DNA of 64,000 nt from Daejeonella sp. H1SJ63 (GTDB lineage: Bacteria; Bacteroidota; Bacteroidia; Sphingobacteriales; Sphingobacteriaceae), in NCBI RefSeq assembly GCF_029360775.1, contig NZ_JARKMZ010000028.1, positions 558,001-622,000 on the forward strand, written 5' to 3'. The notes beneath the pieces were generated by a model. That model worked only from the letters and a program-made list of their open reading frames with translations. It ran no database searches and was not told where the DNA came from. This document shows, piece by piece, positions 1 through 64,000 of the stretch. The translations under genes were made by a program, and so were the position numbers. Positions within the stretch are counted from its first letter, which is position 1; every line of letters begins with the position of its first letter.

Positions 1-917
1 CCGATGGATTCAGCTTCCGTTCAGGTGTGACTACTCTGGTAGACTGTGGTGGAGCCGGATACAAGTCTTTCGATACTTTTAAGAAAAATATCATCGATAA
101 ATCAAAAACCAGAGTTCTTTCCTTCCTGAATATTGTTGGTGAAGGTATGCGTGGCGGTGATTATGAGCAGGATATCAGTGATATGGACTACAGGCTGGCT
201 GCCAAAGCTGCATTGGATAATAAAGAACATGTTGTAGGGTTTAAACTAGCACATTTTACAAATCCTGACTGGACTCCTGTTCGGCGTATTGTGGAAGCAG
301 GAAAATTAGCCAATATGCCGGTTGTTATTGATTTTGGTGGTGGTAAACTACCAATTGAAGATCTGTTCTTCAAGTATTTAAGACCAGGAGATATTTATAC
401 TCATGTGTTTACAGAGCTTGAAAGGAGAGATCCGATTGTAGATCTTCAGTCTCGTCAATTGAGATCTTTTGTAATTCCTGCTCAAAAAAGAGGAATTATC
501 TTCGACGTTGGTTTTGGTGGTGGAAGTTTCAATTTCAATCAGGCTATTCCTGCAATTAAAGCAGGTTTCTTACCTGATCTGATGGGAACCGATCTTCATA
601 CAGGCAGTATGAACGGAGCCATGAAAGATCAGTTAAATGTTCTTTCTATTCATCTGGCTATGGGAATGGATATCCCAGGAGTTATTGAGCGCAGTACCTG
701 GCGTCCGGCGCAGGCTATTAAACGTACAGAATTAGGCCATCTTTCTGAAGGAGCTATAGCAGATATCGCAATTCTAAGTGTTCGTAATGGTAAATTTGGT
801 TTCAGAGATATTGCAGGAAACCGTCATGAAGGAACTCAGAAGCTGGAATGCGAAATGACTTTGAAAGACGGACGAATAATGTATGATCTGAATGCAATAG
901 CTTCAGCTAAAAAATAA
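1..917 (+). CDS. amidohydrolase, EF_0837/dihydroorotase-like family (5' partial)
   Basis: Metal-dependent amidohydrolase-superfamily enzyme, cut by the left edge of the window. The frame is open from base 3, and upstream residues match the next gene, so the GTG at 27 is internal and not the start. It retains the family's GFKLAH lysine segment, a DIYTH histidine segment and a GTDLH segment before the C terminus. The nearest described relatives are proteins annotated as dihydroorotase-like or deacetylase-family hydrolases, often beside SelA-like PLP enzymes and KDPG-type aldolases. It is followed after 33 bases by a clear paralogue, so this is a tandem duplication. The substrate is unknown. N-acyl removal from an amino-aldonate would fit the context, but that is inference. 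Whether this copy has a signal peptide cannot be seen. Confidence 0.88.
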   Translation, partial: DGFSFRSGVTTLVDCGGAGYKSFDTFKKNIIDKSKTRVLSFLNIVGEGMRGGDYEQDISDMDYRLAAKAALDNKEHVVGFKLAHFTNPDWTPVRRIVEAGKLANMPVVIDFGGGKLPIEDLFFKYLRPGDIYTHVFTELERRDPIVDLQSRQLRSFVIPAQKRGIIFDVGFGGGSFNFNQAIPAIKAGFLPDLMGTDLHTGSMNGAMKDQLNVLSIHLAMGMDIPGVIERSTWRPAQAIKRTELGHLSEGAIADIAILSVRNGKFGFRDIAGNRHEGTQKLECEMTLKDGRIMYDLNAIASAKK

Positions 918-950
918 TTCATATTTGCTCATGATCAAATATACCCACCC

Positions 951-2252
951 ATGCTGAAAAACAGTTTGATACTTCTTTTGTTATTGTTTGCTTCAGGAAG
1001 CCGCCTTTTAGCTCAAGGCCAGAATAGTAAACAAAAAATTTATGGTATTGTTATCAAGGGTGGTCATGTTATTGATTCTAAAAGCAATCTTAATGAATTA
1101 ATGGATATCGCAATACAGACTGCCCCTGCAAATCGTCAGGGGCAGTCTGCTTTAGAACCAAGAATAGTCCTTATTGCCAAAAATATTGATACGGCATTAG
1201 CCATTCAGGTAGTAGATGCCAGGGGGATGTATGTTACTCCCGGTTTGATTGATATTCATACGCATGTTTTTTATGGGCCTTCTAAAAATGATTATTTAAG
1301 TAATGGCTCTATTTCTGTTGTGCCCGATAATTATACTTTCAGAACCGGTGTAACTACGGTAGTAGATGCCGGTGGGGCAGGATGGAAGTCATTTCAGACT
1401 TTCAAAAAAAATATTATTGACATATCGGCAACTCGTGTATTATCGATGTTGAATATTGTAGGAGAGGGTATGCGTGGAGGTGCTTTTGAGCAAAACATGG
1501 ATGATATGGATGCTGATAAAACTGCTGCAGCAGCACTTGAAAACAAGGAATATGTTGTTGGATTTAAACTTGCTCATTTTGGAAAAGCAGACTGGACACC
1601 GGTTGAACGTTTAACCAAGGCAGGCAGAATGGCAGATATGCCTGTGATGGTTGATTTCGGCAGTGGTAATCAATCATTGGAAGAATTGTTTTTTAAATAC
1701 CTGCGTCCCGGAGATATTTATACTCATTCGTATTGTTACGTTCCCGGGGTAAGAGAGCCGATCATAAATACTGAAACGCATGAAGTGAAGCCCTTTGTTC
1801 GTAAGGCACAGCAAAACGGATTAATTTTTGATGTGGGTTTTGGAAGTGGCAGTTTTGATTACAGAACAGCAATTCCGGCGATTAAAGCAGGATTTTATCC
1901 TAATACCCTGGGGACTGATCTGCATGCTTCAAGTATAAACGGTGCCATGAAAGATCAGATGAATGTATTTTCTGTATTCCTGAACCTGGGAATGGATATT
2001 CCTTCAATTATCAAAGCAGCTACATGGGCACCTGCCCAAGCCATTAAACGTGAGGAATTGGGAAATCTTACAGTTGGAGGTATTGCAGATATTGCTGTAT
2101 TAAGCATGCGGAAAGGAAATTTTGGGTTTAAAGATATTGCAGGAAACAGACAGCCGGGTGATCGTCGTTTTGAGTGTCAGTTAACTATAAAAGGTGGTAA
2201 GGTTGTTTACGATCTTAACGCAATAGCAAGCAAGCCGCTTAAGGTGGATTAA
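951..2252 (+). CDS. exported amidohydrolase, EF_0837/dihydroorotase-like family
   Basis: Full-length (433 aa) paralogue of the preceding gene. An N-terminal Sec signal peptide (leucine-rich core, cleavage probably near LLAQ at about residue 22) places it outside the cytoplasm, which is unusual for a dihydroorotase-type fold. The metal motif DIHTH is at residues 101-105 (H103, H105); GFKLAH supplies the probable carboxylated lysine, DIYTH a further histidine and GTDLH the late metal aspartate/histidine segment. Residues about 56-71, between two N-terminal beta strands, are encoded by a perfect 13-bp inverted repeat and look like an in-frame insertion. The likely role is hydrolysis of an amide, for example deacetylation of an N-acetyl amino-sugar acid. 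The substrate is inferred from neighbours only. Confidence 0.9.
   Translation: MLKNSLILLLLLFASGSRLLAQGQNSKQKIYGIVIKGGHVIDSKSNLNELMDIAIQTAPANRQGQSALEPRIVLIAKNIDTALAIQVVDARGMYVTPGLIDIHTHVFYGPSKNDYLSNGSISVVPDNYTFRTGVTTVVDAGGAGWKSFQTFKKNIIDISATRVLSMLNIVGEGMRGGAFEQNMDDMDADKTAAAALENKEYVVGFKLAHFGKADWTPVERLTKAGRMADMPVMVDFGSGNQSLEELFFKYLRPGDIYTHSYCYVPGVREPIINTETHEVKPFVRKAQQNGLIFDVGFGSGSFDYRTAIPAIKAGFYPNTLGTDLHASSINGAMKDQMNVFSVFLNLGMDIPSIIKAATWAPAQAIKREELGNLTVGGIADIAVLSMRKGNFGFKDIAGNRQPGDRRFECQLTIKGGKVVYDLNAIASKPLKVD
1116..1149. repeat. perfect 13-bp inverted repeat inside the amidohydrolase CDS
   Basis: Bases 1116-1128 (CAGACTGCCCCTG) and 1137-1149 are exact reverse complements separated by an 8-base loop. 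The element is GC-rich compared with its surroundings and lies in frame, coding for a polar linker between two N-terminal beta strands. It resembles palindromic elements that insert into coding sequence. No second copy was noticed in this window. Confidence 0.8.
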
Positions 2253-2278
2253 TCTGTTCCCGATTCAATGATATGCAT

Positions 2279-4066
2279 ATGAAAGGTCCTGAATTCAATA
2301 TTGATGAAATAAAAAGTTGCCGGAATCTATTGTTGAAATCACTGGTATTATTGGTACTGCTTATTGCAGGTATTCATCCGCTTTATGCTCAAAAAAGGCC
2401 CAATATCCTTCTGATTATGACCGATGATCAGGGGATCGGAGATGTTGGATTGCATAACAATCTGCTGAAGACTCCTAATATGGATGCAATTGCTGCTCAG
2501 GGTGTTGAATTGAGGCAATTCATTGTAAACTTTAACTGTTCCCCGACACGCGCAAGTATCATGACTGGCAGGGATAATTACCGGACCAGCGTAGTTGGTG
2601 TTACTGAGACTTCTCCTTTAATGAAGGAGAGTGAAGTAACCATTGCAAAAATACTATCTGATGCCGGTTATCGGACCGGTTTATTTGGTAAATGGCATCT
2701 GGGCGATAATTATCCGATGAGGCCTTCGGATAAAGGGTTTCAGGAAACACTGATTCATAAAGGAGGTGGAATCGGACAGGCTTCAGACCCGCCGGGTAAT
2801 TCTTATTTTAACCCAATTCTGCAGCAAAATAATATTAGCAGGCAATTTCAGGGCTATTGCGATGATATATTCGCCGATGCAACCATCAGCTTTATTGAGA
2901 AAAACAGAGATAAGCCCTTTTTTGCTTTTTATGCAACTAACCTCCCTCATTTTCCTTTAGTTGTTGCCGATAAATGGGCTGATCCTTACCGAAAGATGGG
3001 GATGCATGAGCTAAATGCCTTAACTTATGGAATGATTGCCAATGTTGATGCTAATATCGGCAGGTTGATGGCCAAACTGAAAGAATTGGACATAGAAGAT
3101 AATACCATAGTCATATTCCTTTCTGATAATGGCCCGCGTACCAAACGATCTAAAAATGATCTATATCCTGACAGATATGTGATGAACCTGAGAGGGACAA
3201 AGACAAGTGTATACGAAAACGGTATCCATGCTCCGTTCTTTATCAAATGGCCGGGTAAAATTCCGCAGGGCGTTAAGCTAAATAATCTCACCGCCCATAT
3301 AGACGTTTTACCAACTCTTCTGGATGCTTGTAATGTACCTGTGCCCAAAAATCTTCAGATCGACGGTATATCTTTGATGCCACTGCTTACTGAAAAAGTG
3401 AAACAATTACCTGAAAGGAATATTTTTATTCAGGGACATGCAGGTTCAGAACCATTTAAATACGTGCATTTCACAGTCAGGGGACAGAGGTATAAACTCA
3501 TTTCACCGCATGATGAACCTTATGAAATTGTCAATCGTCCGAATGCTGATGAGATAAAAAGCATGATTTCTTCACTTGAGTTATATGATATTGAAAAAGA
3601 TCCGAGTGAAATCAATAATATAGCCAAACAAAATCCGGGTATTGTGGATGATTTATTGGCAAAATATGAACAGTGGTTTGATAAGGTTATCTATGACAGG
3701 GGATACGACTGGCCACAGCGTATTCACCTGGGAAGTAAATTTCAAAGGAATGTGGAGTTATCCCGTTTTGAATGGGGTGGGCCGGGTACAATTGGAAATA
3801 AGGGAAAACAACTGGGCTATTGGGAGGTGTTTAGTAATGCCGCAAAATACCGGATAACCTTACGCTTTCAGAAAACCAATAAACCAGCCTTTGCTGTGTT
3901 GAAGTATATGGGCAAGGAATATCGGGTTCAGGTAAATACCGGTAATACTCAGATTGTGTTTGATGAAATATCCTTGCCTGAGGGAAACGGCAGGTTTGAA
4001 GCCTATCTTAAATCTGCTGCTGAAGAAACCGGTGTTCAGTTTGTGAATGTGGACCGGTTAAATTGA
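2279..4066 (+). CDS. exported sulfatase (formylglycine-dependent, S1 type)
   Basis: Arylsulfatase-type enzyme that hydrolyses sulfate esters, probably from a sulfated sugar, outside the cytoplasm. Counting from the ATG at 2273, the N-terminal metal segment MTDDQG is at about 49-54 and the modification site C89-S-P-T-R-A follows, so C89 is the predicted formylglycine cysteine. A GKWHLGD segment and an IFLSDNGP metal segment complete the active site. A hydrophobic segment at about residues 20-39 ending in YAQ is a signal peptide after an unusually long N region. ATGs at 2273 and 2279 are both possible; 2279 is chosen arbitrarily. The anaerobic or FGE-type maturase it needs is not in the window. 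The C-terminal 130 residues are a beta-rich extension common in this family. Confidence 0.93.
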   Translation: MKGPEFNIDEIKSCRNLLLKSLVLLVLLIAGIHPLYAQKRPNILLIMTDDQGIGDVGLHNNLLKTPNMDAIAAQGVELRQFIVNFNCSPTRASIMTGRDNYRTSVVGVTETSPLMKESEVTIAKILSDAGYRTGLFGKWHLGDNYPMRPSDKGFQETLIHKGGGIGQASDPPGNSYFNPILQQNNISRQFQGYCDDIFADATISFIEKNRDKPFFAFYATNLPHFPLVVADKWADPYRKMGMHELNALTYGMIANVDANIGRLMAKLKELDIEDNTIVIFLSDNGPRTKRSKNDLYPDRYVMNLRGTKTSVYENGIHAPFFIKWPGKIPQGVKLNNLTAHIDVLPTLLDACNVPVPKNLQIDGISLMPLLTEKVKQLPERNIFIQGHAGSEPFKYVHFTVRGQRYKLISPHDEPYEIVNRPNADEIKSMISSLELYDIEKDPSEINNIAKQNPGIVDDLLAKYEQWFDKVIYDRGYDWPQRIHLGSKFQRNVELSRFEWGGPGTIGNKGKQLGYWEVFSNAAKYRITLRFQKTNKPAFAVLKYMGKEYRVQVNTGNTQIVFDEISLPEGNGRFEAYLKSAAEETGVQFVNVDRLN

Positions 4067-4102
4067 TTTCTTGCTAAATAATATTTCTTACTCAAAACCA
4101 CG

Positions 4103-5344
4103 ATGGAAAGAAGAAAATTCATAAAGTCAGCAGTTTTAGGCTCAGCAGGACTGATTGCAGGCTATCCCTGGTTAGGAGCTGAAGCAGCTTCCGGACTTAA
4201 AATTACAAAGATCAGATATTATGCCGCACCGGGATATAATAAACCTCTTTTCAACCAGGCCCGTGGTATTGTCGAAATTGAAACAAATGAGGGTATCATT
4301 GGAATAGGTGAAGGCGGTTCTAAAGATATGATTGAGCAATGTGCCCGAATGATGATTGGAGAAGACCCCTTTCGCATCGAGCATATATGGCAAAACCTTT
4401 ACAGGGGCATGTTTTATCCTCCCGGAAGGGAAAAATTACATGCTGTAGGTGCATTGGAAATGGCCTTATGGGATATTAAAGGAAAGGCCTTAAATGTTCC
4501 TGTCTATGAACTTCTTGGGGGCTCTACGCGCGAATATGTGGAATGTTATGCTACAGGATTCAGACCTTCTAAAGCCACAACTGAAGAAGAAAGAGCAAAT
4601 GATTGTCTCAAAGCGGGGTTTCGATCCTATCGTATCGGCCCGACAGGTGGTAATGGTGATCAGCCCTTTGATTTCTATCAGAATGCCTCAAAAACAATTG
4701 ATTACTGTAAAAGGATAGATAAGGCAGTTGGTGGGAATGGAAACTGGGCTATTGATTTGCATACCCGTTTTGACACACCCGAAGCTTTAAAGATATGTAA
4801 TGCACTGGAAGAACTGAGTCCGTATTTTATAGAGGATGCTATTCGCTCTGAAAATCCGGGTGTTTACCGTTCATTCAGAACCTTAACAAAGGCTCCTTTA
4901 GCCGTAGGTGAGCAATTTGGCGATCGTTGGGATACCAATGAATTGATTGAACAGCACCTGATCAATTATTCAAGAGTTACCTTACCTAATACCGGGGGGA
5001 TTGTTGAGTTTAAGAAGATTGCGGCCCTTTGCGAAACGCATTATGTAGGTATGCTTCCGCATTTTACCGGACCTTTATCTACAGCTGCATTAGTTCATGT
5101 TTTAGGCTCAAGCAGTCCTTCACGTGTAATGATGGAATTAGCTGGTGGTGAAACAGAAAAACCTGTATACTTTAATGAAGATTATCTCAGATTTTCCAAT
5201 GGGCAACTGTATTTAAATCCGGAACCCGGACTGGGGGTTAAGTTTAATCCTAAGAAGGCCGATTTTATAATGGAAATTAAGGAAAATACCAAATTCCCTC
5301 ATCCCATTCTGAAAAGTCCTGATGGGGCTATTCATAACTGGTAA
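4103..5344 (+). CDS. Tat-exported enolase-superfamily acid-sugar dehydratase (galactonate dehydratase-like)
   Basis: Mandelate-racemase-subgroup member of the enolase superfamily. Metal ligands are visible as D218 (in a DLH motif with H220), E244 (FIEDA) and E270 (VGEQF). H320, in a PHFTGP motif, sits where galactonate dehydratase has its catalytic histidine. This pattern suggests syn-dehydration of a six-carbon aldonate to a 2-keto-3-deoxy acid. The N terminus (ERRKFIKSAVLG, then a weakly hydrophobic stretch ending near AEAAS) is a twin-arginine signal, so the folded, Mg-loaded enzyme would be exported; most aldonate dehydratases are cytoplasmic. It lies upstream of DgoK and the aldolase that would use its product. 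Racemase or epimerase activity cannot be excluded. Confidence 0.88.
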   Translation: MERRKFIKSAVLGSAGLIAGYPWLGAEAASGLKITKIRYYAAPGYNKPLFNQARGIVEIETNEGIIGIGEGGSKDMIEQCARMMIGEDPFRIEHIWQNLYRGMFYPPGREKLHAVGALEMALWDIKGKALNVPVYELLGGSTREYVECYATGFRPSKATTEEERANDCLKAGFRSYRIGPTGGNGDQPFDFYQNASKTIDYCKRIDKAVGGNGNWAIDLHTRFDTPEALKICNALEELSPYFIEDAIRSENPGVYRSFRTLTKAPLAVGEQFGDRWDTNELIEQHLINYSRVTLPNTGGIVEFKKIAALCETHYVGMLPHFTGPLSTAALVHVLGSSSPSRVMMELAGGETEKPVYFNEDYLRFSNGQLYLNPEPGLGVKFNPKKADFIMEIKENTKFPHPILKSPDGAIHNW

Positions 5345-5472
5345 TTGAATTTTATTGAATTATTTACTCATTAAATGTGGTAAATTCCTTAAATAATCAC
5401 ATTTTTAGAAATTCAGAGACAGATATTCAATTTGTTCATGAAAGCCATTTTTAATTTATAAAATATCAGAAA

Positions 5473-6666
5473 TTGAAAACCAGATCAATAGTACTTTTAA
5501 CATTATTTATTGCTTCCTCATGTGGATTCTTTTTGTCGGCTTGTAATTCCGTAAAAAAATCAGCGCTTACAATATCAGGTGACAAGGATGCTTCTGCAAT
5601 GGTTGAGTTTATCAGCAATCCTGAAGATGCAAGATTAAAAGACCGCAAATTTGAACAGGTTCCCGCAGTTGGGGCAACTGCAGACGGGGAACACGTTTTC
5701 GTTGCATTTTACTCAGGAGGTGCTGCACCCGGTCCGGGTAATTATGTCACCTTGTCTGTTAGTCTTGATAGGGGTAGAACCTGGCTAAATGATCAGCTTG
5801 TAGTTTATCCCCGTAGTTCTGAATACCGATTGTTTGATCCTGCAATCTGGAGAGATAAGTTTGGTCAGGTGCGCTTATTCTATGGGAGCGCAAAAAACAA
5901 CTTACTTTGGGATGGATTTGGGGGAGTTAATGCAGTCGAAATTAAATGGGACGGTAAGAAGATTTCTCATTCAGAACCTGTTCGTATCAGTGATGGGGTG
6001 ATGAGCAATAAACCGGTTCATTTGCCTTCAAAGAACAGGGCACTTTTCCCTGTTTACATTGATAAACCACTTCCGGGGACTAAATCTGAAAGTGCTTTCC
6101 CTCATGATGGTGCTTTCATCTATTCTAAAGATTATTCAAAGTCAGGGCGAAAACTGCAATTGTCACCTTATGCATCAATTAATGTTCCTGAAGAACTCAG
6201 AATCCATGATGAACCTCAGGTTGTTGAAGTAAATGATAAAGGGGATTATCTCGCAATGGTAAGAACAACCAAAGGGATTTATTATACACAGAGCACCGAT
6301 TTTGGTAAAACATGGTCTGCTGTTCAAGCTTTTACGGCTTCCGGTCCGACGACATCCAGCAGGTTTTATATCGGTAAACTTTCTTCCGGAAATTTATTGC
6401 TGGTTAGCAATAACAGTACTACACGTAATAAAATGACAGCTTTTCTTTCAATGGATGGAGGGAAAACCTGGCCACACAAATTATTGCTTGATGCAAGGGA
6501 AAATGTATCTTACCCTGATGCCGATCAAACTGCTGACGGTAATATTCACGTGGTATTTGATCGCGACAGGACCGGAGCAAAAGATATTCTGTATTGCAGA
6601 TTTACAGAGAATGATGTGATCAGTGGCAATAATGATGCAGTATTCAAAACCAGAGTTAACAAGTAA
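5473..6666 (+). CDS. sialidase-like BNR-repeat lipoprotein
   Basis: Six-bladed-propeller protein of the sialidase/neuraminidase-like superfamily. Asp-box motifs are visible (SLDRGRTW, STDFGKTW, SMDGGKTW). The N terminus is a lipoprotein signal with lipobox LSAC at about residues 21-24, so it should be anchored in the inner or outer membrane. The start is a TTG at 5473, since no ATG precedes the signal sequence. This fold includes sialidases, lyases and non-enzymatic sugar binders, and I do not see enough of an arginine triad to claim sialidase activity. In a locus without any recognisable glycoside hydrolase or polysaccharide lyase, it is the only candidate for a glycan-cleaving enzyme besides the sulfatase. 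Confidence 0.82.
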   Translation: MKTRSIVLLTLFIASSCGFFLSACNSVKKSALTISGDKDASAMVEFISNPEDARLKDRKFEQVPAVGATADGEHVFVAFYSGGAAPGPGNYVTLSVSLDRGRTWLNDQLVVYPRSSEYRLFDPAIWRDKFGQVRLFYGSAKNNLLWDGFGGVNAVEIKWDGKKISHSEPVRISDGVMSNKPVHLPSKNRALFPVYIDKPLPGTKSESAFPHDGAFIYSKDYSKSGRKLQLSPYASINVPEELRIHDEPQVVEVNDKGDYLAMVRTTKGIYYTQSTDFGKTWSAVQAFTASGPTTSSRFYIGKLSSGNLLLVSNNSTTRNKMTAFLSMDGGKTWPHKLLLDARENVSYPDADQTADGNIHVVFDRDRTGAKDILYCRFTENDVISGNNDAVFKTRVNK

Positions 6667-6715
6667 TTTTAATTTCTAATGATAGATTCAGCTTTATTGA
6701 GTTGAATGAAATAAT

Positions 6716-7702
6716 ATGAAGACTATTTTATGCTGTGATTGGGGAACAACTTCGTTCAGACTGAGGTTGGTTGACAGGGATACATATATTGTTCATGCTG
6801 AGCTTTTATCGTCAACTGGTGTGGCTGCCACATTCAGGGCATGGAAAGAGCAAACCGAAATCAGTCGATTTGATTTCTATTCTGCAAGACTCAGATCAAG
6901 TATTCAGGAATTAGCTGAAAAGAATGCGGTTAATACCGATAACATTCCGGTGATTGTGTCAGGCATGGCTTCTTCCTCACTTGGAATGGAAGAGATTCCG
7001 TATGCAGTTTTACCTTTTAATATTAATGGAAGTCAGGCATCGGTTCGTGTTTTTGAAGAATATAACGGTTCAAATGCTCCATTAATTATTGTTTCAGGTG
7101 TGAGAAGTAATGAGGATGTGATGCGAGGGGAGGAAGCTCAGTTGATAGGCCTTATTCAGTTAAATGAAGTTAACCTGGATGAAAATGAGGAATATGTATT
7201 TGTGTTTCCTGGTACTCATTCCAAACATATTGAGGTAAAGGGTGGAGATATGGTTGATTTCAGGACATTTATGACCGGAGAGGTATTCAATATTTTATCA
7301 GAACACAGCATATTAAAAGATTCAGTACTATTGGATAATTCGATAAAACTGAGTGATCCTATTGCGCTTAAAGCCTTTACATCAGGAGTAGAAAACTCGG
7401 CTGAATCTTCAATTCTTCATACTTTATTTACTGTAAGAACAGCTCAGCTTTTCGGGAAGTTCAGCAAGGAATATAATTCATTTTATTTGAGTGGTTTGCT
7501 CATTGGTGATGAGCTCAGACAATTAAAGCCAGATATGAACAGAAATCTCGTCATTTGCAGCGGGAAACATTTATATGAGCATTATAAAATTGCATCAGAT
7601 ATCCTTAGATTAACACAAAAAACAATTTTTATACAAGCTGAACTGATTGATAAAGCAACAATTGCAGGCCAGGTTCAGCTATTTAATGCATTACATAATT
7701 AA
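6716..7702 (+). CDS. dgoK: 2-dehydro-3-deoxygalactonokinase
   Basis: Sugar-acid kinase that phosphorylates 2-keto-3-deoxy-galactonate with ATP. It begins with the ASKHA-type phosphate-binding strand DWGTTSFR at residues 8-15, typical of DgoK. The 328 aa length and the lack of a signal peptide fit a cytoplasmic kinase. It ends one base before the start of the downstream aldolase gene, so the two are almost certainly cotranscribed and act in sequence. It is one of the few cytoplasmic enzymes in the 1-32 kb block, which marks the point where the pathway's product has been imported. Activity on the gluconate epimer (KDG) is possible and would be indistinguishable from sequence alone. Confidence 0.9.
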   Translation: MKTILCCDWGTTSFRLRLVDRDTYIVHAELLSSTGVAATFRAWKEQTEISRFDFYSARLRSSIQELAEKNAVNTDNIPVIVSGMASSSLGMEEIPYAVLPFNINGSQASVRVFEEYNGSNAPLIIVSGVRSNEDVMRGEEAQLIGLIQLNEVNLDENEEYVFVFPGTHSKHIEVKGGDMVDFRTFMTGEVFNILSEHSILKDSVLLDNSIKLSDPIALKAFTSGVENSAESSILHTLFTVRTAQLFGKFSKEYNSFYLSGLLIGDELRQLKPDMNRNLVICSGKHLYEHYKIASDILRLTQKTIFIQAELIDKATIAGQVQLFNALHN

Positions 7703-7703
7703 T

Positions 7704-8342
7704 ATGAATAATAACGATTTTTCGTGGTCAGCATTTAATAAGGTTCCGGTAGTAGGAATAGTCAGGAACCTGTCTTTTGATGATATTGCCAAAATTCTGC
7801 CGGTTTATCTCTCTTCTGGTTTGACCACAATAGAGATAACCATGAATACCCCCTTTGCAGAGGATATCATTCGATATGCGGTAGATAAGTATAAAGGTCA
7901 GTTGAATGTTGGAGCAGGTACGGTATGCAGTTTAGATGATTTGAAGCAGGCGCTTCAGGCAGGCGCTCAATTTATTGTTACCCCAATTCTTAATCCGGAG
8001 GTTGTGAAATATTGCTCCCGTGAAGGAATACCTGTTTTTCCGGGTGCATATACTCCAACAGAAATTTATCAGGCATGGGAACTGGGAGCTACTATGGTAA
8101 AGGTTTATCCTGCAACTGCTTTAGGACCCGACTATATTAAGGATGTTAAAGCTCCGCTCAATAAAATCAAATTATTGCCAACCGGAGGAATCAGTCTGGC
8201 GAATATGCAAAGCTTTATCAAAGCCGGTGCTGATGGTTTGGGAATAGGCGGGCAATTGTTTGATAAGAATCTCATCAAATCTGCTGATTGGGAAGGCTTG
8301 AAAGATCATTTTAAACAGTATGTCAATTACTTTTCGTCATAA
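7704..8342 (+). CDS. dgoA: 2-dehydro-3-deoxy-6-phosphogalactonate (KDPGal/KDPG) aldolase
   Basis: Class I aldolase cleaving 2-keto-3-deoxy-6-phospho-aldonate to pyruvate and glyceraldehyde 3-phosphate. The start is taken as the ATG at 7704, just after the kinase stop; an earlier in-frame ATG at 7647 would overlap dgoK. The Schiff-base lysine is K133 in MVKVYPA, with E44 in the IEITMNTP strand and R21 after GIV. The MNTP segment resembles the LNSP of E. coli DgoA more than the arginine-containing strand of Eda, which hints at a galacto substrate. There is no signal peptide, so it is cytoplasmic. With DgoK it forms the lower part of a De Ley-Doudoroff-type route. Confidence 0.9.
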   Translation: MNNNDFSWSAFNKVPVVGIVRNLSFDDIAKILPVYLSSGLTTIEITMNTPFAEDIIRYAVDKYKGQLNVGAGTVCSLDDLKQALQAGAQFIVTPILNPEVVKYCSREGIPVFPGAYTPTEIYQAWELGATMVKVYPATALGPDYIKDVKAPLNKIKLLPTGGISLANMQSFIKAGADGLGIGGQLFDKNLIKSADWEGLKDHFKQYVNYFSS

Positions 8343-8368
8343 ATCCTAAAATCATAAACCTAACTCGA

Positions 8369-9679
8369 ATGGTAGCTCCAAAAGGAAAAAATTATCGCTG
8401 GCTGATTGTCGTCTTATTATTTACAGGTACGGTCATCAATTATCTTGATCGTCAGATTATTGGTTTGTTAAAACCTACGCTTGAGTCTGAGTTCAGCTGG
8501 ACTGAAACTGATTTTGGAAAGATTATGTCTGCATTTTCATTCGCATATGCAATTGGACTGCTTGTTTCAGGAAGATTTATTGATAAAGTAGGAACAAAAC
8601 TCGGCTATAGTGTTGCTGTTGTGGTTTGGAGTTTGGCTGGTATGTTTCATGCATTGGCAAAATCTGTTACTGGTTTTGGAATAGCAAGACTTTCACTGGG
8701 TATTGGAGAGGCCGGCAATTTCCCTGCAGCAATGAAGGCGGTTGCAGAATGGTTCCCCAAAAAAGAAAGAGCACTTGCAACCGGTATTTTTAATTCAGGC
8801 ACAGCTATTGGTGTTGTGGTCGCATTGATCATTGTTCCGATTATTATGCAGAATTATGGATGGCACGAAGTGTTCTGGATTACCGGTTCAATGGGTTTTG
8901 TATGGTTGTTATTCTGGCTTTGGTTATATGATGTGCCCGCTAAACAGAAAAGATTAAGTTCTGAGGAATTGGAATATATTGAAAGTGATAAGGGTGATAC
9001 TACAGATCAGGTTAAAAGTTCTGTTAAAATATCATGGGGTAAATTGTTTTCCATCCCGCAGACCTGGGCAATTGTTACCGGTAAGTTTCTGATCGATCCT
9101 ATTTTCTGGTTTTTCCTGTTTTGGTTACCTTCCTACTTTTCTTCAACGTTTAATCTTGATCTTAAAGTAATCAGTCCCGAGCTGATGCTTATTTACGGCG
9201 CTACAACGGTTGGGAGTATTGCCGGCGGGTATTTCTCATCAGTGCTGATTAACAAAGGTTGGCCAACATTAAAAGCAAGAAAAGGTGTTCTTTTATTATT
9301 TGCCGTCATTGAATTATGTATTATGATTGCTATTGCTCAGTTTGTAACAGATAAATGGGCTGCAGTAGGGCTGATTAGTTTGGCTGTTGCTGTTCATCAG
9401 GCATGGGCCACCAATATTTTTACCATGGCTTCTGATATGTTCCCGAAAGATGTGGTAAGCTCAGTTGTAGGAATAGGAGGGATGACCGGTGCAATTGGAG
9501 GGATACTCTTCCCGATATTTGTGGGTTATCTGCTTGATGTTTATAAAATTGCAGGAAATCTGACGGGTGGTTATAATCTTATATTCACCATTTGTGGTGC
9601 AACCTATCTCACTGCCTGGCTTATTATTCACTTGCTGACCAGAAAACCGGCTAATGTACCCGATGTGAAAAATATTTAA
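8369..9679 (+). CDS. MFS transporter, hexuronate/aldonate (ExuT, ACS) type
   Basis: Twelve-helix major facilitator protein of the anion:cation symporter family. The first helix carries INYLDRQ and the fourth segment NFPAAMKAVAEWFPKKERALATGIFNSG, typical of hexuronate and galactonate transporters. It follows the kinase and aldolase genes by 26 bases and would import the sugar acid they use. A second, unrelated transporter (BASS family at 30.1 kb) sits at the far end of the same block, so two acids or two import modes may exist. Substrate assignment among glucuronate, galacturonate, galactonate and 2-keto-3-deoxy-aldonates is not possible from sequence. Confidence 0.9.
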   Translation: MVAPKGKNYRWLIVVLLFTGTVINYLDRQIIGLLKPTLESEFSWTETDFGKIMSAFSFAYAIGLLVSGRFIDKVGTKLGYSVAVVVWSLAGMFHALAKSVTGFGIARLSLGIGEAGNFPAAMKAVAEWFPKKERALATGIFNSGTAIGVVVALIIVPIIMQNYGWHEVFWITGSMGFVWLLFWLWLYDVPAKQKRLSSEELEYIESDKGDTTDQVKSSVKISWGKLFSIPQTWAIVTGKFLIDPIFWFFLFWLPSYFSSTFNLDLKVISPELMLIYGATTVGSIAGGYFSSVLINKGWPTLKARKGVLLLFAVIELCIMIAIAQFVTDKWAAVGLISLAVAVHQAWATNIFTMASDMFPKDVVSSVVGIGGMTGAIGGILFPIFVGYLLDVYKIAGNLTGGYNLIFTICGATYLTAWLIIHLLTRKPANVPDVKNI

Positions 9680-9691
9680 CGGTATATAATT

Positions 9692-10609
9692 ATGAATACG
9701 ATTTTAAATTATATTAAAAAGGCCTCACTTTTTTGTGCTCTGTTGGGCTCTCCGGTCTTTGTTTCAACTGCAAACGCCCAGTTGTACAATTTCACCGAAG
9801 AGCAAATGAAAAGTTATACTAAGGAGAACCCTTATGGTCGTTTTCCGGGCGGAAGACCAATGATACCGGCAGCAATTTTGGATACCATTCGTAAAATGGA
9901 TATTCAGGTGGTTGAGGCAATTGGTTCAATACCAAGAGAGTATTCCAATCAGTATGAAGATGGATGGAAATCCTTAATTCCGGGAAAAAAGCTTGTTGGT
10001 CGTGCATTTACTGTACAATTCATGCCTTCACGTCCTGATCTTGTTGCCGGGATGCAGGCAGAGGCAGATAAAAATAATTTTACCGGCCTTAACAACAGAA
10101 CAACAATTGATATGCTACAGAAAGATGATTTGGTGATCGTTGATCTGTTCGGAAAAGTGCAGGGTGGAACGTATGTAGGCGATAAATTGTCCTACTATAT
10201 CTGGAAAACTACCGGTACCGGATTGATTGTTGATGGTGGGATCTATCTGACTGAGAACATTCAGCAAAGTGGTATGCAGGCATTTTACCGTGGTACCTAT
10301 CCAGGTGCATTGAGTAATGCCACTGTTTCAGGTATCAATGTTCCTATCCGTATCGGAAAAGCTGTTATTATGCCCGGCGATCTTGTAATTGGTGATCAGG
10401 ATGGAATTCTGGCAATCCCGCCTCAGTTTGTTCCAAAGCTTATCGCTAATGTTACCCGCGACCGCCGCCGTGATTTCTGGATGAAACGTGCATTTGATCT
10501 TGGGAAATACAAGTCGAGCGATATTTACGGACGTCCTAAAGATCCGGCATTGCTTAAACAGTTCGAAGAGTATTTAAACACAGGTGATGCTAAATTGTTG
10601 CCCAGATAA
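9692..10609 (+). CDS. exported RraA-like protein lacking the catalytic Arg-Asp pair
   Basis: RraA/HMG-CHA-aldolase fold protein with a Sec signal peptide (cleavage near TANAQ, about residue 29). It keeps the family C-terminal signature PGDLVIGDQDGILAIPP and an ENPYGRFPGGRP segment shared with the second RraA copy at 29.1 kb. Where active aldolases and the second copy have DG..RD, this protein has D181-G-G-I-Y185-L186, so the arginine and aspartate that bind and activate the substrate are missing. Possible roles are a diverged enzyme or a non-catalytic binding partner. Most RraA-fold proteins are cytoplasmic, so export is itself unusual. It follows the transporter by 12 bases and is probably cotranscribed with it. 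Confidence 0.85.
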   Translation: MNTILNYIKKASLFCALLGSPVFVSTANAQLYNFTEEQMKSYTKENPYGRFPGGRPMIPAAILDTIRKMDIQVVEAIGSIPREYSNQYEDGWKSLIPGKKLVGRAFTVQFMPSRPDLVAGMQAEADKNNFTGLNNRTTIDMLQKDDLVIVDLFGKVQGGTYVGDKLSYYIWKTTGTGLIVDGGIYLTENIQQSGMQAFYRGTYPGALSNATVSGINVPIRIGKAVIMPGDLVIGDQDGILAIPPQFVPKLIANVTRDRRRDFWMKRAFDLGKYKSSDIYGRPKDPALLKQFEEYLNTGDAKLLPR

Positions 10610-10635
10610 TTGATTTGTTCATTATTCTTTATACA

Positions 10636-11007
10636 ATGAAGGTTTTCAATATTGTTTTTTGCATTCTGTTTATTATCTCTGCCGGCCTCCAGTATAATGA
10701 TCCCGATCCTTTGTTATGGATCCCGATATATCTGTTCGGTGCTTTTATTTCATACTCAGCTATAAGCAATAAATATTACACTTCATTAACTCTCTCGGGT
10801 ATTATGTTGTTTTTGGTCTATGCTATTTATTTATTTTTTGATAAATACGGAGTTCTTGCCTGGGTAACCGAGCATGATGCCGAAAACATAGCCGGGAGTA
10901 TGAAAGCTTCTGCGCCATGGATTGAAGAAACCAGAGAGTTCTTCGGATTATTAATCCTGATTTCAGTCCTTCTTCTTAATTATTATTATTCCAGAAAGCA
11001 AGTTTAA
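10636..11007 (+). CDS. TMEM220-family small membrane protein
   Basis: Integral membrane protein of about 123 aa with four predicted hydrophobic segments. The N terminus has the QYNDPDPLLWIPIYL motif after the first helix, which is characteristic of the transmembrane 220 family. An upstream in-frame TTG at 10615 is possible, but the ATG at 10636 gives a cleaner membrane start. The family's function is unknown. It is the last gene before a 569-base intergenic gap and may close the first operon. Nothing in the sequence ties it to sugar metabolism. Confidence 0.8.
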   Translation: MKVFNIVFCILFIISAGLQYNDPDPLLWIPIYLFGAFISYSAISNKYYTSLTLSGIMLFLVYAIYLFFDKYGVLAWVTEHDAENIAGSMKASAPWIEETREFFGLLILISVLLLNYYYSRKQV

Positions 11008-11576
11008 CCATTCGATAATTCCCAATAGAGTTGATCATGCTGATTATCCATAGTTTGATCTTATCAAAGTGGAATTGACCCAAGTTCAGCAGTGTTTTAT
11101 ACTGCTTTCTTTAAGTTTGAAAAATTTACATATATATTAAGGTATACGGTACTTTTGACATCTTACTATAAGTTTGGAAATTTCACCTGTTTGTCAAATT
11201 TTATTCTTTAATAAAAGTATATTCAGAAATCTCAATAGGTGATTTGAATCATAGTTAGTTGAAAGTTTTTTGTGTAATAATTAAGTTTCTCAGCAGAATT
11301 ATTACACAGATAATTAGGAAATGAGTGATTTTGCTCAAATTAGTTTTCAACAAATCTATCTTTTGCTCATTTTTTAATATTTTAAATCGCTGATAATCAG
11401 ATTGTTTTAAATATTTTTTAAACGAAATTCAGAACTGATAAAAATCATTTTCAAAACATTGACAAATCAAAATATATCTTTATTTTAGTTAATCCGATTG
11501 ATTAGAAGTGCTGTAAACTCTTCGAACTCATGAGGTAATTATTCTTAACTTAAAACTTTATTTAAAAAAAAGAATT
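11008..11576. other. 569-base gene-free regulatory region upstream of SusC
   Basis: No plausible gene is seen. A weak 6-bp hairpin (11088-11106) followed by a T-rich run could end the upstream operon. A perfect 12-bp inverted repeat lies at 11271-11308. Sequences resembling a -7 box are at 11150-11157 (TACTTTTG) and 11475-11482 (TATCTTTA), but neither has a convincing -33 TTTG at the usual spacing. No regulator gene lies beside it, so control of the SusCD unit must come from elsewhere in the genome. Confidence 0.6.
11271..11308. promoter_or_regulatory. 12-bp perfect inverted repeat upstream of SusC
   Basis: TGTGTAATAATT at 11271-11282 is exactly complementary to 11297-11308, with a 14-base spacer. 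No T-run follows on the + strand, so it is not an obvious terminator for the upstream genes. The arm length and spacing would suit an operator for a dimeric regulator, or an RNA hairpin in a long leader. Function is unproven. Confidence 0.5.
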
Positions 11577-14500
11577 ATGATGAAAAAAGTTTACAAACTA
11601 GTCGTATTACTTTTATTCTGTCAGGCCTATGTGTTTGCGCAGAATATTAGTGTTACCGGTAAGGTTACCGACGCCGACAATTTACCTTTGCCAGCAGTGA
11701 GCATCAAGGTAAGTGGATCAACTCAGGGCACGAGCACTGATGCCAACGGTAATTTTACAATCTCTGTGCCTTCCAATGCATCGCTGATATTCAGCTACAT
11801 TGGATTTACTACCCAAACTGTCGCAGTTCAGGGACGTACAACCATCAATGTTCGTCTTGAATCTGACAGTAAGCTACTCGAAGGAGTAGTTGTTACCGCT
11901 ATGGGTATTACTAAAGACCAAAAGGTTTTAAGTTATGCTACACAGCAAATCAACACCGATAATTTTGCTAAAGCAAAAGAATTGAACGTAGCTAACTCTC
12001 TTTCAGGACGTGTTGCTGGTTTGAACATTGCAAAAACCTCTTCAGGTTTAGGTGGTTCTTCCAGGGTTGTTCTTAGAGGTGACCGTTCAATTACTGGTAA
12101 CAACCAGGCTTTGATCGTTATCGATGGTGTGCCAATGGATAACTCAAACTACAGTCCCGGCAACGCGAATGGTGGTCGTGATGGTGGCGACGGTCTTTCA
12201 AGTGTTAACCCTGATGATATTGAGTCTATCAACGTATTAAGAGGTGCTTCTGCAACTGCTCTTTACGGTTCACGTGCTGCAAACGGTGCGTTATTGATTA
12301 CTACTAAAAAAGGTAGTGCTCAAAAAGGATTCGGTGTTTCTTTCAACAGTTCTTCTCAGATTGAAGCTCCAATGATTCTTCAGGATTTCCAGAATGTTTA
12401 TGGTCAGGGTGCTGGAGGTGTTTACAACAGAGCTGAAGAAGGTTCATGGGGTCCAAAAATGACAGGACAATCAGTTGCTTTATGGGGTAATGATCCGGCA
12501 GATGTTGGAAAAGTTTACAACATGACTCCTCAGCCAGACAACTACAAAGATTTCTTCAATACTGGTAAGCAGTATTCAAACTCTTTGGCATTTTCTGGTG
12601 GTAATGAAAAAGTTCAGACTTATTTCTCTTATACTAATGTAAACGCTACCGGTATTCTTGATAATAACAAATTAGCACGGAATACCCTTAACTTACGTGT
12701 TAGCGGTAAAGTAAGTTCTAAATTATCTTACGATTCTAAAGTAACTTACCTGAAAGAGGATGTGGATAACAGACAGCAAACTGGTGAGTCTTATTCAAAC
12801 AATCAGCGTCATATTTTACGTATTCCACGTAACATTTCTTTAGCTTCTGCTCAGAAGTTTGATTATATCGATCCTTCTACAGGTAAACTTCGTCAGAACT
12901 ACTGGAATCCCGGATCAAACGGTGGTGAAAACCCATTCTGGACTAAAAACCGTATCATTGCTGCTGATCAGAGAAATCGTGTAACAGGATTTGGTTCATT
13001 AACTTATCAGGTTACCGAAGATTTAAGTATCATGGGTCGTGCAGGTATTGATAAGACTTTGGATAATTATGAAGGTAAGTGGTATAATGATACTTATACT
13101 ATTGCTGACTTTGGTAACTATTCTACCCAGTTCAGAGATGTTGCTGAAACAAACTTTGACCTGATTGGTATCTACAAAAAGAATTTACTTAAAGAATTAA
13201 CTGTAGATGCTACATTCGGTGCAAACTTACAGCATGTAGACAGATTATCTCAATCAACTGCTACTGGTGGTTTGAACCGTGATAACCTGTTTATCCCTTC
13301 AAATGGTCGTGCTCCTTCAGTAGATCGTTCAGTAGTTCCAACTGAAAAGCAGGGTGTATTTGCAACAGCAGATTTCACATATAAGAATGCTTTGACTATT
13401 TCAGGTTCCATCCGTAATGACTGGTCTTCAACTTTACCAAAAGACAGCCAGTCTTATCTGTTCGGTTCAGCAGGTTTCTCTGCAATTCTTTCAAATATCT
13501 TCACTTTACCAAGTGCAGTTTCATTTGCTAAGTTTAGAGGATCTTGGGCTCAAACAGGTAACGATGCATCTCCATTCCTTCTTACCCAGACTTACAGCTT
13601 CTTAACCGGTGGTCCGAACGGATTCATCAGCCGTGACGCTGTTAAGCCTTTCCCTAATCTGAAGCCGGAGTTAACTACTGCTCAGGAAGTTGGTTTGGAA
13701 GTTAAATTGTTCAATAACCGTTTAGGTTTTGATTTAGGTTACTATAAATCTGAGTCTAAAAACCAATTGTTTACTGTTGCAATTCCTCCTGCATCAGGCT
13801 GGTCTTCTGAATACGTAAACGCAGGTCTTGTTCGTAACTCAGGTATTGAGTTAACTATGAACGGTTCCCCAATCAGAAAAGATAACTTCCGTTGGGATAT
13901 TGATCTGAACTATGCACGTAACAAGAATAAATTGGTTGAGTTAACTCAGGATCTTAAGGTGTTAAACCTTGCTGGTGACTTCATGAACTTCTCCCGTGCA
14001 GTAGAAGGTGAGTCATTAGGTAACCTGTACAGCAGAGGTTATCAGCGTGATGCTCAGGGAAAAATCCTTGTTGACGCTGCCGGTTTACCTTTAATTACCC
14101 CGGGAACAACTGTGTTTGTTGGAAACACCAGACCAGATTGGTTAGGTGGTATCAGTAACAGATTTACTTACAAAAAACTGACTCTTAACTTACTGATCAG
14201 TGCTCAGGTAGGTGGTGTAGTTTCTTCATTCACTAATGCAGTTATTTATGCTGACGGTGTTGTTGAGCAAACTCTTGCCGGTAGAGATTCTTACATTTTC
14301 CCTGGTGTTACAGCGACTGGTACAGCTAATACTGTTGCTACAACTGCTGAGAAATACTGGAAAAAGGTAGGTGGACGTAATACTCCTGTTGGTGAAGTTT
14401 GGACTTACGATGCAACAAATATCCGTATGCGTGAAGTTTCTTTAAGTTATGCATTACCAAATAACTTATTGAAAAAATCTCCATTCCAGGCTGCTTCTGT

Positions 14501-14657
14501 ATCTTTAGTAGGTCGTAACTTATTTTTCTTGTTGAACAAAGCTGAAGGATTTGACCCTGAGTTAACATCAGGTGCTCAAAATACTACAGTAGGTCTTGAG
14601 TCATTCTCAATGCCATCAACCCGCCAAGTAGGTTTGAACTTAAATTTATCGTTCTAA
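11577..14657 (+). CDS. SusC/RagA-family TonB-dependent outer-membrane transporter
   Basis: Outer-membrane importer of glycans or other large ligands, 1026 aa. Order: signal peptide ending in VFAQ (about residue 21), a carboxypeptidase-regulatory-like beta domain (about 23-95, starting VTGKVTDADNLPLPA), a plug domain with the characteristic ANSLSGRVAGL, LIVIDGVPMDN and RGASATALYGSRAANGALLITTKKG segments, then a beta barrel ending in a C-terminal LNLSF. Two adjacent ATG codons at 11577 and 11580 make the exact start uncertain. Codon use is strongly biased to GGT, CGT and AAC compared with neighbours, suggesting high expression. The partner SusD follows after 18 bases. No sigma/anti-sigma pair or hybrid two-component regulator is adjacent, unlike many polysaccharide-utilisation loci. 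Confidence 0.97.
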   Translation: MMKKVYKLVVLLLFCQAYVFAQNISVTGKVTDADNLPLPAVSIKVSGSTQGTSTDANGNFTISVPSNASLIFSYIGFTTQTVAVQGRTTINVRLESDSKLLEGVVVTAMGITKDQKVLSYATQQINTDNFAKAKELNVANSLSGRVAGLNIAKTSSGLGGSSRVVLRGDRSITGNNQALIVIDGVPMDNSNYSPGNANGGRDGGDGLSSVNPDDIESINVLRGASATALYGSRAANGALLITTKKGSAQKGFGVSFNSSSQIEAPMILQDFQNVYGQGAGGVYNRAEEGSWGPKMTGQSVALWGNDPADVGKVYNMTPQPDNYKDFFNTGKQYSNSLAFSGGNEKVQTYFSYTNVNATGILDNNKLARNTLNLRVSGKVSSKLSYDSKVTYLKEDVDNRQQTGESYSNNQRHILRIPRNISLASAQKFDYIDPSTGKLRQNYWNPGSNGGENPFWTKNRIIAADQRNRVTGFGSLTYQVTEDLSIMGRAGIDKTLDNYEGKWYNDTYTIADFGNYSTQFRDVAETNFDLIGIYKKNLLKELTVDATFGANLQHVDRLSQSTATGGLNRDNLFIPSNGRAPSVDRSVVPTEKQGVFATADFTYKNALTISGSIRNDWSSTLPKDSQSYLFGSAGFSAILSNIFTLPSAVSFAKFRGSWAQTGNDASPFLLTQTYSFLTGGPNGFISRDAVKPFPNLKPELTTAQEVGLEVKLFNNRLGFDLGYYKSESKNQLFTVAIPPASGWSSEYVNAGLVRNSGIELTMNGSPIRKDNFRWDIDLNYARNKNKLVELTQDLKVLNLAGDFMNFSRAVEGESLGNLYSRGYQRDAQGKILVDAAGLPLITPGTTVFVGNTRPDWLGGISNRFTYKKLTLNLLISAQVGGVVSSFTNAVIYADGVVEQTLAGRDSYIFPGVTATGTANTVATTAEKYWKKVGGRNTPVGEVWTYDATNIRMREVSLSYALPNNLLKKSPFQAASVSLVGRNLFFLLNKAEGFDPELTSGAQNTTVGLESFSMPSTRQVGLNLNLSF

Positions 14658-14675
14658 TAATCAAAACTGACAAAC

Positions 14676-16220
14676 ATGAAAAAATTTAAATTATATCTTA
14701 CAACAGGTTTATTTGTGGTTACAGCCATGGGTATATCTTCTTGTACGGACAAATTCGAAGAGTATAATACCAACCCTACCAAGCTTACAGAGCTTGATGC
14801 ATCAGGGGTAGGTAATGCCTTCGCGGCTGCTCAGTACAGAGGAACCACTGCATCCTGGCAGACATTCCAATCTTTATTTGGAGATTTACAGGCACAATAT
14901 TTTGCCAATATTGCACAAAACTTCCCTTCTGACCGTAACGTGATGGTGGGTAACTGGTTAAATGGTGCATGGAGCGGATTTTATGGTTCTGCAATTCCAC
15001 CACTTTTGGGAGTACTAGATAATACCAAACCAGGCGGTAAAGCAGAAAATGCAGGTGTTTATGCAATTGCAAACATCTGGAAAGTTCGTATGTTTCTTCC
15101 AAGAACTGACTACTGGGGACCAATTCCTTATTCTCAGGTAGGTAATGGTTTGAAGCAGGTAGATTACGATGCTCAGGATGTTATCTATAAGGATTTCCTG
15201 GCTTTATTAACTAAAGCAGTAGCTGATCTTCAGCCGTACAAAGGAAAAAACCTTTTAGGTAATAACGATCAGATTTACGCTGGTAATGTTGATAACTGGA
15301 TCAGATTTGCGAACACACTTCGCCTTCGTATTGCTATGCGTATATCAGGTGTAGAACCTGCTTTAGCTAAAACCAATGCTGAAGCGGCAGTTGCAGGTGG
15401 TGTATTGGAAACCAATGCCCATGATGCATTCCTTAAAGTAACTGCTAACTCAATTAACACTCTGAATCAGGCAACTGCCTGGAACGAGTTCCGTATGAGT
15501 GCTGCAATGGAAAGTGTATTAAAAGGATATTCTGATCCAAGGATGTCTAAATTCTTTGCTCCCGCTGCTTCAACTGGCGAATACAGAGGTTTACGTAACG
15601 GTTATTCTCAGGTTGAGCTTGGTCTGGCTGCAAACCAGAATACTAAGCTTTCCAACGTTAATGATAACTTCCTTCCTGCTAATCAGGCTAATCAGCCATT
15701 TGGTATCATTATGGCAGCTGAGGCCTGGTTCCTTAGAGCTGAAGGTGTGTTAAAAGGATGGAACATGGGTGGTGGTACTGCACAGGCTTATTATGAAGCA
15801 GGTATCAACGCTTCCATGCGTCAGTGGGGTATTACAGATGCTGCTGCTATTGCAGCGTATACTGCAAGTGCTTCTACTCCGGTTGCTTTAACAGATGCTG
15901 TTAATTCACCGGCATTAACTGATATCCCGGTAAAATGGTCAGCTGATCCTGCTAAACAAATGGAGCAGGTAATCACTCAAAAATGGCTTGCTTTATGGCC
16001 TGATGGTCTTGAGGCATGGGCTGAATACCGTCGTACTGGTTTCCCTAAACTTTATCCAAGAATTAACTCTGAAAGTTTAGTAGTTCCTGCCAACGGTGTA
16101 GTTCGTCGTACTCCATATGTTGTGGGTGAATCACAAACTAACCCTAAAGGTTTAGCTACCGGTGTGGCTAAGCTTGGTGGTGCTGATAACGAAGCTACCC
16201 GTCTGTGGTGGAATAAGTAA
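14676..16220 (+). CDS. SusD/RagB-family outer-membrane lipoprotein
   Basis: Surface lipoprotein that forms the lid of the preceding SusC channel and captures its ligand. Signal peptide with lipobox SSC at about residues 21-23, followed by the FEEYNTNPTKL segment typical of the SusD-like_2 group. Helical TPR-like regions carry NWIRFANTLRLRIAMRIS and AAEAWFLRAEG, as in other members. At 514 aa it has normal length. Codon bias matches susC and indicates high expression. It is followed at once by a strong intrinsic terminator at 16242-16277, so susC and susD form a two-gene unit. The ligand cannot be read from sequence. Confidence 0.96.
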   Translation: MKKFKLYLTTGLFVVTAMGISSCTDKFEEYNTNPTKLTELDASGVGNAFAAAQYRGTTASWQTFQSLFGDLQAQYFANIAQNFPSDRNVMVGNWLNGAWSGFYGSAIPPLLGVLDNTKPGGKAENAGVYAIANIWKVRMFLPRTDYWGPIPYSQVGNGLKQVDYDAQDVIYKDFLALLTKAVADLQPYKGKNLLGNNDQIYAGNVDNWIRFANTLRLRIAMRISGVEPALAKTNAEAAVAGGVLETNAHDAFLKVTANSINTLNQATAWNEFRMSAAMESVLKGYSDPRMSKFFAPAASTGEYRGLRNGYSQVELGLAANQNTKLSNVNDNFLPANQANQPFGIIMAAEAWFLRAEGVLKGWNMGGGTAQAYYEAGINASMRQWGITDAAAIAAYTASASTPVALTDAVNSPALTDIPVKWSADPAKQMEQVITQKWLALWPDGLEAWAEYRRTGFPKLYPRINSESLVVPANGVVRRTPYVVGESQTNPKGLATGVAKLGGADNEATRLWWNK

Positions 16221-16241
16221 TCAGTAGATTAAAATAATGTA

Positions 16242-16277
16242 AAGGCCATCCTGATTTATTCAGGATGGCCTTTTTTG
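16242..16277 (+). terminator. intrinsic terminator after susD
   Basis: Stem AAGGCCATCCTG pairs perfectly with its complement around a loop of about 8 bases and is followed by six T residues. It lies about 20 bases after the susD stop and ends the susCD unit. Confidence 0.93.
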
Positions 16278-16531
16278 TTTAGAAATACAAGGTCTGTTCA
16301 TTATTTATTATATCAGTACGCTCATGATATGATAAATAATGAGGTGTTAAAACTTTGCCATTAATTATAAGTTTCGAAATCTGATTATTTGTCCTTTTAT
16401 TTTAATCTTATTTTTATATTTAGTGATTAGGATAGTTTTTTTTTAATTGTTTAATAAAGGTCAAAATGACCAGGGGACACATAAATCCCAATCAGTTTTA
16501 CAGAGTTCTTATTTCATAATAATTTTAGACA
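16278..16531. other. intergenic region with large imperfect palindrome
   Basis: No gene is seen between the susD terminator and the next lipoprotein gene. The notable feature is an inverted repeat with 18-bp arms at 16298-16315 and 16325-16342 (17 of 18 positions pair, 9-base loop). No T-run follows. It may be an operator or leader structure for the downstream gene. Confidence 0.6.
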
Positions 16532-19500
16532 ATGACATTTCATTTCAAAGGTCAAATCATTTCGGAAACACTTAAAAGATCAGCGTTAGCTGTTGTTGTA
16601 AGCTTTTTGTTATCTGCCTGCGGCAGTAATGACAATAAACTTTTCACCCTCATGAAAAAAGGTGATACAGGTATTGACTTCAGAAATATACTCGAAGAGG
16701 GGCAGGATCTCAATGTGATGAATTATTCCTATTTCTATAATGGTGCCGGGGTATCGGTTGGCGACATTAATAATGATGGCCTTCAGGACGTTTTATTTAC
16801 TGGTAATATGGTTAAAAACCGACTTTTTTTGAATAAAGGTGATTTTAAGTTCGAAGATATTACTCAGAAAAGCGGTGTTTCAGCAATGCAGGGTTGGTGT
16901 ACCGGGGCAACAATGGTTGATATTAATTCAGACGGTAAGCTTGACATTTATATTTGCAGATCTGCGGATATAAATCCTGTCCGGCGCAAAAATCTCTTAT
17001 TCATTAACAATGGAGATCTGACCTTCAGCGAAAAGGCGGAAGAGTATGGTCTTGCAGATCAGGGATATTCAACACAGGCTTCATTTTTTGATTATGATAA
17101 AGATGGTGATCTGGACATGTTTCTGATAAATCATTCTTTACAGCAATACAGTACTGGTGTACAGGAGAATGTTCAATTGCGTAAACAAACGAATCCTGAT
17201 TTTTCCAATAAACTTTTCCGTAATGATAATGGACATTACAGTGATGTTAGCGCTGAGACGGGGATTACCTCAAATGTGCTGACTTTCGGCCTGGGGTTAG
17301 CAATTTCTGATTTGAACAGTGATAGCTGGCCCGATATTTATGTTTCCAATGATTTTAATGAACCTGACTATATGTTCATTAATAATGGCAACGGAACCTT
17401 TACAGATAAGCTTTCTGAAAGCATGGATCAGATTTCTATGTATTCTATGGGCTCAGATGCTGCTGATTATAATAACGATGGATTCCCGGATCTTGTTACT
17501 CTGGATATGCTTCCGGAGGATAATAAGACTCAAAAAATGCATTCCGGAGCAGAAAATTTTGATAAAATGCAGTTTTTATTCGACCGGGGATTTTATTTTC
17601 AGTTTAGCAGAAATATGCTGCAGAAAAACAATGGAGATGGTACTTTCTCTGAAATTGGTCAGCTTGCAGGTATCTCAAATACTGACTGGAGTTGGTCAGC
17701 TTTGTTCTCAGATTTTGACAATGACGGGAATAAGGATCTGTTTGTTACAAACGGTTACGTTAAAGATTATACAGATATGGACTTCCTGAAATATACAATG
17801 GATCAGACCATTAAGGCCAAACAGGAAGGAAAGGAAACAGTGGTGAAAGATTTTATAGAAAAGATGCCAACCATTGTAATGCCGAATTATGCTTTCAAAA
17901 ACACAGGTAAAGACCGTTTTGAAAATATGAACTCAGAATGGGGACTTGATCAAAAGGGTATTTCATCAGGTGCTGCATATGCAGATCTTGATAATGACGG
18001 CGATATGGATCTTATTGTAAATAATACAAATGATTATGCATCTGTTTACAGAAACAATTCAGACAAATTTAATAAGCATAGTTTTTTAAAAGTTAAGTTA
18101 ATTGGTGAAAAACAAAATTCATTGGGTATTGGATCAAAAGTTGTTCTATATAGCAAGGGAAAACAATATTTTCAGGAACAAATGCCTGTCCGGGGCTTTC
18201 AGTCGTCGGTTGATCCTGTTTTGAATTTTGGACTAGGGGATATTAAATCTATTGACTCTCTGAAAGTTATCTGGTCAAATGATAAAACTCAGGTATTGAA
18301 AAATGTTAAAGTTAATCAGACACTTTCGCTTGATATTAAAAACGCAGCAGCAATAACGAAGTATTCTCCGGTACCTCCATCCATTAAGCTTCTGAGTGAA
18401 AGTCCTTTATTGTCATACAGTCATAAGGAAAATCAGTTTAATGATTTTACTATTCAAACTTTACTGCCTAATTATCTGTCAAGACAGGGGCCATGCATGG
18501 CAAAAGCCGATGTCAATAATGATGGCCTGGAAGATATCTTTATTGGTGGAGCAGCCGGACAAGCCGGTGCAATATTTATACAAGCCGCTAGCGGACAATT
18601 AAATCTAAAGGCAGTTCCTGCTTTTGATTCAGATGCTCAATCTGAAGATACTGCAGCAGAGTTTTTTGATATGGATGGTGATGGCGATATGGATCTGTAT
18701 GTTGGTAGTGGAGGCTACGAGTTTGCTGCTGATAATCCTTTATTACAGGACAGGATTTATATCAATGATGGGAAAGGGAATTTCAGTCGTAAAAATACAG
18801 GGTTACCTGCGATGTTAATCAGCACGGGTACTGTTAAAGCTTCAGATATTGATTCTGACGGAGATAAAGATTTGTTTATCGGGGGGCGTCTTGTGCCGGG
18901 CAGGTATCCAAGTTCTCCTGAAAGCAAGATCCTTTTGAACGATGGTAAGGCTAATTTTACTGATGCAAGCAAACAATTTGGATCAGAGCTGACTTCTCTC
19001 GGCATGGTTACAGATGCCTTATGGCTTGATTTGAATAAAGATAAAACTGAAGATCTTATCGTTGCAGGGGAGTGGATGCCTTTAAAGGTATTTATAAATC
19101 GCAATGGTAAATTGAAGGATGCTTCTTCTGATTATATCAAATTTGCTTCTTCAGGTTGGTGGAATCGTATTTATGCCGACGATATGGATGGTGACGGTGA
19201 TAAAGACTTAATTATTGGAAATCTTGGCTTAAACGCCCAATTCCATGCTACTGAAAAGGAACCTCTGAAAATATACTTTAAAGACTTTGATGAAAATGGC
19301 TCAATTGATCCGATCTTCTGTTATTACATTGATGGTGTTTCTTATCCCGCAGCGTCCAGAGATGATCTTATGGATCAGCTTCCGGGTTTAAAGAGTAAAT
19401 TTCTTGAGTATCATAAATATGCAAATGCAACGATTACCGATCTCTTTACTTCCGAGCAGTTGAAAGATGTGAAAGAGTTAAAAGCTGAGATTCTTGAAAC

Positions 19501-19861
19501 TGTTTTCCTTGAGAATACCGGAACTTCATTTAAGTTAAAAGAGCTTCCTGTTGAGGCTCAATATGCGCCTGTATATGCAATGACTTCACTGGATGCTAAT
19601 GGAGATGGTAAGAAAGATTTGCTCCTGGCAGGGAATAATTCATGGACCAGAATCAAGTTCGGACAGTATACAGCAAGTAACGGAGTTTTAATTACAGGCA
19701 CTCCGGATGGCAAGTTTACCTATGTTCCTCAATGGAAGAGTGGTTTAAATATAAAAGGTAATGTGCGCAGCCTTCAGGTAATTGGTAAGGCAAAGGATTC
19801 GGCAGGTCGGATTATATTTGGAATAAATAATGCGGAAGCAAAAACAGTAAAAGTTAATTGA
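16532..19861 (+). CDS. VCBS/FG-GAP repeat lipoprotein with ASPIC/UnbV domain
   Basis: Very large (1109 aa) predicted surface lipoprotein. The signal peptide ends with lipobox LSAC at about residues 27-30. It is built of FG-GAP/VCBS-type repeats with calcium-binding D-x-N/D-x-D-G loops (for example DINNDGLQD, DYDKDGDLD, DFDNDGNKD, DMDGDGDMD), forming two propellers. An ASPIC/UnbV domain lies between them at about 516-590 (FLKVKLIGEKQNSLGIGSKV). Such proteins often accompany SusC/SusD pairs in Bacteroidota and are thought to bind ligands, but no enzyme activity is established. It starts a new unit after the susD terminator and is followed within 35 bases by the cytochrome c-PQQ dehydrogenase gene. 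Confidence 0.92.
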   Translation: MTFHFKGQIISETLKRSALAVVVSFLLSACGSNDNKLFTLMKKGDTGIDFRNILEEGQDLNVMNYSYFYNGAGVSVGDINNDGLQDVLFTGNMVKNRLFLNKGDFKFEDITQKSGVSAMQGWCTGATMVDINSDGKLDIYICRSADINPVRRKNLLFINNGDLTFSEKAEEYGLADQGYSTQASFFDYDKDGDLDMFLINHSLQQYSTGVQENVQLRKQTNPDFSNKLFRNDNGHYSDVSAETGITSNVLTFGLGLAISDLNSDSWPDIYVSNDFNEPDYMFINNGNGTFTDKLSESMDQISMYSMGSDAADYNNDGFPDLVTLDMLPEDNKTQKMHSGAENFDKMQFLFDRGFYFQFSRNMLQKNNGDGTFSEIGQLAGISNTDWSWSALFSDFDNDGNKDLFVTNGYVKDYTDMDFLKYTMDQTIKAKQEGKETVVKDFIEKMPTIVMPNYAFKNTGKDRFENMNSEWGLDQKGISSGAAYADLDNDGDMDLIVNNTNDYASVYRNNSDKFNKHSFLKVKLIGEKQNSLGIGSKVVLYSKGKQYFQEQMPVRGFQSSVDPVLNFGLGDIKSIDSLKVIWSNDKTQVLKNVKVNQTLSLDIKNAAAITKYSPVPPSIKLLSESPLLSYSHKENQFNDFTIQTLLPNYLSRQGPCMAKADVNNDGLEDIFIGGAAGQAGAIFIQAASGQLNLKAVPAFDSDAQSEDTAAEFFDMDGDGDMDLYVGSGGYEFAADNPLLQDRIYINDGKGNFSRKNTGLPAMLISTGTVKASDIDSDGDKDLFIGGRLVPGRYPSSPESKILLNDGKANFTDASKQFGSELTSLGMVTDALWLDLNKDKTEDLIVAGEWMPLKVFINRNGKLKDASSDYIKFASSGWWNRIYADDMDGDGDKDLIIGNLGLNAQFHATEKEPLKIYFKDFDENGSIDPIFCYYIDGVSYPAASRDDLMDQLPGLKSKFLEYHKYANATITDLFTSEQLKDVKELKAEILETVFLENTGTSFKLKELPVEAQYAPVYAMTSLDANGDGKKDLLLAGNNSWTRIKFGQYTASNGVLITGTPDGKFTYVPQWKSGLNIKGNVRSLQVIGKAKDSAGRIIFGINNAEAKTVKVN

Positions 19862-19896
19862 TATTTTTTTGAGTGCAGGTTTTATAGTTTTATTAT

Positions 19897-21438
19897 ATGA
19901 ATAACAAAGTTGTTTATTTTCTGTTTTTTAGTTTTTTAGTTTCAATATTCTTATCATTTAAATCAAATGAAAGTATTCAGGAACCATGGAAGGCCCCGGA
20001 ATCTGCTGATACCATAAAAAGCCCGTATTCATTCACTCCATCATTTATCAGGGAAGGAGAGAAGTTATATAATACCTTATGTGTTACCTGTCACGGACAG
20101 AACGGATTGGGAGATGGTCAGCCCGGCAGATATAAAATTGAACCTGCCAATTTTCATAAGAAGCAGGTTACAGATCAGAAAGATGGCGCTATATTCTGGA
20201 AGTTAAGTAATGGAAGAGGTATAATGCCTGCTTATGGGGTTGCATTGTCAGAGGAGAAGCGCTGGCAATTGATTGCTTATATAAGGCAGTTTGCTAAACA
20301 GAACCTTGATTTGTCTGCAAAGAAAGTAGTGGTGCCTCTTAAAAATTATGGAATAAACAGGGCCGTGCCAAGCCCTTATTTTCCATTACCGGCTAAAGTT
20401 AGCAATGCCATAGCTACTGAGGAACTTGTATTGATGGTAGATACCGTAGCTAAAGGATTGAAGAGGGCATGGAGCCTTACTTTTTTACCTGATCATTCTG
20501 TATTGATTGCAGAAAGAAGTGGTAAAATATTACGTATGAAAGGTGGAAAATTACTTGATACGCTAACGGGTAATATCCCATCAAGTCTGCGGGATATTAA
20601 GCTTCATCCTGATTTTAAAACAAATAACCTTGTTTATCTCTCTTACTATATAGAACCTGTAAAAGCTGCCGGTACCGGAGGTTATACCGCCCTGATGAGA
20701 GCCAGATTACAGGGAAACAAACTGCTTGATGAAAAGACAATTTACAAGGCAGGGCCTTTTAAAAACAATGGAGATTGGTTTGGCAGTAAAATTGGCTTCG
20801 ATAAGGGTTATGTATTTTTCTCGGTAGGAATCCATAGTCCAAGAAATAATGCGCAAAGTCTGTCAGCATTTGATGGAAAAACAATGAGGTTGCATTATGA
20901 TGGCAGTATTCCTAAGGATAATCCGTTTGTTAATACCCCGGGAGCCTTGCCTGAAATCTATTCATATGGGCATCGTATGCACCAGGGTATGCGCCGCGAT
21001 CCTAAAACCGGAAGAATGATGGTGGTTGAATTTGGTGAGTTAGCGGGTGATGAACTTAATGTTTTGAAACCGGGAGCAAATTATGGATGGCCGATTGCTA
21101 CATACAGCCTCGAATACAGCGGCGCAATTATTTCTGAAAGTCCGTTTAAAGAGGGTGTTGAACCTCCAATTCATCACTATGCAATTGCGCCGTCAGATTT
21201 TGATTTTGTATATGGAACTAATTATCCGGCTTGGGATGGTAATATCTTTATAGGGGGACTTGCAACCAAAAAATTGTATCGTTTGGTAATGAAGGACGAT
21301 AAATTTGTTCATGATGAAGCATTATTGCATAATCTCGGCCGTATCAGGGAAGTTGTTTACGGACCGGATCATTTCTTATATGCAATGACTGAGGATACAG
21401 GAATTCTTGTTCGTCTCATTCCTTTAAAGAAATTATAG
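19897..21438 (+). CDS. exported cytochrome c - PQQ-type sugar dehydrogenase fusion
   Basis: Two-domain exported oxidoreductase. After a signal or anchor helix (residues 5-21), a class I cytochrome c domain carries the haem motif C62-V-T-C65-H66 and a probable axial methionine in NGRGIMPAY. Residues about 175-510 form a soluble-glucose/sorbosone-dehydrogenase beta propeller (WSLTFLPDHSVLIAERSG, GHRMHQGMRRDPKTG, LKPGANYGWP). The expected reaction is PQQ-dependent oxidation of a sugar to a lactone, with electrons passed to the fused haem. The haem-domain linker QEPWKAPESADTIKSP is shared with the stand-alone cytochrome at 27.1 kb. Calcium and PQQ ligands were not verified, and PQQ biosynthesis genes are not in the window. 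Confidence 0.88.
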   Translation: MNNKVVYFLFFSFLVSIFLSFKSNESIQEPWKAPESADTIKSPYSFTPSFIREGEKLYNTLCVTCHGQNGLGDGQPGRYKIEPANFHKKQVTDQKDGAIFWKLSNGRGIMPAYGVALSEEKRWQLIAYIRQFAKQNLDLSAKKVVVPLKNYGINRAVPSPYFPLPAKVSNAIATEELVLMVDTVAKGLKRAWSLTFLPDHSVLIAERSGKILRMKGGKLLDTLTGNIPSSLRDIKLHPDFKTNNLVYLSYYIEPVKAAGTGGYTALMRARLQGNKLLDEKTIYKAGPFKNNGDWFGSKIGFDKGYVFFSVGIHSPRNNAQSLSAFDGKTMRLHYDGSIPKDNPFVNTPGALPEIYSYGHRMHQGMRRDPKTGRMMVVEFGELAGDELNVLKPGANYGWPIATYSLEYSGAIISESPFKEGVEPPIHHYAIAPSDFDFVYGTNYPAWDGNIFIGGLATKKLYRLVMKDDKFVHDEALLHNLGRIREVVYGPDHFLYAMTEDTGILVRLIPLKKL

Positions 21439-21487
21439 TTGAGGTTTTTAAAGAAAATTTCATCTGTTTATTTTTCTTGTTTTTAAT

Positions 21488-21535
21488 CCCGCACGTGCGG
21501 GATGGAGCCTTTGATGATTAAACCCCGTAGGGCTC
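21488..21535. repeat. REP-like palindromic element
   Basis: A perfect 14-base palindrome CCCGCACGTGCGGG (21488-21501) is followed by a second pair of short arms, GAGCC (21505-21509) and GGGCTC (21530-21535), enclosing a GC-rich CCCCGTAGGG. Its base composition is unlike the surrounding AT-rich spacer. It resembles a degraded interspersed palindromic repeat. It may also serve as the end of the upstream transcript. Confidence 0.5.
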
Positions 21536-21586
21536 ATTTAGATTTTTTAACAATATATCTGTAAAAACAGTAATCAATAGATACTC

Positions 21587-23233
21587 ATGAAACGAAGAAA
21601 TGTGTTAAAAGGACTTGCCTTGATTCCACTTAGCGGAGCCGTCCTTGGAAAAGAATCGGTCGCCAGTCCTGTCAGTGCCTCAGCGGGACTTGAATCGGCT
21701 TCCATTATAAATAAGCCGGCATTCATGGCAGAAACAAATATTTTTCGGTCAATTGGAGTTGAGCCGATAATAAATTGCCGTGGAGCATATACTATTATCG
21801 GAGGTTCATTAGAGCTGCCTCCTGTACGTGAAGCAATGGAAGCAGCTGCACATAATTTTGTGCAGTATGATGAATTAGCCGAAGGTATTGGTCAGAGATT
21901 GGCTGATTTAACGAAAGCTGAGTGGGGTATGGTTTCTGCAGGTTGTGCTGCTGGTATGAAACATATCACTGCCGCATGTGTAACAGGTGGTGATCCCGAA
22001 AAGTTAATTCGAATTCCGGATCTAAGCGGCTTTGATAAGAACGAAGTGATTATTCCACTTTATTCAAGAAACACCTATGATCATGCTGTCAGGAATATTG
22101 GTGTTAAGATAGTTCATGTTTCCAATGCAGCTGAGCTTGAAAAAGCGATTAATCCTAAAACTGCAATGATTTATGTAAATGCAGTTAACGGCTCATTTAC
22201 TGGTCAGCCATTTTCGCTGGAAGTAATTGCAAGTGTAGCTAAGCCCAAAAATATTCCGGTTCTTATTGATGCAGCAGCCGAGAATCTGACTATTCCTTCT
22301 GTCCATCTTAAGCGAGGTGCAGACCTTGTTGCCTATAGCGGAGGTAAAGCTATAAGAGGACCTCAGTGTGCTGGTTTGATGCTTGGCAGAAAGGATATTC
22401 TGATGTCGGCATGGCAGGCAAGTTCACCTCATCATGGTCCGGGTCGTGATAATAAGGTAGGTAGAGAAGAGATGATAGGTATGATGGCTGCAGTAGAAAC
22501 ATGGATTAAACGGGATCATGATGCAGAATATAAAACATGGACTTCCAGACTTGATTTTATGGCTAAAAGGGTCCAAAACATTCCTGGTGTTAAAACAGCA
22601 ATTGAACATCCCGAAGAATTGTCAAATAAGCATCCAACACTCAGAATTTTCTGGGATCCTGCAAAGTTCCATGTTACCGCTTATGAAGTTGCTGAAGAGC
22701 TGGGTAGTACAAAGCCGAGAGTAGCAATAGGTTCAAGAGATGAGAGCGATGGAACCACTTCAATTGATATTGTTTCAAGTCATATGCAGGATGGTGAAGA
22801 AAAGATTGTGGCCGACAGAGTATTCGAGGTATTGTCCAGAAAGCGTAATCCTAAATCTGATGTCATGGCTGCCCCTGCAGCTAATTTATCCGGTATTTGG
22901 GATGTAGATGTTAAGTTTTTTAGCAGCACTATCAGACATACCATCAATATTCAGCAGGATGGTAACTGGATTAATGGTACCCATAAAAGTCAATTCGATG
23001 AACGCAGCATAGGCGGTACACTTGAAGGTAATCTAATCAAGCTTAGCAGTACTATGCAGCGGCCGGGCGATCGTATTACATTCTATTTCTCGGGTACCGT
23101 GAGTGTAGATAAAATGTCGGGCGATATCCATATGGGAGAATATCGCACCGCTAAATTTACTGCTGTTAAAAATACTGCAAAACCAGCACGTAAGAAAGTG
23201 CTTGTTCCTAAAGGCCCGCCATTGGCAACCTGA
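21587..23233 (+). CDS. Tat-exported SelA/DgaE-like PLP enzyme with C-terminal beta domain
   Basis: Fold-type I PLP enzyme of the SelA-like group that includes D-glucosaminate-6-phosphate ammonia lyase (DgaE) and EF_0838. PLP lysine is K254 in YSGGKAIRGPQ, with D228 (LIDAA) as the partner of the pyridine nitrogen. The N terminus is a twin-arginine signal (KRRNVLKGLALIPLSGAV), implying export with PLP already bound, which is rare. Residues about 435-535 form an added beta-rich domain (GIWDV...GTLEGN...GTVSVDKMSGDIHMGEY) not needed for catalysis in cytoplasmic relatives, followed by a basic, proline-containing tail. The likely reaction is elimination of ammonia from an amino-aldonate to give a 2-keto-3-deoxy acid. 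The substrate is inferred from neighbours. Confidence 0.87.
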   Translation: MKRRNVLKGLALIPLSGAVLGKESVASPVSASAGLESASIINKPAFMAETNIFRSIGVEPIINCRGAYTIIGGSLELPPVREAMEAAAHNFVQYDELAEGIGQRLADLTKAEWGMVSAGCAAGMKHITAACVTGGDPEKLIRIPDLSGFDKNEVIIPLYSRNTYDHAVRNIGVKIVHVSNAAELEKAINPKTAMIYVNAVNGSFTGQPFSLEVIASVAKPKNIPVLIDAAAENLTIPSVHLKRGADLVAYSGGKAIRGPQCAGLMLGRKDILMSAWQASSPHHGPGRDNKVGREEMIGMMAAVETWIKRDHDAEYKTWTSRLDFMAKRVQNIPGVKTAIEHPEELSNKHPTLRIFWDPAKFHVTAYEVAEELGSTKPRVAIGSRDESDGTTSIDIVSSHMQDGEEKIVADRVFEVLSRKRNPKSDVMAAPAANLSGIWDVDVKFFSSTIRHTINIQQDGNWINGTHKSQFDERSIGGTLEGNLIKLSSTMQRPGDRITFYFSGTVSVDKMSGDIHMGEYRTAKFTAVKNTAKPARKKVLVPKGPPLAT

Positions 23234-23240
23234 TTCATGA

Positions 23241-23274
23241 AATACATCCGGGAGTTTTAACTTCCGGATGTATT
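23241..23274 (+). terminator. hairpin after SelA-like gene
   Basis: AATACATCCGG pairs perfectly with 23264-23274 and extends by three more pairs (one G-U) to a TTTTAA loop. The following bases are A-rich, not T-rich, so this is a strong hairpin without a classical U-tract. Its position 8 bases after the stop suggests termination or 3'-end protection. Confidence 0.55.
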
Positions 23275-23361
23275 AAAAAAGACATTTTGGTGTTTTTTTG
23301 TTGCTTTCCTTGGTAACTCTGTATCTTATTTTTAATTTAGATTCATATAACATTATTGAGT

Positions 23362-24666
23362 ATGAAAAAAATATTACTTGCTTTCATTTCTTCACTCATT
23401 CTTACTTCCTGTTCGAATAAAAAGGATTATGAAATTGTTTTCGCGAATCCCGAATTGTATTCTAAAACAGTGGGTTTATTGACTGATGTCATTACCTATG
23501 ACATTTTTAATCCGCCGGTAGCCAGCAGGATTTATGCTTACAGTAATCTGGCAGCTTATGAGGTAATTTCATCTAAATCAGATAAGTATAAATCGATTGG
23601 TGCAAAATTCAAGGATTTTAAGAAACCGGAACTTTCAGATAAACCAATTAATAAAGAGTTTGCTGCACTTATGGCTTTAATGTATGTAGGGAAGGAGCTA
23701 ACTTTTTCAAAAGATTCAACTCAGAAAATTATTGATGGACATATCCAATTGGCAAAAGATAATGGAATGCCTGACGATATATTAGAGAATTCACAGGAAT
23801 ATGCTCATGCTTACAGTAAAGCTGTTTTAGATTGGAGTAAGAATGATAATTATAAGAAAACACGCTCTGACGTTAAATATTCAGTAAATACCAGGGAAGG
23901 CAGATGGGTTCCAACTCCACCTGCATATATGCCTGCTGTAGAACCTAACTGGATGAAAATACGTACTGTTCTGATTGATTCAGCAAGCCAGTTTTTGCCT
24001 AAACCACCCGCAGATTTCAGTAAATCAAAAGACAGTAAGTTTTATGAATTAGCTGATGAAGTATATCAAACCGGACTCAAATTAACAGACCAGCAAAAAG
24101 CAATTGCAGATTTTTGGGACTGTAATGGTTTTAAGGTCAATGTTTCAGGTCATGTGATGTTTGCTACAAAAGCTATGACACCCGGAGGCCACTGGATGGG
24201 TATAACAGGTATTGTAAGTAAAAATCAGAAGGCAGATTTTGATAAAACAGTATATTCATATGCAGGTGTTTCAATTGGCATAATGGATGCATTTATTGCA
24301 TGCTGGAATACAAAATTTACATATGATCTTTTAAGACCGGAAACGTATATCAATCAATTTATTGATAATGCATGGAAACCTTATCTTCAAACGCCGCCAT
24401 TTCCCGAGTATACCAGCGGGCATTCAATCATTTCGAGTTCTGCTGCTACAATTCTGACAAATATTTATGGTGAGAATACAGCTTTTGTTGATTCTACTGA
24501 AAGACGCTGGGGATGGCCTGACAGAACATTTAAAAATGTTAGAGAGGCTGCAAATGAAGCTGCACTTAGTCGTCTTTTAGGGGGCATTCATTATCGTGAA
24601 GCTATGGAAGAGGGCCTGGTTGAAGGTAAAAAGATAGGAGAACTTGTTTTTAGTAAATTGAATTAA
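23362..24666 (+). CDS. PAP2-superfamily, vanadium-haloperoxidase-like lipoprotein
   Basis: Exported lipoprotein with lipobox LTSC at about residues 15-18. The C-terminal half has the PAP2/vanadium-peroxidase signature: a lysine-containing KAMTPGGHWMGI segment, FPEYTSGHSIISSSAA, and RLLGGIHYREAMEEG, which supply the Ser-Gly-His and Arg/His anion-binding residues. The fold hydrolyses phosphate esters or, with vanadate, oxidises halides; which applies here is unclear. The start is the ATG at 23362, as an upstream TTG at 23356 adds only two residues. It sits between the PLP enzyme and a cytochrome lipoprotein, with separate hairpins on either side, so it may be transcribed alone. Its link to sugar catabolism is not obvious. 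Confidence 0.85.
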   Translation: MKKILLAFISSLILTSCSNKKDYEIVFANPELYSKTVGLLTDVITYDIFNPPVASRIYAYSNLAAYEVISSKSDKYKSIGAKFKDFKKPELSDKPINKEFAALMALMYVGKELTFSKDSTQKIIDGHIQLAKDNGMPDDILENSQEYAHAYSKAVLDWSKNDNYKKTRSDVKYSVNTREGRWVPTPPAYMPAVEPNWMKIRTVLIDSASQFLPKPPADFSKSKDSKFYELADEVYQTGLKLTDQQKAIADFWDCNGFKVNVSGHVMFATKAMTPGGHWMGITGIVSKNQKADFDKTVYSYAGVSIGIMDAFIACWNTKFTYDLLRPETYINQFIDNAWKPYLQTPPFPEYTSGHSIISSSAATILTNIYGENTAFVDSTERRWGWPDRTFKNVREAANEAALSRLLGGIHYREAMEEGLVEGKKIGELVFSKLN

Positions 24667-24698
24667 GGCTCTTAGCTCAGGTGCTGGTCTAATTACAG

Positions 24699-24732
24699 AG
24701 GTTCGATATTTATGTCGAACCTTTTGCTTTTT
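24699..24732 (+). terminator. intrinsic terminator after haloperoxidase-like gene
   Basis: AGGTTCGA (starting at 24699) pairs with TCGAACCT ending at about 24722, with an AT-rich loop and T-rich tail (TTTTGCTTTTT). Confidence 0.75.
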
Positions 24733-24870
24733 AAAATTATTTGGATCAGTTCAGGTGCTGCATGTCATTGACTGACAGTTGATTTGCTATTTTTATTTAA
24801 AATCTGAGTTTTTTTGAATAGAATTGCGGTATACAATGTTGTATAGTCAAGAGTTAACAGTATCAAAACA

Positions 24871-25416
24871 ATGAAACGAATTTTTATCCTGGGTGTATGT
24901 GCCCTTTTTATCGCTTGTAACAGTTCATCTGAAAAGGCGAGTGAAACAGATTCATCTACCGTAGTAACAACGGATACGACTGCAGTGGTTTCAACAACTG
25001 ACACTACTGGTGCGGCTGTTGCTGCTCCTGTTCCTGCTGAAAGTCCTGCAGTTAGTCAACCTGTTACAGAAACAAAAACTCCTGAAGCTGCTCCTGCTAA
25101 AACAGCTGCCGTAAAGGAATCGGCCCCTGTTAAACCTGCCGCTGCTGCTGATAATGTTGACCTTAAAAAAGGTGAAACTCTGATTTCAAAATCTGATTGT
25201 TTTGCTTGCCATAAAGTTCAGGAGAAGGTTTTAGGACCATCCTACAAAGACGTAGCAAACAAATATGAAAAAACCAAAGCTAATATCGATTATCTGGTTA
25301 ATAAGATTAAAACCGGCGGAAGCGGTGTTTGGGGAGCAGTTCCGATGTCACCACATCCTGCATTATCTGATGACGATTTAAAAGCAATGGTTCAGTATAT
25401 TCTGAGCCTTAAATAA
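24871..25416 (+). CDS. c-type cytochrome lipoprotein with Ala/Thr/Pro-rich linker
   Basis: Small electron carrier tethered to a membrane. The lipobox is FIAC (C16). Residues about 17-94 are a low-complexity Thr/Ala/Pro linker with repeated TDTT motifs. The C-terminal domain is a c551/c552-type cytochrome with haem motif C110-F-A-C113-H114 and a probable axial methionine in VPMSPHP, ending in LKAMVQYILSL. A flexible tether would let the haem move between partners such as the PQQ dehydrogenases and a terminal oxidase. Flanked by hairpins on both sides, it appears to be its own transcription unit. Confidence 0.9.
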   Translation: MKRIFILGVCALFIACNSSSEKASETDSSTVVTTDTTAVVSTTDTTGAAVAAPVPAESPAVSQPVTETKTPEAAPAKTAAVKESAPVKPAAAADNVDLKKGETLISKSDCFACHKVQEKVLGPSYKDVANKYEKTKANIDYLVNKIKTGGSGVWGAVPMSPHPALSDDDLKAMVQYILSLK

Positions 25417-25420
25417 TATA

Positions 25421-25470
25421 TATAAATACAGGGTTCTGAAATTTAAATATTTCAGAACCCTGTATTTATA
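25421..25470. terminator. 22-bp perfect hairpin after cytochrome lipoprotein
   Basis: Bases 25421-25442 are exactly complementary to 25449-25470 with a 6-base loop (TTAAAT). It starts 4 bases after the cytochrome stop codon. The stem core is GGGTTCTGAA. The outer A/T pairs give weak U-tracts on both strands, so it could end transcription from either side. Confidence 0.75.
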
Positions 25471-25625
25471 CTACCTTTTAAGTTACAGGATCTTTCTCAC
25501 CTTATACTGTAACAATTTAACTTGCAATTCTTAGGCTTTCTGTATTAGCTACCAGTGAATTATTATATTTAGGCATTTAATAGGGGATAGCCTGCATTTT
25601 TAACTCATATACTTAATCAAATACT

Positions 25626-26561
25626 ATGGCGACCAGTAGTTTATTGTTCAATAATAGAAAAGAGCTTAAGGCATTGGCTTTAACTTTACTTTTATCTTCA
25701 GGTACATTTTATAGTCAGGCTCAAAGCAAAGCTTTGTTTCAATCAGTAGAATTGACTTCTGTGAATAGTTTTACCAGAGGCGCTGAAGGACCTGCGGTAG
25801 ATTCAAAAGGTACAGTTTATGCTGTTAATTATGGTAAAGAAGGTACGATTGGTCAGGTAACGATTGATGGTAAAGCCGGGTTGTTTATAGAACTACCAGC
25901 GGGAAGTGTTGGCAATGGAATTCGTTTTGACAGTAAGGGAAATATGCTGGTTGCTGATTATACCAGACATAATGTTCTCAAAGTAGATATGCGAAGCAAA
26001 CAGATTAGTGTATTTGCCCATAATCCGGAAATGAGCCAGCCTAATGATATTGCGATTGACAGCAAGGACAGGTTATATGCCAGTGATCCAAACTGGAAAG
26101 AAGGTACAGGTAGAATTTGGCGTATCGATCTTGACGGGAAATCAACTTTACTCGAAACGATGGGTACCGCCAACGGAATTGAAGTGAGTCCTGATAATAA
26201 GTATCTCTATGTTAATGAATCAATTCAGCGTAAAGTCTGGAAGTACGATTTGAATGTAAAGGGAGAAATCAGTAATAAACGTTTGATTCATGAGTTCCCT
26301 GATTTCGGAATGGATGGAATGCGCTGTGATGCTGAAGGGAATTTATACATAACAAGACACGGAAAAGGTGCTGTAGCTATACTTTCACCCGAGGGGAAAC
26401 TCTTGAGGGAGATTCCAACAATTGGGAAACTTCCAAGTAATATCGCATTTGGTGGAAATGACGGACGTACAGTTTACATCACGCTGCAGGATAGAAGGAA
26501 TATGGAGAGCTTCAGAGTCGAAAATCCGGGCCGTGAATGGAAAATGTCAAAAGTTAAATAA
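25626..26561 (+). CDS. exported SMP-30/gluconolactonase-like lactonase
   Basis: Six-bladed beta propeller of the SMP-30/gluconolactonase/LRE family, 311 aa. The expected reaction is hydrolysis of an aldonolactone to the free aldonic acid. Metal-site segments are visible as GAEGPAVD, QPNDIAID, ANGIEVS and GMDGMRCD, giving the Glu, Asn, Asn and Asp pattern of the family. A hydrophobic segment ending near FYSQAQS (about residue 33) is a signal peptide, so lactone hydrolysis would happen outside the cytoplasm. It is followed after 23 bases by the Tat-type RidA gene and lies between two PQQ dehydrogenase modules, whose lactone products it would process. Confidence 0.87.
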   Translation: MATSSLLFNNRKELKALALTLLLSSGTFYSQAQSKALFQSVELTSVNSFTRGAEGPAVDSKGTVYAVNYGKEGTIGQVTIDGKAGLFIELPAGSVGNGIRFDSKGNMLVADYTRHNVLKVDMRSKQISVFAHNPEMSQPNDIAIDSKDRLYASDPNWKEGTGRIWRIDLDGKSTLLETMGTANGIEVSPDNKYLYVNESIQRKVWKYDLNVKGEISNKRLIHEFPDFGMDGMRCDAEGNLYITRHGKGAVAILSPEGKLLREIPTIGKLPSNIAFGGNDGRTVYITLQDRRNMESFRVENPGREWKMSKVK

Positions 26562-26584
26562 TAATTTAATTAAACATAAATAAA

Positions 26585-27052
26585 ATGAAAACACAAAGAA
26601 GATCTGTATTGAAGAAATTGTTTGCTTCAGTAGTTGGTGTAACAGGAATAGGAATGGTTGCTAATGCTAAAGCGGTTGAAGCGGCTCCTGAAAAAGAGGC
26701 TGGAAATATTACTGAATTTCAGAATGTTCCATTGTTTTCTGGACATACGATTCACAATGGTCTGGTTTACATTGCAGGAAAGGGAGCCCATACCGATCCA
26801 TTCGATATTAAGTCACATACAGAGATAGTTCTTAAAGAACTTGAAAAGGAATTGATTAAAGCCGGATCATCTATGGAAAAGGTTCTAAAAGTGACTGTAT
26901 ACCTCAATGATATTGCTGATTATAAAGGCATGAATGAGGTTTATAAGGGTCGCTTTGGAAGTAAACCTCCGGTTCGTACTACCATTGCAGTTGCTAAGGG
27001 AGGTGTTCCCGGCGATTCATTGGTTGAGATGGATGCGATTGCTTATTTATAA
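26585..27052 (+). CDS. Tat-exported RidA/YjgF-family imine deaminase
   Basis: RidA proteins hydrolyse reactive enamine/imine intermediates released by PLP-dependent eliminations. This 155-aa protein has an intact RidA domain from about residue 42, with the catalytic arginine R131 (PPVRTTI) and glutamate E148 (DSLVEMDAIA). Unlike usual cytoplasmic RidA, it starts with a twin-arginine signal (QRRSVLKKLFASVVG) and an alanine-rich cleavage region near AKAVEAAP. In the same block the SelA-like PLP enzyme also has a Tat signal, so both may meet in the same compartment and cooperate in ammonia elimination. Other RidA-fold functions are possible. Confidence 0.9.
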   Translation: MKTQRRSVLKKLFASVVGVTGIGMVANAKAVEAAPEKEAGNITEFQNVPLFSGHTIHNGLVYIAGKGAHTDPFDIKSHTEIVLKELEKELIKAGSSMEKVLKVTVYLNDIADYKGMNEVYKGRFGSKPPVRTTIAVAKGGVPGDSLVEMDAIAYL

Positions 27053-27088
27053 TGTCATTACAGGTAAATCCTGTTCTTAATTTTTTGC

Positions 27089-27120
27089 AGCCAGTACAGA
27101 TAACCAATCTTGTATTGGCT
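27089..27120 (+). terminator. hairpin between ridA-like and cytochrome genes
   Basis: AGCCAGTACA pairs with TGTATTGGCT (one G-U) around a 12-base loop. No clear T-run follows, so termination is uncertain; it lies 26 bases before the next start codon and could be a leader structure. Confidence 0.4.
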
Positions 27121-27145
27121 GTATAATTGTAAATACCAAAATAAG

Positions 27146-27595
27146 ATGAAAAAATACAGTTTCTATACATTATTCTTGCTGGGAGGGATAAGTGTTTTTA
27201 TGCTTTCAGCTTCAACTAATTACAATGCATACAGTAGTGTCAATCTGACTGATACTATCAGACAGGAAGCCTGGTTGGCTCCTTCCTGGGCAGATACTAT
27301 TAAAAATTCCATCAAGGTTTCTCCCGAAAATATTGCCAAAGGTGAAGAGATGTATAATATGTATTGTTTTTCATGTCATGGGGATACTGGTTATGGTGAT
27401 GGACCTGCCGGGGGATCTATGGGAGTGAGACCTGCTAATTTTCATGATCAGAGGGTAATTAAGCAGAAAGATGGTGCTCTTTTCTGGAAACTTACAAATG
27501 GTAAGGGTAATATGCCGCCATTTAAAGAAGTTCTGACAGTTGAACAACGCTGGCAAATGATTCTCTGGCTGAGAGAATTGGGTAAGCAACAGTAG
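27146..27595 (+). CDS. exported class I cytochrome c
   Basis: Small monohaem cytochrome of 149 aa with an N-terminal signal or anchor helix. Haem motif C74-F-S-C77-H78 and a probable axial methionine in NGKGNMPPF. The segment AWLAPSWADTIKN before the haem domain, and the RPANFHD and KQKDGALFWKL segments after it, are closely similar to the haem domain fused to the PQQ dehydrogenase at 19.9 kb. The start is placed at the ATG at 27146; an upstream ATG at 27110 lies inside a hairpin and adds a polar stretch. It ends 11 bases before the separate PQQ-dehydrogenase-like gene, so the two are the split counterpart of that fusion. Confidence 0.92.
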   Translation: MKKYSFYTLFLLGGISVFMLSASTNYNAYSSVNLTDTIRQEAWLAPSWADTIKNSIKVSPENIAKGEEMYNMYCFSCHGDTGYGDGPAGGSMGVRPANFHDQRVIKQKDGALFWKLTNGKGNMPPFKEVLTVEQRWQMILWLRELGKQQ

Positions 27596-27606
27596 TACAG
27601 TTTTGA

Positions 27607-29049
27607 ATGAAGAGATTTATTAATTCAGTATTAGTTCCTGGTCTGATCATTATTTATTCGGCAGCTGCTTTCTCTCAATCTGGCAGACCGGCAGCCGTTC
27701 AGCATACTCCGAAAGCATTAAGACCGGATATCAGGATAGAAAAATATATGCCCGTTGCTTCAAAGGCTGTTAGATTGCTTTTTGAACCTAAATCGGGAAT
27801 TTTTTATTATACTGATTTTTCAGGTGGGGTTTACCGGATCAAAACTACATTGGGTAATCCTGAATCTGAACTGGTGTTTAGTGCAGCCGATCACGGCATT
27901 ACCCGTTTACAGGGCGCGGTATTTTCAGGAAAATATCTGTTTTTATGCGGTAATATCAGTGTAAACAACAATAAAGGTACGAAAGGCCGTATGGTTCGTT
28001 ATGATATGTCATACGTGGAAAAACCTGAAATGACTGTAGTATTTAATACAGTTGAATATGGTACAAATGCCACAACTTTTGATCATGGCTGGAACGCGCT
28101 TGAAGCAAGTGCCGATGGCAAATATATTTATGCGAATACCGGGGCACGTACTGATCATGGTGAAGTACAGGATAACAGAGGAGCTTACCCAAATGCCCGC
28201 GACAATGCATTGACAGCAAAAATATTCAGGTTCCCTGCTGATGCAAAAGATTTGGAGCTTCCAAATGATCTGGAAAAACTAAAATCTATGGGATATATTT
28301 ATGCTGAAGGTATCCGTAATGCATATGATATCGCTTTTGATGCGAAGCAGAATTTATTTGCTGTGGTTAATTCGTCAGACTATGATCATAATGAAGATAT
28401 GTTCTGGGTTAGGGAAGGTAAACATTATGGATTTCCATGGGTTATGAGCGGAATTGAAAACCCTCAGCAATATCCTGATTGGCAGCCGAATCCGGATACC
28501 GATCCTTTTATTCCCAGAAGTTCACATGCATGGACTGTAAAATATTTCAGGAATGATCCTGAATTTCCAAAGATTCCGGCAGGTGTGAAGTTTTCTCCGG
28601 GAGTTCAGAATCTTGGTCCCGATGCTAATGAATACCGCGGACATTCCGGGAAAATACTTGACGGTGATAATACTGGTTTAACAACCAGTACATTTACTCC
28701 GCACAGCTCCCCTCTGGGATTGGTTTTCGACACAAAGAATGCATTATCCCGTGATTTTAAAGGGGATGGATTTGTACTCAGAAACTCATTGGGTAGCAGG
28801 TCAAGTATGATGAAGCCATTTACTAATGAGGGCAGAGACCTTTTGCATCTGAAATTGACATATGATAAGGGTAGTGATAATTACTTTGTTAAAACTACCA
28901 GAATCATGGATTCGTTTAATAATCCAACAGATGCAGTATTGGTTGGCAACGAGCTTTATGTAATTGAGTATGATGCCAGAGAAGGCAGTATCTGGAAGAT
29001 TACCCTTCCTTCAGGTTCTGGTAAGGCTAAGAAAGTGAAGAATAATTAA
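27607..29049 (+). CDS. exported PQQ-dependent sugar dehydrogenase-like protein
   Basis: Soluble glucose/sorbosone-dehydrogenase-type beta propeller, 480 aa, with a Sec signal peptide ending near AAFSQ (about residue 25). Recognisable blade segments include DHGWNALEASADGKYIYANTG, YAEGIRNAYDIAFD and REGKHYGFPWVMSG. The expected activity is oxidation of a sugar to a lactone, with electrons given to the small cytochrome encoded immediately upstream. The protein is diverged from the fused copy at 19.9 kb, so the two may differ in substrate. Cofactor ligands could not be checked by alignment, and a non-PQQ or binding function remains possible. Confidence 0.82.
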   Translation: MKRFINSVLVPGLIIIYSAAAFSQSGRPAAVQHTPKALRPDIRIEKYMPVASKAVRLLFEPKSGIFYYTDFSGGVYRIKTTLGNPESELVFSAADHGITRLQGAVFSGKYLFLCGNISVNNNKGTKGRMVRYDMSYVEKPEMTVVFNTVEYGTNATTFDHGWNALEASADGKYIYANTGARTDHGEVQDNRGAYPNARDNALTAKIFRFPADAKDLELPNDLEKLKSMGYIYAEGIRNAYDIAFDAKQNLFAVVNSSDYDHNEDMFWVREGKHYGFPWVMSGIENPQQYPDWQPNPDTDPFIPRSSHAWTVKYFRNDPEFPKIPAGVKFSPGVQNLGPDANEYRGHSGKILDGDNTGLTTSTFTPHSSPLGLVFDTKNALSRDFKGDGFVLRNSLGSRSSMMKPFTNEGRDLLHLKLTYDKGSDNYFVKTTRIMDSFNNPTDAVLVGNELYVIEYDAREGSIWKITLPSGSGKAKKVKNN

Positions 29050-29142
29050 GAAATTCAGATCTTTAAAAGATGAATATTCCTTAATGTTGTTTAAAGCGTT
29101 TTATAAATCTTTTTTGTTTATTTATATTATTAACTTAAAATC

Positions 29143-30066
29143 ATGAAAATAAAATTATTAGTGCTTACTGCCCTGGTTATTATTTCGGCAAGTAGCTTTT
29201 TATGTGCCCAGACAATTCCTAAAGACGAACTTATTTTTCTAACCTCTGAATGGAAAGGTGCGCGTTTCCCTGATGGAAGACCTAAAATTAATGATGACCT
29301 TTTGGAAAGAGCCAAAAAGATCGGAATGGATGATGCATGGCAGGTTTTGAAAGTAATGGGATATGTTAATCAATTTGAACATGGATGGAAAACCCTGAAT
29401 GATGAAATTATTACAGGCCGTGCTGTTACTGCGATGTACATGCCTAATCGTCCTGATGTTGAAAAGAATATAAAAGAGCGTGGTGCAAAGCAGGGTCGTG
29501 TAGGAAACACCAATTCATGGCCTATTGCTGTTTTGAATAAGGGAGATGTTTATGTGGCTGATGGATTTAGTAAGATCGTTGGTGGTTCACTGATTGGTAG
29601 TACTCTTGCAACTTCAATTTATGTAAAGTCTGGTAACGGTGTCATTTTTGATGGTGCAGCCCGTGATGTTCAGGGACTTGAAGAAATTAAAGGGTTTAAT
29701 GCCTACGTAAGGGATTTCCATCCGGGATTTATGGAAGAAATGCTTTTAATGGGATTGAATACCCCAATTCGCATTGGTCAAACAATGGTAATGCCGGGCG
29801 ATCTTGTTATTGCGGGTAAAATTGGAGTTTTATTTGTGCCGGCTCATTTAGCAGAACAGGTAGTTTCTACGGCTGAATTCATCGTCAGAAGAGATAAATA
29901 TGCATTTGAAGTAGTTAAATCCGGAAAATATTCAAGCGGACAATTGGATAGCCAATGGACTGAAGAAATGAAGCTTGATTTCTTAAAATGGATGGAAAGA
30001 CATCCTGAAGAAGGGAAAATGACTAAAGCAGAGCTTGATGTTATCATGAGTAAAAGAACCTGGTAG
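29143..30066 (+). CDS. exported RraA-like aldolase/decarboxylase-type protein
   Basis: Second RraA/HMG-CHA-aldolase-fold protein of the locus, 307 aa, with a signal peptide ending near FLCAQ (about residue 22). Unlike the copy at 9.7 kb it retains the conserved pair R174-D175 in FDGAARDVQG, along with the C-terminal MPGDLVIAGKIGVLFVP segment. This makes it the likely active member. The family splits 4-hydroxy-2-keto acids by retro-aldol reaction or decarboxylates oxaloacetate-like acids. Both copies share an RFP.GRP segment before the fold, which suggests a distinct exported subfamily. It sits 42 bases before the BASS transporter gene. Confidence 0.87.
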   Translation: MKIKLLVLTALVIISASSFLCAQTIPKDELIFLTSEWKGARFPDGRPKINDDLLERAKKIGMDDAWQVLKVMGYVNQFEHGWKTLNDEIITGRAVTAMYMPNRPDVEKNIKERGAKQGRVGNTNSWPIAVLNKGDVYVADGFSKIVGGSLIGSTLATSIYVKSGNGVIFDGAARDVQGLEEIKGFNAYVRDFHPGFMEEMLLMGLNTPIRIGQTMVMPGDLVIAGKIGVLFVPAHLAEQVVSTAEFIVRRDKYAFEVVKSGKYSSGQLDSQWTEEMKLDFLKWMERHPEEGKMTKAELDVIMSKRTW

Positions 30067-30107
30067 TAAGCAACCTGAATAATTTTTAACCTAAACCATT
30101 TAACATT

Positions 30108-31421
30108 TTGAAAAATTTAAACATTTATTCTTTGTCCCTGGGCCTGGCATTGCTTTGCTTGATCGGAGCTCTTTTTTTAATCTTCAGGGGAGATTCTGCA
30201 GATGCAGGACCATTGTTGATTTTCTTTTTTACTGCCCTTGCGATAGGTGTTAGAGGTACAAAAACCTTTAAGGCCTTTTCTTATACTATCTGGATATTTA
30301 CAGCAGTAACTGCATCCATGTTTTATCCTCAGTATTTTGTCTCAATTGGCGATTTTCAACTTAAAACCATGATTGTACCTTTGTTACAGGTAATCATGTT
30401 TGGTATGGGATCTCAAATGAGTTTTGAAGATTTTACCGGAGTCATTAAGATGCCTAAAGGAGTGATTATTGGTGTTGGTGCCCATTATATTATTATGCCA
30501 ATGGTTGCGTTTGGTATTGCTCATATCTTTAATTTTCCACCTGAAATCGCTGCCGGAATTATTTTGATCGGAACAGTTCCGAGTGGTTTGGCTTCAAACG
30601 TAATGTCTTATTTAGCTCACGCAAACCTCGCTCTTGCCGTTACCATTGGGGCTATTTCAACTATAATTTCTCCGTTTGTAACTCCATTATTGATGCAATT
30701 GTTAGGCGGTCAGTATATTCAGGTTGATTTCTGGCACATGATGCTTGATATTTTGAATATGATCATTATGCCAATTGTTGCAGGCTTTATGTTTAACCTT
30801 TTCTCTAAAAATGAGGCAAGTCAGAAATCGAAAATTTTTCAGTTGATTGGATATTTTGTAGTTGTTGTTTTGACAAATCTGGTATACATGAAATCAAGCG
30901 GATCTGATTTTAGCGGATTCCTTACTGCTTTAAGTAAATCGTTAATCTGGTTCTATATATTACCAATGGTTGGTGCCATTTTACTGCGTAAACTTGTAAA
31001 AGGAGATGATAGCTGGATGGGAAGTGCACTTTCAATGATCTCGATGGTTGGTATTGCTGTGATCATTTCTATCATTACCGCAGCCGGTCGAGATAGTTTA
31101 TTACAGGTAGGCTTATTATTGATTATCACGAGCTTACTTCATAATGCTGCCGGTTATATCCTTGGTTATAGTGTTTCATGGGCAGCAGGTATGCCTGAAA
31201 AGGATCGTCGTACTGTAGCCTTTGAAGTAGGTATGCAAAATGGTGGTCTGGCGTCTGGTTTAGCACTTCAAATGGGTAAGATTGCTACCGTCGGTTTAGC
31301 TCCTGCTATTTTCGGCCCATTAATGAATGTTACCGGTTCTGCACTTGCCAGCTGGTGGAGAAGCAGACCTCCTCTGGAAGATCTTGAAGCTGAAAAGAAT
31401 ACTTCACAAGCCAGTCATTAA
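30108..31421 (+). CDS. BASS-family (bile acid:sodium symporter-like) transporter
   Basis: Membrane transporter with about ten or more hydrophobic helices, 437 aa. The crossover-type segments GTVPSGLASNVMSYLAHANLALAV and the late EVGMQNGGLASGLA match the bile acid:Na+ symporter/arsenite permease fold, which includes carriers of keto acids and other organic anions. The N terminus carries two additional helices. The start is a TTG at 30108. It ends the oxidative part of the locus and could import a keto acid made outside the cytoplasm, for instance the product of the adjacent RraA-like enzyme. Substrate is unknown. Confidence 0.88.
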   Translation: MKNLNIYSLSLGLALLCLIGALFLIFRGDSADAGPLLIFFFTALAIGVRGTKTFKAFSYTIWIFTAVTASMFYPQYFVSIGDFQLKTMIVPLLQVIMFGMGSQMSFEDFTGVIKMPKGVIIGVGAHYIIMPMVAFGIAHIFNFPPEIAAGIILIGTVPSGLASNVMSYLAHANLALAVTIGAISTIISPFVTPLLMQLLGGQYIQVDFWHMMLDILNMIIMPIVAGFMFNLFSKNEASQKSKIFQLIGYFVVVVLTNLVYMKSSGSDFSGFLTALSKSLIWFYILPMVGAILLRKLVKGDDSWMGSALSMISMVGIAVIISIITAAGRDSLLQVGLLLIITSLLHNAAGYILGYSVSWAAGMPEKDRRTVAFEVGMQNGGLASGLALQMGKIATVGLAPAIFGPLMNVTGSALASWWRSRPPLEDLEAEKNTSQASH

Positions 31422-31471
31422 ATAAGAATTGTAAATGTCAGAACCGGTTTGGTTTTGATAATATAAATATT

Positions 31472-31498
31472 TTCCCGGATGATGACCTCATCCGGGAA
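31472..31498. terminator. 11-bp perfect hairpin after BASS gene
   Basis: TTCCCGGATGA (31472-31482) pairs exactly with 31488-31498 around a 5-base loop. No T-run follows on the + strand. Its place 50 bases after the stop and 22 bases before the next start suggests an end-of-transcript or leader hairpin. Confidence 0.5.
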
Positions 31499-31520
31499 GA
31501 TTAACCCTAAAAAGCTCAAT

Positions 31521-31952
31521 ATGAAAAATATTCTTAGTCTTTTTGTATTATTAACCCTCTCTGTCAGTACATTGAATGCACAGACAAAGTCTGAACAGGC
31601 TGTTGCAACTGCTGTCATTTCCCTTCACAATAATGTGGTAAATCCTGACCGTAAAGTTTTGGATATGCTGGTTTCAGATGCCTTATCTTACGGACATTCG
31701 GCGGGTAAGGTTGAGAATAAAGAACAGTTTGTAGATTTTCTATTTAACGGACCATTTAAGTTTACTGCAATAAATACCACTGATCAGACTATTCATGTTA
31801 GTGGGAAAAATGCTGTTGTCAGACATATATTTATTGGAAAAGCTACCAATAATGGGGTTCCAACAGATATTCGTGTAGGCAATCTGATGATTTGGCGCAA
31901 GGAAAATGGCCAATGGAAACTACTTGCCAGACAGGCATTCAGAATCCAATAA
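31521..31952 (+). CDS. exported NTF2-like (DUF4440-type) protein
   Basis: Small 143-aa protein with a Sec signal peptide (cleavage near TLNAQ, about residue 18) and a SnoaL/NTF2-like fold, seen in the N-terminal helix EQAVATAVISLHNNV and the strand-rich C terminus (VRHIFIGKATN, VGNLMIWRKENGQWKLLARQAFR). Members of this group act as isomerase- or lyase-like enzymes, or as ligand-binding proteins. The ATG at 31521 is preferred because an upstream ATG at 31479 lies inside the hairpin and precedes the signal peptide awkwardly. It probably ends the sugar locus, but nothing proves a functional link. Confidence 0.82.
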   Translation: MKNILSLFVLLTLSVSTLNAQTKSEQAVATAVISLHNNVVNPDRKVLDMLVSDALSYGHSAGKVENKEQFVDFLFNGPFKFTAINTTDQTIHVSGKNAVVRHIFIGKATNNGVPTDIRVGNLMIWRKENGQWKLLARQAFRIQ

Positions 31953-31983
31953 GCAGAAATACTTTTATTACTAATTAAACAAA

Positions 31984-32014
31984 ATTGCGCATTGGAAACA
32001 TAGCGCATTTTTTG
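31984..32014 (+). terminator. probable intrinsic terminator
   Basis: Short GC-rich stem TGCGC/GCGCA, extended by A/T pairs across one mismatch, followed by six T residues. It lies about 30 bases after the NTF2-like gene. Confidence 0.55.
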
Positions 32015-32046
32015 TTATATATAACTTTAATTTATTGATATTGAAT

Positions 32047-32679
32047 ATGTTAAAACCTGATAGCTTAATATTCGACTTAGATGGCACTTTGTGGGATGCA
32101 CTTGATACTTATCTGGCTTCCTGGAATGAGGGGGCGAAGCTGGAGAACCTTAACAGAACATTTACAAGAGATGATCTACATTATGTAATGGGTTGGGAAC
32201 GGTCTAAAGTGTTGGATCATTTGTTCCCGGATATGGATAAGGAAAGACAGGAAGAGATTTATCGTACCATTAATGAACGCCGGTTAAAGCTGATGCCTCA
32301 AATGGGAGGGGTACTTTATGAAGGTGTTCGCGATGGTTTGATCAGATTATCTGAAAAGTATAAATTGTTTATTGTGAGCAATTGTCCTGCAAACCTGATC
32401 GTAGAATTTATGAAATGGGCAGATTTGCAGGAATACATTACAGATGAAATGGCTCATGGAGTAAACTCGATGCCAAAACATCATAATATTAAGTTACTTG
32501 CAGATAAGCATAAACTGAATAGTCCCATATATATTGGTGATACTGAAGGGGATTGTCTGGAAACCAGAAAAGCAGGAATGCCATTTATATTACTGACCTA
32601 TGGTTTTGGCACAACGGATGATTTTGACCTTAAATTTGATGATTTTAATTCGTTTACGGACTATTTCATGAATTTGTAA
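32047..32679 (+). CDS. HAD-superfamily phosphatase, phosphoglycolate-phosphatase-like
   Basis: Cytoplasmic HAD hydrolase of 211 aa. Motif I is FDLDGTLWD near residue 10 (nucleophile and acid/base aspartates), motif II is IVSNCP, and motif III/IV is a lysine region followed by YIGDTEGDC. A helical cap domain lies between motifs I and II. It would hydrolyse a small phosphate ester; the substrate is not predictable. The ATG at 32047 is chosen over upstream TTG codons because it starts directly before the fold. It is separated from the sugar locus by a terminator and is probably monocistronic. Confidence 0.88.
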   Translation: MLKPDSLIFDLDGTLWDALDTYLASWNEGAKLENLNRTFTRDDLHYVMGWERSKVLDHLFPDMDKERQEEIYRTINERRLKLMPQMGGVLYEGVRDGLIRLSEKYKLFIVSNCPANLIVEFMKWADLQEYITDEMAHGVNSMPKHHNIKLLADKHKLNSPIYIGDTEGDCLETRKAGMPFILLTYGFGTTDDFDLKFDDFNSFTDYFMNL

Positions 32680-32805
32680 GTGTACAGTACTAAGAACTAA
32701 CTGAATTAAAATGCTGTAGTCAAGCATTAATCTTTCGATGTATTATTGGCCCAATGGCCCTTGATTTAGCTGTAAGGCTTTAAATTTTATTTACTATTGA
32801 ATTTT

Positions 32806-33195
32806 ATGCATAAAACTTTTTCTCTGCTTATAATTTGTACTTTTTTGCTTTTTTCCTGTTCAGAAAATATCAAAAAAGAAAATTTATATGGTAAGTGGTC
32901 ATATCTAAAGGTTCAGAATTTCAATCCTCCTGATAGTCTTGGCTATGCTGAGCTTCAAAGAGAGAAACCTGCTATTATCTTTTCAGCAGACAGTAATCTT
33001 TTAATTGAATGGGGTGGAAAGCGATTATCATACGGCACTTTTCGGATGGACGGTAATATGATCAGATATACAGAGATGTTTGATGATGGAAGGAAAAGAA
33101 GTTTCCCGTTTTTAATCAGGGAATTGAAAGATAATAAATTGGTATTTGAAACAATGGAGCAAAATCCGACCAGGGTTACTGCTGTCAGGGATTAG
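32806..33195 (+). CDS. small lipocalin-like lipoprotein, unknown function
   Basis: Lipoprotein of 129 aa with lipobox LFSC at about residues 14-17. The mature part starts LYGKWSYLKV and has alternating beta strands with ERKPAII-like and GTFRMDGNMIRYTE segments, as in the lipocalin-like domains common among Bacteroidota lipoproteins. No catalytic residues can be recognised. The ATG at 32806 gives a compact signal peptide; a TTG at 32797 would add three residues. It faces yidC convergently across a shared terminator. Confidence 0.75.
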   Translation: MHKTFSLLIICTFLLFSCSENIKKENLYGKWSYLKVQNFNPPDSLGYAELQREKPAIIFSADSNLLIEWGGKRLSYGTFRMDGNMIRYTEMFDDGRKRSFPFLIRELKDNKLVFETMEQNPTRVTAVRD

Positions 33196-33216
33196 TTTTT
33201 ATTGGTCCGGCTAAAC

Positions 33217-33254
33217 AAAAAAGGCTTAACGGAGCAAATCGTTAAGCCTTTTTT
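33217..33254. terminator. bidirectional terminator
   Basis: AAAAAAGGCTTAAC (33217-33230) pairs exactly with 33241-33254 around a 10-base loop, giving U-tracts on both strands between the converging lipoprotein and yidC genes. Confidence 0.93.
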
Positions 33255-33272
33255 ATTGGGATATTTTTGATG

Positions 33273-35123
33273 TTACTTCTTCTTACCTGAGCCTTTTGGG
33301 ATCTGAGTTTGCTGCTGCTGTCTCATATAATCTTCCATACGTTGCTGGAAACCCGATTTCTTCTTGGCAGATTCAGGTTTCTTTTTATTCTCCTGGATCT
33401 GTGCATGGATCTTATCGTCATTCACAAACATCCGGATAATATACTGCTGAGCAAACGTCATCATGTTAGCCAGGAAGTAGTAATAGTTCAAACCTGAAGG
33501 ATAGCTGTTTAATACTCCGAAGAAAATGATGGGAGTAATGTATCCGATATATTTCATTTGGCCTGTAGCTCCCGATACCTGGTTGTTGAAATAAGTATAA
33601 ATAAGAGTAGAAATAGTCATCAGGATACACATTAAACTGATGTGGTTTCCAAGGAATGGCAGATTGAAGCCTAACTGAAAGAATGCATCGAAAGTCGAAA
33701 GATCATCCATCCAAAGGAAGCTTCTTCCGCGCAGTTCAAACAGGTTGGGGAAGAAGAAGAAGAAAGCCATGATGATTGGCAACTGGAGTAACATTGGTAA
33801 ACATCCTCCAAGTGGATTAACTCCTGCTTTCTTGTATAATTTAAGGTATTCCTGTTGTAAAAGTGTTGGATTATCTTCACCTACCTTACCTTTAATTTCA
33901 TCCATCTCAGGCTTCAGAATTCTCATCTTAGCCATTGAGAGATATGACTTGTAGGTAAGTGGCAGTAATACCATTTTAAGTAAAACTGTTAAAACCAGAA
34001 TAATCAGTCCGTAGCCCCATCCAAATCCTTCAAGGAAGTTAAATACAGGTAATACCACCCATCTGTTAATATATTTCAATGGCGGATAACCCAGATCTAT
34101 CTGTTTTTCAATTTCAAAACCCTGCTTCTCAAGAATATTAAGCTGATTCGGACCAAAATAGAAGTCCATTGGAAATGCAGTCTGATCCTGCCTTTGAACC
34201 GGTATCTGCATATTTGCTGCGAAGCTCTTTACTACACCTGCATCAGGGCTGGTTGTTACTGCTAATTCGCCCTTATCAAAACTGTTTTTTGCAATCAGTA
34301 CATTTGAAAAGAAGTGTTGTTTGAATGAAAACCATTTAATCTTTCCTTCATTTAATTCCTTGTTCTCAGACTCAGTTAAACTAAGGTGATCTATACTCTC
34401 ATCTCCCTGTTTGAAGTATGCGCTTGAGTATCTTTGCTCACCGGGCAGGTCTTTTTCTTTTTGTTTAAGTACAGTTTCCCAGTTAAGTGTTATACTCTTT
34501 TGGGTAGGTGCAATTACATCCTGCATGCCTTTGGTTGCAATTGTCAAACCAACATTATAGCCCTCGCCTTTAAGACTGTAGATATAATCGATGTACTTTC
34601 CTTCAGAATGAGTAAGCCTCATTGTTACTGAAGAGGAGTCAGCTTTGCTTACTGATAAAGAATTCGCTGATGGGGTAAAGTAAAGCTCGTTGGTATTGAT
34701 ATTTTGTCCTGCAGCACCGAAGATCAATCCAAATTTATTGCCTTCACCCTCAAACATAACCAATGGTTCTTTAGAGTATGTTTTAAAGTTTTTAAGCTCA
34801 ACCGATGCTATTCTTCCACCGCGACGGCTTATTTTTACTTTTATTGATTCGTTTTCAATAACTACGGGCTCGCTGCTTCCTGACTGTGCTGAACCAAACG
34901 GTCCGGCTTTAATCAGGGTTGAATCTATTGCCGGAATAACAGCAGTTTTGCTGGTATCTTGCGCAGGCAATGCTTCAACAGGCTTTTTTATCCTTGCTAA
35001 AGAATCCTGAGTTTGTTTTGCTTTTTCTCTTTTGATGTCCTCATCAGAGGGCTGCATAAGATATGTGGAGCCAACTAAAATGATCAATATCAAAAAGAGG
35101 CCCGTGAAGGTATTTCTATCCAT
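33273..35123 (-). CDS. yidC: membrane protein insertase YidC
   Basis: Inserts and folds inner-membrane proteins, with or without the Sec translocon. The 616-aa protein has an N-terminal signal-anchor helix (FTGLFLILIILVGSTYLM), a large periplasmic beta domain (about 80-340), and a C-terminal five-helix insertase core with the KSYLSMAKMRILKPEMDEIKGK coiled region and the LPIIMAFFFFFPN membrane segment. A basic, glutamine-rich C-terminal tail (KKK and QQQQ stretches) is likely to contact ribosomes. It lies 31 bases downstream of pyrG on the same strand and is probably cotranscribed. Confidence 0.97.
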   Translation of the reverse strand: MDRNTFTGLFLILIILVGSTYLMQPSDEDIKREKAKQTQDSLARIKKPVEALPAQDTSKTAVIPAIDSTLIKAGPFGSAQSGSSEPVVIENESIKVKISRRGGRIASVELKNFKTYSKEPLVMFEGEGNKFGLIFGAAGQNINTNELYFTPSANSLSVSKADSSSVTMRLTHSEGKYIDYIYSLKGEGYNVGLTIATKGMQDVIAPTQKSITLNWETVLKQKEKDLPGEQRYSSAYFKQGDESIDHLSLTESENKELNEGKIKWFSFKQHFFSNVLIAKNSFDKGELAVTTSPDAGVVKSFAANMQIPVQRQDQTAFPMDFYFGPNQLNILEKQGFEIEKQIDLGYPPLKYINRWVVLPVFNFLEGFGWGYGLIILVLTVLLKMVLLPLTYKSYLSMAKMRILKPEMDEIKGKVGEDNPTLLQQEYLKLYKKAGVNPLGGCLPMLLQLPIIMAFFFFFPNLFELRGRSFLWMDDLSTFDAFFQLGFNLPFLGNHISLMCILMTISTLIYTYFNNQVSGATGQMKYIGYITPIIFFGVLNSYPSGLNYYYFLANMMTFAQQYIIRMFVNDDKIHAQIQENKKKPESAKKKSGFQQRMEDYMRQQQQTQIPKGSGKKK

Positions 35124-35154
35124 TCCGTTTATAAATCTGTATTGCTAAAATGTC

Positions 35155-36765
35155 TTACTTCTTTTTCGAATATGCCAAAGAAGCGGCGACAAAGTTAACA
35201 AAAAGTGGGTGAGGATTATCAACTGTTGATTTTAATTCAGGGTGGAACTGTCCTCCAATGAAAAAAGGATGATTCTTCAGCTCAACAATTTCAACAAGAT
35301 TATTCTCAGGGTTAATTCCTGAAGCAATCATGCCGGCCATTTCGAACTGATCAAGGTATTTATTGTTAAATTCATAACGGTGGCGATGACGTTCAGTAAT
35401 TCTGGTTTTTCCATATATAGAAGCCGCTTTACTGCCTTTTTTAAGATCGCAGGTATAAGATCCCAAACGCATGGTGCCACCTTTGTTCTTGATTTTCTTT
35501 TGTTCTTCCATCATAGAGATTACCGGATTTTTGGTATTCTCATCCATTTCGCTGCTGTGCGCATCTTTTAATCCAAGGACATTGCGGGCAAATTCAATAA
35601 CAGCACACTGCATCCCTAAACAAATACCAAAGAACGGAATATTATTCTCTCTTACATATTTAATAGCTTCAATCTTGCCTTCTATTCCTCTGCTGCCAAA
35701 ACCCGGAGCTACCAATACACCATCCAGACCCTTTAGTTTCTCGGCTACATTATCAGCAGTGATACTTTCTGAATGAATACTTTTGACTTTTACTTTACAT
35801 TCGTTTTCAGCACCGGCATGTATAAAAGATTCATTTATGGATTTATATGCGTCAGGTAACTCAACATATTTACCAACTAATCCGATGGTTACTTCTCCCG
35901 TAGGATTTTTCAGATGACCAAGGAATTCTTTCCAGCTTTCCAGATCAGGTTCATTCTTATTTGGAAGTTTAAGTTTACTGAGTACCGTTTTATCCAGCTG
36001 CTCTTTAAGCATCAATAAAGGAACGTCATAGATAGTTGAAGCATCTATTGATTCTATCACTGCATTGATATTGACGTTGCAGAACAGTGCAATCTTTTTA
36101 CGCAATTCCTGGGGGATATGATGCTCAGTACGGCAAACCAGAATGTCGGGTTGAATACCATATTCCAAAAGCATCTTAACAGAGTGCTGAGTAGGTTTGG
36201 TTTTTAGTTCACCAGCCGCAGCAAGGAAAGGAACCAGTGTAAGATGTATAACCAGCGAATTACCTGAGCCAAGCTCCCAGCGTAGCTGACGAACTGCTTC
36301 AATAAACGGTAAGGACTCAATATCCCCAACAGTACCTCCAAGTTCAGTAATAACAATATCAAAGTTGCCGGTTTCGCCTAATATTTTCATATTACGCTTG
36401 ATCTCGTCTGTGATATGAGGTACAACCTGAACCGTTTTACCCAGATATGCACCTTCACGTTCTTTGTTAATTACATTCTGGTAGATACGGCCGGTAGTAA
36501 TATTGTTTGCTTGTGAGGTTGGTACGTTCAGGAAACGCTCATAATGACCAAGGTCAAGATCGGTTTCAGCTCCATCTTCAGTAACATAACATTCGCCATG
36601 CTCGTAAGGATTTAAAGTTCCCGGATCAATATTGATATACGGATCGAACTTTTGAATGGTCACACGGTAACCCCTCGCCTGAAGTAGTTTGGCAAGAGAA
36701 GCGGAAATAATACCTTTTCCTAACGACGATGAAACGCCGCCCGTAACAAAAATGTATTTGGTCAT
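35155..36765 (-). CDS. pyrG: CTP synthase
   Basis: Makes CTP from UTP, ATP and glutamine. The N-terminal amidoligase domain starts [18 protein letters not shown] with its P-loop-like segment. The C-terminal class I glutaminase has the nucleophile in FGICLGMQC (about residue 385) and the histidine-glutamate pair in GGQFHPE, with the HRHRYEFN segment between. Length (536 aa) is normal. A candidate Bacteroidota -7 box (TACTTTTG on the minus strand) lies about 90 bases upstream. The first gene of a two-gene unit with yidC. Confidence 0.98.
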
Positions 36766-36854
36766 GATATCTGAAGGATTTGCTTAGAATGCTTTATTGT
36801 TTACAGCTTTTAAGGCCACTTTATACAATAAAAAACATCGTTTTGTACGGGATT

Positions 36855-36862
36855 CAAAAGTA
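36855..36862 (-). promoter_or_regulatory. candidate -7 box for pyrG
   Basis: Minus strand reads TACTTTTG, matching the Bacteroidota TAnnTTTG consensus, about 90 bases before the pyrG start. No good -33 TTTG is seen at normal spacing. Confidence 0.35.
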
Positions 36863-36930
36863 GGATATTTTTTGATAATTATGTTATTTGTTGAGAAATT
36901 GGGTGGTGTTAATAAGTGGATTTTATTATT

Positions 36931-37030
36931 AATTGACAATTGACAGTTGATAGTTGATAATTAAGAGATTGTCGTAAAATACAACTATCCATTGTCAACT
37001 ATCAATTGTCAACTGTCAACTGTCAATTGT
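36931..37030. repeat. tandem and inverted TTGACAGTTGATAG-type repeats
   Basis: The left part (36932-36960) contains units of TTGACAATTGACAGTTGA and TAGTTGATAATT. The right part (36991-37030) carries four units of the type (A)TTGTCAACT/AACTGTCAA in the opposite sense. The arms pair imperfectly across about 30 bases of spacer and could form a long cruciform or hairpin. Slippage-prone intergenic repeats of this kind are often seen in Bacteroidota spacers. Confidence 0.8.
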
Positions 37031-37036
37031 TTTACC

Positions 37037-37044
37037 TATTTTTG
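37037..37044 (+). promoter_or_regulatory. candidate -7 box for RhlE-like helicase
   Basis: TATTTTTG fits TAnnTTTG and lies 27 bases before the TTG start codon, implying a short leader. The repeat cluster ends just 6 bases upstream, so the -33 region would lie inside it. Confidence 0.4.
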
Positions 37045-37071
37045 TATTTATTTAAATATTAATATTTCATC

Positions 37072-38316
37072 TTGACATTCAGCGATTTCAATTTTGATCC
37101 TCAGTTACTTGAAGGACTTCAAAGTATGGGTTACGTTAAACCCACCCCAATTCAATCCCAGGCAATTCCACTTATTCTCGATCATAAAGATCTTATCGCT
37201 TGTGCCCAAACCGGTACCGGTAAGACGGCTTCCTATCTCTTACCAGTTCTGCAGCATATCAGCATTTCTGAAAAGAAATATACCAAAGCATTGATTCTGG
37301 CTCCAACGCGCGAACTTGCACAGCAGATTGACCAGCAGGTTGAAGGCCTGGCTTATTTTGCCGGTATCAGCTCTATAGCAGTATATGGAGGTGGTGATGG
37401 TATGATTTATGAGCAGCAGCGCAGGGCGATGATGGATGGAGTTGACATTGTTATTGCCACTCCCGGAAGATTGATCGCACACCTGGCTTCAGGAGCTATA
37501 AAGCTTAGTCACGTTCAATATCTTGTATTGGATGAGGCAGACAGAATGCTGGATATGGGCTTTTATGAGGATATTATAAAGATCATAAGTAATCTGCCTA
37601 AAGAGCGACAAACCCTGTTATTCTCTGCTACAATGCCTCCAAAGATCAGGACACTGGCTAACACAATTTTAAAAGATCCTGAACAGATCAATATCGCAAT
37701 TTCACAACCTGCATCAGGAATATCTCAGCAGGTTTATATGGTTTATGATAATCAGAAGATTAAACTGATAAGTTCCATTCTAAAGGAAGGTGATTATAAA
37801 AGTGTACTGATATTCTGTTCACGTAAGGAAACAGTGAAGGATCTGAACAGAACTCTGCGCAAGGAAGGAATTAAGTCTGAGGCATTTCATTCAGATCTTG
37901 AACAGGAGCAGAGAGAAACTGTTTTAAGAGCCTTTAAAAGTCGCTCATTACCCGTAATTATAGGTACTGATGTATTAAGCAGGGGTATTGATGTGGAAGG
38001 TATCAGTCTGGTTATAAATTTCGATGTCCCACCTGATCCTGAAGATTATATCCATAGAATAGGAAGGACTGCGCGAGCTGAAACTACCGGTACTGCAATT
38101 ACTTTTGTGAATGAAAAGGATCAAAGAAGGTTTTCATTTATTGAAAATCTGATTGGCAGGGAAATCCCAAGAATTTCCTTACCTGCAGAACTTGGTGAAG
38201 GACCGGCATATAATCCCGCAGTTAAGCGACCATCAGGTTCTGGAAACAGAAGAAACGGGAATAAAAAGAAAGTTTGGGTAAAACGTAATAAGCCCCAGCA
38301 AAATAATCCTAAATAA
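37072..38316 (+). CDS. DEAD-box RNA helicase, RhlE type
   Basis: ATP-dependent RNA helicase with all core motifs intact: Q motif (PTPIQSQAI), Walker A AQTGTGKT at 45-52, PTRELAQQ, ATPGRL, DEAD in VLDEADRMLDMGF, SAT in LFSATMPP, and HRIGRTAR. The C-terminal tail after about residue 375 is short and rich in lysine, arginine and asparagine, as in RhlE proteins that act in ribosome assembly or RNA decay. The start is TTG at 37072, the only start that keeps the normal MTFSDF N terminus. It stands in contrast to the degenerate relative at 44.3 kb. Confidence 0.96.
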   Translation: MTFSDFNFDPQLLEGLQSMGYVKPTPIQSQAIPLILDHKDLIACAQTGTGKTASYLLPVLQHISISEKKYTKALILAPTRELAQQIDQQVEGLAYFAGISSIAVYGGGDGMIYEQQRRAMMDGVDIVIATPGRLIAHLASGAIKLSHVQYLVLDEADRMLDMGFYEDIIKIISNLPKERQTLLFSATMPPKIRTLANTILKDPEQINIAISQPASGISQQVYMVYDNQKIKLISSILKEGDYKSVLIFCSRKETVKDLNRTLRKEGIKSEAFHSDLEQEQRETVLRAFKSRSLPVIIGTDVLSRGIDVEGISLVINFDVPPDPEDYIHRIGRTARAETTGTAITFVNEKDQRRFSFIENLIGREIPRISLPAELGEGPAYNPAVKRPSGSGNRRNGNKKKVWVKRNKPQQNNPK

Positions 38317-38327
38317 TCTCTTTCATT

Positions 38328-39200
38328 TTGATCCACAGTATTGAGAATGAACATTTAAAAATTGGTGTGAATACCAAAGGAGCAGAACTGTGCTCGATCC
38401 TGAGTAAACACAATAACAAAGAATATCTGTGGCAGGCAAATCCGGCTTTCTGGGCATTTCATTCTCCGAATTTATTTCCTGTTGTTGGTAATTGTACTGA
38501 TAATAAGATACTTACAGAGGGTGTTGAATATCCGATGCCGAGACATGGATTTGCAAGGCATTCTGAATTTAAGCTCATTGAGTCCCTGCCTCAAAGTCTT
38601 GTTTTTTCACTTGAATTTTCTGAAGAAACATTAGCTGTATATCCTTTTAAATTCAGGTTTCAGGTTAGTTACAGATTAAAAGAAACTGAACTTGAAGTTT
38701 GCTTTGAAGTAATCAATATTGATACCAAAGCAATTCTTTTTTCATTGGGAGCTCACCCTGCGTTTAATGTTCCACTGAGTCAAAATCAAACTTATGAGGA
38801 TTATTATATAGAGTTTGAAGGGGAAGATAAATTAGAGAAGGAATTATTCAATTCCCGGGGTTTCTTTACCGGACAGAGGGAGCCTGTTGAAACTGAAGAC
38901 AGAAAACTTTGCTTAAACAGGGCGCTCTTTAATGATGGTGCACTGGTTTTTAAAAAGTTAAACTCCAGAAGTGTTGCACTTAAAAGCTTCAGGTCAACTG
39001 ATTCTGTTCAACTTAACTTTAAGGATTTTAATTCTCTTGGCATTTGGGCCGTTCCGGGAGCTCCATTTGTATGTATTGAGCCCTGGCTGGGTTATGCAGA
39101 TAAAGCAGGAGATATTCAGGAGTTTAAAAACAAAGAAGGTATTATTTCTCTTGATGTTGATAATACCTTCTTTGCTTCTTATACGATTACAATTAATTAA
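38328..39200 (+). CDS. aldose 1-epimerase-family protein (LacX-like)
   Basis: Galactose-mutarotase-fold protein of 290 aa that would interconvert alpha and beta anomers of a sugar or sugar phosphate. Family features are the N-terminal IENEHLKIGVNTKGAELCSI, the LFPVVGN strand, the MPRHGFAR histidine, and a SLGAHPAFNVP histidine segment with a late glutamate (FVCIEPWLG). It begins with TTG at 38328, 11 bases after the helicase stop, so the two are probably cotranscribed. It meets the next gene tail to tail, overlapping by 4 bases. Substrate unknown. Confidence 0.92.
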   Translation: MIHSIENEHLKIGVNTKGAELCSILSKHNNKEYLWQANPAFWAFHSPNLFPVVGNCTDNKILTEGVEYPMPRHGFARHSEFKLIESLPQSLVFSLEFSEETLAVYPFKFRFQVSYRLKETELEVCFEVINIDTKAILFSLGAHPAFNVPLSQNQTYEDYYIEFEGEDKLEKELFNSRGFFTGQREPVETEDRKLCLNRALFNDGALVFKKLNSRSVALKSFRSTDSVQLNFKDFNSLGIWAVPGAPFVCIEPWLGYADKAGDIQEFKNKEGIISLDVDNTFFASYTITIN

Positions 39201-41998
39201 AATCCTTTTAGTTTGATTGGTGTCTTTCCTGACTTATCCTTTTTTCTGCTTTCCCGAATCATATCATTCATATCATCCATTTCAGGCCCTTCCTTTAATG
39301 ATTTCCAATCGAATTTTTCATTGTGCGGATCAAGCGCTTTTTGTGGATCGAAAAATCTGCTGTCGGCAGGAAGTGCTTTATATGGAGTGAAATCTGGCTT
39401 GTCGGTGAACATATCAGCCATATCATTTGCGGCAGCATCATATTGATTGAGGTATGGTATTCCGAGTATATTCCAGAATGTTTTAAATATACTTCCAAAG
39501 CTTGTATGGGTATGACTGACATGATCCCGTTTTACATACGGGGAAATGGCCATCAGAATACTGCGGTGAGCATCAACATGATCTACTCCGTTCTGGGCAT
39601 CGTCTTCTGTAACCACGATCAGCATGTTTTTCCAATAGGGGGTATGCGACAGAAATTCAACAATTCTGCCAACGGCAAGGTCATTGTCTGCCATATAACT
39701 TTCCCGGAAGGGATAACCTGCTTCAGGACGTTCTCCTGCGCCATGATCATTCGGTAATATCACCGTCAGAACAGCAGGCATTACATCTTTTCCTGTTCCC
39801 CATTTCTCTTTGAATTCTTTCTCAAATACGGTAACCCTGAACTGATCAGGAATAGCCATATTATAAGTTGGGTAGGTATATGAAGTTCTTGAGTACAATG
39901 GTTTAGGCATTGGGTAATTGGCAATATGCCTGATTCCGCCATATTTATAGTGATCTTTATAATCTGCAGGTTCAAACATTACACCGAATCCGAAATTGAA
40001 ATAGGAAACCTGATTCCGGGCCAGATGTTCCCACATCGAACCAGCTTCGTTATAATCTTCGGGAAAAATTGCACCTGCAGAACCGTTAATCCCCAGATTT
40101 CCGGGAGCATTTGAATCTTTGTTATATGTCCTGTTGCCTCCGTATCCGGCAGCTGTTGTTGCTTCAACCCATTGATTAGGGTAGGTGTTTACCAGCCAGC
40201 GATGACCATCCGCTGAAACATCGGCATCAACATAAAAATTATCGCTTATTGAAAATGATTTTGCCAGATTTAAATGATTGGGCATTACCGTTGCATTAGT
40301 CACGGTTTTCGTATTGTCTTTATTACTGAAGCCGGCGCCTTTGCCATAACGGGAAATAGTACTGTCGCCTTTGCCCTTTTTTATCTGCCCGAAGACCTCA
40401 TCATAAGTTCTGTTTTCTTTTGATATGAATACGATGTGTTTTATCGGTGATTCTTTTTCACCGGGATAAAGAGGTATCGGATTATTTTTTCTCCAGCTGA
40501 ACACCTGGTCAGATTCAGTTCTGATCAGGAAGTTGTTTTCAATAACCTTTTGGGTTGATTCTTTAAGTTGATTATCATCCGGAATGGCAGTAACCTGAAC
40601 CGTTCCATTCATTAAACTCCCTATATAGCTTCCGGCAGGACCCATTTTGAAAGTTACCCCACCATTCGGCCCACTTCCATAGCCCTTTGCATTGGCGATG
40701 ATCAGATTTTTGCCATCCGGACTTACTTTTAATTTTGCCGGAAACCATCCGGTCGGGATATGCCCGATTACCTTCAGACTCTGTACATCGATTACCGCTA
40801 CTGCGTTAATTCCTGATTCAGCAACATAAACCTGCTTCTCATCCGGTGAAACGGCTAAGCCAAAGGGTATTACCCCTCTGAATTTGCTCAGCTGAGCTTC
40901 CGGTGAAAGCTTGATATGAGTAATTATGCTTTGATTTTTACTGTCGAGAACTGTGATGTTGTCATTGTTTCCATTGCTTATGAATACATAGTTTCCGGCT
41001 GCAACAATTGAATTCGGACTTGAACCTCCAACTGCCGGAATTCCCTCTACAAGCTGGCCTACCATATTTCCGGTCTTGATCTTAGAAAATACAGATGGAC
41101 TTAGGGGATCTTTAACATTAACAGCCCAGACAGAAAATGCGTTCTCAGATTGCAAAGGCCCTAATCCGGGAATTTCAAGATCTCCTTTCTTAATTCCTTT
41201 CTCTGCTTCAGGACTATCATAGGCGAATGCTGGTTTTTCAAGTGATGTTTTTTCCCATTTCCCATTGACTCTTTTCTTAATGTATTTGTACTCATACATC
41301 CCAACATTTGCAACGTAAACAGTTTGTTCATCTTTTGAAAGTGTAATTCCAAACGGGTAACGGCCAACCGGGGTAGAAGAAATAAGCTTTCCTGAGTTAA
41401 CATCAATGCTAAGCATTCTGAATCCGATCTGATCTACGGCATACAGATAGCGCCCGTTACGGCTCATCACCATGTCTCCGATATATCCATGTGAATAATC
41501 TGCCAGACTATTCTTGAAACTGCAATCAATGGATCCTAAAGATTTGCCGTTTATAATGTCGAAAACGTATATTTTATTTGTTTGTCCGCCAGAAACATAA
41601 ACCCTTTTGTTATCAGGAGAGATTGCCAATCCCATAAATACAGATTCAATAACTCCTTTATCTCCTTTAGGTGATTCAGGTATCTGAATGATTTCAGGGT
41701 TTTGCGACTGAATATTTTTAAGGATACTTATAGACAGAGGGCTGGTTCCGGAATTAGCAGTAATCGCAATGTTTCCGTCATTGCTCAGAACTAATCCATA
41801 GGGGTGCGGAGCAACGATGTATGATTTACCGGCCGGGCTAATGTACCGGCCATTTGGAATGACTGTTGTGCCGTTGGGATTAATCTTAACATATTCCTCA
41901 CCCGATGGAGCTGAAATAACAGTAGCGGTCTGCTGGGCAAATCCCGTAAAAGCTGATAAAATAAACAGGATTGATAAATAATAAATTTTGGTGTACAT
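39197..41998 (-). CDS. exported YncE-like propeller fused to phosphoesterase domain
   Basis: Large exported protein, 933 aa, with signal peptide ending near GFAQQ (residue 22). Residues about 50-500 form YVTN/YncE-type beta propeller repeats (for example NKIYVFDIINGKS, KQVYVAESGINAVAVID). From about 515 a phosphoesterase/alkaline-phosphatase-superfamily domain begins with HIVFISKENRTYDEVFGQ and continues through ADGHRWLVNTYPNQW, NDHGAG and VVTEDDAQNGVDHVDAHRS, which hold the metal ligands. The domain pair is known as a bifunctional YncE/phosphatase protein, and phosphodiester or phosphonate hydrolysis is likely. Its 3' end overlaps the epimerase gene by four bases. Confidence 0.93.
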   Translation of the reverse strand: MYTKIYYLSILFILSAFTGFAQQTATVISAPSGEEYVKINPNGTTVIPNGRYISPAGKSYIVAPHPYGLVLSNDGNIAITANSGTSPLSISILKNIQSQNPEIIQIPESPKGDKGVIESVFMGLAISPDNKRVYVSGGQTNKIYVFDIINGKSLGSIDCSFKNSLADYSHGYIGDMVMSRNGRYLYAVDQIGFRMLSIDVNSGKLISSTPVGRYPFGITLSKDEQTVYVANVGMYEYKYIKKRVNGKWEKTSLEKPAFAYDSPEAEKGIKKGDLEIPGLGPLQSENAFSVWAVNVKDPLSPSVFSKIKTGNMVGQLVEGIPAVGGSSPNSIVAAGNYVFISNGNNDNITVLDSKNQSIITHIKLSPEAQLSKFRGVIPFGLAVSPDEKQVYVAESGINAVAVIDVQSLKVIGHIPTGWFPAKLKVSPDGKNLIIANAKGYGSGPNGGVTFKMGPAGSYIGSLMNGTVQVTAIPDDNQLKESTQKVIENNFLIRTESDQVFSWRKNNPIPLYPGEKESPIKHIVFISKENRTYDEVFGQIKKGKGDSTISRYGKGAGFSNKDNTKTVTNATVMPNHLNLAKSFSISDNFYVDADVSADGHRWLVNTYPNQWVEATTAAGYGGNRTYNKDSNAPGNLGINGSAGAIFPEDYNEAGSMWEHLARNQVSYFNFGFGVMFEPADYKDHYKYGGIRHIANYPMPKPLYSRTSYTYPTYNMAIPDQFRVTVFEKEFKEKWGTGKDVMPAVLTVILPNDHGAGERPEAGYPFRESYMADNDLAVGRIVEFLSHTPYWKNMLIVVTEDDAQNGVDHVDAHRSILMAISPYVKRDHVSHTHTSFGSIFKTFWNILGIPYLNQYDAAANDMADMFTDKPDFTPYKALPADSRFFDPQKALDPHNEKFDWKSLKEGPEMDDMNDMIRESRKKDKSGKTPIKLKGF

Positions 41999-42026
41999 TC
42001 TGAATGATTAATATAAATTTTTTGAA

Positions 42027-42713
42027 TTAAGCCAGTCTTAAACTTGCAAGATACTGATCTGTATCGTCTTCGTAAATCATTTCACTTGTCCAGCCGTGTT
42101 CTTCAGCCAGTCTTGATAGTTTGGGGAAGTCTATGTATAACCACTTAAACCAGCTTCCTTTAATGTTTTGATATTCATACTGATATGATATTTCGCCATA
42201 GTATTTTTTTAACAGAAAATCATCAGGATGATAGAGGTAGGCAATGTCTGAAGAATCGAAAAGTACCTGTCCGCCCGGTGCCAGTAAATTTTTAAGATGA
42301 TCCAGGTATTTATGTAATCCCTGAATATCTTCGCACAAGCCAATGCCATTCATCATCATTAAAAGTGTATCGTATTGTGATTCATTATATTGCATTACGT
42401 TCATGTTGATCACATTTTTTACTCCCCTTGCTCTCATAATTTCACAGGCTTGAGCTGAATGCTCAATTGCGGTAACCTCAATGCCTTTTTTTTGCAGAAA
42501 CAGTGCATGGCTTCCAACACCAGCCCCAATATCCAGAGTTGTTCCGGAACAGAGATTTAGTGCAATTTTTTCTAATTCGCTGAGATCAGTTTCTGACCTG
42601 AAGAAAACATCAACCGGCATATCTTCTGGCTTACCATAACTGTTATGCAACCATAATTTACTTTTTTGTTTGCCTTTAAAATAATCTTTTAAAACCTTCC
42701 CGAAAACGTCCAT
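42027..42713 (-). CDS. class I SAM-dependent methyltransferase
   Basis: Cytoplasmic methyltransferase of 228 aa. Motif I is TLDIGAGVGSHALFLQKKG (about residues 55-73), with the acidic residue after strand 2 in VTAIEHSAQACE and the motif IV-like LLMMMNGIGLCED. The substrate cannot be predicted; related proteins are annotated only as methyltransferase-domain proteins. It lies 28 bases upstream of the propeller-phosphoesterase gene on the same strand, so the pair is probably one unit. Confidence 0.88.
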   Translation of the reverse strand: MDVFGKVLKDYFKGKQKSKLWLHNSYGKPEDMPVDVFFRSETDLSELEKIALNLCSGTTLDIGAGVGSHALFLQKKGIEVTAIEHSAQACEIMRARGVKNVINMNVMQYNESQYDTLLMMMNGIGLCEDIQGLHKYLDHLKNLLAPGGQVLFDSSDIAYLYHPDDFLLKKYYGEISYQYEYQNIKGSWFKWLYIDFPKLSRLAEEHGWTSEMIYEDDTDQYLASLRLA

Positions 42714-42934
42714 GCATTTATACTCTTGTCATTGATGAAAATAGATTTAACTAAGATGATCAGAAATGCCGCTTAGTTGTATTTTTATCAAAAATACGTG
42801 ATGGGAAACGATATTGATGAATATTATCTCATTTTGGAGTATTGATTGACGGTTTAATGAAATTGCACTAAAAATATTAGTATGTTTAAGTCGTTAATCT
42901 GATATTGATTTGCAGTATTATTAATTTTAATTGT

Positions 42935-44176
42935 ATGTCTACAGAAGTAAAATGTCCCTCATGTGGTTACTCCTTTCCATTAGAGGAGGTAATCGGTAAA
43001 GAATACGAGCAGGAGCTGCGCGATAAAATGATTGCCTGGCAAAAGAAGAAAGATGAAGAGTATCAGAAAAAAGAGGATGATTTTAAGTTACAGCAGAAGG
43101 AGCTTGCAGTTAAATATGAACAGCACTTTGCTCAGGAAAAGCTGAAGATCGAAGAGGGGGTCAGGAAGGCTATTGTTGTGGATTTCGAAAATAAATTAAG
43201 TTTCCTTGAAAATGCCAATAAAGAAAATCAGGAAAAATTAAAGCTTGCCGGACAAAAAGAGCTTGAATTTCTAAAGAAAGAGCAGGAGCTTAAAACTAAG
43301 GCAGAAGAAATTGAGCTTGAAATCCAGAGGAAGATGCAGAATGAACGGAATCTGATTATTGAACAAATAAAAAAGCAGGAAACCGAAAAGAACCTGCTCA
43401 AAGAAACTGAACATCAGTTGCGTATAAAAGAGTTTGAAAAGCAATTGGAAGATCAGAAGAAATTAGTCGAAGAAATGCGTCGTAAAGCGCAGCAAGGCTC
43501 TATGCAATTGCAGGGGGAAGTTCAGGAATTGATATTGGAAGAATTATTAAAGACTACTTTCCCTTTTGATGAAATTGGTGAGGTTGGAAAAGGAGTACGT
43601 GGTGCAGATTGTATTCAGGTTGTCAGGAACAGATTTGGACAAGCTTGCGGCAAGATCATTTATGAAAGTAAACGGACTAAAGATTTTGCAAACGACTGGA
43701 TAGATAAACTTAAGAAGGATATGCGTAAGGAAGGGGTTGATGTTGCTGTAATTGTAACTCAGGCTTATCCGAAAGGAATGGATTGCTTTGGAGAACGTGA
43801 TGGGGTGTGGATATGCTCGTTTGAGGAGGTAAAGGCGGTAGCTTATGTTCTGCGAGATGGTATTCTCAAACTTTATAATGCTTCAAAATCGCAGGAAAAC
43901 AGAGGTGATAAGATGCATATGCTGTATGACTATCTGACAGGAACAGAGTTTTCAGAGCAATGGAAAGCAATTCGTGAAGGGTATATGAGCATGAGGCTAT
44001 CAATACATAAAGAACGTGATGCCATGGAAAAAATGTGGAAGATGCGCGAAAAGCAACTGGATAAGGTATTGCTCAATGCTTCAAGTATCAGGGGTTCTAT
44101 TGAAGGCATTGCCGGTGCGGACAGTATTTCACTGAGTTTGTCTGATGATGAGGATGATACCCTGTTGTTGGAGTAA
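42935..44176 (+). CDS. DUF2130-family protein with zinc ribbon and long coiled coil
   Basis: Protein of about 413 aa whose N terminus has a short zinc-ribbon-like pair CPSCGYSFPL, followed by roughly 170 residues of charged heptad-rich coiled coil (about 20-195), and a C-terminal DUF2130 domain (ELILEELLKTTFPFDEIGEVGKG, CGKIIYESKRTKDF, DVAVIVTQAYP). The C-terminal domain has features of a restriction-endonuclease-like fold (E-S-K pattern after strands), which hints at nucleic-acid binding or cleavage but is unproven. The start is taken at the ATG at 42935 right before the CxxC motif; the ATG at 42905 adds a stretch unlike the family. Confidence 0.9.
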   Translation: MSTEVKCPSCGYSFPLEEVIGKEYEQELRDKMIAWQKKKDEEYQKKEDDFKLQQKELAVKYEQHFAQEKLKIEEGVRKAIVVDFENKLSFLENANKENQEKLKLAGQKELEFLKKEQELKTKAEEIELEIQRKMQNERNLIIEQIKKQETEKNLLKETEHQLRIKEFEKQLEDQKKLVEEMRRKAQQGSMQLQGEVQELILEELLKTTFPFDEIGEVGKGVRGADCIQVVRNRFGQACGKIIYESKRTKDFANDWIDKLKKDMRKEGVDVAVIVTQAYPKGMDCFGERDGVWICSFEEVKAVAYVLRDGILKLYNASKSQENRGDKMHMLYDYLTGTEFSEQWKAIREGYMSMRLSIHKERDAMEKMWKMREKQLDKVLLNASSIRGSIEGIAGADSISLSLSDDEDDTLLLE

Positions 44177-44293
44177 AAACTATTTTTTACCGTTCATTAA
44201 ACATATCGGAGTTTTCATTTCTTACAATTGGTTGCTTAATCTGGTCCGGCTGAGTCTTAATTATCCTATATCAGTGGTCTCAATACTATTCCT

Positions 44294-44301
44294 TACTTTT
44301 G
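44294..44301 (+). promoter_or_regulatory. candidate -7 box
   Basis: TACTTTTG matches TAnnTTTG and lies 26 bases before the ATG of the degenerate helicase-like gene. No -33 TTTG at standard spacing is evident. Confidence 0.4.
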
Positions 44302-44327
44302 CATTTCAAAAATAAAAATCTGTTTAG

Positions 44328-45623
44328 ATGGTGTTGTTAGAGAAGTTGAAGCTGAGTAAGCCTTTGGTAAGGTCCATGACCGATGCAGGCTTTCTGGGTC
44401 CTAAGGATATACAGCTTAAGACAATGTCGCGCATTCTTGGCGGGCAGGATCTGATTGCAGTTGCCCCAGAAGGCTCAGGAAAGACGACCACCTATGTGCT
44501 TGGTACATTAATGAGGCTGAAATATGGCTTTGAGGAGGCTCCGAGAGCATTGGTGCTTGCACCTGATAAAGAACGGGTTCTTGCAATTATAGAGCAATAC
44601 CAGCTTTTAAACAAAAATCAGACTATTCGTATTGTGGGTCTGTATCCTGAAGGGGGCATGGAATCGCAAATGGATGCACTTGCCGACGGAGCAGACATCG
44701 TGGTGGCAACACCCGACAGGGCCAGAGCTATATATTTGAAATTAGGCCTTAATCTGAACAAAATCATCATGTTCATTGTTGATGATGCCGCAGAAATTGT
44801 CAAAAGGGGAATGCAGCTTCCGGTAGCAGAACTTGCCAGAAGTATTGTTAAGAGTCAGCGTCTGGTTTTTACGGAAGTTTACCATAGTAAATTAAAATTG
44901 TTAACTGATCAGTTCCTGAATGAACCGGCAATTATTGAGATTGGCGATCTTGGTGAACAAAAACTTGAAACAGTTGATCAGATTTTATACAATGTCCCTG
45001 ATTTTAAGACAAAGGTTAATCTCCTGAATCTGTTGCTTGAAGATGAAGAGGTATTCGACAAAGTGATTGTATTTGTAAATACCAGACTTACTGCAGAAAA
45101 AGTATTCAAGAGTCTGTTTAAATATCTGGATAAAGATATTGCCATTTATAAGCCTTTGTTTTTTGATCATCCGGGTTTTGATCTCATTGAAGAATTTAAA
45201 GCTTCTGATACCAGAATATTGCTCGTTGCCGATGATCTTAAAGAATCAATTGATCTGAAATCAATTCCAATTGTAATTCATATGGAAATACCTGCAAATG
45301 TGGAAACTTTTGTAGGCAGAATTCTGAAGAGCAATCTTGAACATGATACTGATAGGATGGGATTGAATTTTGCAACTGATATTGAACTGTCGCAGGTAAA
45401 AAAGATAGAACAGGCTATTGGTAAGCCTATAGCTATGGCAGAGCTGCCCGGGAATCTTGTGATAGAGAAGGACAAACTTAAAAAGGTTAAAAAACATGCT
45501 GAACAATCAGTTTCTACTGCTTCTGATATAGGTGCAGCCTTTCATCCTAAAAAGAAGAGCAATGCTAAAGATTATAATTACAGCTCCAAAGAAAAGGCAA
45601 AAATGAAATTTAAAAACAGGTAA
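44328..45623 (+). CDS. degenerate DEAD-box helicase-like protein
   Basis: Two-RecA-domain protein of 431 aa related to DEAD-box helicases but with altered motifs. Walker A reads PEGSGKTT at 47-54 (plausibly still ATP-binding). The DEAD motif is replaced by D152-D-A-A155. The SAT motif is missing (TEVYHSK in its place), and the C-terminal HRxGRxxR is lost (FVGRILKSNLEHD). ATPIxR is kept as VATPDR. Strand separation driven by ATP is therefore unlikely; RNA binding or a regulatory role is more plausible. The lysine-rich tail is like that of RhlE proteins. A canonical paralogue lies at 37.1 kb. Confidence 0.9.
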   Translation: MVLLEKLKLSKPLVRSMTDAGFLGPKDIQLKTMSRILGGQDLIAVAPEGSGKTTTYVLGTLMRLKYGFEEAPRALVLAPDKERVLAIIEQYQLLNKNQTIRIVGLYPEGGMESQMDALADGADIVVATPDRARAIYLKLGLNLNKIIMFIVDDAAEIVKRGMQLPVAELARSIVKSQRLVFTEVYHSKLKLLTDQFLNEPAIIEIGDLGEQKLETVDQILYNVPDFKTKVNLLNLLLEDEEVFDKVIVFVNTRLTAEKVFKSLFKYLDKDIAIYKPLFFDHPGFDLIEEFKASDTRILLVADDLKESIDLKSIPIVIHMEIPANVETFVGRILKSNLEHDTDRMGLNFATDIELSQVKKIEQAIGKPIAMAELPGNLVIEKDKLKKVKKHAEQSVSTASDIGAAFHPKKKSNAKDYNYSSKEKAKMKFKNR

Positions 45624-45663
45624 GGCCAACTAATTATAAGAGTAAACTTATTTACGTCTCTTC

Positions 45664-45697
45664 AGGCCCGATATCTTTATCTGGCCTTTTTATTATA
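45664..45697 (+). terminator. probable terminator
   Basis: AGGCC (with an adjacent GATA) pairs with GGCCT across about 14 bases, followed by TTTTTATTAT. It lies about 40 bases after the helicase-like gene. Confidence 0.6.
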
Positions 45698-45808
45698 GAA
45701 AATGAGGGATGTTTGACAAAAATCAGAATATAACTAAGTTAACTTTGCTGAAGCTTCTAATAAGCAAACACCTTGCTGTTTAATTATTGACGGCACAATA
45801 AAATCAAT

Positions 45809-46381
45809 ATGAGAAAAATTGCAGTAGCAGTTACAGGGGCAAGCGGATCAGTTTATGCCAAGGTTTTATTTGACAAACTTCAGCAGTTGCGGGAGCAGGA
45901 TCAGATTGCTGAACTTGGAATTATGATGTCTGACAATGCAAAAGATGTCTGGGTCCATGAACTTGGAAATAGATCGTTTGAAGGATATGATTTCAGATTT
46001 TTCGATAAAAGAGATTTTACAGCACCTTTCGCATCAGGATCTGCCGGTTTTGATACATTGATCATTTGTCCGTGTTCTATGGGCACTTTAGGCCGGATAG
46101 CATCGGGTACTTCTGATGATTTAATTACCAGAGCAGCTGATGTGGTTTTAAAAGAGCGCCGCAAACTGATTCTGGTGGTTAGAGAAACCCCATATAATCT
46201 TATTCACATTAATAATATGAAGACGGTTACAGAAGCAGGTGGCATTATTTGTCCGGCTACACCGTCTTTTTACAGTCTGCCGCAAACTGTAGAAGAAGTT
46301 GCTGATACAGTTGTCAGCAGAGTAATTGATCTGGCAGGATTTAAGAATGATTCTTATCGCTGGGGGCAAAATAAGGGGTAA
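45809..46381 (+). CDS. ubiX: flavin prenyltransferase UbiX
   Basis: Transfers a dimethylallyl group to FMN to make prenylated FMN, the cofactor of UbiD-type decarboxylases. The 190-aa protein starts KIAVAVTGASGSVYAKVL, the FMN-binding strand and loop of the family, and carries the CPCSMGTLGRIASGTSDDLITRAADVVLKERR segment followed by LVVRETPYNLIHINNM. No UbiD partner is in the window. It lies 74 bases upstream of mtaB. Assignment to a quinone pathway (menaquinone in this phylum) is inference. Confidence 0.95.
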   Translation: MRKIAVAVTGASGSVYAKVLFDKLQQLREQDQIAELGIMMSDNAKDVWVHELGNRSFEGYDFRFFDKRDFTAPFASGSAGFDTLIICPCSMGTLGRIASGTSDDLITRAADVVLKERRKLILVVRETPYNLIHINNMKTVTEAGGIICPATPSFYSLPQTVEEVADTVVSRVIDLAGFKNDSYRWGQNKG

Positions 46382-46438
46382 AAAGATAGAATACTTAAGA
46401 GTAGATCCGGATATGATATGCTGTTCGGGCACATTTCT

Positions 46439-46446
46439 TATCTTTG
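46439..46446 (+). promoter_or_regulatory. candidate -7 box for mtaB
   Basis: TATCTTTG matches the TAnnTTTG consensus. It ends only 9 bases before the mtaB ATG, so the transcript would have almost no leader. Confidence 0.45.
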
Positions 46447-46455
46447 TGAATTATT

Positions 46456-47775
46456 ATGAATAAAAAGGTTGCATTTTATACCCTGGGCTGCAAACTCAAC
46501 TTTTCTGAAACTTCGGCTATCGGCCGGCAGTTCAGCGAAGCAGGGTTTGAAACAGTATCATTTACAGATAAAGCCGATGTTTATCTCATAAATACCTGTT
46601 CAGTAACAGACCATGCTGATAAAAAATGTCGCAAGGTTGTTAAAGAAGCTCTTAAACATTCACCAAATGCATATATAGCTATTGTAGGATGTTATGCACA
46701 GCTTAAACCTAAAGAGATTTCTGAAATTCCCGGTGTTGATGTGGTATTGGGTGCAGCCGAAAAATTCAGGATCACAGAATATATTACTGATCTGACCAAG
46801 AATGAGAAGACTCAGGTTTATAATCAGGACATCTCAGAAGCCAAAGACTTTATTTCTTCTTATTCATTCGGGGAGCGTACCCGTACCTTTCTTAAGGTTC
46901 AGGATGGTTGCGATTATACCTGCTCGTTTTGTACAATTCCCCTGGCCAGAGGAGCCAGCAGGAGCGATACGATTGAACATGTAATTAAACAGGCAAATGA
47001 GATCGCGGCTTCGGGAGTTAAGGAAATAGTACTTACCGGTGTCAACCTTGGCGATTTTGGGATCAGAAACGGACAGCGGGAGAATAAGTTCTTTGATCTG
47101 GTAAAAGAACTGGATAAAGTAGATGGTATTGACAGAATCAGAATTTCTTCCATAGAGCCTAATTTGCTTTCTAACGAGATCATTGAATTTGTAGCCGGTT
47201 CAGAAAGATTTGTTCCTCATTTTCATATTCCTCTTCAATCAGGCTGTAATAAAATTTTAGGCCTGATGCGTCGTCGTTATAAAAGAGAACTATATGCCGA
47301 CAGGATATCGGAGATCAAAAAATTAATGCCGGATTGCTGTATCGGAGTAGATGTTATTGTTGGATTTCCGGGCGAAAGCAATGAGGATTTTCTTGAAACT
47401 TATAATTTCCTTAACGGGCTGGAGGTTTCATACCTTCATGTTTTCACTTATTCTGAAAGGGAAAATACATCTGCAGCCGAAATGAAAGGGGTTGTTCCCG
47501 GAGCTGTGAGAGCAGAACGCAGCAAAATGCTGCATATTCTGTCAGAGAAAAAAAGGCGTGCATTTTATGATACCCAGACCGGTAAAACTGCAGAAGTTTT
47601 ATTTGAGGGTGATCATAAAAATGGGTATATGCATGGTTTCAGCAGAAACTATGTAAAAGTTAAAGCGCCCTATGATCCTTTGATGATTAACGAAATCAGG
47701 AATGTGAAATTTGAAAATATTGCCTCTGATGGTGATATGGAGATTTCTGAAACTCCGGAAGTTCTGACACACTGA
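46456..47775 (+). CDS. mtaB: tRNA t6A37 C2-methylthiotransferase MtaB
   Basis: Radical-SAM enzyme that adds a methylthio group to t6A at position 37 of tRNAs reading ANN codons. The N-terminal UPF0004 domain has three cysteines for an auxiliary 4Fe-4S cluster (C12, C48, C79). The radical-SAM cluster motif is C152-x3-C156-x2-C159. A TRAM domain closes the C terminus (EVLFEGDHKNGYMHGFSRNYVKVKAPYD). Length 439 aa and the starting KVAFYTLGCKLNFSET are characteristic of MtaB rather than MiaB or RimO. Followed after 96 bases by lgt. Confidence 0.96.
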   Translation: MNKKVAFYTLGCKLNFSETSAIGRQFSEAGFETVSFTDKADVYLINTCSVTDHADKKCRKVVKEALKHSPNAYIAIVGCYAQLKPKEISEIPGVDVVLGAAEKFRITEYITDLTKNEKTQVYNQDISEAKDFISSYSFGERTRTFLKVQDGCDYTCSFCTIPLARGASRSDTIEHVIKQANEIAASGVKEIVLTGVNLGDFGIRNGQRENKFFDLVKELDKVDGIDRIRISSIEPNLLSNEIIEFVAGSERFVPHFHIPLQSGCNKILGLMRRRYKRELYADRISEIKKLMPDCCIGVDVIVGFPGESNEDFLETYNFLNGLEVSYLHVFTYSERENTSAAEMKGVVPGAVRAERSKMLHILSEKKRRAFYDTQTGKTAEVLFEGDHKNGYMHGFSRNYVKVKAPYDPLMINEIRNVKFENIASDGDMEISETPEVLTH

Positions 47776-47871
47776 TCTTTAGCGGCTTATTCCCCTGAAT
47801 TTAGCTTTAGGCTAATATTTTTTCAGCTTTTCTTAACATTGTAAATACTAACAAGATCGTATATTTAGAAA

Positions 47872-49032
47872 ATGTTTCCAACCATTACCCACCTTATTGA
47901 ATATTTAACAGGCATAAGTATTCCTTTACCAATACAAACATTTGGTTTTTTTGTGGCTATTGCATTTGCAGCCGGATATTGGGCATTATCGCAGGAGTTT
48001 AAGAGAAAGGAAGCTCTGGGACTGGTTAAGCCATTCATCAGAGAAGTAAAGATTGGAGAACCTGCATCTGTTCAGGAACTTGCATTTAATGGAGTTTTCG
48101 GATTTCTGGTAGGCTATAAAATACTGGATGGATTACTTAATTACACTGCTTTTGTAGCTAATCCGCAGGCTTTTATTTTATCAGCAAGGGGCAGCTTTTT
48201 AGGCGGACTGATTTTTGCAGCGTTATTTGTTTACTGGGCCTATACTGAAAAGAATAAACAAAAATTAAGTCATCCTAAACTTGTTAAAGAAACCATACAT
48301 CCATACCAGACGATGGGTACTTTGTTGATGTGGGCAGCAATCTGGGGGTTTTTAGGAGCAAAACTGTTTCACAATTTAGAGTACTGGGATGATTTTGTGA
48401 AGGATCCGATTGGTGGATTGTTGTCATTCAGTGGCTTAACTTTTTATGGCGGTTTGATCATGGGGGGAGCTGCAGTACTCTATCATGCAAATAAATATGG
48501 GATCAAATGGATTCATATGCTGGATATTGCAGGTCCGGGTATGATGCTGGCCTATGCTGTTGGCAGGATTGGATGTCACTTATCAGGAGATGGTGACTGG
48601 GGAATCGTAAATATGACTCCCAAGCCGTCCTGGTTAAGCTGGGCACCCGACTGGCTTTGGGCATTTAAATATCCCCATAATGTGGTGAATGAAGGTGTTC
48701 CAATTCCCGGCTGTGTTGGTACATTTTGTAATGAATTGCCAATGCCTGTGTTCCCGACTCCTTTGTATGAAGTAATCATGGGTCTGATCATTTTTGCTAT
48801 TTTATGGATGCTTAGACATCAGATAAAAGCTCCCGGATTAATGTGGTCTATCTATCTCATCTTTAACGGAGCTGAGCGCTTTCTGATCGAAACCATTAGG
48901 GTAAATTCTAAATATCATGCATTCGGAATTGGTTTTACACAGGCCGAGTTAATCTCAACAATACTGGTACTTTTAGGAGTGATCGGAGTAATCTGGTCGC
49001 TGAAAAATGAAAAAAACTATCAAACAGCCTGA
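47872..49032 (+). CDS. lgt: prolipoprotein diacylglyceryl transferase
   Basis: Inner-membrane enzyme that attaches diacylglycerol to the lipobox cysteine of prolipoproteins, the first step in lipoprotein maturation. Multiple hydrophobic helices are seen, with the family segments SFGLTFYGG-like ([14 protein letters not shown]), an arginine-rich [18 protein letters not shown], and the C-terminal [15 protein letters not shown]. At 386 aa it is longer than many bacterial Lgt proteins, mainly through an N-terminal and inter-helix extension typical of Bacteroidota. It would process the many lipoproteins of this window. The next gene starts 3 bases after its stop. Confidence 0.95.
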
Positions 49033-49035
49033 TCT

Positions 49036-49827
49036 ATGGATCTTTCGAAATTAACCACTGAAGTAATTTTACTTACAAAAGAAGTAGGGGGATTTATCCG
49101 TGGGGAGGCTCTTGTTTTTGATACAAAGAGTATTGAATATAAGGGACTTCATGATATGGTTTCTTACGTTGATAAAACAGCTGAACTGAATCTTGTTAAA
49201 GGACTTTCTTTATTACTTCCCGAAGCCGGATTTGTAACCGAAGAGAAGACAAGCAATACTATCGGGGAAAAATATAACTGGATAATTGACCCATTGGATG
49301 GTACGACCAATTTTATTCATGGCATTCCAACCTTTTCAGTAAGTATTGCCCTTGAGTATAATAATGAACTTATATTGGGTGTTGTATATGAGATAAACAG
49401 GGATGAGTGCTTTTCGGCCTGGAAGAATGGAGGTGCTTATCTTAATGATAAACGAATTTCTGTTTCGAAAACCCCGGGCATTGATAATTCATTGCTGGCA
49501 ACAGGTTATCCTTTTTATGAATTTTCAAAGCTTGATTCATATCTTGAAGTGCTTAAAGCATTTATGCAAAGATGCCATGGAATCAGAAGAATTGGTTCTG
49601 CTGCTATTGACCTTGCCTATGTTGCCTCAGGTAGATTTGACGGGTATTTTGAATATAATCTGAATTCTTATGATATTGCGGCCGGAATAATACTTGTGAG
49701 AGAGGCAGGTGGGCAGGTATTTGATTTCAGAGGTGGTAATGAATGTATTTCAAGAAGAGAGATTATTGCGACCAATGGATTTATTTCTGAAGATATTCTG
49801 AAAGTTATTACTGAAAAATTTAAATAA
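49036..49827 (+). CDS. inositol monophosphatase-family protein
   Basis: Mg-dependent small phosphatase of 263 aa. Metal motifs are E70-E (VTEEKT) and D85-P-L-D88-G-T-T-N, with the late aspartate in NSYDIAAGIILVREAGG. Family members hydrolyse inositol phosphates, 3'-phosphoadenosine-5'-phosphate (CysQ) or histidinol phosphate; sequence alone does not decide. It starts 3 bases after lgt, so the two genes are cotranscribed, although no functional link is known. Confidence 0.93.
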   Translation: MDLSKLTTEVILLTKEVGGFIRGEALVFDTKSIEYKGLHDMVSYVDKTAELNLVKGLSLLLPEAGFVTEEKTSNTIGEKYNWIIDPLDGTTNFIHGIPTFSVSIALEYNNELILGVVYEINRDECFSAWKNGGAYLNDKRISVSKTPGIDNSLLATGYPFYEFSKLDSYLEVLKAFMQRCHGIRRIGSAAIDLAYVASGRFDGYFEYNLNSYDIAAGIILVREAGGQVFDFRGGNECISRREIIATNGFISEDILKVITEKFK

Positions 49828-49862
49828 TAAATTCATAGATTTATCATATAAACTTTAAGATT

Positions 49863-50333
49863 ATGACTTTAAAAAGGAAAATTTTGCTTCTTCTCATTGC
49901 CGTATTGGTAATTATTCAGTTTTTCAGACCTGCACTTAATCAGTCATCAGCTGAAACTCCAAATGATATTTTTGTTCATTATGCAGCTCCTGATAGTCTC
50001 CGGCAAATGATCAGTACATCATGTTATGATTGCCACAGTAATAATACCGTTTATCCATGGTATTCAAACATTCAACCTGTGGCATGGTGGTTGGCAAATC
50101 ACGTAAACGAAGGGAAGTCAGAACTTAATTTTTCAGAATTTGCTACCTATAAGCCCAAAAAGGCTGATCATAAATTGGAAGAACTTATAGAAATGATTGA
50201 GAAAGGTGAGATGCCGCTTAAATCATACACTATTATTCATGGTAATGCCAAATTATCTGCTGATCAGCAAAAAACGATCACTGATTGGGCCAAAGGGCTA
50301 AGGGCTCAAATTCAGCCTAATATTAAGGAATAA
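49863..50333 (+). CDS. haem-binding-domain cytochrome (Haem_bd type)
   Basis: Small membrane-anchored haem protein of 156 aa. One N-terminal helix (KILLLLIAVLVIIQFF) precedes the haem motif C54-Y-D-C57-H58. The segment NNTVYPWYSNIQPVAWWLANHVNEGKSELNFSEF is characteristic of the Bacteroidota Haem_bd family. It probably carries electrons outside the cytoplasm, possibly for the same respiratory chain that would serve the sugar-oxidising dehydrogenases of the left block, though no direct link is seen. Ends at a bidirectional terminator. Confidence 0.93.
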   Translation: MTLKRKILLLLIAVLVIIQFFRPALNQSSAETPNDIFVHYAAPDSLRQMISTSCYDCHSNNTVYPWYSNIQPVAWWLANHVNEGKSELNFSEFATYKPKKADHKLEELIEMIEKGEMPLKSYTIIHGNAKLSADQQKTITDWAKGLRAQIQPNIKE

Positions 50334-50351
50334 CAGATACAGGAATAAAAC

Positions 50352-50381
50352 AAAAAAGGATCCTATATGGGATCCTTTTTT
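50352..50381. terminator. bidirectional terminator
   Basis: AAAAAAGGATCC pairs exactly with 50370-50381 around TATATG, with U-tracts in both directions between the convergent haem-binding and Nfu genes. Confidence 0.93.
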
Positions 50382-50401
50382 GTTAACGATGAAAATTCTA
50401 T

Positions 50402-50965
50402 TTATAAAGCTTCTGAAACTACTTCAGTAACTTCCGGTACCATTCTTTTTAAAAGATTTTCAATACCTGATTTTAAGGTAATTGTTGAAGAAGGACATCC
50501 GCTGCATGAACCACGTAATTCGACGGTTACAATTCCTTCATTGTATGATTTGTAGGAGATGGCGCCACCATCCTGTTCAACAGCCGGGCGTACATAATCA
50601 TGCAGGATCTGCTGAATTTTAATTTCAGTTTCAGTTCCTTCAAAATTAGCAGTAGCTTCTTCTTTTTCAAGGATTTTTAGCTCTGATTCAACCGCACCCT
50701 TTACAAATTCCTTTAAAATTGGTTCTATATCCTCCCAGTTAGCAGTTTCTGATTTTGTGACGGTGACGAAGTTACTCGCAAAAAATACACCAGTAACAAA
50801 ATTGAACTTGAAAAGTTCTCTTGCAAAATGAGATTTCTCTGCACTTTCCTTTGTTGGGAAGTCGATACTATTGTTGGTTAATAGTTTGTTAACTAAAAAC
50901 TTACGGGTAGCCGGATTAGGTGTAATCTCTGTATATACGTTTGTGGTTGATGTTGCAATACTCAT
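50402..50965 (-). CDS. Nfu-type Fe-S cluster carrier protein
   Basis: Fe-S cluster delivery protein of 187 aa. The N-terminal Nfu_N scaffold domain (about 10-85, starting TEITPNPATRKFLVNK) is followed by a C-terminal NifU domain with the cluster-binding pair C154-S-G-C157 in ELRGSCSGCPSSTITLKSGIE. The phylum's respiratory and radical-SAM enzymes (for example NuoB or MtaB) are plausible clients. It lies 59 bases downstream of purB on the same strand but is oriented as a separate short unit. Confidence 0.95.
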   Translation of the reverse strand: MSIATSTTNVYTEITPNPATRKFLVNKLLTNNSIDFPTKESAEKSHFARELFKFNFVTGVFFASNFVTVTKSETANWEDIEPILKEFVKGAVESELKILEKEEATANFEGTETEIKIQQILHDYVRPAVEQDGGAISYKSYNEGIVTVELRGSCSGCPSSTITLKSGIENLLKRMVPEVTEVVSEAL

Positions 50966-51024
50966 GGTGAAAAATTTAGATACAAAATTAGTAAATTTTA
51001 AACGGGTAATCTTACCAATTCAAG

Positions 51025-52389
51025 TTATGACACATGAATGACCGCCTTAATTCCTGTATAATTTGAAGGTGAAATAGCCTTTAACTCTTGTTTTACTGAT
51101 TCTGATATTTCCAGTCTGTCAACAAATTCTGCAATTGTGTCCTTATTTATTTGCTGATTTGTTCTGGTCAGATCCTTAAGCGCTTCATATGGATTAGGAT
51201 AACCCTCACGTCTCAGAATGGTCTGTATGGCTTCGGCAACAACAGCCCAATTAGCTTCCAGATCATTACTGATAGCATCTTCATTAAGTAACAGCTTATT
51301 CAACCCTTTTATAGTAGATTTAATGGCTATTAATGTATGAGCTACGGGTACGCCGATATTTCTTAATACAGTTGAATCCGTTAAGTCTCTTTGTAATCTT
51401 GAAACAGGTAGTTTGGCCGACAAATGTTCAAAAATGGCATTGGCCAAACCTAAGTTACCTTCTGAGTTTTCAAAATCTATTGGATTAACCTTATGGGGCA
51501 TTGCTGAAGATCCAACTTCACCGGCTTTAATCTTTTGCTTGAAATAATTCATGGAAATATAAGTCCAGAAATCTCTGTCAAGATCAATCAGGATAGTATT
51601 AACGCGTTTAATAGCATCGCAGTGGGCAGCAAAATTATCGTAGTGCTCAATCTGGGTAGTGTATTGAGAACGGTTTAATTTCAACCGCTCATTCACAAAT
51701 TTATTAGCGAATGTAGTCCAGGTTATTTGAGGATACGCAACGTAATGTGCATTGAAGTTTCCTGTTGCTCCACCAAATTTAGCTGAGTATGGAATTGCCT
51801 TTAGTTGCTGAAGCTGCGCTTCAATACGTTCAACAAATACCTGTATCTCTTTTCCCAGTACTGTTGGTGAAGCAGGCTGTCCATGAGTATGGGCAAGCAT
51901 TGGAATGGTTGCCCATTCACTAACTCTTATTTTAAGATTTTCCAGTAATTCATTAATTGCCGGAATATATGACTCTTCAAGGGCTAATTTAAAAGAATAC
52001 GGAATTGCGGTATTATTAATGTCCTGCGATGTTAATCCAAAATGAATAAACTCCTTATACTGATCCAGACCTAATTCAGAGAATTTATCTTTAATGAAGT
52101 ATTCAACCGCTTTTACATCGTGATTTGTAGTTTTTTCAATATGCTTAATCGCTTCAGCATCGGCTTCACTAAAATTTTGATAAACTGATCTTAATGCCGC
52201 AAATTTTTCTGTTTCAAAACCCGCCAATTGAGGTAATGGCAGTTCACACAATGAAATGAAGTATTCTATTTCTACATAAACTCTGTACCTGATCAGTGCT
52301 GCTTCAGAAAAATATGCAGATAATTCCTTCGTAGAATTATGATAACGCCCATCAATAGGAGATATGGCGGATAATGGAGTTAGATTCAT
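51025..52389 (-). CDS. purB: adenylosuccinate lyase
   Basis: Cleaves adenylosuccinate to AMP and SAICAR to AICAR, releasing fumarate, in purine synthesis. The 454-aa protein carries the fumarase/aspartase-superfamily signature SSAMPHKVNPIDFENSEGN (flexible loop with the catalytic serine), plus TSQDINNT and AHTHGQPASPT for the other histidine regions. The N terminus LTPLSAISPIDGRY is the usual PurB start. The divergent TetR gene begins about 180 bases away, so the spacer must hold both promoters. Confidence 0.97.
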   Translation of the reverse strand: MNLTPLSAISPIDGRYHNSTKELSAYFSEAALIRYRVYVEIEYFISLCELPLPQLAGFETEKFAALRSVYQNFSEADAEAIKHIEKTTNHDVKAVEYFIKDKFSELGLDQYKEFIHFGLTSQDINNTAIPYSFKLALEESYIPAINELLENLKIRVSEWATIPMLAHTHGQPASPTVLGKEIQVFVERIEAQLQQLKAIPYSAKFGGATGNFNAHYVAYPQITWTTFANKFVNERLKLNRSQYTTQIEHYDNFAAHCDAIKRVNTILIDLDRDFWTYISMNYFKQKIKAGEVGSSAMPHKVNPIDFENSEGNLGLANAIFEHLSAKLPVSRLQRDLTDSTVLRNIGVPVAHTLIAIKSTIKGLNKLLLNEDAISNDLEANWAVVAEAIQTILRREGYPNPYEALKDLTRTNQQINKDTIAEFVDRLEISESVKQELKAISPSNYTGIKAVIHVS

Positions 52390-52567
52390 AAACTAATTTT
52401 TTGCAAATCTACAATTTTTGAATTATATCAGCTCCTTATCCCGGCTCTTTGTCACCCCTGATAAGTTTTGTCGGAATTATGTCAAACAATTGACCATGGT
52501 AAAAATAATAACCGGAAACTTTGGTATTAAAAAATGTTTCCATAGTTTTAGCCGGAAATTAAATTTC

Positions 52568-53191
52568 GTGAGTTTACATATAAAAGAGTACATAATTTCA
52601 GAGTCAGATAAGCTTTTTTGCCAGTATGGCTTTAAGAGTGTTACAATGGACGATATTGCCAAACATCTTGGAATGTCGAAGAAAACAATTTACAGCCATT
52701 TTATTGATAAAAATGAGATTGTTAACATTGTCATACAAACTAAGCTAGATTCTCAAAAGTGCCTGATTAAAGATAATATTGAGGCATCACCCAATGCTGT
52801 TCATGAAGTTTTTTATTCTGTAACAAATATGAAGGAGCTTCTGTCTAATATTAACCCAACATTGTTTTACGATCTTCAAAAATATCATCCCCAGGCATGG
52901 TTGTTTTTCAGAGATTTCAGAGAGAAAGCTCTTTATACCTCTATTCAGAATAATCTGATCAGAGGGATAAAGGAGGGGTATTACAGAGAAGACATTAAGC
53001 CTGATATTTTGACACAAATGAGATTAGAACAAATTGACCTGATTTTTAACAGTAATTCTTCATATACTCATGGGAAATACGGGATTGCACAGGTAATGGC
53101 AGAAATTACCGAACATTTTTTATACGGTATCTGCACCCTGAAAGGGCATAAATTGATTAATAAATACAAGGAAATTACAGAAGAAGAATAG
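52568..53191 (+). CDS. TetR/AcrR-family transcriptional regulator of efflux operon
   Basis: DNA-binding repressor of about 207 aa. The N-terminal helix-turn-helix region is FCQYGFKSVTMDDIAKHLGMSKKTIYSHFIDK, a typical TetR pattern. The frame is open back to 52418, but the GTG at 52568 begins just before the first helix and is preferred; an ATG at 52496 would add 24 residues unlike the family. The C-terminal domain is the ligand-binding part and has no clear similarity I can name. It is followed 4 bases later by the TolC-like gene, so it likely regulates its own operon and the pump. Confidence 0.9.
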   Translation: MSLHIKEYIISESDKLFCQYGFKSVTMDDIAKHLGMSKKTIYSHFIDKNEIVNIVIQTKLDSQKCLIKDNIEASPNAVHEVFYSVTNMKELLSNINPTLFYDLQKYHPQAWLFFRDFREKALYTSIQNNLIRGIKEGYYREDIKPDILTQMRLEQIDLIFNSNSSYTHGKYGIAQVMAEITEHFLYGICTLKGHKLINKYKEITEEE

Positions 53192-53195
53192 AAAA

Positions 53196-54533
53196 ATGAG
53201 ATACAAATATCTAACCTTAGTTTTTTGTCTGATTGCAGGATTTTCAGCGAAAGCGCAATTGACTGATACCGTGGCAGCTTTTACTTTGCAGGAAGCTATA
53301 GATTATGCACAAACTCATCAGAGTTCAATACTTAATGCAAAAATTGATGAGGAAATTGCCAGAAACACAGTAAAGAAAACCACGGGAATTGGTTTGCCGC
53401 AGGTAAATGCAAATATTAATTTTCAGGATTTTATAAAGGTACCTACCAATTTATTGCCAGGTGAGTTTTTTGACAAGCCCGGAGAAATGATCCCTGTTCG
53501 TTTTGGTGTTAAATATCAGTCATCTGCAGGAGTAGAACTCAGTCAGCTTTTATTTGATGGAACTTATCTTGTTGGTTTACAGGCTTCTAAGACATATAAG
53601 GAGCTTTCTACTAAAAGTCTTCAGCGTAGTCGTATTGAAACTGCTGTTGCCGTAACCAAGGCCTATTATTCTGTACTTGTGAGTAATGAACAGCTCAATT
53701 TACTCGATGCAAATATTGAGCGTTTAAAGAAATCATTAAAAGATACTGAAGCCTTGTTCAAAAATGGTTTTGTTGAGAAAATTGATCTTGACAGATTAAC
53801 GGTTTTGAATAATAACCTGGAAACAGAGCGCGGGAATGTCATTCGTTTGCTTGATCTGAACCTGCATTTACTTAAGTTTCAGATGGGCATGAATATTAAT
53901 AGTACACTTACTTTAAAGGATTCTATTTCAAACCTTAATGTTGAAGAGTCTGTTGCATTGAACGATACCGCTGCATACAAAAGCAGAATTGAATATTCAT
54001 TGCTTGAAACTCAGAAAAAATTAAATGAGCTGGATCTTAAACGATACAAAAGCCAGTATTTACCCTCAATTGGTGCCTTTGGAAGTACCACCAGAAGTTT
54101 ACAGTCGAATACGTTTAATGAGTTATTTGACCGCAGTTTTCCAATGACAGTAATTGGTTTCAGGGTTTCTGTTCCGATTATTTCAGGAGGAATCAGAAAT
54201 TATCAGGTAAGAAATGCCAAACTTGAGATCCAGAAGACTGAAAATAATTTAGTTAATCTGAGAAATGGGATCAATCTGGAGGTTGAGCAGGCAAAAACCG
54301 TTTATCGCAATGGATTTAAATCGCTGGAAAATCAAAAACGGAATATGACCCTTGCTCAGGAAGTATTAAGGGTAACAAAGGTTAAGTACGAGCAGGGAGT
54401 GGGCTCCAGCATTGAGGTTACTACAGCTGAAACTTCGCTTAAAGAATCACAGAACAATTATATAAATGCATTATATGAATTACTCATCAATAAAGTAAAT
54501 CTTGATAAAGCATTGGGAAAAATCATTTATTAA
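53196..54533 (+). CDS. TolC-family outer-membrane efflux protein
   Basis: Outer-membrane channel of a tripartite efflux pump, 445 aa, with signal peptide ending near SAKAQ (residue 20). The protein has the duplicated long helical region of OEP proteins (FTLQEAIDYAQTHQSSILNAKID, LEVEQAKTVYRNGFKSLENQKRNM). It forms a trimeric tunnel spanning the periplasm. The regulator upstream and the membrane fusion protein 80 bases downstream make up the operon. Confidence 0.93.
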   Translation: MRYKYLTLVFCLIAGFSAKAQLTDTVAAFTLQEAIDYAQTHQSSILNAKIDEEIARNTVKKTTGIGLPQVNANINFQDFIKVPTNLLPGEFFDKPGEMIPVRFGVKYQSSAGVELSQLLFDGTYLVGLQASKTYKELSTKSLQRSRIETAVAVTKAYYSVLVSNEQLNLLDANIERLKKSLKDTEALFKNGFVEKIDLDRLTVLNNNLETERGNVIRLLDLNLHLLKFQMGMNINSTLTLKDSISNLNVEESVALNDTAAYKSRIEYSLLETQKKLNELDLKRYKSQYLPSIGAFGSTTRSLQSNTFNELFDRSFPMTVIGFRVSVPIISGGIRNYQVRNAKLEIQKTENNLVNLRNGINLEVEQAKTVYRNGFKSLENQKRNMTLAQEVLRVTKVKYEQGVGSSIEVTTAETSLKESQNNYINALYELLINKVNLDKALGKIIY

Positions 54534-54613
54534 CAGAGAAAACAAATCAGATACATTGGCGCACATCGGATAATTTTAATGGCGCGATTCGTAAAAACTA
54601 AACGAAACATAAA

Positions 54614-55708
54614 ATGAAAAAAGTATTATTTATCTCCACAGCTATTTTTCTTGCCTCCTGCGGAGGGGAACCCACTGATAAAAAATCAGAACTGGAAGCA
54701 TTGAAGAAGGAGCGTGCCGAGCTTAATGCTAAAATAGAAAAACTCGAAGCTGAAGTAGGAGTAGTAGCTGCCGCTTCTGATGCTAAAGATGTAAGTATTC
54801 TTGAGCTTACTGAAACTCCATTTCAGAATTACCTTGAAGTACAGGGTAAAGTGGATGCTGAAGAGAATGTACAGGTAACTCCGGAAGCACCGGGAGTGAT
54901 TACTGCAGTATTTGTAAGTATTGGTCAGAGTGTTACCAAGGGTCAGATCTTGGCTCAGATCGATGATCAGGTATTGCGTCAGAATATTGCTGAACTCCAG
55001 AATCAGCTTGACCTTGCTTCCACACTTTTTGAACGGCAGAAAAATCTTTGGGACCAGAAAATTGGAACTGAGGTTCAGTATCTGAGTGCAAAGACTCAGA
55101 AAGAGGCAGCAGAACGCCGTATAGCAACAGTACGCTCACAGATCTCAATGTATAAAATCAAAGCTCCGATTAGCGGAACAATTGATGCAATGGATCTTAA
55201 ATTAGGGCAGGCTGTATCACCCGGATTCTCAGGTATCAGAGTAATTAACACAAGTAAGCTTAAAGCGAAAGCACAGATTGCAGAATCTTATTCAGCCAGA
55301 GTAAATCAGGGTGATAATGTTCAGGTTATTTTACCTGATGTACCGGATACAGTCGCTACTAAGATCACCTTTGCCTCAAAAACTATTGATCCGATTTCAA
55401 GAAGTTTTAACGTGGAAATTAAGCTCCCTTCTGACCGCAATTACCGGCCGAATATGCTGACTGTTCTGAAAATTGCAGATTATCAAAATCCAAAAGCTCT
55501 TGTTATTCCTGTAAATTCTATCCAGAAAGCTGAAAATGGGGATTATGTTTTTATTGTTGAGAATGGTAAAGCCAGGCGTGTGGACATCAAAACCGGCAAG
55601 GTTTCGGAAGGTCGTGCCGAGATCCTTTCAGGATTAAAGACCGGAGATCAGGTTATTGTTTCAGGAATGCAGGGATTAAGTCCGGGTGATACCGTGAAAT
55701 CAAATTAA
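54614..55708 (+). CDS. RND efflux periplasmic adaptor (membrane fusion) lipoprotein
   Basis: Adaptor of 364 aa linking the inner-membrane pump and TolC channel. Lipobox LASC at about residues 13-16 is followed by a charged coiled coil (about 24-48). Lipoyl/biotinyl-like half-motifs flank a helical hairpin (PEAPGVITAVFVSIGQSVTKGQILAQID and KIKAPISGTIDAMDLKLGQAVSPG). The barrel-sandwich region ends in KTGDQVIVSGMQGLSPGD. Membrane fusion proteins use this order to join RND transporters. It precedes the pump gene by 42 bases. Confidence 0.95.
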   Translation: MKKVLFISTAIFLASCGGEPTDKKSELEALKKERAELNAKIEKLEAEVGVVAAASDAKDVSILELTETPFQNYLEVQGKVDAEENVQVTPEAPGVITAVFVSIGQSVTKGQILAQIDDQVLRQNIAELQNQLDLASTLFERQKNLWDQKIGTEVQYLSAKTQKEAAERRIATVRSQISMYKIKAPISGTIDAMDLKLGQAVSPGFSGIRVINTSKLKAKAQIAESYSARVNQGDNVQVILPDVPDTVATKITFASKTIDPISRSFNVEIKLPSDRNYRPNMLTVLKIADYQNPKALVIPVNSIQKAENGDYVFIVENGKARRVDIKTGKVSEGRAEILSGLKTGDQVIVSGMQGLSPGDTVKSN

Positions 55709-55750
55709 TCAGGTTTTACAATTTAAGAGCTCATCATAATACAGAATAAG

Positions 55751-58700
55751 ATGGAAGAATTTAATAAAGAATTTAAACCCTCCAGCTGGTCGATTGATAA
55801 CAGAACAGCCATTTATGTGCTTACAGTTATCATCTCAGTAATAGGGTACTTCTCATATATTGGATTGCCGAAAGAGAATTTCCCGGAGGTGATTATTCCA
55901 AAAATATTTGTTCAGACAGTTTATCCCGGGACTTCTCCGGCCAATATGGAGAATCTGGTGACCAAGCAGATTGAAAAACAATTGAAATCGGCATCAGGGT
56001 TGAAGAAGATAACTTCAAATTCCTATCAGGATTTCTCAATAATTACCGCTGAATTCAATACCAATGTTGATATAAAGGATGCCAAGCAAAGGGTTAAGGA
56101 CGCTGTAGATAAGGCCAGACAAGACCTTCCTTCCGACCTTCCTAATGAACCCAATGTAATGGATATTAATCTTTCTGATCTTCCGATCATGTATCTGAAT
56201 ATTTCAGGAGACTATGATCTGAAAAGCCTGAAGCATTATGCTGAAGAGATTCAGGATCAGGTAGAGAGTTTGAAGGAAATTTCTGGCGTGGATATTGTTG
56301 GGGCACTTGAACAGGAAATTCAGATCAATGCTGATTTAAATAAAATGGCTGCTGCCCAAATATCATTCGGTGATATAGAACGTGCTGTAGGCTATGAAAA
56401 CCTGACCATTTCAGGAGGTACAATTAAGATGGATGGTGTCAGAAGAACTCTGAATGTTAAAAAGGAGTTTGCAAGTGCAGAAGAGATATCCAACCTGATT
56501 ATTAAAACACCATCAGGATCTTCTGTATACCTGAGAGATATCGCTGAAGTTAAAGATTCTTTCAAAGAGCAGGAAAGTTATGCCCGTTTGTATGGAAAGA
56601 ACGTAATTACACTCAACGTAAAGAAAAGAAGCGGTGAAAACCTGATTGATGCATCAGACAAAATCAATGCATTAATTAAGGAGATGAAAGATACCTCTTT
56701 ACCTAAAAATTTAAATATCACTGTTACAGGTGATCAGTCGAGCAGAACAAGGGTTACACTTCATGATCTTATCAATACGATTATCATTGGATTTATTCTG
56801 GTAACAATAATTCTGATGTTTTTTATGGGTATTACAAATGCTTTGTTTGTTGCTCTTTCTGTTCCATTATCAATGTTTATTGCTTTTATGGCTATGCCTG
56901 CATTGGGCGGGATTATGGGATTTAATTTTACAATGAATATGATGGTGCTGTTCTCATTCCTTCTGGGTTTGGGTATTGTGGTAGATGATGCGATTGTAGT
57001 TATAGAAAATACGCACAGGATATTTGATAATGGTAAAGTCCCGATTAAAAAGGCTGCTAAAATGGCTGCAGGAGAGGTGTTTTTGCCTGTTCTTTCAGGT
57101 ACATTAACCACGTTGGCTCCATTCGTTCCGTTATTGTTCTGGCCCGGAGTAATTGGTGAATTTATGTTCTTCCTGCCAATGACACTGATTATCACATTGC
57201 TTGCTTCATTGCTGGTAGCTTATATTATTAACCCTGTATTTGCTGTAGATTTCATGCAGCCGGAAGAACATATAACTGATAAACCTCGATTTGACAAGGC
57301 TTTAAAGCGTGATTTGCTGATTTTTGCCGGTGCCACATTGCTGGCCTATCTGGTAGATAAAGGTTTAGGTAATCTTGTTATATTTATTACTCTGCTTTAC
57401 CTTTTGAATCACTTCTATCTTCGTCGTGCTATTTATAATTTCCAGACTAATATCTGGCCAAATGTTCAGACTAAATATGTGCATGTACTTAAATGGGCAC
57501 TTGAAAGGCCAAGAATTATGTTGTGGTCAACGGTTGGATTATTTTTCCTGACTCTGTTTATAATAGGTATAGTTCCACCAAAAATTGTTTTCTTTCCAAA
57601 AGGTGATCCCAATTTTGTTTATGTGTATGTTCATTTACCCGTAGGAACAGATCAGGCATATACCAATGAAGTGATGAAGAAAGTTGAGGCGGATGTTACC
57701 AAAGTTGTTGGTAAAGATAATAAGGATGTATCTTCTATTCTTTCCAATGTTACTGTTGGGGTAACTGATCCGCAAAGTGAAGACCAGGGACAATACCCTA
57801 ATATGGGTAAGGTTACTGTGGCTTTTGTAGAATATGGAAAACGTACAGGTGAGCCAACTTCTGTGTATCTTGACAGGATAAGAGATGCGGTTAAAGGAGT
57901 TCCAAGTGCAGAAATTACTGTTGCGCAAGAGCAGTCAGGACCGCCAACTGCCAAGCCAATCAGTATTGAAATCACCGGAGACAATCTTGATTCTCTTGTA
58001 AAGGTCTCCGAAAATCTGAAACAGTATCTTGAAAGTAAGCAGATAGCCGGTGTTGAAGAATTAAAATCTGATTTTCAGAACGATAAGCCTGAGATTATCT
58101 TTGATATTGACCGCGAGCGAGCCAATCGTGAGGGTATATCATCCGGACAAATTGGAATGGATCTTCGTACCGCTATCTTTGGGAAGGAAGTTTCGAAATT
58201 CCGTGATGCGAATGAGGATTACGAAATTAATCTTCGTGCAAATGAATCTCAGAAAAACAATCTGGATGCATTGCGAAATATGAAGGTTACTTACAGAGAT
58301 ATGGCCATGGGAGGTATTATCCGTCAGGTACCATTGTCGTCTTTTGCTTCTATAGATTATGTAAATACTTATGGTGGAATTAAGCGTAAGCAGGAAAAGA
58401 GAATTATTATTCTTTCCTCAAACGTATTGGGTGAATACAATCCAAACGAAGTAGTTACCAATATACAAAATGAGATCAATCAGTTTAAGGCTCCGGCAGG
58501 AGTTGAAGTGAAAATGGCCGGCGAGCAGGAAGAACAAAAGGAAACAATGGTATTTCTGGGATCTGCAATGCTGGTATCGCTGGGGCTGATCCTGATTATT
58601 TTGGTTACTCAGTTTAACTCTATTACAAAACCCCTTATCATTTTAAGTGAGATCTTGTTTAGTATCATTGGTGTTTTGCTTGGGGTAACCATCTTCCGGA

Positions 58701-59134
58701 TGGAAATGTCAATTGTAATGTCGGGTGTTGGTATTGTTGCTTTGGCAGGTATTGTGGTCAGAAATGGTATTTTGCTTGTTGAGTTTACCGAACTGATGGT
58801 AGAGCAGGGGATGAGTATTAAAGATGCTATAATTGAAGCAGGACGCACCAGAATGACTCCTGTATTGCTGACTGCTACTGCTACCATGCTCGGACTTATT
58901 CCTTTGGCAGTAGGATTAAATATGGACTTTGTAACTCTGTTCCGCGACTTTGATGCTAATCTTTATTTCGGAGGGGATAATGTGGCCTTCTGGGGACCGC
59001 TATCATGGACCATGATATTTGGATTAAGTTTTGCAACTTTCCTGACATTGATTCTGGTTCCTTGTATGCTGTTGATTGGCGATTCGAATTCAAGAAGAAT
59101 TAAAGGCTGGTTTAAAAAATCTCCAAAAGCTTAA
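55751..59134 (+). CDS. RND-family efflux transporter permease
   Basis: Large proton-driven inner-membrane pump (1127 aa) with the two-fold repeated RND architecture: a first helix near residues 20-40, a periplasmic loop, a helix bundle with the proton-relay pair GLGIVVDDAIVVIENTHR, a second loop and a second helix bundle ending in FATFLTLILVPCMLLIG. It resembles AcrB/CzcA-type pumps. Substrates, such as drugs, bile-like acids or metals, cannot be assigned. An extra segment of about 70 residues between the sixth and seventh helices (LFAGA-like helices around 515-560) carries additional hydrophobic stretches. Ends at a strong terminator. Confidence 0.94.
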   Translation: MEEFNKEFKPSSWSIDNRTAIYVLTVIISVIGYFSYIGLPKENFPEVIIPKIFVQTVYPGTSPANMENLVTKQIEKQLKSASGLKKITSNSYQDFSIITAEFNTNVDIKDAKQRVKDAVDKARQDLPSDLPNEPNVMDINLSDLPIMYLNISGDYDLKSLKHYAEEIQDQVESLKEISGVDIVGALEQEIQINADLNKMAAAQISFGDIERAVGYENLTISGGTIKMDGVRRTLNVKKEFASAEEISNLIIKTPSGSSVYLRDIAEVKDSFKEQESYARLYGKNVITLNVKKRSGENLIDASDKINALIKEMKDTSLPKNLNITVTGDQSSRTRVTLHDLINTIIIGFILVTIILMFFMGITNALFVALSVPLSMFIAFMAMPALGGIMGFNFTMNMMVLFSFLLGLGIVVDDAIVVIENTHRIFDNGKVPIKKAAKMAAGEVFLPVLSGTLTTLAPFVPLLFWPGVIGEFMFFLPMTLIITLLASLLVAYIINPVFAVDFMQPEEHITDKPRFDKALKRDLLIFAGATLLAYLVDKGLGNLVIFITLLYLLNHFYLRRAIYNFQTNIWPNVQTKYVHVLKWALERPRIMLWSTVGLFFLTLFIIGIVPPKIVFFPKGDPNFVYVYVHLPVGTDQAYTNEVMKKVEADVTKVVGKDNKDVSSILSNVTVGVTDPQSEDQGQYPNMGKVTVAFVEYGKRTGEPTSVYLDRIRDAVKGVPSAEITVAQEQSGPPTAKPISIEITGDNLDSLVKVSENLKQYLESKQIAGVEELKSDFQNDKPEIIFDIDRERANREGISSGQIGMDLRTAIFGKEVSKFRDANEDYEINLRANESQKNNLDALRNMKVTYRDMAMGGIIRQVPLSSFASIDYVNTYGGIKRKQEKRIIILSSNVLGEYNPNEVVTNIQNEINQFKAPAGVEVKMAGEQEEQKETMVFLGSAMLVSLGLILIILVTQFNSITKPLIILSEILFSIIGVLLGVTIFRMEMSIVMSGVGIVALAGIVVRNGILLVEFTELMVEQGMSIKDAIIEAGRTRMTPVLLTATATMLGLIPLAVGLNMDFVTLFRDFDANLYFGGDNVAFWGPLSWTMIFGLSFATFLTLILVPCMLLIGDSNSRRIKGWFKKSPKA

Positions 59135-59152
59135 TAGTATAAAAGCATAAAT

Positions 59153-59185
59153 AAAAGGGGTTCTTATCCAAGAGCCCCTTTTATT
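59153..59185 (+). terminator. intrinsic terminator after RND operon
   Basis: AAAAGGGGTTCTT pairs (one G-U) with AAGAGCCCCTTTT around ATCC, followed by TATTT. Confidence 0.9.
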
Positions 59186-59236
59186 TACAATCAGTTGGAG
59201 AGAATAGTTAATCGTCTTTTGAAAATTGAAGGCAAT

Positions 59237-59270
59237 AAAAAAGCCCTTCCGAAATTCGGAAAGGCTTTTT
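59237..59270 (-). terminator. terminator for small Ala-rich lipoprotein gene
   Basis: AAAAAGCC pairs with GGCTTTTT, with an inner stem TTCCGAA/TTCGGAA and one mismatch. On the minus strand it follows the small lipoprotein gene by 17 bases and ends in a U-tract. Confidence 0.85.
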
Positions 59271-59286
59271 GTAATTTTTGGGTTAA

Positions 59287-59481
59287 TTAGTGAGCAGCAG
59301 CTGCAGTATCAGCAGCAGCAGCAGCAGTATCAACAGCAGCTGAATCAACAGCAGCAGTATCAACAGCTACTTCAGTAGCAGCAGTGTCAACAGCAGCTTC
59401 TTCAGTTTTGTTTGAGTTACAAGCAGCAACTGATAAAGAAATAGCTAAAGCTAAGAAACCGAATTTGAAAGAATTTTTCAT
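59287..59481 (-). CDS. small Ala/Val/Asp/Thr repeat lipoprotein
   Basis: Predicted 64-aa lipoprotein: a signal peptide with lipobox AAC at about residues 19-21, then a low-complexity chain of AAVDTAA-type repeats (alanine, valine, aspartate, threonine) up to a C-terminal AAAAH. The underlying DNA is a degenerate tandem array of GCAGCAGTATCAAC-like units on the + strand. Such repeats expand and contract readily. Real expression is supported by a complete signal peptide and a dedicated terminator. Function unknown; possibly a surface spacer or major lipoprotein. Confidence 0.8.
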   Translation of the reverse strand: MKNSFKFGFLALAISLSVAACNSNKTEEAAVDTAATEVAVDTAAVDSAAVDTAAAAADTAAAAH

Positions 59482-59617
59482 CGTTTAGAGATTAAATTTA
59501 TTTAAATAATTTACACTTAATACCACTAAATTAAAAAGGTAACCCTGCCAATTGAAAAAAAATAAAAAAATATTTTCCCTATCATTGGGTTACAATTCCG
59601 CATAAAAAGTATTAATA

Positions 59618-60184
59618 GTGAAAAAAGAGATAAAAAGTTCAGTTCCAGCAGATAGTGAAATTGTATTAGGGATACTGAATGATTCAAAAGATGTACTGAA
59701 TCGATTGTATGTTTCTTATTTCCCGATGGTACTTCAGCTTATACTGAACAACAACGGAAACGAAGATGATGCAAAAGATATATTTCAGGAGTCTGTTATT
59801 GTTCTTTACAATAAGGTTAAGAGTGGAAATTTTGAGTTAAACAGTAAGCTTAAAACCTTCATTTACTCTGTTTGCCGCAGATTATGGCTTAAACGTTTAA
59901 ATGCACAAAGCCGTACGGTCAGAAATGTTGAAGATTTTTCAGAGTTTATTCCTGTTGAGGAAGATCTTGAAAGTCATGAAGAAAAGGACAGGCAATTTGA
60001 ATTGATGGAATATGCACTACGGCAATTAGGCGAACCTTGTAAAACGATTATAGAAGACTATTATATACATAACAGATCAATGCAGGAGATCTCTGATAAG
60101 TTTGGGTATACCAATGCGGATAATGCCAAAACTCAAAAATATAAATGCCTGCAACGTTTGAAAAAGCTATTTTTTCAAACCTAA
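59618..60184 (+). CDS. ECF-like RNA polymerase sigma factor
   Basis: Sigma-70-family factor of 188 aa, lacking regions 1 and 3. Region 2 is seen as YFPMVLQLILNNNGNEDDAKDIFQESVIVLYNKVKSGNF, and region 4 as YALRQLGEPCKTIIEDYYIHNRSMQEISDKFGYTNADNAKTQKYKCLQRLKKLF, with the helix-turn-helix in the last part. It starts with GTG at 59618. The next gene begins 10 bases later and carries an anti-sigma-like N terminus, so the two are likely a sigma/anti-sigma pair. The regulon is unknown. Confidence 0.93.
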   Translation: MKKEIKSSVPADSEIVLGILNDSKDVLNRLYVSYFPMVLQLILNNNGNEDDAKDIFQESVIVLYNKVKSGNFELNSKLKTFIYSVCRRLWLKRLNAQSRTVRNVEDFSEFIPVEEDLESHEEKDRQFELMEYALRQLGEPCKTIIEDYYIHNRSMQEISDKFGYTNADNAKTQKYKCLQRLKKLFFQT

Positions 60185-60194
60185 TTTTAAGAAG

Positions 60195-61286
60195 ATGAAT
60201 AGTGATATTGAATTGTTAAGTCAGATTGATGCATACCTTAGGGGTGAATTATCTGCTTCCGAAATGGTTGACTTTGAAAAAAGGAGACTATCGGATTCTG
60301 ATTTTGACCTTAAAGTAGTTGAGCATTCAAATACGGTTCTTCAACTTTCTGAATATGCTAAGCGTTTAAAGCTTACTTCAGAAATGAATGCCATACACGA
60401 ATCTCTGGATATACAGGCCCTCAGGGAAGAGGTTGCACCAGAAGCTCCGCTTGTGAGGAGATTGTGGAAAAAATACAGAATAAATACGGCAATTGCGGCT
60501 TCAGTTGCATTGATAGCCGTTGCCGGTACCTTATTATCAACCGGTTATTTTTCTAAAACTATCTCTACCAATGTTAGTCTTATGCGTAGGGAAATCAACA
60601 GTATTAAGCGTTCACAGAATGCACTCATCAAAGATATCAAAGATAAACCTTCACACGGCCCTGCTGATCCCGGGCAGTTTGGTGGTACGGGTTTTGCACT
60701 TTCATCAAATGGTTATGTAGTAACTAATTATCATGTTATACAGGGTGCTGATTCTGTTTATGTTCAGAATTCTGAAGGAGAAGCATTTAAAGTAAAAATG
60801 ATTTATATTGATCCTGCCTATGATCTTGCTGTTCTTCAGATCAATGATCCCGAATTTAAAAATCTGGGCACTTTGCCTTATACTTTTAAAAAATCTCCAT
60901 CTGATGTAGGCGAAGATGTGTTCACAATAGGTTTTCCGAGAGATGAGCAGGTTTATGGTAAAGGTTATGTTAGCTCAAGAAACGGTTATGCCGGAGATAC
61001 AGTAGCTTATCAGGTTTCAATTCCTGTAAATCCGGGTAATAGCGGAGGGCCTTTGCTGGATAACAGGGGCAATGTGATCGGAATCATTAATGGAAAACAA
61101 GCTTTAGCTGATGGTGCAGCTTTTGCAATAAAGTCTACTTATATTCTGAAGTCAATTGAAGCTATACCTCAGGATTCTCTGGATGATAAGTTAGTGTTGA
61201 ATAAGAGAAACAGTCTTTCCGGTTTAAGCAGAAAAGATCAGTTTAAGAAATTGGAACCTTACATTTATATGGTTAAGGTGTATTAA
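60195..61286 (+). CDS. anti-sigma-like N terminus, TM helix and trypsin-like (S1C) protease
   Basis: 363-aa single-pass membrane protein. Residues 1-85 are charged helices (IDAYLRGELSASEMVDFEKR) like the cytoplasmic part of Bacteroidota anti-sigma factors. A membrane helix spans about 98-119. The outer part (about 160-325) is a chymotrypsin-fold serine protease with the triad H180 (TNYH), D210 (YDLAV) and S283 (GNSGGP). No PDZ domain follows. The fusion with an adjacent sigma factor suggests that signals sensed outside may be passed to transcription. Its own protease could instead process other substrates. The gene ends at a bidirectional terminator. Confidence 0.9.
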   Translation: MNSDIELLSQIDAYLRGELSASEMVDFEKRRLSDSDFDLKVVEHSNTVLQLSEYAKRLKLTSEMNAIHESLDIQALREEVAPEAPLVRRLWKKYRINTAIAASVALIAVAGTLLSTGYFSKTISTNVSLMRREINSIKRSQNALIKDIKDKPSHGPADPGQFGGTGFALSSNGYVVTNYHVIQGADSVYVQNSEGEAFKVKMIYIDPAYDLAVLQINDPEFKNLGTLPYTFKKSPSDVGEDVFTIGFPRDEQVYGKGYVSSRNGYAGDTVAYQVSIPVNPGNSGGPLLDNRGNVIGIINGKQALADGAAFAIKSTYILKSIEAIPQDSLDDKLVLNKRNSLSGLSRKDQFKKLEPYIYMVKVY

Positions 61287-61321
61287 AAAAAGGCCTTGAA
61301 ATTATTTCAAGGCCTTTTTTT
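61285..61321. terminator. bidirectional terminator
   Basis: AAAAAAAGGCCTTGAA pairs exactly with its complement (stem about 16 bp, loop ATTAT) with A/T tracts on both sides, between the protease and nuoD genes, which converge here. Confidence 0.93.
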
Positions 61322-62501
61322 ATCGGTCTACTTCTCCGAGTACAATATCTATTGATCCAAGAATTGCGATCAGGTCAGCTATTAAAACTCCTCTTCCTAT
61401 TTCAGGCAGTACTGAAAGATTATTAAAACTGGGTGCTCTTGCCTTCACACGTTTAGGAATTTCGGTTTTCCCGTCACTGATAAAATAATAACCCAGTTCT
61501 CCTTTTGGATTTTCTGCGCGGATATAAAAATCCTGTTCTTTGGGAATGATCTTTTTGGGCATTTTGGCTCTGGGATCAAAATCCGGACTTCTTTTCAGCT
61601 CATTCATCAATCTGTTCAGGCACTGTTCAATAATGTGAACAGACTCTGCCACCTCGTCAACCCTTACTTTATAACGATCCCAGCAATCGCCTTTGCTGCC
61701 CATTTCGCCCTTGCCAACCTGAATTTCAAACTCCAGTTCAGGATATACAGAATACTCATCTGCACGACGGAGATCCCATTTAATTCCTGATCCTCTTAAC
61801 ATGGGGCCTGAACAGCCGTAACTGATGGCCAGATCCGGAGATAAAACTCCAACTCCTGCAGTTCTTGAAATAAATATCTGGTTATCGGTTAAAAGTTGGT
61901 TAAGCTCGGTCAGTTTAGGCTTGAAATAAGTGATGAATTCCCTGCATCTCTCTTCGAAGCCAATCGGCAGATCGTAAAATAATCCACCAATCCAGATATA
62001 GTTATAAAGCATTCTTGATCCTGAGGCCCATTCCAGCATATTCATGATATGCTCCCGGTCACGGAAACACCACAAAAACGGAGTAAAGGCGCCAATATCA
62101 ATGCCATAGGTTCCGATTGCAATAAGATGTGAAGCAATTCTGTTCAGCTCACAAACCAGAACCCTGATATATTCAATTCGTTTTGGAATATCCTTATCGA
62201 TGCCTAACATCCGCTCAACTCCCATAACATAAGCATGGTCATTGTTCATAGATGCCAGATAATCCATCCTGTCGACAAATGGGATAATCTGCTGATAGCT
62301 CAGACTCTCGCAATGCTTTTCAAAGCACCTGTGGAGGTACCCCATATGGGGGATAACCTCTTTAACTATTTCACCATCTGTGATCAACTCAAGCCTTAAT
62401 ACGCCATGTGTAGACGGATGCTGAGGCCCCATATTAATGATCATCTCTTCGGGCTGGAGATTCTCTGTTAAAAGATCATATCTGGTTTTGTTTACCTGCA
62501 T
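61320..62501 (-). CDS. nuoD: NADH-quinone oxidoreductase subunit D
   Basis: 49-kDa-type core subunit of respiratory complex I, 393 aa, part of the quinone-binding Q module. Recognised by [52 protein letters not shown] and the C-terminal ending [16 protein letters not shown]. It normally pairs with NuoC. Here it is the last gene of a minus-strand unit; nuoE-N are not adjacent, because the gene runs straight into the terminator at 61285-61321. Confidence 0.97.
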
Positions 62502-62527
62502 GATTTGGATTATGGTTGGGTAAATGC

Positions 62528-63028
62528 TCAGTTGATTTTTATTCCTTTATATTCTTCAGCTGCCTGGTAGTCTTTTCTCAGAGGATAACCCTCCCAATCA
62601 TCAGGTAAGAGTATTCTTCTCATATCAGGATGTCCCTCAAACCGGATTCCAACAAGGTCATAGGCTTCGCGTTCGTGCCATTCGGCGGTATGCCAAACTC
62701 CGGAAACGGAATGAAAAACAGGAAGGTTCTCCGAATTTCTGCTATGCTCCTTAACTACTTTTAAAACCAGTTGCCGGTTATAGGGAATAGAAGCAAGATG
62801 ATAAACAACAGAGAATTTATTACTCTCAATTCCATGGTCTATACCGCTCAGACATGAAAGAAAATCAAACCAGGTTTTTTCATTGTCCCTCAGTTCTTCG
62901 CATACTTTAACAATCATTTCCGGATTGATCAGTATTGCAGGCTGCAAGCCTGAAGTTTCGGCATCCATAATTGCATCTGCACCAAACTTATCAGTTAAGA
63001 GGGTCTTTATTTCATCAAAAGTCATCAT
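62528..63028 (-). CDS. nuoC: NADH-quinone oxidoreductase subunit C
   Basis: 30-kDa-type subunit of complex I, 166 aa. The segment [17 protein letters not shown] and the C-terminal [34 protein letters not shown]-type region (here [17 protein letters not shown]...) match the family. It precedes nuoD by 26 bases on the same strand. The start follows pdxH by 4 bases, so pdxH, nuoC and nuoD form one transcript. No nuoA or nuoB is seen nearby. Confidence 0.97.
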
Positions 63029-63032
63029 GCAA

Positions 63033-63686
63033 TCAGGGTGCCAGACGGACTATTTTCCAGCTTTGTTTATCTGCTTTTTTATACACAATTCTGTCATGCA
63101 ATCTGCTCGGGCGTCCCTGCCAGAATTCAATAACCTGTGGTTTTACAAGGTAACCACCCCAGTGTGCAGGCTTAGGTATCGGTTTATCTGCATAGCGCAA
63201 TTCCGCTTCCTTCCAGTTTTGTTCAAGTTCATCTTTGGTTTCAATAACCTGGCTTTGAGGTGAAACAAGCGCACCAATACGGCTTTCTTTTGGTCTGCTG
63301 TTAAAGTAACGTTCAGATTCTTCTTTGCTAAGCTTCTCCACAGTTCCCTCAATACGAACCTGACGTCCGAGTTCAGCCCAGTGAAAGACCAGTGCAACAA
63401 CCGGATTTTTGGCAATTTCCTTGCCTTTTGCACTCAGATAATTACTGTAAAACAAGAAACCGCGGTCTTCATATCCTTTTAATAAGACAATACGCGCGCT
63501 CGGCTTCCGGTCAATGCTGGTTGTTGCAAGGGTCATCGCATTCGGCTCATAAATGCCCGCATCCATTGCCTCTTTGAACCATTTACCAAATTGCTTGATA
63601 GGATCTTTTGCGACGTCTCTTTTGGATAGTTTTTCAGAACTGTATTCCTGACGAAGATTCTCTATTGTTTCTTTCTTTACTGACAT
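63033..63686 (-). CDS. pdxH: pyridoxamine/pyridoxine 5'-phosphate oxidase
   Basis: FMN-dependent oxidase that makes PLP, 217 aa. Family segments include DPIKQFGKWFKEAMDAGIYEPNAM, RIVLLKGYEDRGFLFYSNY and the FMN-binding RQVRIEGTVEKLSKEESERYFNSRP, ending with the conserved RLHDRIVY...WKIVRLAP. It starts a minus-strand unit with nuoC. PLP supply is needed for the SelA-like enzyme of the left block, but the genes are 40 kb apart and no direct link is visible. Confidence 0.97.
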   Translation of the reverse strand: MSVKKETIENLRQEYSSEKLSKRDVAKDPIKQFGKWFKEAMDAGIYEPNAMTLATTSIDRKPSARIVLLKGYEDRGFLFYSNYLSAKGKEIAKNPVVALVFHWAELGRQVRIEGTVEKLSKEESERYFNSRPKESRIGALVSPQSQVIETKDELEQNWKEAELRYADKPIPKPAHWGGYLVKPQVIEFWQGRPSRLHDRIVYKKADKQSWKIVRLAP

Positions 63687-63827
63687 ACTGAGTTTTTATA
63701 ATCTAAAATGGAACAGATGTTATCTATAATGCAAACTTAACAAATGCACCTTGTATTCTCTCATTTCAATTATTATTAGCCTTATTTTGTAAATTAGTAT
63801 GACAATAAACTTATCAAACCATTGAAT

Positions 63828-64000
63828 ATGTTAAGTCCTGTAAAACCTAAAAGTGGGAATCTGCTTGTTTCAGAGCCATTTATGCTGGATCCAAACTTTA
63901 AAAGGTCAGTAGTACTGCTGGTAGAATATGAAACTGCCGGCGCTGTTGGTTTTGTGTTGAATCAGCCCAGCAACCTGTTGCTCAATGATCTGATCGAAGG
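63828..64000 (+). CDS. YqgE/AlgH family protein (3' partial)
   Basis: Start of a YqgE/AlgH-type protein, cut by the right edge after about 57 residues. The N-terminal sequence contains SGNLLVSEPFMLDPNFKRSVV and VEYETAGAVGFVLNQPS, both characteristic of the family, whose function is unclear. The ATG at 63828 is the first in the frame. Divergently oriented from pdxH, with about 140 bases between the starts. Confidence 0.9.
   Translation, partial: MLSPVKPKSGNLLVSEPFMLDPNFKRSVVLLVEYETAGAVGFVLNQPSNLLLNDLIE

Follow-up and report, generated by a model that had tools for sequence, protein, structure and literature searches.

The central breakdown of amino sugars is taught as a cytoplasmic process, mostly beginning with phosphorylation, and annotations usually present RidA and RraA as housekeeping proteins of the cytoplasm. 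An oxidative alternative is the ong pathway of chitin degradation in Pseudoalteromonas prydzensis, with a deacetylase, a PLP-dependent deaminase and an essential RidA (OngB, OngC and OngD, respectively; PMC9537276). It comprises TonB-type import through the outer membrane, deacetylation of N-acetylglucosaminate by an amidohydrolase-superfamily enzyme, PLP-dependent deamination to KDG with RidA, and subsequent action of a kinase. The ong enzymes are cytoplasmic. That Tat can export enzymes loaded with PLP has been established with PvdN and PtaA from Pseudomonas, which fold with the cofactor in the cytoplasm before export (PMC6206403).

A locus with a comparable set of predicted functions is encoded by Daejeonella sp. 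H1SJ63 (GCF_029360775.1) in NZ_JARKMZ010000028.1, positions 558,001-622,000 of the forward strand; this whole stretch of 64,000 nt is referred to as the window. The original prediction described here about 20 co-directional genes for the oxidative breakdown of amino sugars outside the cytoplasm, without citing the ong pathway, a published cytoplasmic analogue of its amino-aldonate chemistry (PMC9537276). In fact 23 genes lie on the plus strand, the last one ending at 31421, and every family named in that prediction is present on this strand between 27 and 31421:

1..917 (gene 27-917), +, cog3964-type amidohydrolase, 5' part upstream of the window (Pfam Amidohydro_1; upstream piece L031:19661-19999)
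951..2252, +, exported amidohydrolase of the cog3964 type, predicted to deacylate alpha-acyl carboxylates at N or O (NF006689; Sec leader, A-Q cleavage site)
2273..4066, +, S1-type sulfatase with CSPTR active-site motif (Pfam Sulfatase, 201 bits)
4103..5344, +, enolase-superfamily acid-sugar dehydratase with Tat leader (MERRKFIK), galactonate dehydratase-like (PRK14017, 205 bits, below cut-off 311)
5473..6666, +, BNR-repeat lipoprotein, sialidase-like propeller (Pfam BNR_2)
6716..7702, +, 2-keto-3-deoxy-galactonokinase DgoK, no leader, cytoplasmic (Pfam DGOK, 201 bits)
7647..8342, +, KHG/KDPG-type aldolase, no leader, cytoplasmic (TIGR01182, 183 bits, above cut-off)
8369..9679, +, galactonate-type MFS transporter, importer (TIGR00893, 243 bits, below cut-off)
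9692..10609, +, exported RraA-like protein 1, R-D motif lost (Pfam RraA-like; motif DGGIYL)
11577..14657, +, SusC-type TonB-dependent transporter (sequence and neighbourhood)
14676..16220, +, SusD-type lipoprotein (sequence and neighbourhood)
16532..19861, +, FG-GAP/UnbV-ASPIC lipoprotein (Pfam)
19897..21438, +, cytochrome c-GSDH fusion, candidate PQQ-type aldose dehydrogenase (Pfam GSDH, 305 bits, and cytochrome)
21587..23233, +, SelA/DgaE-like PLP protein with Tat leader, predicted aldosaminate ammonia-lyase (TIGR01437, 162 bits)
23356..24666, +, PAP2/haloperoxidase-family lipoprotein (Pfam PAP2)
24871..25416, +, lipoprotein cytochrome c (Pfam)
25626..26561, +, exported SMP-30/gluconolactonase-type lactonase (Pfam SGL)
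26585..27052, +, RidA with Tat leader, enamine/imine hydrolase family (Pfam)
27110..27595, +, exported cytochrome c (Pfam)
27607..29049, +, exported beta-propeller with a weak match to Pfam GSDH (21.5 bits, below cut-off 25)
29143..30066, +, exported RraA-like protein 2 (RraA2), predicted 2-keto acid aldolase (Pfam; R174-D175 motif intact)
30108..31421, +, PanS-like symporter of the BASS family, predicted to import 2-keto acids (NF047939, 222 bits, below cut-off 400)

The FG-GAP/UnbV, PAP2-family and BNR lipoproteins, TMEM220, and SusC and SusD by name had not been mentioned previously.

Although the co-directional run was confirmed, the window edge cuts the cluster, whose true start lies about 10 kb 5' of the window. 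The upstream part contains genes for an ECF sigma factor, FecR, SusC and SusD, another SelA-like protein with a Tat leader, and two further amidohydrolases, the second being the window gene 27-917. No glycoside hydrolase genes were found within the cluster. NagB-family genes and two GH20 genes are present elsewhere in the genome, and a conventional amino-sugar route is therefore probably present as well; lack of a cytoplasmic route was thus ruled out as support for the exported one.

The export signals are the best supported element of the observation. Twin-arginine leaders were found in all 128 complete SelA/DgaE-like PLP proteins examined and in 84 of 89 RidA relatives, against 51 of 1289 other proteins of the same loci (4%). 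Together with the TatC encoded in the genome, this makes the SelA-like proteins and RidA predicted Tat substrates. Amidohydrolases, RraA and SMP-30 proteins carry Sec or lipoprotein leaders instead; some export leader was recognised in 131 of 135 amidohydrolases (Sec or lipoprotein in 129 of them) and in 47/47 RraA2 proteins. Leaders kept over many genera thus support the original prediction in setting deacylation, deamination and RidA outside the cytoplasm. PvdN and PtaA belong to other PLP subfamilies and function in siderophore tailoring, a biosynthetic role (PMC6206403), whereas the SelA-like proteins are predicted to act in sugar-acid catabolism. Eight congeners keep the gene order, with protein identities mostly of 60-90%, which, together with Tat leaders far above background, indicates that the cluster is more than a chance assembly.

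The amidohydrolase encoded at 951-2252 scores 394 bits with NF006689 (cut-off 371), which places it in the cog3964 group (PRK09237). It resembles the deacetylase Atu3266 (PDB 2ogj) in overall sequence and in the HxH, Lys, His and Asp metal residues (H103, H105, K206, H259 and D323), but is exported and has Asp235 in place of the strand-5 His. This position is occupied by Asp in 113 and by Glu in 13 of 126 exported amidohydrolases, which keep the other metal ligands, while all four solved cog3964 relatives have His. Atu3266 is active on acetyl-(R)-mandelate and, weakly, on N-acetyl-D-serine. In the EF_0837 group, too, the PLP enzyme has an amidohydrolase partner.

The genome encodes 16 SelA-like paralogs, in which the PLP residues D228 and K254 are invariant; their origin in a recent duplication burst was rejected, since copies from Daejeonella and from other families are intermingled in the SelA tree. 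The closest fold to the structure model is D-glucosaminate-6-P ammonia-lyase (7lc0, TM 0.88), followed by the O2-dependent PLP enzyme Cap15 (8t7j, TM 0.87), and ammonia-lyase models outscore all others. The PLP family, fold and Schiff-base lysine are shared with the 7lc0/DgaE group, whose known members act on phosphorylated substrates and have no leader. However, the window protein reaches 162 bits with TIGR01437 (cut-off 385) and 146 with the true DgaE model NF047797 (cut-off 600), so that its reaction may differ from that of known DgaE-type enzymes; several small-domain Arg residues of 7lc0 are not conserved in the SelA-like alignment. The protein also carries a C-terminal eight-stranded beta-barrel (approximately residues 436-528). 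Matches to the barrel of the long SelA-like proteins were weak and all to generic lipocalin/FABP-like and designed barrels, indicating no function.

In RidA, R131, the catalytic Arg (Arg105 in E. coli numbering), is at least 95% conserved among 90 sequences, and E148 is also conserved. The R-D motif of RraA2 (R174-D175 in DGAARD) is at least 95% conserved (n=45) and absent from RraA1, and RraA2 matches the solved CHA aldolase 3noj (E 5e-8). Residues E54, N183 and D230 of the SMP-30 lactonase are likewise at least 95% conserved. Of the two PQQ-type dehydrogenases originally predicted, the cytochrome c-GSDH fusion is clear, with glucose dehydrogenase 7cdy as its best solved relative, but the second is the weakly matching propeller at 27607-29049. 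No PqqC match was found in this genome, nor in the control genomes. The presumed KDPGal-type aldolase passes the generic KHG/KDPG model and not the KDPGal one, and was dropped as a pointer to the galacto configuration. The sulfatase was similarly dropped as a sign of GalNAc- or GlcN-sulfate, because its best solved relatives are a mixture of kappa-carrageenan 4S-sulfatases and GalNAc-6-sulfatases.

The module is not local, being shared by Daejeonella, where it has multiplied to about 16 copies, and scattered relatives. In the co-occurrence search proposed earlier, 5 of 247 genomes sampled from the phylum carry the SelA-like protein, and precisely these 5 carry the cog3964-type amidohydrolase; where relatives were searched for the two proteins, each was found in an identical set of 14 genomes. 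Conserved synteny, the absence of which would have counted against the proposal, extends beyond the genus: at 72 loci SelA-like and amidohydrolase genes lie beside those for RidA, RraA and BASS, often with SusC/D and SMP-30. Adjacent pairs at these loci are RidA-SelA (44), amidohydrolase-SelA (42), amidohydrolase-RraA2 (24) and RraA2-BASS (20). In Mucilaginibacter (L102 and L120) the order is dehydrogenase, SMP-30, cytochrome, RidA, SelA, amidohydrolase, RraA and BASS. A compact operon is also carried by M. lappiensis (L138). Other copies have amino-sugar genes as neighbours: at L036 these are NagB-like and two GlcNAc 2-epimerases, with Tat-like leaders, and at L093 an exported PIG-L deacetylase.

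With moderate confidence, this core of amidohydrolase, SelA/DgaE-like protein, RidA, RraA and BASS may be read as an exported catabolic module for 2-acylamino-2-deoxy-aldonic acids, that is, C1-oxidised N-acyl amino sugars. From leaders, catalytic residue conservation, co-occurrence and synteny, which are read from the sequence, we infer every reaction, the substrate and the order. SusC/D would import a sugar or oligomer, which the cytochrome-coupled dehydrogenase and SMP-30 lactonase would convert to an aldonate. Deacylation would be the task of the Sec-exported amidohydrolase. The SelA-like enzyme, exported by Tat with PLP bound, would then eliminate water and ammonia from the D-2-amino-3-hydroxy acid, and the Tat-exported RidA would hydrolyse the released enamine/imine to the 2-keto-3-deoxy acid. 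This acid could enter the cell through MFS or BASS for further conversion by DgoK and the aldolase, as in this cluster. Alternatively, RraA2 would first cleave it outside to pyruvate and an aldehyde, and BASS would take up the keto acid. A parallel branch from non-amino aldonates to the same 2-keto-3-deoxy acid may be formed by the dehydratase that carries a Tat leader. Two genes of the conserved core, those for the exported aldolase-type RraA and for BASS, had no place in the earlier order of steps.

By family, the predicted deacetylase, PLP deaminase and RidA sharing one locus are functional equivalents of the ong enzymes. However, OngB is a relative of subtype V D-aminoacylases (structure in PMC12017989) and OngC a fold type III PLP enzyme, non-homologous to the SelA/DgaE group; the enzymes here carry leaders, and RraA and BASS are additional.

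The ending of the pathway with cytoplasmic DgoK and aldolase, as first proposed, fits this cluster, where both have no leaders, but outside Daejeonella they are mostly absent from the module. Most SelA loci elsewhere have no DgoK, aldolase or dehydratase, the main SelA gene of this cluster is 19 kb from the nearest amidohydrolase gene, and in G003 the sugar-oxidation and SelA/amidohydrolase blocks are separated. Two independent pathways might accordingly lie side by side, namely a De Ley-Doudoroff route for galactose or sulfated galactosides (sulfatase, dehydrogenase, lactonase, exported dehydratase, MFS, DgoK and aldolase) and an unrelated SelA/amidohydrolase route. This arrangement, compatible with the core module, appears somewhat unlikely, as G009 maintains the order through both blocks and both routes would converge on the same 2-keto-3-deoxy acid.

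Many copies of the core have no sugar oxidase or kinase genes with them (e.g. at L104, L111 and L115), BASS best fits a ketopantoate/pantoate transporter model, and OngC also deaminates D-serine and D-threonine (PMC9537276). It is conceivable, though unlikely, that the substrates of the module are not sugars but N-acyl or O-acyl D-hydroxy-amino acids (such as N-acyl-D-serine/threonine types), deacylation, PLP-dependent elimination and RidA yielding pyruvate-like keto acids for import by BASS. This would leave RraA without an obvious use, while SMP-30, cytochrome-linked sugar dehydrogenases, SusC/D, acid-sugar dehydratase, DgoK and amino-sugar genes recur near the core. That the SelA-like proteins are not lyases but catalyse a different PLP reaction on substrates of this kind, such as a Cap15-like, O2-dependent oxidation of beta-hydroxy-alpha-amino acids, would agree with the nearly equal fold similarity and with the unusual decarboxylation performed by the Tat-exported PvdN (PMC6206403), but is improbable given the higher-scoring ammonia-lyase models and the RidA gene directly adjoining SelA at 44 of the 72 loci outside the genus, which fits a released enamine/imine.

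The exported amino-aldonate module thus seems to perform extracytoplasmic deacylation and deamination of probably oxidised amino sugars, a chemistry so far described only inside cells. The original prediction knew of no described pathway of this kind, and a search of open-access journal papers returned none either, nor any on exported SelA/RidA modules. A tentative extension is that parts of Bacteroidota would catabolise oxidised amino sugars completely outside the cytoplasm, from deacylation, PLP-dependent deamination and RidA clean-up to a cleavage by RraA that yields pyruvate outside the inner membrane. In Daejeonella, diversification of this system would have produced about 16 SelA-like paralogs and over 20 amidohydrolase paralogs, every one of them adapted to another source of amino sugars via its own SusC/D and ECF sigma system.

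If the proposed chemistry is true, an environmental group of Bacteroidota frees nitrogen outside the cytoplasm, where ammonia and acids would be released, and would need only a keto-acid importer. Many genes annotated as 'selenocysteine synthase-like', 'dihydroorotase' and 'endoribonuclease' would then be reassigned. The exported forms of RidA and RraA would gain a role that can be put to the test, and the module bears on the unexplained essential RidA (OngD) of the ong pathway.

All genes between positions 27 and 31421, which lie on contig C21 of the 3.65 Mb genome, are encoded on the + strand, and the cluster starts upstream of the window. In the upstream locus (L031), ECF sigma, FecR, SusC and SusD genes are joined by a short SelA-like gene and a pair of amidohydrolase genes, the second of which extends into the window to position 917. 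The order from FecR through the BASS transporter is identical in a congener (G009, loci L043-L045); database records name the congeners Daejeonella sp. or Sphingobacteriales/Sphingobacteriaceae MAGs. Window genes referred to below include:

951-2252, + strand, cog3964-type amidohydrolase
9692-10609, + strand, RraA1
21587-23233, + strand, SelA/DgaE-like PLP protein
26585-27052, + strand, RidA
29143-30066, + strand, RraA2

Pfam and NCBIfam models recover the families named in the original prediction, except that the second propeller (27607-29049), taken for a PQQ-type dehydrogenase, is weakly GSDH-like (21.5 bits against a cut-off of 25), and that the generic KHG/KDPG model is the only one whose cut-off the supposed KDPGal-type aldolase exceeds. 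A PAP2/haloperoxidase-family lipoprotein (23356-24666), kept inside the cluster in congeners, is outside the proposed scheme.

For proteins whose 5' end is complete, drawn from over 100 loci, leaders were called by a simple scan, rather than SignalP, for a hydrophobic segment with an RR motif, a lipobox or a small-x-small cleavage site. Twin-arginine leaders were found in 128/128 SelA-like proteins, a set leaving out those truncated by a locus boundary or whose alignment to the reference starts late (four SelA-like 'negatives' of the background count are not in this set), and in 84/89 RidA proteins, against 51/1289 for the RR pattern among other genes of the same loci. Sec or lipoprotein leaders, most obeying the Q-rule of Bacteroidetes signal peptides (PMC5837995), precede 129 of the 135 amidohydrolases and 47/47 RraA2 proteins, while DgoK and the aldolase carry none. 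The genome encodes TatC. The predicted use of Tat for the PLP and RidA proteins and Sec for the metal hydrolases makes sense for the PLP enzyme, since PLP must be loaded before export, as reported for PvdN (PMC6206403).

The catalytic residues are largely conserved: K254 and D228 in the SelA-like protein (16 paralogs), R131 and E148 in RidA, E54, N183 and D230 in SMP-30, and R174-D175 in RraA2, a motif lost in RraA1. The amidohydrolase retains metal residues H103, H105, K206, H259 and D323. However, unlike the solved cog3964 relatives 8je0, 2ogj, 8wzy and 2ics, in which the strand-5 metal ligand is His, the exported group (the window protein and 125 relatives) has Asp in 113 and Glu in 13 of 126 members, at sequence level a consistent signature of the group. 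The AlphaFold model of the SelA-like protein (pLDDT 81) matches D-glucosaminate-6-P ammonia-lyase 7lc0 (TM 0.88 by target length), Cap15 8t7j (0.87), and then SelA. At the C terminus of the long form, ~124 residues (22859-23230) fold as an eight-strand beta-barrel, for which a structure search gave weak matches only, and which has no Pfam family.

Among genomes of this genus and related ones, the same 14 carry both SelA-like proteins and cog3964 amidohydrolases above the cut-off. In an even sample of 247 genomes of the phylum, both are present in exactly the same five genomes of four genera, not all independent because G223 and G255 represent one genus. When 84,980 species genomes were scanned with an alignment of exported RidA proteins, the 80 best loci belonged to Mucilaginibacter, Pedobacter, Chitinophagaceae, Dyadobacter, Cyclobacterium, Adhaeribacter and Bacteroidales-type MAGs. 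Outside Daejeonella, the 72 loci contain SelA (63), amidohydrolase (59), RraA2 (32), SMP-30 (29) and BASS (25) genes, frequencies not set by construction, as that of RidA is because most loci came via the RidA search. Adjacent pairs include RidA-SelA (44), amidohydrolase-SelA (42), amidohydrolase-RraA2 (24) and RraA2-BASS (20). Genomes reached via SelA (G186, G223, G255 and G178) likewise have the module. The module with its export signals is real and conserved. In two MAG loci of Bacteroidales type (L084 and L086), genes for exported RraA alternate with genes for enolase-superfamily dehydratases beside RidA-SelA-amidohydrolase, and one of them has a Tat-like leader. A second, distinct exported RidA-superfamily protein (YjgF_endoribonc, PF14588) adjoins SelA-like genes at L039:17471-18019 and L129:3897-4430.

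The SelA-like protein has 17 matches in the window genome; the 16 inspected all have a Tat leader and share the start MKRRxxxKxLxxxPxxG, with L10 present in all but about one. An amidohydrolase lies within 2 kb of 12/16, and about 22 (more than 20) exported cog3964 amidohydrolase genes occur in the fetched loci (L031-L042). In the SelA tree, copies from other families fall between the Daejeonella paralogs, which are thus of old origin or exchanged rather than the product of a recent duplication burst. Most fetched loci contain SusC/D, and several of them also ECF sigma/FecR-type genes, the arrangement of glycan-utilisation loci. Neighbours of the other copies include NagB-like genes, GlcNAc 2-epimerases with Tat-like leaders, glycerate kinase, PIG-L deacetylase and CBM9 proteins, pointing to amino sugars. 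Two such epimerase-family proteins are adjacent at L036:2902-5633, close to genes for pectate-lyase-like, lipoprotein RidA, NagB-like and SelA-like proteins.

A galacto configuration is suggested by DgoK and the dehydratase model only. DgoK and the aldolase are absent from most non-Daejeonella loci, many of which retain RraA2 and BASS, making extracytoplasmic cleavage to pyruvate, followed by keto-acid import, a real alternative for the end of the pathway. The chemistry predicted for the module, on a candidate substrate, is plausible. In the ong pathway a deacetylase, a PLP deaminase and RidA jointly catabolise N-acetylglucosaminate (PMC9537276). This kind of pathway is already known, and the module, with an equivalent enzyme set, would be a new version of it using other enzyme families and bearing export signals.

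Follow-up and report, generated by a model that had tools for sequence, protein, structure and literature searches.

The window analysed here is a stretch of 64,000 nt from Daejeonella sp. H1SJ63. It contains a block of genes for predicted exported proteins and sugar-acid metabolism, listed below with coordinates, strand and profile bit scores:

27-917, +, amidohydrolase/deacetylase family protein, 296-aa ORF, partial at the window edge (NF006689, 290 bits)
951-2252, +, predicted exported amidohydrolase/deacetylase family protein (NF006689, 394 bits, exceeding the cut-off of 371)
4103-5344, +, Tat-type enolase-superfamily sugar-acid dehydratase-like protein (NF010624, 205 bits, below the cut-off of 311)
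6716-7702, +, 2-keto-3-deoxy-galactonokinase (DgoK) family protein (PF05035, 201 bits)
7647-8342, +, KDPG/KHG aldolase (TIGR01182, 183 bits, exceeding the cut-off of 156)
8369-9679, +, MFS carrier, galactonate-transporter-like (TIGR00893, 243 bits, below the cut-off of 395)
9692-10609, +, second predicted exported RraA-like protein, lacking the Arg-Asp motif (PF03737, 73.3 bits)
19897-21438, +, fusion of cytochrome c and glucose/sorbosone (PQQ-type) dehydrogenase, GSDH (PF07995, 305 bits; PF13442, 49 bits)
21587-23233, +, Tat-type DGL/DgaE-like PLP enzyme with an extra C-terminal beta domain (TIGR01437, 161.9 bits; 7lc0)
23356-24666, +, PAP2/haloperoxidase-superfamily lipoprotein-like protein (PF01569, 34 bits)
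24871-25416, +, cytochrome c (PF00034)
25626-26561, +, predicted exported SMP-30/gluconolactonase-like protein (PF08450, 141 bits), 23 bp upstream of RidA
26585-27052, +, Tat-type RidA (residues R131, E148, N117 and F51)
27110-27595, +, cytochrome c (PF13442, 51 bits)
27607-29049, +, predicted exported protein, weakly GSDH-like (PF07995, 21.5 bits, below the cut-off of 25)
29143-30066, +, predicted exported RraA-like protein with an Arg-Asp motif, candidate class II pyruvate aldolase (PF03737, 54.9 bits; relative of 3noj)
30108-31421, +, SBF/PanS-like symporter, a conserved downstream gene (NF047939, 222 bits, below the cut-off of 400)

The amidohydrolase at 951-2252 has 8je0, 2ogj and 2ics as relatives in the PDB, and the galactonate-dehydratase-like protein at 4103-5344 is a further sugar-acid dehydratase in the block that may be exported.

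The RidA ORF starts with ATG and encodes 155 aa with the N terminus MKTQRRSVLKKLFASVVGVTGIGMVANAKA; an N-terminal segment (MKTQRRSVLKKLF...) precedes the RidA/Rid domain. Its PF01042 match (70.4 bits against a cut-off of 27.3, E 1.7e-19) places it in the Rid/RidA superfamily, while its TIGR00004 score of 63.5 bits lies below the 106.25 bits of the archetypal RidA subfamily, and we therefore class it as a Rid family member rather than an archetypal RidA. AlphaFold2 predicts a Rid fold for the protein (mean pLDDT 79.5, with pLDDT of at least 90 at 85 of 155 residues and low confidence in the signal region), and the Foldseek matches listed for it are Rid-family structures, among them chlorinated YabJ. 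R131 and E148 fall on the Arg and Glu conserved among Rid proteins of solved structure; the counterpart of R131 in E. coli TdcF is the catalytic Arg105. For comparison with relatives, a scan of named genomes with a RidA alignment returned at least 546 relatives, of which the best 80 loci were used, all in records named as Bacteroidota groups and some of them sharing a genome or species. Aligning the window protein with the 82 RidA ORFs of these best 80 loci and one from Granulicella (n = 84), we found R131 and N117 kept in 84/84 and E148 in 83/84, with Phe (F51) at the position equivalent to Tyr17 in 83/84. The initial annotation had described a RidA with a Tat-type N terminus and intact catalytic residues, and this description is borne out by the domain match, the Tat pattern, R131 and E148.

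To call Tat-type signals we applied a strict criterion, RRx[FLIVMA][LIVMF]K close to the N terminus, and signal calls throughout are rule-based rather than made by a trained predictor. Among the best 80 of at least 546 loci, the pattern occurs in 77 of 82 RidA ORFs and 74 of 88 DGL ORFs, some of which are truncated, compared with 10 of 514 unlabelled neighbours, 0 of 39 RraA-like proteins and 0 of 85 amidohydrolases; the Tat motif of RidA thus exceeds chance. The N termini of the amidohydrolases and RraA-like proteins are mostly of the Sec or lipoprotein type. The window RidA has both a twin-arginine n-region and a hydrophobic stretch, and TatC is encoded in the source genome (3.65 Mb). From these features we infer that RidA and the DGL-like enzyme are exported.

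The gene at 21587-23233 lies on the same strand as RidA at a distance of 3,355 bp. Its product has the DGL fold, and 7lc0 is its nearest PDB entry both by sequence and by fold, although Cap15, an O2-dependent PLP enzyme, is almost as near in fold. Its scores against the DgaE-family models are below the cut-offs (TIGR01437, 161.9 against 385.3; NF047797, 145.8 against 600), for which reason we call it DGL-like and regard any assignment of its substrate as a guess. The initial annotation had placed a SelA-like Tat enzyme in this block: a Tat-type PLP enzyme is indeed present, but it is DGL/DgaE-like, and identity as SelA was ruled out by a TIGR00474 score of 23.1 bits against a cut-off of 267.9. 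The PLP Lys is found in 119 of 120 exported DGL homologues. The residues aligned with the phosphate-site Arg of DGL are replaced in most of them, consistent with a non-phosphorylated substrate. At the column of the His162-His163 pair, where the alignment is gapped, only 1 of 120 has His, a search for the HH motif found it in 5 of 120, and the window protein has V-N in place of the pair. Like DGL/DgaE, the partner enzyme has the DGL fold and the PLP Lys, and its gene is linked to those for a KDPG-type aldolase and an amidohydrolase/deacetylase, as in the Klebsiella operon. It differs in its predicted export, in its scores below the DgaE cut-offs and in having other residues at the positions of the His pair and of the phosphate-site Arg. 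Tat-type DGL-like genes are greatly expanded in the source genome, with 11 places from one search and more on reading of the loci (window 21587, L027, L062-L066 and L069-L073), and exported amidohydrolases are often alongside. The DGL clusters of L071-L073 have no RidA in the stretch read.

We analysed the co-occurrence of the two genes in two genome samples. In the order-level sample, RidA was found in 14 of 121 genomes, and the DGL search returned the identical 14. In a sample of 395 Bacteroidota genomes, 16 were positive for RidA at E <= 1e-14; eight of these align from query residue 1-3 and represent full-length Tat-RidA, while in the remaining eight the alignment begins at residue 31 or later (best E 2.9e-17) and none of the eight generic matches has a signal. 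The eight genomes with full-length Tat-RidA are exactly the eight with DGL, and the TIGR01437 profile found those eight and none besides in the 395-genome sample. The positives of the phylum sample cover five families and seven genera, and the chance probabilities computed for the co-occurrence ignore relatedness. When both samples were pooled (21 genomes), 24 of 28 RidA places had a DGL gene at 10 kb or less, and the four exceptions all occur in one genome of the source genome's genus, where DGL lies at 14-17 kb. Among the best 80 of at least 546 named-genome loci, DGL is present in 63, with a median RidA-DGL distance over those 63 of 46 bp. If the best 80 loci are restricted to the 45 flanked by 9.9 kb or more on each side, 38 of these 45 hold DGL; the seven without DGL within 10 kb are L134, L141, L144, L159, L188, L192 and L207. 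A whole-genome search in nine exception genomes (those seven and L168 and L191) found DGL elsewhere in eight, with one lacking it. In Pedobacter L141, L144 and L159, a GH18-family protein (identified in L141) is encoded a few kb downstream of Tat-RidA, with homologues in four loci. Outside Bacteroidota, a plasmid of Granulicella (Acidobacteriota) has the order RraA-DGL-RidA-DGL-amidohydrolase-lactonase, in which RidA and both DGLs are Tat-type. The RidA-DGL linkage therefore spans families and reaches a second phylum. The initial annotation had proposed a test of co-occurrence between Tat-RidA and Tat-SelA-like genes and named a Tat-RidA found mainly without an exported PLP enzyme close by as the refuting outcome; the test did not refute the pairing, and co-occurrence held at the level of genomes (8 = 8 in 395 and 14 = 14 in 121) and of loci (24/28 places; 38/45 of the fully flanked loci in the best 80).

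The wider neighbourhood varies with locus type. Many Mucilaginibacter-type loci among the best 80 of at least 546 have the core order SusC-SusD-RidA-DGL-amidohydrolase-RraA-SBF, and the type closest to the window in this set is GSDH-DGL-(unlabelled)-cytochrome-SMP30-RidA-cytochrome-GSDH-RraA-SBF. In several of these best 80 loci an SMP-30-type gene is labelled as adjoining RidA, and clusters represented by a GH18 protein (four loci) and a PIG-L de-N-acetylase (five loci) recur, which hints at N-acetyl amino sugars. In Daejeonella lutea (L076), genes for DGL, amidohydrolase, DgoK, KDPG aldolase, an MFS carrier and RraA are consecutive. An Arg-Asp motif, the active-site motif of class II pyruvate aldolases of the HMG/CHA type, is present in 54 of 57 aligned RraA-like proteins and in the protein at 29143-30066, whose PDB relative 3noj is an aldolase. 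Exported RraA-like proteins with this motif could cleave a 2-keto-3-deoxy acid.

Rid genes linked to DGL fall into two separate clades. The second clade, found in 41 of 121 order-level genomes, includes Rid proteins of Rhizobium, Paracoccus and Paraburkholderia that have no signal and are paired with DGL-like enzymes. We inspected the N termini of 47 of its members, counting L069 and L260, which are one gene, once, and counting as signal-less L070, L267 and L302, which a crude rule had labelled Sec/TM-like and which were judged false by eye. By inspection, 4 of the 47 have a lipoprotein or Sec-type signal, and all four are within 7 kb of a Tat-DGL, compared with 3 of 43 signal-less members within 10 kb (chance probability of this split 2e-4, relatedness ignored). 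Predicted export of Rid therefore tracks exported DGL in two clades. Signal-less Rid genes near Tat-DGLs are present at two loci, L027 and L070. A further Tat-RidA clade, separate from the DGL-linked family, is represented in the source genome by L067:8145-9220 and L064:6819-7310 (contigs C20 and C21); both genes adjoin exported FAD_oxidored proteins (PF12831) and have Gln, not Glu, at position 148, and the L067 stretch has no DGL. As a general counterexample to the DGL pairing this FAD-linked clade was ruled out, being present in only 2 of 121 order-level genomes. In the same genome, the ORF at L068:8611-9825 (contig C33) encodes 404 aa with a Sec-like N terminus and matches the Rid domain three times; it lies upstream of a gene for a Tat-type aminotransferase-family protein (DegT/DnrJ).

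In our interpretation, the Tat-type RidA works outside the cytoplasm together with DGL-like PLP ammonia-lyases that are likewise Tat-exported, as part of an amino-sugar-acid pathway; we assign this reading a probability of roughly 0.6. The cooperation in a new compartment proposed in the initial annotation gains support from genomics. In the proposed mechanism, GSDH and SMP-30 type enzymes would convert sugar to aldonate, and the amino-sugar acid would lose its acyl group to exported amidohydrolases before the DGL-like step. The DGL-like enzyme would then eliminate water from a non-phosphorylated 2-amino-2-deoxy-aldonate (e.g., glucosaminate) to give an enamine/imine, and RidA, acting outside the inner membrane, would hydrolyse this intermediate, yielding ammonia and a 2-keto-3-deoxy-aldonate. 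From there, flux may run either through cleavage of the keto acid by the exported RraA-like protein or through import for kinase and KDPG aldolase. That the DGL-RidA route yields such a keto acid is suggested by its linkage, in the upstream part of the window and in L076, to genes for DgoK, KDPG aldolase and an MFS carrier. More tentatively, and on balance doubtfully, the genes for GSDH/cytochrome c, SMP-30, amidohydrolase, Tat-DGL, Tat-RidA, RraA-like protein and SBF symporter might constitute a full extracytoplasmic, phosphate-free Entner-Doudoroff-like amino-sugar route, with C1 oxidation, lactone opening, deacylation, ammonia elimination, imine hydrolysis, retro-aldol cleavage to pyruvate and SBF uptake as its successive steps. 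If so, nitrogen removal from sugars and RidA chemistry would both happen outside the cytoplasm.

According to the available text of PMC9529869, DGL dehydrates its substrate and releases an imine, in the H163A mutant it is the enamine that is released, and His162-His163 is conserved in all DGLs. Judged from the alignment, the loss of His in exported DGLs (119/120 at this column) would favour enamine release. Loss of this proton donor was considered as the cause of the RidA pairing and rejected, based on plasmid-borne homologues, whose pattern reverses the prediction. Of 234 records that matched, 40 were listed, and 16 plasmid stretches chosen from these were read; leaving aside the exported Granulicella case, they comprise 15 homologues in which no signal was seen. 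SHH is kept in 10 of the 15, and nine of these ten have a Rid-family neighbour (that of Caballeronia assigned by N-terminal likeness to the Paraburkholderia one), the exception being Klebsiella DgaE; none of the five homologues without SHH has a Rid neighbour in the stretch read. His loss therefore cannot explain the pairing. The proteobacterial operons with a Rid neighbour resemble the Bacteroidota loci in having a DGL-like gene near a RidA-family gene, often with an amidohydrolase gene too, but differ in that no signal was seen, SHH is retained and the Rid proteins of three belong to the other clade. We know of no characterised member.

Alternatively, RidA may serve exported oxidases, hydrolysing imines that arise when PQQ- or FAD-type dehydrogenases oxidise amino sugars, with the DGL linkage reflecting no more than a shared amino-sugar locus. 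In Pedobacter L141, L144 and L159, RidA is flanked by SMP-30 and cytochrome c genes with DGL absent within 10 kb, the separate Tat-RidA family of the source genome adjoins exported FAD oxidoreductases, and the available text of PMC4433059 reports clustering of Rid genes with FAD amine oxidases and hydrolysis by Rid proteins of the imines that amino acid oxidase produces. However, in many Mucilaginibacter-type loci of the best 80 of at least 546, tens of bp separate RidA from DGL and neither a GSDH nor a cytochrome gene is labelled nearby, and the RidA and DGL genome sets are identical in both samples (8/395 and 14/121), so that we consider this explanation improbable.

The signal calls being rule-based and the signal region modelled with low confidence, one could also suppose that the N-terminal segment is no working export signal and that both proteins are cytoplasmic like their proteobacterial counterparts. 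We give this little credence in view of the frequency of twin-arginine motifs in RidA and DGL relative to other ORFs of the best 80 loci (77/82 and 74/88 versus 10/514), the TatC gene, and the lipoprotein or Sec-type signals borne instead by members of an unrelated Rid clade that adjoin DGLs. A role as a stress chaperone activated by N-chlorination outside the cytoplasm, rather than as an imine hydrolase, would fit the chlorinated YabJ among the listed fold matches, the PAP2/haloperoxidase-superfamily gene within the RidA block and the conversion of HOCl-treated E. coli RidA to a chaperone described in the available text of PMC4284807. It is highly unlikely, however, given that the PAP2-type gene recurs, by clustering, in only 7 of the best 80 of at least 546 loci, a weakly conserved link, whereas the catalytic Arg is kept in 84/84 aligned proteins and the DGL linkage is far wider.

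The partnership of Tat-RidA with exported DGL-like lyases can be compared with known systems. Gene linkage of Rid to PLP enzymes is already known, and a term search of the family survey PMC4433059 for "signal peptide", "periplasm" and "glucosaminate" gave no match. The window protein shares with the RidA/Rid (YjgF/YER057c/UK114) imine deaminases the Rid fold, the Arg and Glu found in the subfamilies that hydrolyse imines, and linkage to a PLP-enzyme gene, but differs in its Tat-type signal, the Phe in place of Tyr (83/84) and an exported DGL-like lyase as predicted partner. The closest functional parallel is the ong cluster for oxidative chitin use in Pseudoalteromonas, which, in the available text of PMC9537276, likewise combines a deacetylase, a PLP deaminase giving KDG, a KDG kinase and a RidA-family protein, OngD, that is essential for growth on GlcNAc1A and whose role is stated there as unknown. 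It differs in that the catabolic steps are assigned to the cytoplasm and the PLP enzyme OngC is of fold type III, not DGL-like (PMC9537276, available text). A literature search with most subscription journals outside its scope returned, among the publications listed, none recognised as dealing with an exported RidA or an exported DGL, which is weak evidence of absence. The new element is an extracytoplasmic version of the Rid/PLP-enzyme pairing, parallel to the cytoplasmic DGL/RidA operons.

RidA is usually regarded as a guard of cytoplasmic PLP enzymes. Judging from their gene content, some Bacteroidota appear to have moved RidA outside the inner membrane, beside an exported enzyme predicted to deaminate sugar acids, and an uncharacterised amino-sugar-acid pathway is likely in Bacteroidota and at least one member of the Acidobacteriota. 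If RidA and a PLP lyase form a conserved exported pair, imine hydrolysis would be required, either by the pathway itself or for protection of the exported enzyme, in a compartment expected to contain few PLP targets. The pairing would then separate the protective role of RidA from a direct catalytic one, a question that is also raised by OngD in the ong cluster.
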